Of a stretch of DNA of 33,296 bases, positions 1 to 33,296 are shown piece after piece. The DNA is from Polaromonas sp. (GTDB lineage Bacteria > Pseudomonadota > Gammaproteobacteria > Burkholderiales > Burkholderiaceae_C), in assembly GCA_025363315.1 (NCBI GenBank), contig JANYED010000081.1:1-33296 (forward strand). Direction: 5' to 3'. The position numbers were made by a program, and so were the translations under genes. Under the pieces are notes generated by a model, which was not told the DNA's origin, ran no database searches, and saw only the letters and a program-made list of their open reading frames with translations. The first letter of the stretch is position 1. Each line of letters begins with the position of its first letter.

Positions 1-1245
1 CTGTACGGCCTGTTTGAAGCACGCACCGCCCTGCGTGAGCACGGCTACGCGCTGGTGACTGAAGGCTATATGGACGTGGTGGCGCTGGCGCAAATGGGTT
101 TTGCCAACGCGGTGGCCACGCTGGGCACAGCCTGCACAGCAGAGCACGTACAAAAGCTGTTTCGCTTTACTGATTCCGTCGTCTTCAGTTTTGACGGCGA
201 CAGCGCGGGTCGCCGGGCGGCGCGCAAGGCGCTCGATGCCGCCCTGCCCTTTGCCAGCGATGTGCGCACCGTCAAGTTTTTGTTTTTGCCCGCCGAGCAT
301 GACCCCGACAGCTACATTCGTGAGCACGGCAAGGACGGCTTTGCCGAGATGGTGGCCAAAGCGCTGCCGCTCAGCAAATTCATGCTGCAGGCCGCTGCTG
401 ATGAATGCGATCTGGACACCGCAGAAGGCCGTGCGCACATGGCCAGCAATGCACGGCCGCTGTGGACGCCGCTGCCCGACGGCGCGCTAAAGCGCCAATT
501 GCTGGCCGAGATTGCCGACAAGGTACTGATTGACGTGCGCGATCTGCTGGACCTGTGGCAGCCCGCCAGCAAAGCAGCAAGCTATAAAAAGAGTAGCTAC
601 TCGCGCCCGGAACCATTGGGCTACGGCGCTAAAACACCTGCAAAAACAGCACACACTGACGGACAGGATGGATTGTCACGCCATCCGAACGATGTGGGCT
701 ACCCCGACAGCTCCGACGTGGATTATTCAAGTTCAGAACCGCATTTCGCGGCGCCCATGGCGGCAGCGGTCAACCCTGCACGCGTTGGCACCGCACGGTT
801 AAAGGGCCGCCTGCTGCCTGCCAGCCGGGAGGACCGGGTGCTGCGCCTTCTGCTGACTGACCCGCAAAGCTGGGATTTATTGAACAGCGAGGAGCACCTG
901 CTGCTGTGCACCTTGCCCGCCCCGCACGGCGCGCTGTTCGCGTGGCTGGAAAGCCAGATTCATGACCACGGCCCGCAGCCCTGGGCGGCGCTGCGAGAGG
1001 GCTTGCGCGGGCATGCACTGGAAGGGCATGCAATTGCTCAAATTTCGCAAATGACTGAGGGCGTTGAGGGCGACTGGCATGAAGGCCGCGAAATCCTCGA
1101 CGAATTGTTAAGAGCTGCATGGAAAAGAGAGCAGGATTCGATCGTTGCTACGGGTAACGGCTTTCTCAAAGACCCAACTTCTAGACAGCGCTACATGACC
1201 CTTGAGCTCAAAATTAAAGAGAAAGTGCGGAAAAAACCCGCCTAA
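1..1245 (+). CDS. dnaG: DNA primase DnaG, 3' portion (5' end outside window)
   Basis: DnaG makes the RNA primers for replication, working with DnaB helicase at the fork. The window opens inside the gene; 414 residues are visible in frame 1, starting in the Toprim domain. Toprim signatures are clear: TEGYMDVVAL (acidic Glu) near visible residues 20-29 and FDGDSAGR (Asp-x-Asp) near 64-71, followed by the FLPAEHDPD stretch typical of bacterial primases. After the helical RNA-polymerase subdomain there is a low-complexity linker (about nt 565-780), then the helicase-binding C-terminal domain. The linker contains an antisense copy of the dispersed repeat (581-623) and remains open. The zinc-binding N-terminus is not in the window. 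rpoD follows in the same direction, as in the macromolecular-synthesis operon of many proteobacteria. Identity is secure. Confidence 0.97.
   Translation: MYGLFEARTALREHGYALVTEGYMDVVALAQMGFANAVATLGTACTAEHVQKLFRFTDSVVFSFDGDSAGRRAARKALDAALPFASDVRTVKFLFLPAEHDPDSYIREHGKDGFAEMVAKALPLSKFMLQAAADECDLDTAEGRAHMASNARPLWTPLPDGALKRQLLAEIADKVLIDVRDLLDLWQPASKAASYKKSSYSRPEPLGYGAKTPAKTAHTDGQDGLSRHPNDVGYPDSSDVDYSSSEPHFAAPMAAAVNPARVGTARLKGRLLPASREDRVLRLLLTDPQSWDLLNSEEHLLLCTLPAPHGALFAWLESQIHDHGPQPWAALREGLRGHALEGHAIAQISQMTEGVEGDWHEGREILDELLRAAWKREQDSIVATGNGFLKDPTSRQRYMTLELKIKEKVRKKPA
581..623 (-). repeat. Dispersed 43-nt repeat, copy G (inside dnaG, antisense)
   Basis: Read on the minus strand this matches the shared architecture: TAGCCC, 8 nt, CGGGCGCGAGTAGCT, 10 nt, TAGC. 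It differs from the commonest GC-rich block at one position (GTAGCT for GCAGCT). It lies in the primase linker, encodes the region SYKKSSYSRPEPLGYGA on the plus strand, and keeps the dnaG frame open. Confidence 0.8.
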
Positions 1246-1261
1246 AAAACAGGCAATAGGG

Positions 1262-1330
1262 TATAATCCAACTTTTAATATTGCAAGCGCGACAGCAGCA
1301 CCTCCGGCATCGGCCTTCCGCACCGCGGAA
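1262..1330 (+). promoter_or_regulatory. Possible rpoD leader: -10 TATAAT and small hairpin
   Basis: A perfect -10 hexamer TATAAT lies at 1262-1267, just after the dnaG stop, but no convincing -35 is present 16-18 bases upstream. Further down, TTCCGC-ACC-GCGGAA (1316-1330) is a perfect 6-bp hairpin. The dnaG-rpoD interval is 298 bases and codes for nothing I can support, so an internal rpoD promoter with a long leader is plausible. Inference only. Confidence 0.35.
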
Positions 1331-1543
1331 ACACTCATCAAAGTGAGCTGGCCAGCGCACCGCAAGGACTGCACACCAAATGTTCGCCCCCACAGCTTGC
1401 GGTTGGCCGAAAGTCTTTCTGGCCAGCATTTCCTTATTACGTTTTGTCTTTGTACTGCGCTCATTTGTTGAGTGTCCAGCTTTTGACTGGCGCGTTATTT
1501 GTCACTGCTTTTGTGGATTCATTTTGTCAACCGGAGACCCGCT

Positions 1544-4012
1544 ATGCCTGCGAAAACATCAAAAAAGCCTGTCGCAAAACAAGCCGTAAAACCAGTTGTG
1601 AAGCCAGGTATAAAACCGGCTGTAAAACCGGCTGCAAAAACAGCGGCAAAAACAGTGACAAAGACAGTGAAAAAAACAGTGACGAAAACGGTCAACAAAC
1701 CGGTAACCAAAGCGCCCGTGAAGGCTGCAAGCAAGCCAGCGCCCGTTGATAAATCGAAAAAAGCCACAACATCAAAAGTAGTCGCAAAGAGCGCTGCAAA
1801 AGCAGCGGTCAAGCCTGCAAAACCTGCCAAATCCAGTGTCCCCGTTCAGACCCAGAAGAAAGCTCCCCTAGTGCCAATTAAGAAAATTGTTGAATCAAAG
1901 CCTTTGGCTGCCAAGCCAATTGCCGCTACTGTTGAAGTTGCCGTGAAAAAGAAACCCGGCCGCCCAGCGAAGGCGCTGGACGCCGACAAACCAGCCGCAA
2001 AGCGCGGCCCCAAAGCTGATGGCGATGAAGACCTGTCAGACGTGGTGGCCGAGTTTGAAGAGGCACCGGTTGCTGACACGACAGAAAAAGTCAAACCGCT
2101 GCGGATGAAAATCAGCAAGGCCAAAGAACGCGCCTTGATGAAAGAGTTTGGCCTGGACGAAACGGTGCTGAGCGAAGAAGAAGTCTTGAAACGCCGCCAG
2201 CGATTGAAGTCGCTGATCAAACTTGGCAAGACGCGAGGTTACCTGACGCACGGCGAAATCTCTGACCACCTGCCCGACAAGCTGATCGACGCTGAAACAC
2301 TTGAGGCTGTCATCCTGACGCTGAACGACCTGGGCGTGGCGGTATACGAGCAAACGCCGGATGCTGAAAGTTTGCTGATCACCAGCAACGCGCCTGCCGG
2401 TTCAACCGAAGAAGAAGCCGAAGAAGCCGCCGAAGCCGCGCTGTCCACCGTTGACAGCGAGTTTGGCCGCACCACCGACCCGGTCCGCATGTACATGCGC
2501 GAGATGGGCACGGTTGAGCTGCTGACGCGCGAAGGCGAAATTGAAATCGCCAAGCGCATTGAAGGCGGCTTGATGAAAATGATGGAAGCCATCTCTGAGT
2601 CGCCAGCCACGATTGCTGAAATCTTACGCCTGGGCGAAGAAATTCGCGAAGGCAAAGTGGTTATTTCAACCGTGGTGGACGGCTTTACCGTTGCTGACGA
2701 GGCCGATGACTATGTGGCCGAAGAAGACTTTGACGAGTTCGACGAAGAAGACGACGACGACGGCAAGGGCGGCTCCAAAGCGCTGACCAAAAAGCTGGAA
2801 GAACTGAAAATTGAAGCGTTGAGCCGCTTCGACAAAATTGCCGGCCACTTTGAAAAGGTCCACAAAACCTACGACAAGGAAGGCTACGGGACGCCAACGT
2901 ACATGAAATCCCAAAAGCTGCTGAGCGAAGAGCTGATGACAGTGCGCTTTACTGCCAAAACGATTGAAAAACTGTGCGACCTTCTGCGCGGCCAGGTGCT
3001 GGACGTGCGTAAAAAAGAGCGCGAACTGCGCCGCATCATCGTTGAGAAATGCGGGATGCCGCAGGAGACATTCATCAAAGACTTTCCGCCAAATCTGCTG
3101 AACCTGAAGTGGGTTGAAAAGCAGGTCGCCAGCGGCAAACCATGGTCAGTGGTGATGGCGCGCAACATTCCGCCGATTCAAGAGCTGCAAACTAAATTGG
3201 GCGAATTGCAAGCGCGCGTGGTAGTGCCGCTGCTGCACCTGAAAGACATCAACAAGCGCATGAATGAAGGCGAGACCAATTCGCGCGATGCCAAGAAAGA
3301 AATGATTGAGGCCAACTTGCGCCTGGTTATTTCAATTGCCAAGAAATACACCAACCGCGGCCTGCAATTTCTTGATTTGATCCAAGAAGGCAATATTGGT
3401 TTGATGAAGGCCGTAGACAAGTTTGAATACCGCCGGGGCTATAAATTTTCAACCTATGCCACCTGGTGGATTCGCCAGGCGATCACCCGCAGCATTGCGG
3501 ACCAGGCGCGCACCATCCGCATCCCGGTGCACATGATTGAAACCATCAACAAGATGAACCGCCTGTCGCGTCAGCACCTTCAGGAATTTGGCTTTGAGCC
3601 GGACGCCAGCGTGCTGGCCGAGAAAATGGAAATTCCGGAAGACAAGATTCGCAAGATCATGAAGATTGCGAAAGAGCCGATTTCGATGGAAACGCCGATT
3701 GGTGATGATGACGATTCACACCTGGGCGACTTCATTGAAGACGGCGCCAATACCGCACCGCTGGAAGCTGCCATGCAGGCTGGCTTGCGCGATGTGGTCA
3801 AAGACATCCTCGACAGCCTGACCCCACGCGAAGCAAAGGTGCTGCGCATGCGTTTTGGTATTGAAATGTCTACCGACCACACGCTGGAAGAAGTGGGCAA
3901 GCAGTTTGACGTGACGCGCGAGCGGATTCGCCAGATAGAAGCAAAAGCATTGCGTAAACTCAAGCACCCATCGCGCTCGGACAAGTTGCGCAGCTTCATT
4001 GACACACTGTAA
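1544..4012 (+). CDS. rpoD: RNA polymerase primary sigma factor RpoD (sigma-70)
   Basis: Directs core RNA polymerase to housekeeping promoters. 822 residues from the ATG at 1544, chosen because GGAG (1533-1536) sits 7 bases upstream; the frame is open further upstream (possible start 1499) but lacks a site. Residues 1-160 form a Lys/Ala/Pro-rich tail with a clear tetrapeptide period ([24 protein letters not shown]) over about 14-66 and a KKKPGRPAK patch near 135-143. Region 1.1 lies near 215-280, region 1.2 ([11 protein letters not shown]) near 312-322, and a very acidic stretch near 388-407 in the non-conserved region. Region 2 carries [19 protein letters not shown] and [13 protein letters not shown]; region 4 ends with [20 protein letters not shown]. 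coli RpoD is 613 residues, so the excess is mostly the N-terminal tail. Confidence 0.98.
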
Positions 4013-4062
4013 TTGACAGGGTTACGCATGGTGCCTGCTCTTGTACAAGGGTGGGCATTTTT

Positions 4063-5286
4063 ATGGTGAATACAGTGATGCGATACAGATTTTGGGGATC
4101 ACTTTTTGCGTTAGGCATGGTGGTGGCGTCCGCGGCCAGCCACGCCGTGCCCTTTACACCGGCCAGCGACACGGAAGTCATTGAGCGACTGCCTGGCCGG
4201 GCCAGCGATCCGGCCACGCGCCGGGTTGAATCGCTGCGAAAGCGGCTTGCCGCGCAGCCCGGGGACGCGGCGTTGCGGGTTGACATTGCCCGCCGTTACT
4301 TTGACATGGCGATGGCGCAGGGCGACCCGCGCTACGTGGGCTATGCCAGCGGGGCGCTGTCGCCGCTGGCCAAGGCTGTACCTGGTGATGCGCGCACTGC
4401 GGCGTCTTACTACGCCATCCGAGGCATGATTGAGCAATTCACGCATGCGTTTGAGCCCGCATTGGCCAGCTTGGCCAAAGCCAACGAGCTTAACCCCACA
4501 TCGCCGGAGCCTTTGCTGTGGCGCAGCGCGATTTTTATGGTGCAGGCCCGGTATGCCGAAGCAGCCGGCGAATGCGTCAAACTCACACCACTGACGGAAC
4601 CGCTGGTGGCAACCGGTTGCCGCGCTTATGCTGACAGCAGCCATAACGGCGGCCTTGAGCCCGCCTACACAACGCTTGCCGCTGCGGTCAAAAACGACGC
4701 AACCAGCTCACCTGAATTGCTGCTGTGGCAGTACACCCGCCTGGCTGAAATGGCTTGGCGACTGGGGCGCTCAGATGCGGCTGAGGGCTACTACAAAAGC
4801 GCACTCAAACTGGGCATCACCGACCAGTTTTTGCTCGGCAGTTACACCGATTTTTTGTTGTTTAAAAAGCGGCCCCAAGAGGTACTGGTGTTGCTGGCCG
4901 ACTGGGAACGATCTGATGTGCTGTTGCTGCGCCTGGCGCTTGCGGCCAAAGACAACAAGGATGTACGCGCTGCAAATTTCGCGGCCCAGCTGCGTGCCCG
5001 GTTTGCAGATGCGGCCCAGCGCGGTGACCGCCTGCACGAACAAGAAGCGGCACGCTTTGAACTCGATATTGAGCAAAATCCGAAAAAAGCGTTGCAGCTG
5101 GCCAGCGCCAACTACACCGCGCAAAAAGAGCCGCGCGATGCCGAAATTTTGATGCGCGCGGCCTTGAGTGTGGGCCAAGCCAAGCAGGCACGCCCTGCCC
5201 TGGCGTGGTGGCGCGTCAGCGGCTATGAGGACGCGCACATTACTGACCTGGCGACCCAGCTGGTGGGCCAGGGGGCCGAGAAATGA
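4063..5286 (+). CDS. Secreted tetratricopeptide-repeat protein, partner of HupE-like protein
   Basis: 407 residues. The N-terminus is a Sec-type signal: a basic MRYRF segment, a hydrophobic core and a likely cleavage after ASHA, giving a periplasmic protein. The rest is helical TPR-like sequence (for example the NPTSPEPLLWRSAIFMVQ region), suited to protein-protein contacts; no catalytic motif is visible. The ATG at 4063 is preferred because AAGGGTGGG (4048-4056) is a good ribosome site; GTG 4051 and ATG 4078 are alternatives. Its TGA overlaps the ATG of the HupE/UreJ-like gene (5283), so the two are probably made together, and the TPR protein may help assemble or stabilise that membrane protein. 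The 50 bases after rpoD contain TTGACA (4013) but no matching -10. Precise function unknown. Confidence 0.85.
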   Translation: MVNTVMRYRFWGSLFALGMVVASAASHAVPFTPASDTEVIERLPGRASDPATRRVESLRKRLAAQPGDAALRVDIARRYFDMAMAQGDPRYVGYASGALSPLAKAVPGDARTAASYYAIRGMIEQFTHAFEPALASLAKANELNPTSPEPLLWRSAIFMVQARYAEAAGECVKLTPLTEPLVATGCRAYADSSHNGGLEPAYTTLAAAVKNDATSSPELLLWQYTRLAEMAWRLGRSDAAEGYYKSALKLGITDQFLLGSYTDFLLFKKRPQEVLVLLADWERSDVLLLRLALAAKDNKDVRAANFAAQLRARFADAAQRGDRLHEQEAARFELDIEQNPKKALQLASANYTAQKEPRDAEILMRAALSVGQAKQARPALAWWRVSGYEDAHITDLATQLVGQGAEK

Positions 5287-6479
5287 TGCGTTTGGTGCAG
5301 CTGGTGATGCTGCTGGTTGTGCTGCTGGCGGGGCACACCGCAGCGTGGGCGCACAAACCCAGCGACAGTTACCTGACCTTGTCGGCCATGAGTGCCGATG
5401 CCAAAGATAGCAACGCCGGTCACACCATCACCGCACGCTGGGACATCGCCCTGCGCGACCTCGACTACGTGCTGCTGCTTGACCGCGATGGCAATGGCGA
5501 GCTGACCTGGGGCGAGACACGTCAGCGCGAAGCCGACATCACCCGGCTGGCTACCAGCCACTTGGCGATCACCGCTGACAACATGGCCTGCCCGTGGGCC
5601 GTAGCCGCCCCGATGGCGCTGGACAAGCACAGCGACGGCACCTACGCCGTGCTGTCGCTTGCCGCCAAATGCCCGGTCATCTCAAGCACAGCCAACACGG
5701 CCAGCAAACTCAAAGCCCTGAGCGCCAGTTACAGCCTGTTTTTTGACGTTGACCCGTCGCACCGCGGCCTGGTGCAGTGGCTAACGGCTGGCAAAGTCGG
5801 TGACACCCCTACAGCCCAGGCGCTGGTTTTTGGAGTTGACAGCGCCTCTCAAACACTGGCCCTCGTGACGCCGGGCTGGTGGCAAACCCTCAAGCAATAC
5901 GCCCTGGACGGCATTTCGCACATCTGGATTGGCTACGACCACATTTTATTTTTGCTGTCGCTGCTGCTGCCCGCCGTGTTGATTCGCCGCGCCGGTCAGT
6001 GGGACCCGGCGCCGACGCTGCGCGGCTCATTTGCCGAAGTCTTGAAAGTCGTTACCGCCTTCACCCTGGCGCATTCCATCACGCTTAGCCTGGCGGCGCT
6101 GCAAATCATCAGCTTGCCGTCACGCCTGGTCGAATCGGTGATTGCCGCATCGGTGGTGCTGGCGGCGCTGAACAATTTGCGCGGTACCGTTGACAAGCGG
6201 CGGTGGGTCATGGCCTTTGTGTTTGGGCTGGTGCACGGCTTTGGTTTTGCGTCGGTGCTGGCTGACCTGGGACTGCCGCAAGGCGCATTGGTATTAGCGT
6301 TGATCGGGTTTAACGGCGGCGTTGAGCTTGGGCAACTTGCCATCGTCGCCGTGTTTTTGCCACTGGCGTTCGGGCTGCGCGCCACCCGGTTTTACCGCGT
6401 CGGGGTGCTGACCGGTGGATCGCTGGTGGTGGCAGCTCTGGCCAGCTGGTGGTTTGTGCAGCGCGCTTTTCAGCTATAA
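5283..6479 (+). CDS. HupE/UreJ-family integral membrane protein with periplasmic EF-hand-like loop
   Basis: 398 residues, starting in the ATGA overlap with the TPR gene (a second in-frame ATG follows at 5286). A signal peptide (cleavage near AWA-HKP) leads to a periplasmic region of about 170 residues, then a membrane domain from about residue 195. The family motif HIWIGYDH (213-220) and a later VFGLVHGFGFAS segment supply the conserved histidines. In the periplasmic part, DRDGNGELTWGE (67-78) matches a canonical 12-residue EF-hand loop (Asp1, Asp3, Asn5, Gly6, Glu12), so calcium binding is plausible. HupE/UreJ proteins are nickel-related permeases near hydrogenase or urease genes, but none of those genes is in this window, so the transported ion is open. 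A dispersed repeat lies just after the stop. Confidence 0.85.
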   Translation: MMRLVQLVMLLVVLLAGHTAAWAHKPSDSYLTLSAMSADAKDSNAGHTITARWDIALRDLDYVLLLDRDGNGELTWGETRQREADITRLATSHLAITADNMACPWAVAAPMALDKHSDGTYAVLSLAAKCPVISSTANTASKLKALSASYSLFFDVDPSHRGLVQWLTAGKVGDTPTAQALVFGVDSASQTLALVTPGWWQTLKQYALDGISHIWIGYDHILFLLSLLLPAVLIRRAGQWDPAPTLRGSFAEVLKVVTAFTLAHSITLSLAALQIISLPSRLVESVIAASVVLAALNNLRGTVDKRRWVMAFVFGLVHGFGFASVLADLGLPQGALVLALIGFNGGVELGQLAIVAVFLPLAFGLRATRFYRVGVLTGGSLVVAALASWWFVQRAFQL

Positions 6480-6488
6480 ATCAGGCTG

Positions 6489-6531
6489 TAGCCCAATAGA
6501 TACGGGCGCGAGCAGCTACGAAATATGTAGC
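6489..6531 (+). repeat. Dispersed 43-nt repeat, copy A (between hupE-like gene and sbcB)
   Basis: TAGCCC (6489-6494), 8 nt AATAGATA, CGGGCGCGAGCAGCT (6503-6517), 10 nt, TAGC (6528-6531). This copy equals the majority sequence at all fixed positions. Its 3' part can fold as GCTAC...GTAGC. It lies between the convergent ends of the hupE-like gene and sbcB and is in direct orientation with copy B on the other side of sbcB. Confidence 0.88.
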
Positions 6532-6577
6532 AATTCACGCAATATATGCAATTAACGCAATGTACGCAATTAGCGCA
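6530..6577. repeat. Degenerate 9-bp tandem repeat
   Basis: Five consecutive 9-base units beginning GCAAT (GCAATTCAC, GCAATATAT, GCAATTAAC, GCAATGTAC, GCAATTAGC) and a partial sixth run out of repeat copy A towards the sbcB stop codon. No gene is present. It looks like slippage-generated sequence; no function is evident. Confidence 0.7.
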
Positions 6578-6596
6578 CCAGACGATCGCCGTGAAA

Positions 6597-8069
6597 TTAA
6601 GCCGGATCCGGCGCAATCAGCTCCGCGTAGTCCGACAGCGCCTCCAGCACCGCATGGCCTTTGTCGTTGGTGGTCTCAGACAAACTGTCCAACTGTGCCA
6701 AATAAGCGTCAATGTGTCGTGCACTGCCCTCTCCTTCAAGCAACCTGGCCGCCCGGTGCGTCTCCCATCGTTGCTGTTCCTCGGGCGTCAACGTCTCCGC
6801 GAAATTGCGGGCCCGGTAACGAAACACCAGCTCAGCCAGGCGGTCATCATCAAAACCAACCCGGCTGACCGCCAGCTCAGCGGCAGGCATGGCCCGGAGC
6901 TGGTTCAGGCGGCGGCGATCCGCGTTGCCTACAAAGCCGCCATACAGATCTTCGTCAACGTCGGGCGTCTCTGTCTTGGGGCGATTGAACAACTCTGGCC
7001 AGATGGCGCTCATGTCGGGTAATGCCCGCGCTTTTTCGGCATTGGCCAGCGCAGCGGGAATGTCAATGCCCCACTTCGCGGCCATCTCGTCGGTCAGGGT
7101 TTTGAGCTTTTTCACCACCATGGGCGATTTATTGACATGCACCGACTTGATCGGCAGGCGCTGCACCCCTTCCGGCAAATCAGACTGCCTGGTAAACAGG
7201 CGCTGGCGCAGAGCTTCGACGTCCAGCAGCTGCAGCTCGCTCGGGTCATGCGCCAAGTCCCAAGCGAGAACCTCGTTTTTATTGCTCGGGTGCGTCGCCA
7301 GCGGCCACATCACCGCCATGCAGCCGCGCTCAGGGGCGAACATGCCAGACACATGCAAAAACGGCTGGGCCGTTTGCGGGCTCGCAGGCAGGCCGAGTTC
7401 GTCCAGAACCCGGTCTTTCTTGTGAAGGCCCAGGCAAAACTCAAACAACTTCGGCTGGGCGGTTCGAATCAACCGCGCCAGCGCAATCGTGGCGCGCACG
7501 TCTGACAACGCATCGTGCGCGGCCTCGTGCAGCAAGCCGTTGGCACGCGCCAGGTCTTCAAGCTTGAAGCTCGGGCGGGTGGCGGTATGGTCGGCAGGCT
7601 TGCGCTCATCAGGCTTGCGCGGCCAGACGATGCCGTCGGGCCGCAGCGCATATGCCATGCGCACCACATCCTGAATGTCCCAGCGACCGCAGTCGTTTTG
7701 CCATTCGCGCGCGTACGGATCCATCAAATTTCGCCAAAACAGGTAGCGCGTGACTTCATCGTCAAACCGAATGGAGTTGTAGCCCACACCGATCGTGCCG
7801 GGCTCAGCCAGCAACGCCTCGATACGCGCCGCAAATTCATGCTCTGGCACACCGCGCTGTAGGCACAGCTGCGGCGTGATGCCGGTCAGCAGGCAAGACT
7901 CGGCGTCGGGCAGGTAGTCATTCGCTGGCTGGCAATACAGCATGACCGGCTCACCAATTTCATTGAGCTCTGCATCGGTACGGATTCCCGCAAACTGCGA
8001 TGGCCGTTCACGGCGCGGGTTCAGGCCAAAAGTTTCGTAGTCGTGCCATAAAAAGGTGTGGGTTGCCAT
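6597..8069 (-). CDS. sbcB: Exodeoxyribonuclease I (ExoI)
   Basis: ExoI degrades single-stranded DNA 3' to 5' in recombination and mismatch repair and is a DEDDh-type nuclease. 490 residues, close to the E. coli size. The first exonuclease motif is HDYETFGLNP near residue 10. GYNSIRFDDEVTRYLFWRN and RWDIQDVVRMAYALRPDGI follow the E. coli protein closely, and HDALSDVRATIALARL provides the final His/Asp motif. The C-terminal part keeps LVFRYRARNFAETLTPEEQQRW. Start 8069 (MATHTFLWHDYE) is chosen by homology; the frame opens further up to 8117 and no strong ribosome site is seen at either. The gene is alone on its transcript, downstream of the clpA terminator, and bracketed by repeat copies A and B. 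Confidence 0.96.
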   Translation of the reverse strand: MATHTFLWHDYETFGLNPRRERPSQFAGIRTDAELNEIGEPVMLYCQPANDYLPDAESCLLTGITPQLCLQRGVPEHEFAARIEALLAEPGTIGVGYNSIRFDDEVTRYLFWRNLMDPYAREWQNDCGRWDIQDVVRMAYALRPDGIVWPRKPDERKPADHTATRPSFKLEDLARANGLLHEAAHDALSDVRATIALARLIRTAQPKLFEFCLGLHKKDRVLDELGLPASPQTAQPFLHVSGMFAPERGCMAVMWPLATHPSNKNEVLAWDLAHDPSELQLLDVEALRQRLFTRQSDLPEGVQRLPIKSVHVNKSPMVVKKLKTLTDEMAAKWGIDIPAALANAEKARALPDMSAIWPELFNRPKTETPDVDEDLYGGFVGNADRRRLNQLRAMPAAELAVSRVGFDDDRLAELVFRYRARNFAETLTPEEQQRWETHRAARLLEGEGSARHIDAYLAQLDSLSETTNDKGHAVLEALSDYAELIAPDPA

Positions 8070-8109
8070 GTGTTGAACTTTTTGCTTTTTAGGGTAGTCA
8101 TTCGAGCTG

Positions 8110-8152
8110 TAGCCCAATAAACACGGGCGCGAGCAGCTATAAATAAAGTAGC
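8110..8152 (+). repeat. Dispersed 43-nt repeat, copy B (upstream of sbcB)
   Basis: TAGCCC (8110-8115), AATAAACA, CGGGCGCGAGCAGCT (8124-8138), 10 nt, TAGC (8149-8152). It occupies the interval between the clpA terminator and the sbcB start, so it is antisense to any sbcB leader or promoter. Same orientation as copy A 1.6 kb away. Confidence 0.88.
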
Positions 8153-8158
8153 GACATG

Positions 8159-8192
8159 AAAAAAGCCGTTAGCTTGATGCTAACGGCTTTTT
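8159..8192 (-). terminator. Rho-independent terminator after clpA
   Basis: A perfect stem AAAAGCCGTTAGC / GCTAACGGCTTTT with loop TTGAT lies 20 bases beyond the clpA stop. A run of A on the plus strand gives the T-tract for minus-strand transcripts. It separates clpA from sbcB. Confidence 0.93.
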
Positions 8193-8211
8193 GGTGGCCA
8201 TCAGGACAAAA

Positions 8212-10551
8212 TCAACTCGCCTCTGCCGATTCCGCTTCAGGTTTGACTTTGCCTTCCTTCTTCGGCAGCGGCTGAATGTCGAGCAACACTTCGCCGTCCT
8301 CCACACCTTTTTCGTTGGTGGTGACCTTGACATCCACCGTCAAACGCCCGCCATCCATCAGGCGGCCAAAAAGCAGCTCGTCAGCCAAGGCGCGGCGAAT
8401 GGTGTCTTGTATCAAACGCTGCATGGGGCGTGCGCCCATCAGCGGGTCAAAACCCTTCTTACCGAGGTATTTACGCAATGTGTCGGTGAAGGTGACTTCA
8501 ACCTTCTTCTCGGCCAATTGCGTCTCAAGCTGTAGCAGGAACTTGTCAACCACCCGCAAAATCACGGTTTCGTCCAGCGCCTTAAAGCTGACGGTAGCGT
8601 CCAAGCGGTTGCGGAACTCTGGGGTGAAGAGGCGCTTGATATCGGCCATTTCATCACCGGCTTCACGCGGGTTGGTAAAGCCAATGGTGGCCTTATTCAT
8701 CGTCTCGGCACCCGCATTGGTCGTCATAACGATGATGACGTTTCTAAAGTCAGCCTTGCGCCCGTTGTTGTCGGTCAGCGTGCCGTGGTCCATGACCTGC
8801 AGCAACACGTTGAAGATGTCCGGATGGGCTTTTTCAATCTCGTCCAGCAACAGCACGCAATGCGGTTTTTTGGTCACGGCTTCGGTCAGCAGACCGCCCT
8901 GGTCAAACCCCACATAGCCCGGTGGCGCGCCAATTAGGCGGCTGACGGCGTGGCGCTCCATGTACTCTGACATGTCAAAGCGAATCAGCTCAATGCCCAT
9001 GATGTAGGCCAGCTGCTTGGCGGCTTCAGTCTTGCCAACGCCGGTAGGGCCGCTGAACAGGAAGGAGCCAATCGGCTTGTCGTCTTTGCCCAAGCCAGAG
9101 CGCGCCATTTTCACGGCACTGGCCAACACGTCGAGGGCTTTGTCCTGGCCGAACACGACACTCTTCAGGTCACGCTCAAGCGTTTTGAGCTTACCTCTGT
9201 CATCGTTCGAAACGTTGGCCGGCGGAATGCGCGCTATCTTGGCGACTATTTCTTCGACCTCAGTTTTAGTAATGATTTTCTTGCGCTTGGACGGCGGCAA
9301 AATGCGCTGCGCAGCACCCGCCTCATCAATCACGTCAATCGCCTTGTCGGGCAGGTGGCGGTCGTTGATGTACTTGGCAGACAGCTCGGCTGCGGCCTGC
9401 AACGCCGCCACGGCGTACTTCACGCTGTGGTGTTCTTCAAAACGTGACTTGAGGCCTTTGAGAATGTCGACCGTCTCTTGCACAGTCGGCTCGACCACAT
9501 CTACCTTCTGGAAGCGGCGTGACAGCGCAGCGTCTTTTTCAAAAATACCGCGGTATTCGGTAAAGGTTGTCGCACCAATGCATTTGAGCTGACCCGAGCT
9601 GAGCGCAGGCTTGAGCAAGTTGGATGCGTCCAGTGTGCCGCCAGACGCAGCGCCTGCCCCAATCAATGTGTGAATTTCGTCGATGAACAAAATGCCATTT
9701 GGCTTGTCTTTAAGCGACTTTAAGACGCCTTTTAAACGTTGCTCAAAATCACCCCGGTATTTGGTGCCGGCCAACAGCGCGCCCATGTCGAGTGAATACA
9801 CCTGAGCTTCGGCCAAAATTTCAGGCACGTCTTTTTGCGTGATGCGCCAGGCTAGGCCCTCAGCAATCGCGGTTTTACCCACACCAGCCTCACCCACCAG
9901 CAGCGGATTATTTTTACGGCGGCGGCACAGGATTTGAATCACCCGCTCGACCTCATAATGCCGACCGATCAATGGATCAATCTTGCCGTCTTTAGCGAGC
10001 TGATTCAGGTTTTGGGTGTACTGCTCAAGTGGCGACTGCTTTTCATTCTTTTCTGAGCCGCCCTCTTCGTTTTCAGCCGCGCTTTCGCCAGCTTTGGTTG
10101 GCTCGGGTGGATCGCTCTTTTTGATACCGTGGGCAATAAAATTAACGACGTCTAGGCGCGTCACACCTTGCTGGTGGAGGTAGTACACCGCGTGCGAGTC
10201 TTTTTCACCAAAAATAGCGACCAATACATTCGCGCCGGTGACTTCTTTTTTGCCGTTGCCGGTTGATTGCACGTGCATGATCGCGCGTTGAATCACACGC
10301 TGAAAACCCAGCGTTGGCTGGGTGTCGACGTCATCGGTACCGGCCACCTGCGGCGTGTTGTCCTTGATGAAATTAGCGAGGGACTTTCGCAAATCATCGA
10401 CATTGGCAGAGCATGCGCGCAGCACTTCGGCGGCACTGGGGTTGTCCAGCAGGGCCAGCAACAGGTGCTCGACGGTGATGAACTCATGGCGCTGCTGGCG
10501 CGCTTCAACAAATGCCATGTGCAAGCTGACTTCTAGTTCCTGTGCAATCAT
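8212..10551 (-). CDS. clpA: ATP-dependent Clp protease ATP-binding subunit ClpA
   Basis: AAA+ unfoldase that feeds substrates, including N-degron proteins brought by ClpS, into the ClpP protease in the cytoplasm. 779 residues (E. coli 758). The ClpN repeat domain covers about 1-145, followed by an acidic, charged linker (150-172). The first AAA module has Walker A GEAGVGKT (220-227) and Walker [15 protein letters not shown]. The second has Walker A GPTGVGKT (about 501-508) and Walker [15 protein letters not shown]. The ClpP-docking tripeptide is IGF in the [14 protein letters not shown] loop. AAGGAAA six bases before the ATG supports the start. clpS lies 93 bases upstream on the same strand and a terminator follows, so clpS-clpA is a likely operon, the usual arrangement. 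Confidence 0.98.
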
Positions 10552-10644
10552 TGGGTTTCCTTTTCGCTTGCTTCGTTAAATCAAATAACAACTCTGTCAA
10601 TACTGGCGGCGGTTTTCTGCAATTCAATAGCTCCGTCTGGCAGC

Positions 10645-11010
10645 TCAGTCAATTGGCTCGCTCAAACACTGTAATGGATGACCGTGTTTGCGTGCTGCCT
10701 CAGCCACCTGATCAACCTTGGTAGCAGCCACGTCTTTCGAAAAAACCCCGCAAACGCCTTTACCGTCCAAGTGGATTTTCAGCATGATCTGGGTCGCGGT
10801 TTCACGGTCTTTGTTGAAGAACTCCTGAATCACCATAACGACAAATTCCATTGGCGTGTAATCGTCGTTAAGCACCACCACCTGGTACATCTGCGGAGGT
10901 TTCGTTTTTTGCGGCCTGCGTTCCAGCAGCACAGTACCGCCGTCATCGTTTTCAGGCTTGTACGCAGGACCGCTTGGAATTGAGGGAGTTTTCGGGGATT
11001 TTGTCGCCAT
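10645..11010 (-). CDS. clpS: ATP-dependent Clp protease adaptor ClpS
   Basis: Adaptor that binds N-degron substrates and delivers them to the ClpA N-domain. 121 residues with the full ClpS core: [18 protein letters not shown], where the Asn/Asp/Asp lines the N-terminal residue pocket, then [19 protein letters not shown] and ending in [13 protein letters not shown]. The first 35 or so residues are a Pro/Lys-rich flexible tail, longer than in E. coli. The start is uncertain: ATGs at 11010, 11019 and 11028 are in frame and none has a clear ribosome site. 11010 ([10 protein letters not shown]) is chosen because related proteins start in this way as I recall them. clpA follows 93 bases downstream. 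Confidence 0.95.
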
Positions 11011-11066
11011 GAATTTCATTCTAGCCATCGGTAAAGACTTTTGGGTTGTGGTTTTAAATATCCCAT

Positions 11067-11100
11067 GAAAAAACCGCCTCGGGATCACTCCCGGGCGGTT
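11067..11100 (-). terminator. Rho-independent terminator after icd
   Basis: AACCGCC-T-CGGGA (11072-11084), loop TCAC, TCCCG-GGCGGTT (11089-11100): a 12-bp stem with one bulged T. Six A on the plus strand (11068-11073) give the T-tract for minus-strand reading, so it ends the icd transcript before clpS. Confidence 0.9.
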
Positions 11101-11127
11101 GTTTCTCAATTCATAGATAAGGGCGAT

Positions 11128-12381
11128 TTACATATTCTCAATCATAACCTGGCCGAAACCGGAGCAGCTGACCTGGGTCGCGCCTTCCATCAGGCGGGCA
11201 AAGTCGTACGTTACTTTTTTGGACGCTATGGATTTTTCCATCGAACTGATGATCAGGTCAGCCGCTTCAAACCAGCCCATGTGGCGCAGCATCATTTCAG
11301 CCGACAAGATTTCGGAGCCTGGATTCACATAGTCTTTGCCCGCATACTTTGGCGCTGTGCCGTGGGTGGCTTCAAAGCAGGCGACGGTGTCAGACAGATT
11401 AGCACCCGGTGCGATGCCTATGCCGCCAACTTGCGCAGCCAGCGCATCAGAAACATAGTCGCCGTTTAAATTAAGCGTCGCCACGACCGAATATTCAGCC
11501 GGGCGAAGCAAAATTTGCTGCAAAAACGCATCGGCAATCACGTCTTTGACAATGACGTCTTTGCCCGTTTTCGGGTTTTTAAACTTGCACCACGGACCGC
11601 CGTCGACCAGTTCAGCGCCGAACTCTTTTTGCGCCAGATCGTAAGCCCAGTCACGGAAAGCACCTTCGGTGTACTTCATGATGTTGCCCTTGTGCACGAT
11701 GGTCACGCTCGGCTTGTCATTGTCAATGGCGTATTGAATCGCCTTGCGCATCAGGCGCTCAGTGCCCTCACTCGACACAGGCTTGATGCCGATGCCGGAC
11801 GTGTTGGGAAAGCGAATCTTTTTAACGCCCATCTCGTCCTGCAGGAACTTGATAAGTTTTTTGACCTTGTCGCTGCCCGCTTCAAATTCAATGCCAGCGT
11901 AAATGTCTTCCGAGTTTTCACGAAAGATCACCATGTGGGTTTTTTCTGGCTCTTTCACCGGTGATGGCACGCCCTTGAAGTACTGAATCGGACGCAGGCA
12001 AACATACAGGTCGAGTTCCTGGCGCATGGCCACGTTCAAACTACGGATGCCTCCGCCTACCGGCGTGGTCAGCGGGCCTTTGATAGACACCACGTAGTCA
12101 CGCACAGCGTGCAGCGTTTCTTCAGGCAGCCAAACGTCGGGTCCATAGACTTTGGTTGATTTTTCGCCGGCGTAAACTTCCATCCAGTGGATTTTCTTCT
12201 TGCCGCCATACGCCTTGGCCACCGCCGCATCGACCACTTTCAGCATCACGGGTGTGATGTCCTGGCCGGTTCCATCGCCTTCGATAAACGGAATCACAGG
12301 CTCATCCGGCACATTCAGGGAGTTGTCGGCGTTAACAGTGATTTTTTGGCCCTGCGCGGGAATAATGATGTGCTTATACAT
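11128..12381 (-). CDS. icd: NADP-dependent isocitrate dehydrogenase
   Basis: TCA-cycle enzyme converting isocitrate to 2-oxoglutarate and CO2 with NADPH production. 417 residues against 416 in E. coli, with near-identical blocks: [38 protein letters not shown] (substrate arginines) and [10 protein letters not shown]. Ser114 in GIRSLN corresponds to the serine phosphorylated by the AceK kinase in E. coli. Lys-Tyr in [14 protein letters not shown] and the Tyr/Arg in [12 protein letters not shown] match the NADP-specificity residues. GGAG lies about 11 bases before the ATG. The gene stands alone, with a terminator after it and a divergent secreted-protein gene beyond a 232-base spacer. Those 232 bases contain a weak TTTAGG/CCTAAA hairpin (12450-12469) but no promoter I can define. 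Confidence 0.98.
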
Positions 12382-12587
12382 AGGGGGTAAGTCTCCAGAA
12401 GACAGTGACTGAGTGCTATGGGCGCACGCAAGAGAACGCCCAAATACGTTTTAGGTGAAAACCCCTAAATTCTAGCCGCAAACCCGGCCTCCAAGAAGGC
12501 GAATAAAAAAAGTTGAATGCGTTGTCAACCGATTGCAAACCAGCGTCGTTACGATTAAGCCTCCGGATATTTCGGGGTACTTTTTCC

Positions 12588-12599
12588 AATAACGTTATT
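12588..12599. promoter_or_regulatory. 12-bp perfect palindrome before the Ala/Lys-rich gene
   Basis: AATAACGTTATT is a perfect palindrome ending two bases before the AGGAA ribosome site (12602-12606). It could be an operator or chance; no regulator is identified. Confidence 0.3.
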
Positions 12600-12613
12600 T
12601 CAGGAAACTCCAA

Positions 12614-12964
12614 ATGAACAAAATCCTTGCCGCTCTGATTTCCAGCCTGTTTGCTGTTGGCGCTTTCGCCGCCTCCCATGCTGGCGCCCCTATGGCCGGT
12701 GCCTCTGGTGCTGCCAAGCCAGCCATGGCTGCTCCTGCTGCCGCCGCACCAGCTGCCGCTGCTCCTGCTGCAAAAGCTGAAATGAAAGCTGATGCCAAGC
12801 CAGCCAAAGTCGCCAAAATGACCAAACAAGAAAAAGCTGCTGCCAAAGCTGCGCGCAAAGAGAAGGCTGCAATGGCCAAGAAAGAAAAAGCTGAAGCCAT
12901 GGCCGCCAAAAAAGCGGGTGCCAAGCCAGCTGCCAAAGCTGATGACAAGCCAGCCGCCAAGTAA
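12614..12964 (+). CDS. Secreted Ala/Lys-rich low-complexity protein
   Basis: 116 residues with a good ribosome site (AGGAA, 7 bases before ATG) and its own terminator, so it is probably a real gene. A signal peptide (MNKILAALISSLFAVGAFAA, cleavage near AFA-ASHA) precedes about 30 residues of Ala/Pro repeats, then a strongly basic Lys/Ala segment (KQEKAAAKAARKEKAAMAKK). The mature part looks like the tail of histone H1-like proteins, yet it is exported, so nucleoid binding is unlikely. Binding of envelope polyanions is one guess. No catalytic motif, no conserved domain recognised. Between icd (divergent) and a DUF192 gene. Function unknown. Confidence 0.75.
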   Translation: MNKILAALISSLFAVGAFAASHAGAPMAGASGAAKPAMAAPAAAAPAAAAPAAKAEMKADAKPAKVAKMTKQEKAAAKAARKEKAAMAKKEKAEAMAAKKAGAKPAAKADDKPAAK

Positions 12965-12982
12965 TTAGCCGCCTTCTTAAGA

Positions 12983-13008
12983 ATGCCCGCCTTGTGCGGG
13001 CATTTTTT
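12983..13008 (+). terminator. Rho-independent terminator after the Ala/Lys-rich gene
   Basis: ATGCCCGC (12983-12990), loop CTTGT, GCGGGCAT (12996-13003) and a run of six T. It lies 18 bases past the stop codon. Confidence 0.92.
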
Positions 13009-13077
13009 ATGGTTTTTTGAATTAACTGGTTTATTCTTTGTCTGACTGGAATACCACTGGCAGCTCACTGTATTGAA

Positions 13078-13548
13078 ATGACCTCCAAACTCCATATTTT
13101 TTTCAAAAGCTTTATTTTCAGCGCCGTTGTGGCAAGTACTTCTGCTGCAATCGCGCAGGACGCCCCGCAAACGAATCTGGACCGCGTCCAACTTGCAGCT
13201 GGCATGCACCGCCTGGACGTGCAAGTGGCTGCCACGCCAGATCAACGGCAAACAGGGTTGATGTTTCGCAGGGAGATGCCGCAACACGAAGGCATGATTT
13301 TTGTTTTTGAACAACCTGCCCAGCAATGTTTCTGGATGAAAAACACACTTTTGCCACTGAGCGCTGCGTTTGTTGCAGACGACGGCACCATTGTGAACAT
13401 TGAAGACATGGCTCCCCAAACACTCGATTCGCACTGCTCGGCCAAACCGGTTAGGTACGTGCTCGAAATGAACAAGGGTTGGTTCGTCAAAAAAGGCATC
13501 AAGCCCGGCAGCAAACTGCAAGGCGTGCTGTTTCAGGCGCAAAAATAA
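13078..13548 (+). CDS. DUF192 family exported protein
   Basis: 156 residues with a signal peptide (hydrophobic core near 8-25, cleavage near AIA-QDA). The rest matches the DUF192 fold: LDVQVAATPDQRQTGLMFRREMP, then GMIFVF, FWMKNTLLPLSAAFVADDG and YVLEMNKGWFVKKGIKPGS. These small beta-barrel proteins are widespread and have no established activity. No ribosome site is obvious before the ATG, but no other start would keep the signal peptide. It is a single gene, sharing a bidirectional terminator with the convergent sodB. Confidence 0.9.
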   Translation: MTSKLHIFFKSFIFSAVVASTSAAIAQDAPQTNLDRVQLAAGMHRLDVQVAATPDQRQTGLMFRREMPQHEGMIFVFEQPAQQCFWMKNTLLPLSAAFVADDGTIVNIEDMAPQTLDSHCSAKPVRYVLEMNKGWFVKKGIKPGSKLQGVLFQAQK

Positions 13549-13576
13549 AAAAACCGACTTCAAAGCCGGTTTTTTA
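13547..13576. terminator. Bidirectional terminator between DUF192 gene and sodB
   Basis: AACCGAC (13552-13558), loop TTCAAA, GCCGGTT (13565-13571), with one A/C mismatch, an A-run on the left and a T-run on the right. It can stop both the plus-strand DUF192 transcript and the minus-strand sodB transcript. Confidence 0.85.
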
Positions 13577-13590
13577 CAGCCTCGGACGAT

Positions 13591-14172
13591 TTAAGCGAAG
13601 TTTGCTTCAGCAAACTTCCAGTTCACCAACGTGGACAAGAAGGTTTCCACAAACTTGGGACGCTGGTTGCGGTAGTCGATGTAGTAAGCGTGCTCCCATA
13701 CATCAACGGTCATCAGCGCCTTGTCAGCAGTGGTCAGCGGGGTGCCTGCCGGGCCGGTGTTGACAATATCAACCGTACCATCGGTTTTTTTGACCAGCCA
13801 GGTCCAGCCTGAACCAAAATTACCCACAGCGGACTTGACAAAAGCTTCTTTAAAAGCAGCGTAAGAGCCAAACTTGGCGTTGATGGCTGCAGCCAGCGCA
13901 CCAGTTGGCTCGCCGCCGCCCGCGGGCTTCATACAGCTCCAAAAGAAGGTGTGGTTCCACACCTGGGCAGCGTTGTTGTACACGCCTCCACTGGATTTTT
14001 TGACGATCTCTTCCAGCGTCATGGCTTCGAATTCGGTACCTTTTTGAAGATTGTTGAGGTTAACGACGTAAGCGTTGTGGTGCTTGCCGTGGTGGTACTC
14101 GAACGCTTCCGGGCTGTAATTGGGAGCTAGCGAGTCGATGGCGTAGGGCAGTGGGGGAAGTTGGTGTTCCAT
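13591..14172 (-). CDS. sodB: Superoxide dismutase, iron type
   Basis: Converts superoxide to O2 and H2O2 in the cytoplasm. 193 residues, same length as E. coli SodB. Metal ligands fall at the expected positions: His27 (EYHHGKHH), His74 (WNHTFFW), Asp157 and His161 (DVWEHAYYIDY). Gln70 in NNAAQVWNHTF is the iron-type active-site glutamine, so Fe rather than Mn is likely. The start at 14172 (MEHQLPPLPY) is supported by AAGGAAAA 5 bases upstream; the frame stays open for 17 more codons but lacks a site. Single gene on its transcript, with xseA upstream on the same strand. Confidence 0.97.
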   Translation of the reverse strand: MEHQLPPLPYAIDSLAPNYSPEAFEYHHGKHHNAYVVNLNNLQKGTEFEAMTLEEIVKKSSGGVYNNAAQVWNHTFFWSCMKPAGGGEPTGALAAAINAKFGSYAAFKEAFVKSAVGNFGSGWTWLVKKTDGTVDIVNTGPAGTPLTTADKALMTVDVWEHAYYIDYRNQRPKFVETFLSTLVNWKFAEANFA

Positions 14173-14270
14173 GATTTTCCTTGATGGTGTGGGACAGGTT
14201 GTGGTGAAAAATACCAAAGCCAAAGTGCAACACTCTGGTTAAAAACAGCTCACCAACTGTATTGTAAAAA

Positions 14271-15566
14271 CTAAATCAGTCGCTGGCTTGAAACGGTCAA
14301 ATCAACCTGTCCGTCCATCAGGGTAGCGCGAATCGGCTGTCCGGTATGGGTTTGGCTGACCCGCGCAATTGTTAGTCCGTCCAGAGTGGCCAGCCAAGCG
14401 TAACCGCGCTGCAACACCAGTTGCGGATTGAGCAGCTCAAGACGCATGTTGGCGTTGGCAAGGCGATCTTTGCGCTGCACTGTACCGTAAGCGAGTGCCT
14501 GGTCCAGCTTGGTGTTCATTAGGCTTAAACGGTTTTGTATGTGCGTCACGGAAGTCCGCTGCGCATGCCGCAAATTTTGCTGATATGACGCCAATCGCCC
14601 CTGCTGCCGGGTGATGAAGTGCGACGGACGGCTAAAGCGCGATGCCGCAATGTCCAGCCGCTGGCCGCTATCCTGTACCTGCCGGTCCACACCGTTTAGC
14701 AGGCGCGCAGCCATGGCGCCTAGCAGCCCCAACCAGGCCGCTTGCGGCTGCGCGCACAGCTCGGCCGCGGCCGTCGGCGTAGGGGCACGCACATCAGCAC
14801 AAAAATCAGCAATCGTGAAGTCGGTCTCATGCCCCACACCACTGACGATGGGGATGGGTGATTCGGCGATGGAGCGGGCCAACGCCTCGTCGTTAAACGC
14901 CCACAAGTCTTCCATTGCGCCGCCGCCACGCACCAGCAGCAGCACATCTACTTCACGGCGTTTATAGGCTTTTAGCAGGGCATCGCGCAGTTCGCTGGCG
15001 GCTTGTGTCCCCTGCACGCTAGCGGGATAGATGATGACGCGGATGTGCGGCACTCGGCGCTGCAGCGCCGTCACAACATCATGCAGAGCAGCAGCGCCCA
15101 AAGACGTGACGACACCAACCGCTTTTGGCAGCAGCGGCAAGCTGCGCTTGCGATCCGGGCTAAAAAGTCCCTCAGCTTCCAGTTTGGCTTTGAGCTTTAA
15201 AAACTGTTCAAAAAGCGTACCCTGGCCGGCCTGACGCATGGATTCAACAATCAGCTGCAGCTCACCTCGCGCCTCATACACACCTAGCCGGCCACGCAGT
15301 TCCACCCGCTGGCCGTCACGGGGCGTGAAATCGAGCAGGCTTGTGGCCCTGCGAAACATCGCGCAGCGGATTTGGCCGTCGTCATCCTTGAGAGAGAAAT
15401 AACAGTGGCCGCTGGCCGCGCGCGAAAATCCCGAAATCTCACCCTGCACCGCCACCGGATTAAAGCGCGCCTCCAGACTGTCGGCGATGGCTTTGAGCAA
15501 GGAGCTGACCGGCCACACGCGAATGCTGGACTCACGGGTGTGCAGGCTTGAAACGTTATCCACCAT
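14271..15566 (-). CDS. xseA: Exodeoxyribonuclease VII large subunit
   Basis: Large catalytic subunit of ExoVII, which degrades single-stranded DNA to acid-soluble oligonucleotides together with XseB. 431 residues from the ATG at 15566 (E. coli 456). The N-terminal OB fold carries VQGEISGFSRAASGHCYFSLKD (interrupted here by small differences from E. coli), and the catalytic domain has VLLLVRGGGAMEDLWAFNDE and SGVGHETDFTIADFCADVRAPTPTAAAEL. A coiled-coil-like region follows. The start is chosen because AGGAAAGG lies upstream (about 9 bases from the ATG); the frame is open to 15644 with an arginine-rich extension that does not look like family sequence. xseB is not in the window. Confidence 0.96.
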   Translation of the reverse strand: MVDNVSSLHTRESSIRVWPVSSLLKAIADSLEARFNPVAVQGEISGFSRAASGHCYFSLKDDDGQIRCAMFRRATSLLDFTPRDGQRVELRGRLGVYEARGELQLIVESMRQAGQGTLFEQFLKLKAKLEAEGLFSPDRKRSLPLLPKAVGVVTSLGAAALHDVVTALQRRVPHIRVIIYPASVQGTQAASELRDALLKAYKRREVDVLLLVRGGGAMEDLWAFNDEALARSIAESPIPIVSGVGHETDFTIADFCADVRAPTPTAAAELCAQPQAAWLGLLGAMAARLLNGVDRQVQDSGQRLDIAASRFSRPSHFITRQQGRLASYQQNLRHAQRTSVTHIQNRLSLMNTKLDQALAYGTVQRKDRLANANMRLELLNPQLVLQRGYAWLATLDGLTIARVSQTHTGQPIRATLMDGQVDLTVSSQRLI

Positions 15567-15757
15567 CGCCGCAACCTTTCCTATAACTGGAACGATCCAC
15601 AGAATCGGCCATCGTCCGCGTCGCCGCTCTCGGACGCTTCGCAAACCTTGAATAGTAGGTGTAAGCCATTGATTTAAAACAATTTAATTCTGCTCAAAAT
15701 TTCATCGCTTTGTTGCATGTCAAGCTCAGCATAGCTTTAAAGCCGATGCGCGCAGGG

Positions 15758-15778
15758 TTACCCACAAAGTTATCCACA
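15758..15778 (+). promoter_or_regulatory. Two DnaA-box-like 9-mers in tandem
   Basis: TTATCCACA (15770-15778) is a perfect high-affinity DnaA box. TTACCCACA (15758-15766), 12 bases earlier in the same orientation, differs at one position from TTATCCACA. The start-to-start distance of 12 bases is about one helical turn. Whether DnaA binds here is inference. Confidence 0.5.
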
Positions 15779-15846
15779 ACTTCTGTGCATCATCGCCGTC
15801 TTTTGTCTGCGGCTTGATGGCCAACAGCCAGCGGCTTGTTGGTAAG

Positions 15847-15874
15847 TTGAAACATCTTCTGCATAAGCCATAAT
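15847..15874 (+). promoter_or_regulatory. Candidate sigma-70 promoter for exbB-exbD-lpxK operon
   Basis: TTGAAA (15847-15852), spacer 16, CATAAT (15869-15874): five of six matches in each box. Transcription would begin near 15881, just ahead of the AGAGG ribosome site (15892-15896) and TTG start at 15905. Confidence 0.5.
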
Positions 15875-15904
15875 TCAGAGAATATATTTGCCAGAGGTTG
15901 AACA

Positions 15905-16552
15905 TTGTTTTCCATCATACAAGCCGCAGGCTGGCCGATTTGGCCGCTGGTTGCCTGCTCAGTTCTTGCGTTGGCGTTGGTTATTGAGCGCTTTAGCAGC
16001 CTGAAAACCCGCAAAATTGCGCCCCCCAAGCTCATTGACGAGGCCATCGCGGTGTCAAAAAACGCGGTTCCCGCGCCTGACGTCGTTACGCAGCTTGAAC
16101 AAAACTCGCTGCTTGGTGAGGTGCTGGCCAGCGGCTTTCGGGCTTTGAATGCCAACCCGCGCATCAGCGAGGGCGACCTGCGCGCAGCGCTTGAAGGAGC
16201 CGGGCAACTGGCAGCACACAAGCTCGAACGCTACCTTGCGGCGCTGGCCACCATCGCCTCCGCCGCACCTCTGCTGGGATTGCTCGGCACAGTCATTGGC
16301 ATGATCGAGATTTTTGGCTCGCAGTCAGGCGGCGGCGCTGTTGGCGCCGGCGGCGCGGGGGCAGGTAACCCGGCGCAGTTAGCGCAAGGTATTTCGATTG
16401 CGCTTTACAACACCGCGTTTGGCCTGATGGTGGCGATTCCATCACTGATTTTTTGGCGCTACTTCAGGGCGCAGGTCGACGGTTATTTGCTGATGATGGA
16501 ACTTGCCACTGAGAAGTTTTTACGGCATTTAAATGCGTTGCGCAAGTCCTGA
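15905..16552 (+). CDS. exbB: MotA/TolQ/ExbB proton channel family protein
   Basis: Inner-membrane proton channel subunit that, with ExbD, uses the proton motive force to energise an envelope process. 215 residues. The start is TTG at 15905 (MFSIIQAAGWPIWPL) with AGAGG eight bases upstream; no ATG fits, and the first residues already belong to the first membrane segment. Three membrane segments are visible: about 5-25, about 110-135 (SAAPLLGLLGTVIGMIEIF, the signature) and about 163-185 (ISIALYNTAFGLMVAIPSLIFW). A Gly/Ala-rich loop SGGGAVGAGGAGAGN joins the last two. exbD follows after 9 bases, then lpxK. The location beside lpxK and kdsB suggests an envelope or LPS-linked role, but TonB-type energising is equally possible. 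Confidence 0.93.
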   Translation: MFSIIQAAGWPIWPLVACSVLALALVIERFSSLKTRKIAPPKLIDEAIAVSKNAVPAPDVVTQLEQNSLLGEVLASGFRALNANPRISEGDLRAALEGAGQLAAHKLERYLAALATIASAAPLLGLLGTVIGMIEIFGSQSGGGAVGAGGAGAGNPAQLAQGISIALYNTAFGLMVAIPSLIFWRYFRAQVDGYLLMMELATEKFLRHLNALRKS

Positions 16553-16561
16553 AGTGCGGCC

Positions 16562-16990
16562 ATGAACTTTCGCAAAAGCTCCCGCGATGAGCCAGAAATC
16601 AATCTGATTCCGTTTATTGATGTGCTGCTGGTGGTGCTGATCTTCTTGATGCTGTCCACCACTTATAGCAAGTTTACCGAACTGCAGATCAAACTTCCGC
16701 TGGCAGATGCCGAGCAGCAACGGGACTACCCCAAAGAAGTTATTGTGGCGGTCAGCAGCGATGGCCGCTACATGATCAACAAAACATTGGTCGAGGGCCG
16801 CAGCATTGAAAGCCTGGGTTCTGCGTTGGTGCTTGCCGCGAAGGCAGGCAAGGACAGCGTGATCATCATCAGTGCCGACGCCAGCAGCACGCACCAATCG
16901 GTGATCACAGTGATGGAAGCAGCGCGCCGCAATGGTTTCACGCAGATCACCTTTGCTACCCAGAGTGCCGCTCAAGCCGGGGCACGGTAG
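16562..16990 (+). CDS. exbD: ExbD/TolR family biopolymer transport protein
   Basis: Partner of ExbB. 142 residues: a short cytoplasmic N-terminus (MNFRKSSRDEPEINLIPFID), one membrane helix about 18-36 beginning with the conserved functional Asp of PFIDVLLVVLIFLML, then a periplasmic ExbD domain (ELQIKLPLADAE to the C-terminus). The Asp in the membrane helix is the proton-carrying residue known from this family. lpxK starts 2 bases after the stop, so the three genes are almost certainly one transcript. Confidence 0.95.
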   Translation: MNFRKSSRDEPEINLIPFIDVLLVVLIFLMLSTTYSKFTELQIKLPLADAEQQRDYPKEVIVAVSSDGRYMINKTLVEGRSIESLGSALVLAAKAGKDSVIIISADASSTHQSVITVMEAARRNGFTQITFATQSAAQAGAR

Positions 16991-16992
16991 AC

Positions 16993-17997
16993 ATGATCGC
17001 GTGGCTTGCCCGCAGCTGGTCCAGGCGCGGTCTCGCAGCCTGCCTGCTATGGCCATTTTCAAGGCTGTACGGGTTGCTGGCAGCCCTGCACCGCTGGTTT
17101 TACCGGGCCGGCATTTTAAAAACAGAACGCTGTGCGGTACCCGTTATTGTGGTGGGCAATGTGGTGGCAGGGGGTGCTGGCAAAACGCCCTTGGTCATCG
17201 CACTGGCGCAGCATTTGCAGCGACAGGGGCTTAAAGTCGGCATCGTGTCGCGGGGCTACGGACGGCGCGGGAAAAGCTGCCTTGAAGTACTGGAAAACAC
17301 ACCGGTTTCATTATGTGGTGATGAGCCAGCCCTTATTCTACGGGCGCGAGCAGCTCCTGTTTTTGTAGCTAATCACCGTATCGATGCGGCCCGCGCGTTG
17401 CTTGAAAAATACCCAGCTACCCAAGTCATCATCTGTGACGACGGCTTGCAGCACCACCGCATGGCGCGCGACATCGAGATCACCGTGTTTGATGATCGGG
17501 GCATCGGCAATGGCTGGATGCTGCCGGCTGGGCCATTGCGCCAGAGTTGGCCCTCAAGGCTCCCCATGCACGGTTTGGTTCTGCACACCGGACAGTCGCC
17601 AGCGTTCGGCGGTTTTGTCTCAACCAGGCGCCTGGCAGACCATGCGCGGGCGGTAGATGGCGACGAGGTCAGGCTTGATGATTTGAAGCATCAGCCGCTG
17701 GTCGCTTTGGCTGGCATTGCCAGTCCTGGTGCTTTTTTTGACATGTTGAGGGCGCGTGGCCTGGAGCTGGCGCAAACCATCAGCCTGCCGGACCATTTTG
17801 ATTTCTCACGCGGCACGTTGCCGGTGCAACCCGGCGCTACCGTGCTCTGTACTGAAAAAGACGCAGTCAAGCTGTTCGGCCTGCCCGACTACAGCGCATT
17901 CCGGCTGCTGGCAGTGCCGCTTGAGTTTTCACCCGAGCCTGCATTTTTAAAGGCTGTCGACGACCGGCTTATCCCGCTGTTACGCAAGGCCTGTTGA
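16993..17997 (+). CDS. lpxK: Tetraacyldisaccharide 4'-kinase
   Basis: Phosphorylates the 4' position of tetraacyldisaccharide 1-phosphate to make lipid IVA in lipid A synthesis at the inner membrane. 334 residues. An amphipathic N-terminus (about 1-40) is followed by VGNVVAGGAGKTPLVIAL with P-loop GGAGKTP (60-66), then GIVSRGYGRRGK (83-94), DDGLQHHRMARDIEI (149-163) containing the conserved DDGLQH, and GNGWMLPAGPLR. Residues 112-126 (PALILRARAAPVFVA) are encoded by repeat copy C, yet they fit the family alignment without a length change: E. coli has GDEPVLIYQRTGAPVAV here. It follows exbD by 2 bases; ycaR and kdsB lie downstream. Confidence 0.96.
   Translation: MIAWLARSWSRRGLAACLLWPFSRLYGLLAALHRWFYRAGILKTERCAVPVIVVGNVVAGGAGKTPLVIALAQHLQRQGLKVGIVSRGYGRRGKSCLEVLENTPVSLCGDEPALILRARAAPVFVANHRIDAARALLEKYPATQVIICDDGLQHHRMARDIEITVFDDRGIGNGWMLPAGPLRQSWPSRLPMHGLVLHTGQSPAFGGFVSTRRLADHARAVDGDEVRLDDLKHQPLVALAGIASPGAFFDMLRARGLELAQTISLPDHFDFSRGTLPVQPGATVLCTEKDAVKLFGLPDYSAFRLLAVPLEFSPEPAFLKAVDDRLIPLLRKAC
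17327..17369 (+). repeat. Dispersed 43-nt repeat, copy C (inside lpxK, sense)
   Basis: CAGCCC (17327-17332; C for the usual T), TTATTCTA, CGGGCGCGAGCAGCT (17341-17355), 10 nt, TAGC (17366-17369). The 15-mer is identical to the intergenic copies. The eight variable bases here avoid the in-frame TAG/TAA present in copies A, B and D, so the reading frame passes through. Confidence 0.72.
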
Positions 17998-18039
17998 ACT
18001 ACATTACACCCATTGACATGACGTCGAGGATGCAAAAAA

Positions 18040-18222
18040 ATGGACACGAAACTTCTTGAATTGCTGGTTTGCCCAGTCACCAAAGGCCCGCTTGAATTTG
18101 ACCGCGCCCGCCAGGAGCTGGTCTCGCGCAGTGCACGACTGGCCTACCCGGTGCGCGACGGCATGCCTGTCATGCTGGAAAACGAAGCGCGTACGCTGAC
18201 CGACGAAGAGCTTGGGATCTGA
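18040..18222 (+). CDS. ycaR: Trm112-family protein (YcaR-like)
   Basis: 60 residues, usual size. The Trm112 fold is indicated by [25 protein letters not shown] and [20 protein letters not shown]; only one Cys (CPVTKGPL) remains of the zinc ligands found in eukaryotic relatives, as is usual in this bacterial subfamily. Its bacterial role is not settled; the gene is commonly found between lpxK and kdsB, as here. GAGGA lies upstream of the ATG. kdsB starts 7 bases after the stop. Confidence 0.9.
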
Positions 18223-18229
18223 GGCTTGC

Positions 18230-18991
18230 ATGGGCTTGCCGTTTACCGTTCTCATTCCTGCGCGCATGGCCTCGACACGGCTGCCCAACAAGCCGCTGGC
18301 AGATATTGGTGGTGCGCCCATGGTGGTGCGGGTTGCGCAGCGTGCGCAGCTCAGCGGTGCCGAAAAAGTGGTGGTAGCAACCGACAGCCGGGAAGTTATT
18401 GACCAATGCGCGCGTTTTGATGTTCAAGCCGTCATGACTGGGGCCGCGCACGCCAGTGGCAGCGACCGCCTGGCCGAGGCAAGCGCGCTGCTGGGATTGC
18501 CGGACGATGCCGTGGTGGTCAACGTGCAGGGCGACGAACCGATGATTGATGTGGCGCTGATAGACGCTGTCGCTCATCTGCTGGCCGAACGGTCAGACTG
18601 CGCGATGAGCACCGCAGCGCATTCTATCGACAGCGTCGATGACTACCGCAACTCGAATATCGTCAAGGTGGTGCTGGATGCCAGGCAGACGGCGCTGTAC
18701 TTCAGCCGTGCGCCCATTCCGTCAGCCCGCGACGATGCGGGCCATGTGCTGCCGCGGTTGCCCAAGCCGCTGCGCCACGTCGGCATTTACGGCTACCGCG
18801 CTGGTTTTTTACGGGCCTTTCCCGCCCTGGCGCCCGCGCCAATTGAGCAGCTTGAATGTCTGGAGCAGCTCAGGGCGCTTTGGCACGGCTACAAAATTGC
18901 CGTGCACATCACACAGCGCTCACCGGGCATCGGTGTGGATACGCCCGCGGACCTGCTGGCGGCACGCCAACTTTTTGCAGCGTTGCAGTAA
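18230..18991 (+). CDS. kdsB: 3-deoxy-manno-octulosonate cytidylyltransferase (CMP-Kdo synthetase)
   Basis: Activates Kdo with CTP to CMP-Kdo for the inner core of LPS. 253 residues. Starts with [22 protein letters not shown], the nucleotide-binding signature, then [56 protein letters not shown] and [14 protein letters not shown]. Start 18230 is preferred: GAGG (18221-18224) is 5 bases upstream and overlaps the ycaR stop; an in-frame TTG at 18212 is less likely. Works with lpxK in the same lipid A-core pathway. Confidence 0.97.
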
Positions 18992-19078
18992 CTTGCCATT
19001 GATCGCCCTGGATTGCCGTAAGCGTTCATCAAGGGGTGCGTGCTATCCTCCCGTGAGACAGGCTTGATTCACGCAAAC

Positions 19079-19779
<701 letters not shown>

Positions 19780-19781
19780 TG

Positions 19782-20261
19782 TCAAGCCGGGCTGGAGCGT
19801 AGCGCGTAAGTTTTGCCCGCTGCAAACAGGTATTCAACGCGTAGTACGGCAGCACCCTTTTCCCCTGCAAAGGTAAAGCCCAACACGGCGATATTGTCGC
19901 CGGAGTGCACCTCTGCCACGCCCCAAGCCTGCAGGCGCCCGATGGGTGTCAGCTCAATGTCCCAGCGCTTGTCTTTCCGGGTGGGCACCACAGCCCTGGC
20001 GAGCAGGCCTTTGCCGTCCACCGGCGCGGTTTGCGCAGGCAGCGCGCGCTGTGCCAGATCGGCAGGCAATTTGAGGGCGGCTGGCACATCCATTACAAGC
20101 TCTGCGTGCGGGTTTTGCCAGACTGACTTGGCTACCTTACCTTCCAGATAAATTGGCCTGTCCTGGTCAAAACTGCTCCAGCCGTGGTGTGCAAACGCTG
20201 GCGCACAGCGGCTGGCCAGCGTCAGGGCCAAACAATTCGTCATGACAGCACGTCTTTTCAT
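19782..20261 (-). CDS. DUF6152 family exported protein
   Basis: 159 residues. MKRRAVMTNCLALTLASRCAPAFA is interrupted only by the usual signal features; cleavage is likely before HHGWSSFD, a start typical of DUF6152 proteins. The domain continues with PIYLEGKVAKSVWQNPHAEL and ends near LFAAGKTYALR. AAAGG four bases before the ATG at 20261 supports this start over the longer frame. No biochemical function is known to me. It is the last gene of a minus-strand group: asparaginase, DUF6644-like membrane protein, then this one. The two His directly after the signal could bind metal. Confidence 0.8.
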   Translation of the reverse strand: MKRRAVMTNCLALTLASRCAPAFAHHGWSSFDQDRPIYLEGKVAKSVWQNPHAELVMDVPAALKLPADLAQRALPAQTAPVDGKGLLARAVVPTRKDKRWDIELTPIGRLQAWGVAEVHSGDNIAVLGFTFAGEKGAAVLRVEYLFAAGKTYALRSSPA

Positions 20262-20277
20262 GGTTACCTTTCTTGGT

Positions 20278-20703
20278 TCAAGAATATGCAATCCAGCGCC
20301 CGCAAACCACAACACCCAGCCAAATCAGGCTGGACAAAACCATTTGCACACGCGCAACACTGTCCAGCTTGTCAAGCGAGCCGCGCCCATGAAACCAGGC
20401 GGCGTTGCAGCCAGCAAGCATCAACAACAGCATCTTTAGGGTAAAGGTGCGGTTCGTCAAAAGCTCCGATGCCTGCGATGCAAACATCAGCAGGCCCGAA
20501 GCCGCTGCCAGCGCGAAGCCAGCTGCGGCAATGCCCAAACTCAAGCTGGCCAGCGCCTTCACGTCCAGCACTTTGCCACGGCCAAACACCCGCATCTCCA
20601 GCAGCACAAGGTTGCCCAACAGTATCGCAATGCCGCAGATGTGAAGTACTTCCAGCGCAGGGTAAGCCCATGCGCTGGACTTGAGAGCCGTCAAAAAGCT
20701 CAC
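20278..20703 (-). CDS. DUF6644-like four-helix membrane protein
   Basis: 141 residues, start GTG at 20703 overlapping the asparaginase TGA (GTGA), so translation is coupled. Four hydrophobic segments are visible: about 13-35 (YPALEVLHICGIAILLGNLVL), 50-72, 85-100 and 118-138. The first segment contains the HICGIAILLGN stretch with a conserved His, as in small membrane proteins that I recall as DUF6644. Function unknown; the pairing with a DUF6152 gene downstream hints at a joint membrane-periplasm role. Family assignment is from memory and moderate. Confidence 0.7.
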   Translation of the reverse strand: MSFLTALKSSAWAYPALEVLHICGIAILLGNLVLLEMRVFGRGKVLDVKALASLSLGIAAAGFALAAASGLLMFASQASELLTNRTFTLKMLLLMLAGCNAAWFHGRGSLDKLDSVARVQMVLSSLIWLGVVVCGRWIAYS

Positions 20704-21659
20704 GGCCTCAAGAGCATCAGCTCGAGCATGAGCTCGACACGTGCCTTCACAGGACTCAGGCCAATAGCGATGGGAAATCGGTCGTCGGCCCTGGCCAGCA
20801 CTGGGCCAGCCACGCAGCGCGTGGTGCGAACGATGTGCACGCCGCCAGCCCGGGCCCGAAGCAACGCCGCCTCCAGCGCCTCATGAATGGTGCCGTTGCC
20901 GGTACCGGCCACCACCAGGCCTTTGACACCCTGACCAATCAGGGCATCGACCAACGCGCCGCCTGCGCCCGCGTAGTTCATCACAATTTCGACCCTTGGC
21001 CAGTCCGCCACAAGGTTTAATGCAGCTATAGATTCGGGAGCTGCTTGCGCCCGAATTTGTTGGTCTGCAGGCCAATTTTGCAAAAGCTTAAGGCCGTTTT
21101 CGTCAATCTGGCCGATGGGGCCGGCATCCCCCGAGCTAAAGGCGTTCAACTGCATCGTGTGCACCTTTTGAACCAGCACCGCGCTGTGCACCACACCGGC
21201 ACACACCACCATCACGCCCTGCGCGCCGGGGTGACGCGCGACCGTTACAGCGTCAAGAATATTTTGCGGCCCGTCGGGCTTTGTAGCCGTGGCTGGCCGC
21301 ATTGAACAGGTCAGCACCACCGGCTTGGAGGGCATCAGCACAGCATGCAGAAAATAGGCGGTTTCCTCCAGCGTGTCTGTACCGTGCGTGACGACCACAC
21401 CCTGTATATCGTCCTGCATTAAGTAATGCTGAACCCGGCTGGCAAGCGCTGTCCAGACGGCAAACGTCATGTCTTTGCTGTCAATTTGCGCAACCTGCTC
21501 GCAGACCAAATCGCCTTGCAAAGCCAATGCGGGAATAGCCCCCACCAGCTGCGCAACGCCGACCTGGGCCGCGGTGTAGTCAATATTGTTTGAGGGGAAC
21601 GCCGATTGACCGGCGATGGTGCCGCCGGTCCCCAAAATCACGATTTTTTTAGGCTGCAT
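20700..21659 (-). CDS. L-asparaginase family protein (cytoplasmic)
   Basis: Hydrolyses asparagine to aspartate and ammonia. 319 residues. The nucleophile motif is GTGGTIAG with Thr11, and the second motif is THGTDTLEET (91-100) with Thr94-Asp95; a Lys in VQKVHTMQLNAFSS fits the third catalytic position. No signal peptide is seen, so a cytoplasmic enzyme is expected. The segment ADQQIRAQAAPESIA between two conserved blocks is encoded by repeat copy H. No ribosome site is apparent before the ATG. The gene is divergent from lexA and translationally coupled to the DUF6644-like gene. Glutaminase side activity cannot be judged. Confidence 0.93.
   Translation of the reverse strand: MQPKKIVILGTGGTIAGQSAFPSNNIDYTAAQVGVAQLVGAIPALALQGDLVCEQVAQIDSKDMTFAVWTALASRVQHYLMQDDIQGVVVTHGTDTLEETAYFLHAVLMPSKPVVLTCSMRPATATKPDGPQNILDAVTVARHPGAQGVMVVCAGVVHSAVLVQKVHTMQLNAFSSGDAGPIGQIDENGLKLLQNWPADQQIRAQAAPESIAALNLVADWPRVEIVMNYAGAGGALVDALIGQGVKGLVVAGTGNGTIHEALEAALLRARAGGVHIVRTTRCVAGPVLARADDRFPIAIGLSPVKARVELMLELMLLRP
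21025..21067 (-). repeat. Dispersed 43-nt repeat, copy H (inside asparaginase gene, sense)
   Basis: On the minus strand: CAGACC, 8 nt, CGGGCGCAAGCAGCT, 10 nt, TAGC. More diverged at the first block, but the 15-mer is identical to copy E and both spacings are exact. It is read in the same frame as copy C in lpxK (Arg-Ala-Gln/Arg-Ala-Ala-Pro). Confidence 0.75.
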
Positions 21660-21698
21660 GGGATGAATATTTAAAAATTACTTGCAATTGTTTAAAAG

Positions 21699-21733
21699 CT
21701 GGTTAAAAATACAGCTACTGGATATTAAAACAG
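21699..21733 (+). promoter_or_regulatory. Two tandem SOS boxes (LexA operators) upstream of lexA
   Basis: CTG-GTTAAAAATA-CAG (21699-21714) and CTG-GATATTAAAA-CAG (21718-21733) both match the CTG-N10-CAG rule with A/T-rich centres. They are separated by 3 bases and end 49 bases before the lexA ATG, the same double-operator plan as E. coli lexA. They imply autoregulation and could also affect the divergent asparaginase gene. Confidence 0.9.
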
Positions 21734-21782
21734 CTACGCAAGAAAGTTAACCCAGACAACCGTTAGTGAAGGATTTGTAGCC

Positions 21783-22511
21783 ATGAGCACCTTGAACCCC
21801 TTTCCAAATATGTCGTCTCGCATGCCGTCAAATGTATCGCCTGTTGCCCCGAAATTAACGGCGCGCCAGCAACAGATTTTTGAACTCATTCAACGGGCCA
21901 TTGCCAGTACGGGCGCGCCGCCTACTCGGGCTGAAATTGCCACCGAGCTGGGCTTCAAGTCTGCCAACGCCGCAGAAGAACACCTGCAAGCGCTGGCCCG
22001 CAAGGGCGTGATTGAGCTCGTCAGCGGCACATCGCGCGGCATTCGTTTGCGTGCGGGTGACATGCGCAGTGTCAACGAATCCCGCCTTCATCAGTTTTCC
22101 CTGCCGTTGCAAAGCCTGGCCCAACTCGTCCTGCCACTGGTGGGGCGGGTTGCTGCTGGCAACCCGATTCTCGCGCAGGAACATATAGAACAAAGCTACG
22201 TCTGTGCAGCAGACATGTTTGAAAAGCAACCAGACTATCTGCTTAAAGTGCGCGGCATGAGCATGCAGGGCATCGGGATAGTGGATGGCGACTTGCTGGC
22301 TGTCAAACATGCCACCGAAGCCAAAAACGGGCAAATCGTGGTGGCGCGCCTGGGCGACGAAGTCACTGTCAAACGCTTCAGGCGCACGAAAGACCTCATT
22401 GAGCTGCTGCCTGAAAACCCGGATTTCAACACCATTGTGGTGGAGCCCGGAGAACCGTTTGTGCTAGAGGGCCTGGCGGTCGGTTTGATTCGCAGCAGTT
22501 TCTTGAACTGA
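21783..22511 (+). CDS. lexA: LexA repressor
   Basis: Represses the SOS regulon and cleaves itself when stimulated by RecA filaments. 242 residues (E. coli 202). The winged helix-turn-helix spans about 24-90 ([39 protein letters not shown]). The cleavage site is Ala125-Gly126 in GRVAAGNP; the catalytic dyad is Ser160 (RGMSMQGIG) and Lys197 (EVTVKRF). Extra length comes from about 23 residues before the DNA-binding domain and a longer linker. AAGGA (21769-21773) is 9 bases before this ATG; Met10 and Met14 are alternatives. Preceded by two SOS boxes and followed by a small gene of unknown function that may share the transcript. Confidence 0.97.
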
Positions 22512-22532
22512 AGATAGTTGTAGCTCAGTACT

Positions 22533-22590
22533 AATTCTGAAATCAATTCTGAAATCAATTCAAAAACTAATTCAGGAAAAATTCAGGAGT
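22533..22590. repeat. 12-bp tandem repeat whose last unit supplies a ribosome site
   Basis: Units AATTCTGAAATC (twice, exact, 22533-22556), AATTCAAAAACT, AATTCAGGAAAA, then a shortened ATTCAGGAGT. The last copy contains AGGAG (22585-22589), the apparent SD of the gene at 22596. Confidence 0.75.
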
Positions 22591-22595
22591 TCGCC

Positions 22596-23033
22596 ATGAC
22601 CATCGCCAGTCTTTCACATTCTGCTTCCCGATTTGGCTCGCCCAGTCTGTCGGTTGCATTTGCACCGGTTCAAGCGTTCCTGGCGTTGTTCACGCCACCG
22701 CAGCGTGCACCAGTCGTTTTTCGCCCGACAAGTCCTTGCCCTGGACAGCGCCTGCCAGGCGCCCGTCATACAAGCAGTGCCAACATCAGCAGTCTCAACA
22801 CAACCAGGCGAGCCCCTGCCCTGGCCGGTACTGTAGGCAGCGCGCAACCTGTCAGCCGTTTGAAAATCGTGCGGGAATTTGAACCAGGTATGGCTCGCAG
22901 CCAGGCTGGCCGAATGGTGATTTCCGGTCGCATGTCCGACGTGTGTGCCGAGCTGGATCGAATTGCGCAGAGCGAAACAGCCAGGCTACACGGCCAGCAG
23001 GTGGTTGGCAAATCAGCCCTGACCGAAAGTTAG
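22596..23033 (+). CDS. Small protein of unknown function downstream of lexA
   Basis: 145 residues, ATG preceded by AGGAG at 6 bases. The first 90 or so residues are Ser/Pro/Ala-rich and look unstructured. The C-terminal part (SRLKIVREFEPGMARSQAGR, then MVISGRMSDVCAELDRIAQSE) looks like a compact conserved domain, and I recall similar tails in hypothetical proteins of Comamonadaceae. It sits where some bacteria carry sulA after lexA, but I see no SulA similarity. Membership of the SOS response is suggested only by position: 84 bases after lexA, with no terminator between. Not otherwise recognised. Confidence 0.65.
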   Translation: MTIASLSHSASRFGSPSLSVAFAPVQAFLALFTPPQRAPVVFRPTSPCPGQRLPGARHTSSANISSLNTTRRAPALAGTVGSAQPVSRLKIVREFEPGMARSQAGRMVISGRMSDVCAELDRIAQSETARLHGQQVVGKSALTES

Positions 23034-23045
23034 CTTAAAGCCTCG

Positions 23046-23066
23046 TTAGCCGCGGCAAGCGGCTAA
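23046..23066. other. Perfect 8-bp hairpin between unknown gene and D-2-hydroxyacid dehydrogenase
   Basis: TTAGCCGC, loop GGCAA, GCGGCTAA. It lacks a T-tract on the plus strand, so it is not a standard terminator for the lexA unit; on the minus strand no T-run follows either. Confidence 0.5.
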
Positions 23067-23077
23067 AAAGTTACAGG

Positions 23078-23101
23078 CACAATATTGGCATGAATATTGT
23101 G
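23078..23101 (+). promoter_or_regulatory. 9-bp perfect inverted repeat with start codon in the loop
   Basis: CACAATATT (23078-23086), GGCATG (23087-23092), AATATTGTG (23093-23101). The ATG of the following gene (23090-23092) is the second half of the 6-base loop. As RNA it would fold into a stable 9-bp hairpin over the start; as DNA it is a symmetric operator candidate. Confidence 0.6.
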
Positions 23102-24097
23102 ATCCTCGACGACTACCAAGACGCGGTTCGAAAGCTGCAATGCGCTGCAAAACTGGATACCTACCCTGCCAAGGTTTATACCAACACCGTCAAAGGCATA
23201 GGGCAGCTTTCGGTGCGGCTCAAAGATGCTGACGTTATCGTCCTGATTCGAGAAAGAACCCAGATCAATCGCCAGTTGATCGAAAAGCTGCCAAAGCTAA
23301 AAATGATTGCTCAAACCGGGCGGGTTGGCAGTCACATCGACGTTGGCGCCTGCACCGAACGGGGTGTGGTGGTGGCTGAAGGTGTCGGCTCACCCACCGC
23401 CCCGGCAGAATTGACATGGGCACTCATCATGGCGGCGACGCGCCGCATTCCCCAGTACGTTGGCCATCTCAAACACGGGGCGTGGCAGCAGGCAGGCCTG
23501 AAATCAACGTCCATGCCTGCCAACTTCGGCATCGGCACGGTTCTCAAAGGCAAAACCCTGGGTGTCTGGAGCTACGGCAAAATCGGGCAAATTCTGGCGG
23601 GTTATGGACGCGCGTTTGGCATGCGGGTGCTGGTGTGGGGCAGCGGCCCATCGCGGGAAAAAGCCTTTGCAGATGGCCTTGAGGTGGCCAATTCCAAGGC
23701 GGAGTTGTTTGAGCAAAGTGACGTGTTAAGCCTGCATTTGCGCCTTGGTGATGAAACACGCGGCATTGTCAAGCTGGAGGATCTGTCCCGCATGAAATCA
23801 ACCGCCTTGCTGGTAAACACGTCGCGCGCTGAACTCATAGAGCCCGAGGCCCTGATTTCAGCACTTAACCGCGGCCGGCCTGGTCTTGCGGCAGTTGATG
23901 TTTTTGAGTCCGAACCGATTTTGCAAGGACACGCGCTGCTCCGCCTGGAGAACTGTATTTGCACGCCCCACATTGGCTACGTGGAACAGGACAGCTACGA
24001 AATGTATTTCAGCGCCGCATTTGACAATGTGATCAACTTCATCCAGGGAACGCCTACCAATATCGTGAACCCTGGCGCTCTGCAAGTCAGGCGCTGA
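23090..24097 (+). CDS. D-2-hydroxyacid dehydrogenase family protein (first of two)
   Basis: 335 residues, NAD(P)-dependent reduction of a 2-oxoacid or its reverse; substrate not predictable. The substrate-binding lobe contains QTGRVGSHIDVGACTERGVVV. The Rossmann fold begins at KTLGVWSYGKIG (156-166), where Ser161 replaces the first Gly of the usual GxGxxG. Catalytic residues: Arg246 (NTSRAEL), Glu in FESEP near 275 and His in TPHIGYV near 296. The ATG lies inside a perfect inverted repeat and the only SD-like bases (AGG 23075-23077) are 12 bases upstream. It converges on fimV with 5 bases between stops. A paralogue of the same family is at 32230-33216. Confidence 0.93.
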   Translation: MNIVILDDYQDAVRKLQCAAKLDTYPAKVYTNTVKGIGQLSVRLKDADVIVLIRERTQINRQLIEKLPKLKMIAQTGRVGSHIDVGACTERGVVVAEGVGSPTAPAELTWALIMAATRRIPQYVGHLKHGAWQQAGLKSTSMPANFGIGTVLKGKTLGVWSYGKIGQILAGYGRAFGMRVLVWGSGPSREKAFADGLEVANSKAELFEQSDVLSLHLRLGDETRGIVKLEDLSRMKSTALLVNTSRAELIEPEALISALNRGRPGLAAVDVFESEPILQGHALLRLENCICTPHIGYVEQDSYEMYFSAAFDNVINFIQGTPTNIVNPGALQVRR

Positions 24098-24102
24098 GGC
24101 GC

Positions 24103-26361
24103 TTAGCTTTTAGGGAGCTTGAACTTTTCACTGGCTCCCAGCGCACTGTCAAATGCATCGAAGTCGATCAGGTTGCCAGAGCTGTCAGCTCTCTTTTGAT
24201 TTGCATCAAACGCTGGCTCAGGCGCTGCTGGGGCAGCATCCGGAATTTCGTCGAACTGGGCAAAAAATTCAGCATCAGTCACATCGACAGGCACCGGCTT
24301 TTCGCTGGCGGCCACCGACTTGCTTAAATCCAGATCAAGCCCCAGGTACAGGGACGCAGGCGGCACGGTAGATGCCGTAAACCCTTTTTTGACAACGGGC
24401 GAGCTATCCGCTGCTGCGTTATCAATCGCTGCGGACAAAGGCTCCATGACAGTCGATAGAAAGCTGCTTTGGTCAAGTTTGTCTCTCGCCAGGCGCGTGT
24501 CGGGCAAGCCAGCTTTACTGCCGGTCTTGGACTTGGCACCTTCGGCCGCGGCCCTGGCCTCTGGGTTGGTGATTTCTTTGGCCACTGAATACAACATCAA
24601 GAGTTCGCGGTAAGCCTCAAGATTGAAGGCCTCGGCATTGGTTTCAGGCCGCCGGAAGATCGAGTCTTCAATGACTTCAAGCACCTTGGGCGACGGCCAC
24701 AGTGCCTCTATTCGTGACAGCGCCGAATGGTACGCCTCCAGGCCAAGACCGGCATCGGTGTACATGTCAAAAACCGGTATTTGCGTGTTGAAGCGCCGGT
24801 TAAAAATCTCGCGCAGCGCCTCATAATCGTCCCTGCGCTCCAGTTGGTGATACAAGTTAAACAGGTCCAGATAGACCAGCGCACTGGTGTCTGCCTCGTC
24901 GGCAATGTGGTTGCGCAGCACCTCAATGGCCTGCTTGTGTTGGCCTATCGACACAAAAAAGTCAGCCTGCTGCTGAACGTCAAATAGCTCTTCTGCTTTC
25001 ATCGCACGCGACGCATACGGCATGCTCAGCGCAAAGTCAGGCGGAAAGTTGGACGACAGGGACGGCATGGAGTCAGAGTCGAAATTTGAATCCTGCTTGG
25101 GCGGATTTAAATCAAACCGGGCCAAATTCAAATCCAGATCCGAAGTTGCCGGCACAGCTTGGCTAGCTGCCTTGGGCGGATTGTTAGCAATATCCGACTC
25201 CCGATTTAAATCAAAGGCGTCGCCGCGCTTGTCACCATCATCCCAAGCCTGGCGCAGCGCTTGCGGGCCTTCACCTTCGGCTCGCCTCCACCACGGCCTG
25301 TCTCCACCGGCTAAACCGACTTGTGTATCCTGCCTGCGCAGCAGGTATACAAGAGCACCCATCGCCAGGAGTAAAAAAGTCACCAGAGCATAAACAAGCG
25401 GGTTGGCATAGCGTTCCGACTCGGCTTTTTGCAGCTTCGCATCCAGCTCATTAACCGACTGCTGCGTCTTCTGGCTTTGCGTTTGAAGGCTGCGAACCGA
25501 GCTTTCAAGCGTCTGAAGTTTCTCGGCATCCCGCAGAATGTCTTGCGGTTGCGCGATCAGGGCGCGCCACATGGCTGCAGCGGCCGATCGCTCTTGCGGG
25601 GTTGACGCCGGCGTGGACAACATTTCTGCTGAAGGCTTGAGCTGCGGGTCTCGATCAATGGTCAGGTCCAGCGGCTCGAGCGTCAGGCGCGCGCGATTGG
25701 CTGGGCCGGCTTTGGCTGCGCTGGACGCAGCGGCCGCGCGCTCCCGCTTTTTGCCTCCGCTTTTTGCGGGGGCCTCTGTCGCTTCAGGGGCAGCAACGTC
25801 CGCAGGCGCTGCAGCGCTGGCAGCATCAGTTGATTTTCGGTTTTTCCTGCTTTTTTTGGCTGTGTTCGCAGTCGCCGCACTGACGGACGGTTCAGCACCA
25901 CCGGTCGCTGGCTGCATCGGCAGGCGCGGCGGCAACACCTGCATTTGCGGTGCCGTGGGAACGACCCCATTTCGGTCAGGCACCATGTCGGGCGCCAGGT
26001 CGGCCAGCGTTACATACCGGCGTTCGGTTTTTTGCTGGCAGCCCACCCGCAGATACGTCGTCACCACAGGCTCGTCGACTGGATTGCTGGAACGGATGCG
26101 AATGACGGCATCCTGAGCGCCAGGCGCTTTTTCGGCGGTCACCCGAATGCGGGATTTGTCAACTTTACTGTCGGCATAAAACACGTCGGCATCCAGGCAC
26201 AAGCTGGCGATGTCTTCCTGCGCATCCAGAACCACCTGCACAGAAATGTCTAGCGGCCGGCCAATCAGGGTGACGCCGCGATGCCGCCCGAGCGACAAGG
26301 CGACACTGTTCGCGGCAGCAAACAGCATCAACACAGGCAAAACGGCGAGTCTTTTTTTCAC
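24103..26361 (-). CDS. fimV: FimV-like inner-membrane protein
   Basis: FimV/HubP-type proteins organise cell poles and support type IV pilus assembly. 752 residues. Signal-like N-terminus MKKRLAVLPVLMLFAAANSVA, then the FimV N-terminal domain starting LSLGRHRGVTLIGRPLDISV. A Pro/Ala/Lys-rich linker (about 140-235) and a coiled coil (about 285-325: LQTLESSVRSLQTQSQ region) precede a membrane helix (YALVTFLLLAMGALVYLLRR, about 332-351). The cytoplasmic part is acidic and carries a TPR-like region (FFVSIGQHKQAIEVLRNHI) and an acidic C-terminal end. No LysM is evident. Start is GTG at 26361; no ribosome site is clear, but later starts would lose the signal peptide. Divergent from the 3-hydroxyacyl-CoA dehydrogenase. 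Confidence 0.87.
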   Translation of the reverse strand: MKKRLAVLPVLMLFAAANSVALSLGRHRGVTLIGRPLDISVQVVLDAQEDIASLCLDADVFYADSKVDKSRIRVTAEKAPGAQDAVIRIRSSNPVDEPVVTTYLRVGCQQKTERRYVTLADLAPDMVPDRNGVVPTAPQMQVLPPRLPMQPATGGAEPSVSAATANTAKKSRKNRKSTDAASAAAPADVAAPEATEAPAKSGGKKRERAAAASSAAKAGPANRARLTLEPLDLTIDRDPQLKPSAEMLSTPASTPQERSAAAAMWRALIAQPQDILRDAEKLQTLESSVRSLQTQSQKTQQSVNELDAKLQKAESERYANPLVYALVTFLLLAMGALVYLLRRQDTQVGLAGGDRPWWRRAEGEGPQALRQAWDDGDKRGDAFDLNRESDIANNPPKAASQAVPATSDLDLNLARFDLNPPKQDSNFDSDSMPSLSSNFPPDFALSMPYASRAMKAEELFDVQQQADFFVSIGQHKQAIEVLRNHIADEADTSALVYLDLFNLYHQLERRDDYEALREIFNRRFNTQIPVFDMYTDAGLGLEAYHSALSRIEALWPSPKVLEVIEDSIFRRPETNAEAFNLEAYRELLMLYSVAKEITNPEARAAAEGAKSKTGSKAGLPDTRLARDKLDQSSFLSTVMEPLSAAIDNAAADSSPVVKKGFTASTVPPASLYLGLDLDLSKSVAASEKPVPVDVTDAEFFAQFDEIPDAAPAAPEPAFDANQKRADSSGNLIDFDAFDSALGASEKFKLPKS

Positions 26362-26404
26362 ATCAACGATTAAAAGTAACTGGTTGTGATTTTAGTACAG
26401 CGAA

Positions 26405-26433
26405 TTCAACGAGAAATTTATGGTCTGCATAAT
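26405..26433 (+). promoter_or_regulatory. Candidate promoter overlapping the start of the 3-hydroxyacyl-CoA dehydrogenase
   Basis: TTCAAC (26405-26410), spacer 17, CATAAT (26428-26433; five of six). If used, the transcript would begin near 26440, after the first in-frame ATG (26420) and only a few bases before the second (26444). The -35 match is weak. Confidence 0.3.
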
Positions 26434-27964
26434 AATACGAGGGATGAACCGTATCTATCAAGTCGTTGGGATCGTGGGTACCGGGGCCATGGGACAAGGT
26501 ATTGCGCAACTAGCGGCGCAGGCTGGTAGCACTGTCAAACTATTTGACCTTCAAACTGCCGCAATCCACAAAGCCGAAGCAGATATTGCCAGCCAGTGGG
26601 ACAAACTGGTCACCAAGGGCAGGCTTGACTCCGCCACAGCCGATAGCTACAAAGCGCGCCTGACTGCAGCGGGCAGCTTGTCAGACCTGGCAGATTGCGA
26701 CTTGGTGATTGAGGCTGTTGTCGAGCGGTTGGACGTCAAACAAGCCCTGTTTGCCGAGCTGGAAAGCGTTGTTTCACCCCAAGCCGTACTGGTTACCAAC
26801 ACTTCTTCGCTGTCCGTCACGGCAATTGCAGCCAAATTACAGTGCCCACAACGTTTTGCGGGTTACCACTTCTTTAACCCCGTGCCTTTGATGAAAGTTG
26901 TCGAAGTCATTGCCGGGCTGAAGACCGATGCCGACGTGTGCACTCAACTGTCGATCTACGCCAAGCAAATGGGCCACACCGCTGTAGTGGCACAAGACAC
27001 GCCAGGCTTTATCGTCAACCACGCAGGCCGTGGGTACGGCACCGAGGCGCTTCGCATCGTCAGCGAAAGCATTGCTGACTTTGCCACGATTGACCGCATT
27101 TTGCGCGACCATGCTGGCTTCAAGCTCGGCCCGTTTGAGTTGATGGACCTGACGGCATTAGATGTGTCGCATCCGGTCATGGAGTCGATCTACCGCCAGT
27201 ACTACGACGAAGCCCGCTACCGCCCCAGCGTGATCACCGCGCAGCGCCTGGCGGGCGGCATGCTGGGCCGCAAAACCGGTGAAGGCTTTTACAAATACGA
27301 CAGCGGTGTGATGCAGGTGGCACCTGAAGCGCCTGCCCCTGAGGTCGCCGAGATGCCGCCGATATGGGTCTCCCCCAGAGCCTCGCGCCGCTCAGAGCTG
27401 TTGCAACTGCTCAAGGACCTTGGCGCAAAGATTGAAACTGGCGCATCCGCATCCCCACAAGCGCTGATGCTGGTCGCACCGCTGGGTTTTGACATCACCA
27501 CCGTGGCCGTCGTTGAGCGGTTGGACCCGGCCCGCACCATCGGCATCGACATGCTGATTGACGACGCAGCAACCAAGCGCCGCGTGCTGGCCACCAACCC
27601 TGCCACCCGCACCGACATGCGCGATGCTGCGCACGCCCTGTTCGCCCGCGACGGCAAGGCCGTCAGCGTGATCCGCGACAGCGGCGGCTTTGTCACCCAG
27701 CGGGTGGTTGCAACAATAGTCAACATTGCCAGCGACATTTGCCAGCAAAGCATTTGCAGCCCCAAAGATTTAGAGACTGCCGTCACACTCGGCTTGGGCT
27801 ACCCGCTCGGGCCTTTGGCCATGGGCGACCGCTATGGCCCCACCAACATTTTGGAAGTGCTGTTCAACATGCAAACCGTTTACGGCGACCAGCGCTACCG
27901 CCCTTCGCCGTGGCTGCGCAGGCGTGGTGCGATTGGCCTGAGCCTCATGCACGAAGAGAGCTGA
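26420..27964 (+). CDS. 3-hydroxyacyl-CoA dehydrogenase (PaaH/PaaC type)
   Basis: Oxidises 3-hydroxyacyl-CoA to 3-oxoacyl-CoA with NAD, as in phenylacetate or fatty-acid-like degradation. 514 residues. NAD-binding VGIVGTGAMGQGIAQLAAQAG near the N-terminus, VIEAVVERLDVKQALF, then YHFFNPVPLMKVVEV with the catalytic His. The C-terminal domain (DTPGFIVNHAGRGYGTEALRI, ELMDLTALDVSHPVM) is followed by a linker and a second C-terminal-type domain (RDSGGFVTQRVVATIVNIASD), as in two-part PaaH proteins. The start is uncertain: ATG 26420 has GAGAAA upstream; ATG 26444 (MNRIYQVVGIVG) fits the family better but its GAGGG touches the ATG. The enoyl-CoA hydratase-family gene starts 2 bases after the stop. Other phenylacetate genes are not in the window. 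Confidence 0.92.
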   Translation: MVCIIIRGMNRIYQVVGIVGTGAMGQGIAQLAAQAGSTVKLFDLQTAAIHKAEADIASQWDKLVTKGRLDSATADSYKARLTAAGSLSDLADCDLVIEAVVERLDVKQALFAELESVVSPQAVLVTNTSSLSVTAIAAKLQCPQRFAGYHFFNPVPLMKVVEVIAGLKTDADVCTQLSIYAKQMGHTAVVAQDTPGFIVNHAGRGYGTEALRIVSESIADFATIDRILRDHAGFKLGPFELMDLTALDVSHPVMESIYRQYYDEARYRPSVITAQRLAGGMLGRKTGEGFYKYDSGVMQVAPEAPAPEVAEMPPIWVSPRASRRSELLQLLKDLGAKIETGASASPQALMLVAPLGFDITTVAVVERLDPARTIGIDMLIDDAATKRRVLATNPATRTDMRDAAHALFARDGKAVSVIRDSGGFVTQRVVATIVNIASDICQQSICSPKDLETAVTLGLGYPLGPLAMGDRYGPTNILEVLFNMQTVYGDQRYRPSPWLRRRGAIGLSLMHEES

Positions 27965-27966
27965 AG

Positions 27967-28746
27967 ATGACAAGTTCACTCAAGAGCACCAGCGAAGGCC
28001 AGACGCTGATCCTGACCATCAGCAACCCCGACTTTAAAAACGCGCTCAGCACAGAGATTTACGCCGCAGGCATCGAGGCGCTGAACGCCGCTGAAACCAA
28101 CCCCGACATTCGCAGCGTCATCATCACCGGCGAAGGTGCGGCCTTTTGCGCCGGCGGCAACCTGCAGCGCTTGTTGGCCAACCGCAAACAGCCCAAAGAC
28201 GTGCAGGCCCAAAGCATTGACGGCCTGCACAGCTGGATAGATTCGATCTACACCTACCCCAAGCCCGTCATTGCAGCGGTAGAAGGCGCAGCGGCAGGAG
28301 CCGGTTTTTCGCTGGCGTTGGCGTGTGACTTTTGCGTGGCTGCAAGCGACGCTGTATTTGTCATGTCATACAGCACGGTAGGCTTATCGCCCGACGGCGG
28401 CGGCAGTTGGGCCCTTGGCAGAGCGCTGCCCCGCCAGTTGGCCATGCAGCTCATGATGTGCGGTGACCGCATCAGCGCCCAGCGGCTATATGACGTTGGT
28501 CTGGTCAACCAGGTGTGCAGCAGCGGCAGCGCCTTGCGTGAAGCGCTGGTGCTGGCCGAACGCCTCAACGCCCGGGCCAGCAACGCGTTAGGCAGTATTA
28601 AAGAGTTGGTCAACGCGGCGGCTAACAACTCACTGAGCCAGCACCTGACCGAGGAGCGTGACCACTTTGTTGGCAACCTGCACCACGCCAATGCGGCTGA
28701 AGGCATTGCCGCGTTTTTGGAAAAACGCAAACCAACCTACCGTTAA
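27967..28746 (+). CDS. Enoyl-CoA hydratase/isomerase family protein, possibly oxepin-CoA hydrolase type
   Basis: 259 residues. Crotonase fold: GEGAAFCAGGNLQRL (first oxyanion region), PKPVIAAVEGAAAGAGFSLALACDF (second oxyanion region) and MSYSTVGLSPDGGGSW at the catalytic position, where glycine/aspartate replace the usual Glu pair of hydratases. The C-terminus FVGNLHHANAAEGIAAFLEKRKPTYR is typical of the family. I recall very similar proteins annotated as the alternative oxepin-CoA hydrolase of phenylacetate degradation, which would suit the upstream PaaH-like gene; that call is from memory. Start 27967 follows the previous stop by 2 bases; the open frame before it lies inside the upstream gene and is not used. 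Confidence 0.88.
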   Translation: MTSSLKSTSEGQTLILTISNPDFKNALSTEIYAAGIEALNAAETNPDIRSVIITGEGAAFCAGGNLQRLLANRKQPKDVQAQSIDGLHSWIDSIYTYPKPVIAAVEGAAAGAGFSLALACDFCVAASDAVFVMSYSTVGLSPDGGGSWALGRALPRQLAMQLMMCGDRISAQRLYDVGLVNQVCSSGSALREALVLAERLNARASNALGSIKELVNAAANNSLSQHLTEERDHFVGNLHHANAAEGIAAFLEKRKPTYR

Positions 28747-28807
28747 AGCGCGACCTGGCAAAAGAGGTGTGCCTAGAGCGAACTCGGTCGACCATCAAGC
28801 CATCAAC

Positions 28808-28850
28808 GCTATTTTTTCAGGAGCTGCTTGCGCCCGATTTGATTGGGCTA
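28808..28850 (-). repeat. Dispersed 43-nt repeat, copy E (between enoyl-CoA hydratase gene and gntR)
   Basis: On the minus strand: TAGCCC, AATCAAAT, CGGGCGCAAGCAGCT, 10 nt, TAGC. Just outside the core the sequence continues as GGGCTGTAGCCC (28845-28856), a near-palindrome, suggesting the element extends a few bases beyond the shared core. Confidence 0.86.
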
Positions 28851-28948
28851 CAGCCCTGAATCGTTTTATGCCAGGATACTGCAGAACGCTGCTGGCTCTC
28901 TTGCAACTTCAACATCACTTCTGCAAAAAAAAGTTTTAAATCCCTTTT

Positions 28949-28963
28949 CGTATACGATATACG
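28949..28963. promoter_or_regulatory. Palindromic operator candidate before gntR
   Basis: CGTATA-CGA-TATACG is a perfect 6-bp inverted repeat ending 4 bases before the gntR ATG. It occupies the place of the ribosome site (none is visible), so binding would block expression: a likely autoregulatory site. Confidence 0.6.
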
Positions 28964-28967
28964 TTAC

Positions 28968-29723
28968 ATGGAAGTACCGACCCTGCTCTGGCCTGCTGAA
29001 TCGCCGCAACACCGCATCAGCGATGTGCGCGACACCTCACTGGCCAAACTGGTGCGGGACGATACGCTGGCGCTGATTTTGACGGGCGTGCTGGTGCCTG
29101 GCCAGCGCATCAACGAGCCTGATGTTGCCAAGCGCCTGAAAGTGTCGCGCGTGCCGGTGCGCGAGGCGCTGCGCGAGCTTGAAAGCTCCGGCCTGGTCGT
29201 GTCACGCAAGCATGCTGGTGTGTTTGTGCGCCAGCTCGATGCAACGGAAATCTGCGACCTGTACCAAATGCGCAGCCTGCTGGATGGCTTTGCCGGGCGC
29301 TACGCAGCTCAATTGTCGCTGCCCGAGCGCAAGGTGCTGAGCCTGCTGTTAAGCGCCGCAACGAACGCCATGCAGCACGCTTTGAGTGAGCAAAACGTGC
29401 AGGCCTACTATGCAGAAAACTTGCGCTTTCACTGGGCAATTGTTCAAGCCGTAGGCAATCAGCAGCTGCTGGAAACCTACCGCGGCATTGTGCAAAAGCT
29501 GCACTTGTCGCGGCTTAAAAATCTGTCCCAAACGGTCAGCATGCAGATATCAATTACCGAGCATACCCAAATTGTTGAAGCCGTCCGCCAGGCGGATGCC
29601 CAGCAGTGCGAAGCCTTGATGGCTCAGCATGTCAGTGATGCGTACGAGCGTTTGATCAACACCAAAAAACCAGAACCACAAGCAGAACCACAAGCAGATT
29701 TACAACCAGAGACAACACCATGA
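28968..29723 (+). CDS. GntR-family transcriptional regulator, FCD type
   Basis: 251 residues. N-terminal winged helix about 24-88, including LTGVLVPGQRINEPDVAKRL, VSRVPVREALRELESSGLV and the wing RKHAGVFVRQL. The C-terminal FCD ligand domain has YQMRSLLDGFAGRYAA, RFHWAIVQAVGNQQLLETYR and EHTQIVEAVRQADAQQCEALMAQHV with the His residues that bind metal or a carboxylate ligand in this class. The tail is a Gln/Pro/Glu repeat (PEPQAEPQADLQPE). FCD regulators usually sense organic acids, which suits the binding protein, MmgE/PrpD and dehydrogenase genes that follow. Its TGA overlaps the next ATG. Confidence 0.93.
   Translation: MEVPTLLWPAESPQHRISDVRDTSLAKLVRDDTLALILTGVLVPGQRINEPDVAKRLKVSRVPVREALRELESSGLVVSRKHAGVFVRQLDATEICDLYQMRSLLDGFAGRYAAQLSLPERKVLSLLLSAATNAMQHALSEQNVQAYYAENLRFHWAIVQAVGNQQLLETYRGIVQKLHLSRLKNLSQTVSMQISITEHTQIVEAVRQADAQQCEALMAQHVSDAYERLINTKKPEPQAEPQADLQPETTP
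29671..29706 (+). repeat. 12-bp tandem repeat encoding the gntR C-terminal tail
   Basis: CAGAACCACAAG twice, then CAGATTTACAAC: three 12-base units encoding the EPQA period at the end of the regulator. Probably slippage-derived. Confidence 0.7.
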
Positions 29724-30688
29724 AGCGACGCACCCTGCTACATGCCGCACCTGCCTTGGTCTACGCCCCCAGCCTGGCGCTGGCACAAGTTGTATACCCC
29801 GCCAAACCGATCCGTTACATCGTGCCTGTGGCCGCAGGCGGCGGCAGCGACACCGTCGGCCGCACGGTGACGGAACGTTGGGGCAACCAGCTCAAGCAAA
29901 GCTTTATTGTTGACAACCAGGCCGGCGGTGGCGGCGTGATTGCCGCCCAGGCCACGGCCCGTGCCGCGCCGGATGGTTACACGCTGATGCAGGGCTACGT
30001 GGCCACCCATGGGACCAGCCCAGCCACCCGCAAGCTGCCGTATGACGCGATCAAAGACTTCACCCCGATCGGCATGATTGGCGCGACGCCCAATGTGCTG
30101 GTGGTTAACAGCGCGCTGCCGGTGACCAATGTCAAAGAGTTCATCGACTACCTGCGTAAAAACCCCGGCAAGGTCAGCTACGGCTCGGCTGGCCAGGGCT
30201 CGCTGACGCATCTGACGATGGAGCTGTTCAAGCAGCAGGTCAATTCGTTCATGGTGCACATCCCTTATCGAGGCATTGCACCAGCTTTTACCGATTTGAT
30301 CGGCGGGCAAACGCAGGCCATGTTTCCTGGCTTGGCAGCAGCTGTACCGCACATCAAATCGGGCCGGGTGCGGCCACTGGCGGTAACGGGTTTAAAGCGT
30401 CACCCGCAATACAAAGACGTGCCCACGATGGATGAGTCAGGTTTTAAAGGCTTTGACGCGCAGCAGTGGTACGGCGTGGTGGGGCCAGCGGGCATACCAG
30501 CACCTATCACCCGCCAACTCAATGAGTCACTGGCTGTGGTGTTGCGCGCAGCGGACTTGCGCGACAAGCTGGTCGTGGAGGCGGTGGAACCGATGGTGAT
30601 GCTGCCCGAACAGTTTGCCGCTTTCATGAAAGCCGACATCGCCCGCTGGACTAAGTTGGCCAAGGACCGAAATATCGCGCTGGAATGA
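29720..30688 (+). CDS. Bug-family tripartite tricarboxylate transporter substrate-binding protein
   Basis: 322 residues, periplasmic solute receptor (TctC/Bug family). Signal peptide of about 22 residues (MKRRTLLHAAPALVYAPSLALA). Mature part begins with YPAKPIRYIVPVAAGGGSDTVGR, the Bug hallmark, then GGGGVIAAQATARAAPDGYTLM, PYDAIKDFTPIGMIG, VSYGSAGQGSLTHLTMELF and ending with ARWTKLAKDRNIALE. Ligands of this family are usually carboxylates; the specific one is unknown. No TctA/TctB membrane genes are in the window, as is common for orphan Bug receptors. ATGA overlap with gntR indicates coupled translation. Confidence 0.95.
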   Translation: MKRRTLLHAAPALVYAPSLALAQVVYPAKPIRYIVPVAAGGGSDTVGRTVTERWGNQLKQSFIVDNQAGGGGVIAAQATARAAPDGYTLMQGYVATHGTSPATRKLPYDAIKDFTPIGMIGATPNVLVVNSALPVTNVKEFIDYLRKNPGKVSYGSAGQGSLTHLTMELFKQQVNSFMVHIPYRGIAPAFTDLIGGQTQAMFPGLAAAVPHIKSGRVRPLAVTGLKRHPQYKDVPTMDESGFKGFDAQQWYGVVGPAGIPAPITRQLNESLAVVLRAADLRDKLVVEAVEPMVMLPEQFAAFMKADIARWTKLAKDRNIALE

Positions 30689-30742
30689 GCTCAACGCATC
30701 AAGATATCCAAAAAAGCCAAGAATACCTATCAAATATGCTGC

Positions 30743-30785
30743 TAGCCCAATAGATACGGGCGCGAGCAGCTTCTGAATCAATAGC
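30743..30785 (+). repeat. Dispersed 43-nt repeat, copy D (between Bug gene and mmgE/prpD gene)
   Basis: TAGCCC (30743-30748), AATAGATA, CGGGCGCGAGCAGCT (30757-30771), 10 nt, TAGC (30782-30785). First 29 bases are identical to copy A. It fills most of the 135-base gap, which otherwise holds no recognisable signal. Confidence 0.88.
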
Positions 30786-30823
30786 AAATTCCAACTTCTT
30801 TTAAACCAAAGTTCACTAAAACC

Positions 30824-32227
30824 ATGGCTCGCAATACCCAAGTCACCGCTGACCACAACGCCCCCGGCATCACGCAAATTCTGGCGAAGTATGTCGCCAC
30901 CCACCCGTCCAAAGGCTGGAGCGACGCGGTTGACCACGAGGCGCACCGTACCTTTATGAACTGGCTCGGCTGCGCCGTGGGTGCAGCGCATCACGAGGCG
31001 GCTGATGCGGCATTGGCCGCCGTCAACATGCTCCAACCAGCTCCACAAGCCAGCGTGCTGGGCCGCACAGAGAAGGTGGACATGGTCAGCGCTGCGCTGA
31101 TCAACGGCATCACGTCGCACACCTTTGACTTTGACGACACGCACCTCAAAACCATCATTCACCCAGCTGGGCCAGTCGCATCCGCTGTGCTGGCCATGGC
31201 TGAGCATCTGGGCAGTCATGTGGATGAAACACTTCGCGTTTCAGGCCGCGAAGTCATCGACGCGTTGGTAATAGGCATTGACGTGTCGTGCCGCGTGGGC
31301 AACGCCATGTACCCTGACCACTATGATCGCGGCTGGCACATCACCGGCTCGACCGGCACGCTGGGTGCGGCGGCTGCCTGCGCACGTCTGCTCAAGCTGG
31401 ACGTGCAGCAAACCGCCATGGCGCTGGGCATTGCTGCATCTCAGCCCATCGGCATGCGCGAGCAGTTTGGCACCATGACCAAGCCCTTTCACCCCGGCGG
31501 CGCTGCGCGTGCGGGCTTGATGTCAGCCCTGCTGGCCAGCAAAGGCTTTACCGCCAGCCCCAAGGCGCTAGAAGCACCACGCGGCATGATGCAAACTGTC
31601 TCGACCAAAAACGACTGGCACGAGATCACCCACGAGCTGGGCGAGCGCTTTGAGATTTCATTTAACAGCTACAAACCGTTTGCCTGCGGCATCGTGATTC
31701 ACCCCAGCATTGATGCCTGCGCGCAATTGCGCCTGCAAGGCGTGACACCCGAGCAGATCGACCGCATCGAGCTCAAAGTGCATTCACTGGTGTTAGAGCT
31801 GACAGGCAAAAAAGAACCGCAAGATGGCTTGCAAGCCAAGTTCAGCGTCTACCACGGCTGCGCGGCGGGCTTGACGTTTGGCTACGCGGCTGAAGACGAA
31901 TTTTCAAGCGCAGTCGTCACCCGTCCTGACATGGTGGCGCTGCGCCGCAAAGTGCTCGCCACGGTTGATGATTCGATTGACGAAGCCAGCGCCGACGTGA
32001 CGGCTGTGCTGCTGGACGGCCGCCGCGTGCATGTGTTTGTCGAGCACGCAATTGGCTCGCTCAAAAACCCGATGAGCGACACGCAACTGGAGGCCAAATT
32101 CCAAGGCATGTCAGACGCCATTTTGGGCGCAGGCCGCACCAGCGATCTGATCAACGCCTGCTGGGGCATTGGCAACGCCGCCAACGTGAAAGCATTGGTC
32201 GCCCTGGCTGTACCGGAGCGCAAGTAA
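30824..32227 (+). CDS. MmgE/PrpD family protein
   Basis: 467 residues. The family includes 2-methylcitrate dehydratase (PrpD) and cis-aconitate decarboxylase, which act on tricarboxylates. Typical landmarks: FMNWLGCAVGAAHHEAADAAL, INGITSHTFDFDDTHLKTIIHPAGPV (Asp/His-rich active-site region), GWHITGSTGTLGAAAACARLL, and KPFHPGGAARAGLMSALLA followed by SYKPFACGIVIHPSIDA. Many such genes lie beside Bug receptors and dehydrogenases and are not true PrpD, so the substrate is left open. No strong ribosome site is seen before the ATG. The next gene starts 2 bases after the stop, forming a tight pair. Confidence 0.93.
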   Translation: MARNTQVTADHNAPGITQILAKYVATHPSKGWSDAVDHEAHRTFMNWLGCAVGAAHHEAADAALAAVNMLQPAPQASVLGRTEKVDMVSAALINGITSHTFDFDDTHLKTIIHPAGPVASAVLAMAEHLGSHVDETLRVSGREVIDALVIGIDVSCRVGNAMYPDHYDRGWHITGSTGTLGAAAACARLLKLDVQQTAMALGIAASQPIGMREQFGTMTKPFHPGGAARAGLMSALLASKGFTASPKALEAPRGMMQTVSTKNDWHEITHELGERFEISFNSYKPFACGIVIHPSIDACAQLRLQGVTPEQIDRIELKVHSLVLELTGKKEPQDGLQAKFSVYHGCAAGLTFGYAAEDEFSSAVVTRPDMVALRRKVLATVDDSIDEASADVTAVLLDGRRVHVFVEHAIGSLKNPMSDTQLEAKFQGMSDAILGAGRTSDLINACWGIGNAANVKALVALAVPERK

Positions 32228-32229
32228 CC

Positions 32230-33216
32230 ATGACGACAACCATGACACGCCCCAAAATCGCTATCCTCGGCGACCTAGAACAAGCCCTGCGCCGCCTGGG
32301 CAACTGGCAAACCATTGACGCACAAGCCGACGTGACAGTGCACCACCTGCCGCTGCAAGGTGCTGAGTTGCTGGTAGCGCTAAAAGATGCCGACGCCGCC
32401 GTGTTGGTACGCGACCGCACCCCGTTTGATGCCGCCCTATTGGCGCAACTGCCCAAGCTGCGCTACCTGGTGTTCACCGGCTCGCGCAATTCAACCATTG
32501 ACCTGGCCGCCTTTGCCGCGCGTGGCGTGCCCGTTAGCCATACCGAATGGGGCCCGTCCAAAGACAGCACCTGCGAGCTGACCTGGGCACTGATATTGGC
32601 CGCCACCAAACAGCTGGAACAGCAAACCGCCCTGCTGCGGCGCGGCCAGTGGCGCGCAGATACCGCCGAGCCATTGGCAGGCGTACTGCACGGCCAAACC
32701 CTGGGCCTGATTGGCCTGGGTGAAATCGGTGGGCGCGTAGCCAAAGTGGGCAACGCACTGGGCATGAAAGTCGTCACCTGGAGCCCGCGTATGACGACCG
32801 AGCGCGCTCTTGAGAAAGGTGCGACTTTTGTATCGCTTGACGAGTTGCTGGCCACATCAAAAGTCGTCAGCCTGCATTTGGTTGCCATAGCGTCCACCCT
32901 GAAGTTGCTGAACGCGGAGACGCTGGCGCTGATGCAGCCGGGCAGTTTGCTCGTCAACACGTCACGCTCGGCACTGGTCGATGGCGCAGCGCTGGTCAAA
33001 GCGCTGGAAAAAGGCCAGCCCGGCTTCGCGGCACTCGACGTGTTTGACACAGAACCCCTACCAATGAGCGATGCCCTGCGCCAGCTGCCCAACGTGCTGC
33101 TCACGCCGCATCTGGGCTTTGTCACCGAGCCGGTGTACCAGCGCTTTGCCGCAGGCGTGACTGAGTGTCTCGAAGCGTGGCTGGCAGGCCAATCACTGGT
33201 AAGGGTCGTGGGCTAG
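32230..33216 (+). CDS. D-2-hydroxyacid dehydrogenase family protein (second of two)
   Basis: 328 residues, same family as the protein at 23090-24097 but with the standard nucleotide motif TLGLIGLGEIGGR (GLGEIG). Catalytic residues: Arg in NTSRSALVDG, Glu in FDTEPLPMSD and His in TPHLGFVTEPVYQ. Substrate lobe contains YLVFTGSRNSTIDLAAFAARGV. The ATG at 32230 is 2 bases after the MmgE/PrpD stop; ATG 32242 is a possible alternative. It is probably part of the organic-acid module with the Bug receptor and MmgE/PrpD protein. Complete; ends 80 bases before the window edge. Confidence 0.93.
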   Translation: MTTTMTRPKIAILGDLEQALRRLGNWQTIDAQADVTVHHLPLQGAELLVALKDADAAVLVRDRTPFDAALLAQLPKLRYLVFTGSRNSTIDLAAFAARGVPVSHTEWGPSKDSTCELTWALILAATKQLEQQTALLRRGQWRADTAEPLAGVLHGQTLGLIGLGEIGGRVAKVGNALGMKVVTWSPRMTTERALEKGATFVSLDELLATSKVVSLHLVAIASTLKLLNAETLALMQPGSLLVNTSRSALVDGAALVKALEKGQPGFAALDVFDTEPLPMSDALRQLPNVLLTPHLGFVTEPVYQRFAAGVTECLEAWLAGQSLVRVVG

Positions 33217-33237
33217 CGCGCCCGGTGCGCACTCTTT

Positions 33238-33280
33238 GCTACTCAATCAATAGCTGCTGGCGCACGCATCTATTGGTCTA
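33238..33280 (-). repeat. Dispersed 43-nt repeat, copy F (after second D-2-hydroxyacid dehydrogenase)
   Basis: On the minus strand: TAGACC, AATAGATG, CGTGCGCCAGCAGCT, 10 nt, TAGC. Three substitutions from the majority at fixed positions but both spacings kept. The remaining bases to the window end hold nothing else. Confidence 0.8.
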
Positions 33281-33296
33281 CAGCACAGAATCAGTC

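Follow-up and report, generated by a model that had tools for sequence, protein, structure and literature searches.

A dispersed ~67-bp element of Polaromonas and its relatives as a candidate DNA uptake tag

Why should one short pattern recur eight times, always with the same internal spacing, in 33,296 nucleotides of a Polaromonas sp. contig (the window, that is, the whole stretch of DNA analyzed)? A sequence-only reading had described a 43-bp core and proposed that it was either selected as a folded RNA or DNA shape or mobilized as a hairpin of the REP type. We confirmed all eight copies in the window, four per strand, each with a gap-free 43-bp core:

Copy 1, 580..646, minus strand: core 581-623; antisense within a dnaG-like primase gene (55-1245); one mismatch in the central 15-mer.
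Copy 2, 6466..6532, plus strand: core 6489-6531; intergenic, with HupE-like and exonuclease I-like genes converging on it; 15-mer exact.
Copy 3, 8087..8153, plus strand: core 8110-8152; intergenic, with the exonuclease I-like gene on one side and the 3' end of a clpA-like gene on the other; 15-mer exact.
Copy 4, 17304..17370, plus strand: core 17327-17369; on the sense strand within lpxK.
Copy 5, 21024..21090, minus strand: core 21025-21067; on the sense strand within an L-asparaginase gene (20700-21659).
Copy 6, 28807..28873, minus strand: core 28808-28850; between an enoyl-CoA hydratase-like gene and a GntR-like gene; 15-mer exact.
Copy 7, 30720..30786, plus strand: core 30743-30785; flanked by TctC-like and MmgE/PrpD-like genes; 15-mer exact.
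Copy 8, 33237..33296, minus strand: core 33238-33280; after an open reading frame (32230-33216); two mismatches in the 15-mer; the 5' end of the element lies beyond the window end, and the copy is too close to the edge for the 90-bp profile used below.

Architecture, copy number, and spacing

The near-invariant 15-mer, CGGGCGCRAGCAGCT, was exact in six of the eight copies (all except copies 1 and 8), and the downstream TAGC was present in all eight; the supposedly shared TAGCCC was exact in only five. The gaps of 8 and 10 nucleotides had been described as free in sequence but are instead A/T rich, with conserved positions. The element is also larger than the 43-bp core first described, at ~67 bp, and its conserved part reaches ~23 bp upstream of the earlier boundary. 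It consists of a ~15-bp core between two outer boxes on one fixed ruler; the upstream box is GSCTGyAGCCC, and the downstream box ends in an A/T tract and TAGC. Further A/T tracts are centered near -25 and -36 (counted from the first G of the core), and phased A/T enrichment extends to about -66, beyond the profile, in both coding and noncoding copies. The tracts are phased to the DNA helix in the source genome and in the G221 clade, for which the sample comprised orthologous sites from three genomes, so that these copies are not independent. The relative G099 gave a weaker phasing signal (p = 0.002), and in G169 it fell short of significance (p = 0.11).

Genome-wide, the exact 14-mer GGGCGCRAGCAGCT occurs 302 times (155 forward and 147 reverse), and the same pattern read backwards does not occur. 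The 90-bp profile recovered 146 copies scoring ≥15 bits in a 677.5-kb sample of the genome, and no match of even ≥10 bits was found when the same 677.5 kb was reversed. Scaling up from this sample gives roughly 770 copies per genome. The copies are thus spread genome-wide rather than few, and the earlier figure of one per 4 kb is close to the one per ~4.6 kb measured in the sample.

The profile is gapless, so copies with indels could escape it, a case that profile-free spacing counts cover. From GCTxx to TAGC, a gap of 8 occurred in 171 cases in the sampled source genome DNA, versus ≤16 at every other gap from 0 to 29; the corresponding counts in 500 kb of G099 were 117 and ≤8. The pattern AGCCC-N{8,32}-GCTATNNANNNNNTAGC had 227 matches in the complete G099 genome, with a gap of exactly 20 in 98 among the 100 matches listed, and a control with the gap fixed at 22 had 2. 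The indel-free spacing first noticed in the eight copies holds in the profile-free counts of both genomes, in line with the earlier view that a physical shape, and not debris, lies behind it, whether kept by selection or by drive.

Neighboring copies in the sample showed no orientation bias (49 same, 57 opposite). We rejected clustering, as spacing was near random (CV, 0.84 versus 0.90 ± 0.06), and also a strand-polar replication signal, given these neighbor counts and the strands in the two arms of G099, defined by halving its coordinates (right, +21/-12; left, +20/-14). No copies in the sample lay closer than 70 bp core to core. All 7 pairs <200 bp apart face the same way, which an uptake model does not predict, and copies in G099 become more numerous farther from coordinate 0 (rho = 0.45, p = 0.024).

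The proposed folded RNA or hairpin did not survive comparison of the copies, as we detected no pairing covariation among the 146. For 17 candidate base pairs, the number of paired cells was within ~8 of the expectation under independence, in either direction (for example, 118 observed versus 117.9 expected and 67 versus 75.1), and none of the 30 pairs highest in mutual information links positions >5 apart. A covariance model of the element is consequently a sequence-only model. An Rfam gathering scan of the window gave no match, and promoter and terminator predictions for 6400-8300 were uninformative about the element. Many further copies and the absence of indels agree with what the first reading expected, but covariation is absent, a combination that points to recognition of double-stranded DNA.

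Relatives, alternative cores, and perfect cores

Model searches found related elements in 67 of 87 genus genomes, leaving 20 of 87 with no match, and in 56 of 150 family genomes; because no more than 57 and 33 matches, respectively, were scored in any one genome, these searches report presence and not copy number. The relatives that carry the element belong to the Comamonadaceae, as the sequence-only reading had surmised, and Rhodoferax ferrireducens DNA matches the element model. A search of plasmid and phage collections, a weak test with a single 72-bp query, returned no match.

The scaffold is kept in relatives that have a different core; in several instances the site, too, is the same. The site of copy 1 is orthologous in G221, G233, and G215, where it holds another core. 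Diverged versions of copy 3, with the same downstream flank as copy 3 itself, occur in these three genomes, and copies 5 and 7 have orthologous copies in G221 and G233.

In the sampled DNA, core windows with 0, 1, and 2 mismatches numbered 70, 39, and 36, versus 0, 1, and 6 in reversed DNA; perfect cores thus outnumber those with a single mismatch. According to excerpts of PMC1626085, such an excess is found in Pasteurellaceae uptake signal sequences (USS) but is also typical of young transposons. A 45-kb stretch whose genes include integrases plus a relaxase and coupling protein, the one acquired island considered, has no copies; ~10.4 would be expected, and the chance of such a gap anywhere is ~0.005. 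Uptake sequences are described as absent from recently acquired genes (PMC2397512, in excerpt).

A probable uptake signal and its rivals

We consider it probable that the element is a tag like the known uptake signals, propagated by biased uptake and recombination, because its profile matches that of published uptake sequences (PMC1626085 and PMC2397512). It would then be a double-stranded DNA recognition signal, acting as the USS of Haemophilus and the DNA uptake sequence (DUS) of Neisseria do. The A/T tracts upstream, separated by one turn of the helix, probably bend the DNA, and the core of a free DNA molecule would be bound by a receptor on the cell surface, which is most likely a type IV minor pilin. 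Retraction of the pilus would pull the DNA in, ComEC would pass one strand into the cell, and homologous recombination would place that strand in the chromosome. Tagged alleles would enter more often, so better-matching versions would spread in place at any site able to accommodate them, and a change in receptor preference could move many sites to a new dialect.

ComEC was found in 78 of 87 genus genomes and a GspH-type minor pilin likewise in 78 of 87, with the source genome included in each count. Neither discriminates, because both also occur in element-free genomes, and we rejected ComEC as a discriminating gene. The best GspH score was weaker in element-rich genomes (48 genomes compared with 26, p = 3.5e-4, uncorrected for phylogeny; of the 87, the comparison omitted 9 genomes without a match and 4 of intermediate status), which we regard only as a lead. 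Weighing against an uptake tag are the possible insertion at tex, the modest share of intragenic copies, a density below that of known uptake sequences, the rise of counts across G099, and the weaker or nonsignificant phasing in G099 and G169.

The main rival is a binding site for a chromosome-organizing (nucleoid) protein that requires its site to be bent, with hundreds of copies kept for chromosome structure. Phased A/T tracts, the genome-wide spread in both orientations, the climb in G099 counts away from coordinate 0, and the way the 7 closest pairs face alike all fit such a site. However, it would require individual selection at hundreds of places, including within genes, and a concerted change of core between related species. 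Perfect cores also exceed near-perfect ones, unlike the looser consensus of regulatory sites (PMC1626085, in excerpt), and roughly one genus genome in four has no match. We judge this explanation unlikely.

Could the element instead be a mobile REP- or MITE-like repeat that copies itself into new places while older copies wear down? The excess of perfect cores would fit, as would the inverted arrangement of the 7 close pairs, which is like that of composite elements. The genome also has two Y1_Tnp (RAYT-family) genes with copies nearby; these number one at locus L021 and two at L022, all on the upstream side, and the loci extend only ~1 to 1.5 kb each way. Within that reach, copies on one side only would speak against mobilization; copies within genes mostly replace codons rather than add sequence, which also counts against it. 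Among 11 of the 59 gene copies, those with spanning orthologs, extra length was ≤13 amino acids in 64 pairs, 50 of which come from one gene (asparaginase), some with the same genome twice; the test favors small gaps because one alignment must cross the site. The dnaG and asparaginase copies entail net zero length change relative to orthologs, MutS differs by 2 amino acids, and copy 4 in lpxK aligns without gaps across the element to G187 and G099. The exception is tex, where the linker with the element is 22 amino acids (66 nt) longer than the shortest forms, approximately the element's own length, so that insertion is possible there. Whole-unit insertion was not seen at most of the gene sites compared. 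As judged from these alignments, the element appears mostly to arise by substitution in place at the sites tested, with tex compatible with an insertion, and several relatives hold a different-core copy at the same site. A mobile repeat, and with it the REP-type hairpin first proposed, is quite improbable.

Gene context bears on the remaining alternative, a transcription terminator or RNA processing signal located mainly at gene ends. At least 59 of the 146 copies lie within genes, in both orientations, a minimum because the simple script that called the genes missed lpxK. Wholly intragenic copies make up 40%, versus 76% expected at random; for H. influenzae USS, an excerpt of PMC1626085 gives 65% inside genes. 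Noncoding copies with both neighbors called lean toward convergent pairs (26 of 80, versus 23% of random noncoding places) and away from divergent ones (7 of 80, versus 18%). This lean would suit a terminator or RNA signal, but promoter avoidance yields the same pattern, and with so many intragenic copies on both strands, no stem covariation, and no Rfam match in the window, we regard this reading as very improbable.

Returning to the uptake tag, we lean slightly toward regarding the element as a third class of uptake sequence, one that evolved independently and is carried by Polaromonas, Rhodoferax, and many more of the family's genera. It would be a bent ruler with two boxes, longer at ~67 bp than the known uptake sequences, and its inner core would vary by dialect. 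A 2025 paper, in the part available (PMC12616744), describes self-specific DNA uptake only in Neisseriaceae and Pasteurellaceae, and we found no uptake tag in print for Comamonadaceae in the open-license literature. If the proposal is true, free-living freshwater and soil bacteria practice self-selective DNA uptake, and receptor and tag should covary across species within a third, unrelated tag family. Why self-specific uptake evolves is an old question, for which a third origin with dialects would provide a natural replicate. A long multitract ruler would also bear on the kinking of stiff DNA for passage through the outer membrane, and the tag might ease laboratory transformation of such environmental bacteria. 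If the element is a chromosome-protein site instead, a concerted core change at hundreds of places itself needs explaining.

Comparison with known systems

Spaced motif pairs have been reported from Polaromonas naphthalenivorans, Acidovorax ebreus, and Rhodoferax ferrireducens, with their function left unexplained (PMC5217627). Fixed-gap word pairs had 114 to 125 copies in the first two species, and R. ferrireducens had the most pairs of all genomes scanned. These resemble the element in having words at a fixed gap, but only pairs of short words were reported; from the shared taxa and the likeness of the words, they are presumably this element. The BRE repeat (PMC3110155) is likewise dispersed in Bordetella and Comamonadaceae, including Polaromonas, with some intragenic copies. 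Compared by description, it differs in being ~90 bp, GC rich in Bordetella, and often tandem, with ≤29 copies per genome listed. The REP/RAYT system shares a short dispersed repeat with short inverted boxes, and Y1_Tnp genes are present in the genome, but the element has no covarying hairpin, is often intragenic, and was seen on only one side of those genes in the ~1 to 1.5 kb covered each way. The JS666 genome paper is cited for Polaromonas MITEs in an excerpt of PMC10969869, and the repeats in the available part of PMC2755013 are CRISPR only.

The Neisseriaceae DUS is, as partially sourced from PMC2397512 and PMC3630211, dispersed like the element, a feature of the core genome, missing from genes of recent acquisition, and divided into dialects among related species. 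It differs in being a 10-bp word without flanking motifs (PMC1626085, in excerpt) and is unrelated in sequence. According to the same excerpts, DUS and USS both have densities near 1 per kb, and USS are not insertions (section 7).

The Pasteurellaceae USS comes closest in organization. In the descriptions available, it too has a short core accompanied by A/T segments spaced by about a turn of the helix (PMC1626085), is dispersed in either orientation both within genes and between them, originates in place, and has clade dialects and an excess of perfect cores; A/T-tract shape is described as influencing uptake (PMC7811141, in excerpt). It is unrelated in sequence, with a 9-bp core and two segments, whereas the element is conserved over ~67 bp, has its tracts mainly upstream, and is less frequent (~0.2 per kb). 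Neither form of the USS core, AAGTGCGGT or ACAAGCGGT, matches the core of the element. The element would thus work like a USS while standing outside that family, because its core differs.

Abundance, spacing, and anatomy of the element

We confirmed all eight copies in the window with their fixed internal spacing, without gaps and with four per strand. Among the words they were said to share from a reading of the sequence only, TAGC held in 8/8, whereas TAGCCC was exact in only 5/8 and the 15-mer core in 6/8. Across the whole Polaromonas sp. genome (G000; 3.57 Mb, 386 contigs), in which the window is contig C328, GGGCGCRAGCAGCT occurs exactly 302 times (155 forward, 147 reverse), with 0 occurrences of the backward-read pattern. 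A 90-bp profile found 146 copies at ≥15 bits in a 677.5-kb sample of G000 (the window plus 40 further stretches), and reversed sample DNA gave 0 matches at ≥10 bits. This count takes in seven of the eight window copies, the eighth being too close to the window end for the profile. The density of 0.215 per kb scales to ∼770 copies in the genome.

The spacing was also recovered without the profile: the gap from GCTxx to TAGC was 8 in 171 cases versus ≤16 at each of the remaining gaps between 0 and 29 in the G000 sample, and in 117 versus ≤8 at other gaps in 500 kb of the related genome G099. In the complete G099 genome, AGCCC-N{8,32}-GCTATNNANNNNNTAGC had 227 matches (115/112) and its control 0. 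The gap was 20 in 98/100 among the matches listed, and one of the remaining two shares sequence with a gap-20 match; with the gap fixed at 22, the pattern had 2 matches. The constant spacing had suggested a folded RNA, which we reject based on the absence of covariation, with pairing in candidate stems close to the independence expectation across 146 copies, and on the lack of any Rfam match in the window. Paired counts differed from independence by at most ∼8 cells, in both directions (observed versus expected, 118 versus 117.9, 105 versus 105.5, 67 versus 75.1, and 81 versus 74.1), and partners in the top 30 mutual-information pairs were ≤5 positions apart.

The conserved span runs from about −38 to +28, with position 0 at the first G of GGGCGC.

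Parts of the element
−38 to −34: A/T tract
−26 to −23: A/T tract
−20 to −10: box GSCTGyAGCCC
between that box and the core: AATnRATA
−1 to +13: core CGGGCGCRAGCAGCT
+18 to +22: A/T tract
+24 to +27: TAGC

Tracts tend to be swapped as blocks; at −26 to −23, we counted AAAT 51, AAAA 29, and TTTT 13 times (n = 146). Upstream A/T enrichment recurs about once per helical turn, with AT fractions in noncoding copies of 0.96, 0.87, 0.73, 0.77, and 0.69 at −25, −35, −46, −56, and −66, and coding copies have similar peaks. The 10- to 11-bp signal at −72 to −47, outside the profile, exceeded all 2,000 jittered controls in noncoding (n = 87) and coding (n = 59) copies, and likewise in the clade of G221 (n = 27, sites not independent). 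In G099 the signal was weaker (P = 0.002), and in G169 it did not reach significance against jittered controls (P = 0.11). Phased A/T tracts bend DNA.

Copies inside genes and their origin

At least 59 of the 146 copies lie wholly in genes, a minimum since the simple gene caller missed lpxK; 10 cross gene ends and 77 are intergenic, and random placement would put 76% within genes. One frame is shared by 31/33 sense copies, the pattern expected if in-frame stops of the element must be avoided. In the part of the host genes scanned, Pfam identified dnaG-like, dnaE-like, mutS, mutL, photolyase-like, tex, RNase E-like, RNB exonuclease, and lpxK genes, several of those scanned being genome-maintenance genes. 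In several genes, sense copies near the N terminus specify a VAQSIRAQAAIVLI-like stretch with hydrophobic residues after it, as though it supplied the charged beginning of a signal peptide.

Examples of copies encoding VAQSIRAQAAIVLI-like stretches (L-numbers, stretches beyond the window)
L017:2729-3670
L057:18383-19588
L008:3657-5141

Comparison with relatives suggests that the element mostly arose in place, without whole-unit insertion, at the sites compared, with tex as a possible exception. For the dnaG-like window copy, the inter-anchor length is equal in G000, G221, G233, and G215 and the protein-level alignment has no gaps. In G187 and G099, lpxK aligns over the element without a gap; in G221, G233, and G215, it is 15 nt longer and the element is absent. 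Across the site, MutS and the solved MutS 5yk4 differ by 2 amino acids (aa), isobutyryl-CoA mutase exceeds its solved relative by ∼4 aa, and asparaginase is 3 aa longer, at two places; the GMC oxidoreductase alignment was too weak for length comparison. For 11 of the 59 copies in genes, the sampled DNA contained a spanning ortholog, giving 64 pairs, of which 50 were from asparaginase. G000 had an extra length of ≤13 aa in these pairs, and a whole element would add ≥22 aa. Compared with G234, which nearly lacks the element, one copy was gap-free, one showed differences of 2 aa and 3 aa in opposing directions, and one differed by 3 aa. The same gap test served to show that the Haemophilus uptake sequences (USSs) are not insertions (PMC1626085).

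The tex linker between two fixed motifs measures 61 aa in G000, 65 to 66 aa in G187, G221, and G233, and 54 aa in G169 (30 loci); others are 45 to 47 aa (16/30) or 39 aa (9/30). The G000 linker exceeds the shortest forms by 22 aa, about one element, so insertion is possible there. Element-like sequence also occurs in some 47-aa linkers, just 8 aa above the shortest.

Dialects in relatives and an element-free island

Relatives retain the ruler and outer boxes with different cores, and G234 yielded three sequences that do not resemble the element, with the threshold set lower than its control.

Copies in related genomes
G099: 67 in 500 kb
G169: 29 in 160 kb
G221/G233/G215 clade: 27 in 222.6 kb
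G187: 14 in 60 kb
G185: 12 in 160 kb (weakest set)

Orthologous comparison covered the window sites other than 6489, 28808, and 33238. G221 and G233 have orthologous copies for those in dnaG, in asparaginase, and at 30743, the last with 21 to 22 nt extra directly outside the element; the counterpart of window copy 3 in relatives is a diverged copy sharing the downstream flank. An exonuclease I-like gene (6600-8117) sits between copies 2 and 3 (window 6466-8153), and in G221, G233, and G215 it lies before, not after, the 4141-6479 segment; it could have moved through recombination between copies. At L115:1072-1190 (G169), two opposite copies overlap in a common 3′ box, forming one long palindrome.

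A sequence-only model built from 97 copies matched 67/87 genomes of the genus at E ≤ 0.001 (55 with ≥57 matches, 12 with 1 to 45, and 20 with none) and 56/150 of a family sample at E ≤ 1e−4 (35 of these with ≥33 matches). Of 80 named loci, those matching at E ≤ 0.001 came from Polaromonas, Rhodoferax, an Acidovorax, and other relatives, with four matches within 21 kb of R. ferrireducens; 21 Variovorax-titled loci gave none at that threshold and one weak match (E = 0.015).

Counts of 15-mer windows in the sample at 0, 1, 2, and 3 core mismatches were 70, 39, 36, and 123, versus 0, 1, 6, and 96 in reversed DNA. Perfect copies are in excess among USSs too, a trait also typical of young transposons (PMC1626085). 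The longest stretch without the element is 45.0 kb (second longest, 15.9 kb), where 10.4 copies are expected at the outside density; the probability of any of 146 gaps being that long is ∼0.005. This stretch (L008-L010, G000 contig C11, about 8 to 50 kb; 27 genes called, 25 scanned) encodes two phage-type integrases, one close to the far end, a TrwC relaxase, a TrwB-like coupling protein, ArdC, two cytosine methylases, UmuD- and UmuC-like proteins, the defense protein Shedu SduA, and RadC. This gene content marks much of the stretch as an acquired island. Neisseriaceae uptake sequences (DUSs) are reported missing from recently acquired genes (PMC2397512).

Possible roles: uptake signal or chromosome-organizing site

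In-place origin at most sites, tolerance within genes, both orientations, and perfect-copy excess form part of the published uptake-sequence profile; dialects, island absence, and A/T tracts in phase with the helix next to the core form the rest. ComEC and GspH-type minor pilins each occur in 78/87 genus genomes, G000 included, and neither tells element-rich from element-free species among the 87. Based on this profile together with ComEC and the minor pilins, we infer that the element most likely acts as an uptake sequence via a minor-pilin receptor: a candidate minor pilin would bind the core, and the tag would be driven by biased uptake together with recombination.

Candidate receptor genes (GspH-type minor pilins)
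G000:C282:21375-21740
G000:C366:2434-2757

Genomes rich in the element have weaker best GspH matches than element-poor ones (P = 3.5e−4, a statistic that ignores phylogeny).

A serious rival is that the element is the site of a chromosome-organizing protein. Consistent with this, copies per sampled 20-kb stretch of G099 increase away from coordinate 0, which may not be the origin (rho = 0.45, P = 0.024), and 7/7 pairs <200 bp apart (L061, L066, L067, L071, L072, L001, and L013) face one way, divergently, with A/T-tract ends toward each other. This uniform facing is without explanation in the uptake model.

As for an uptake sequence, we found no report of one in Comamonadaceae or Burkholderiales in the open-licence literature. 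The spaced motif pairs reported without explanation in Polaromonas, Acidovorax, and Rhodoferax (PMC5217627) were probably pieces of the element. The Bordetella BRE (beta-proteobacterial repeat element; PMC3110155) may or may not be related. Uptake in Haemophilus is affected by A/T-tract shape (PMC7811141).
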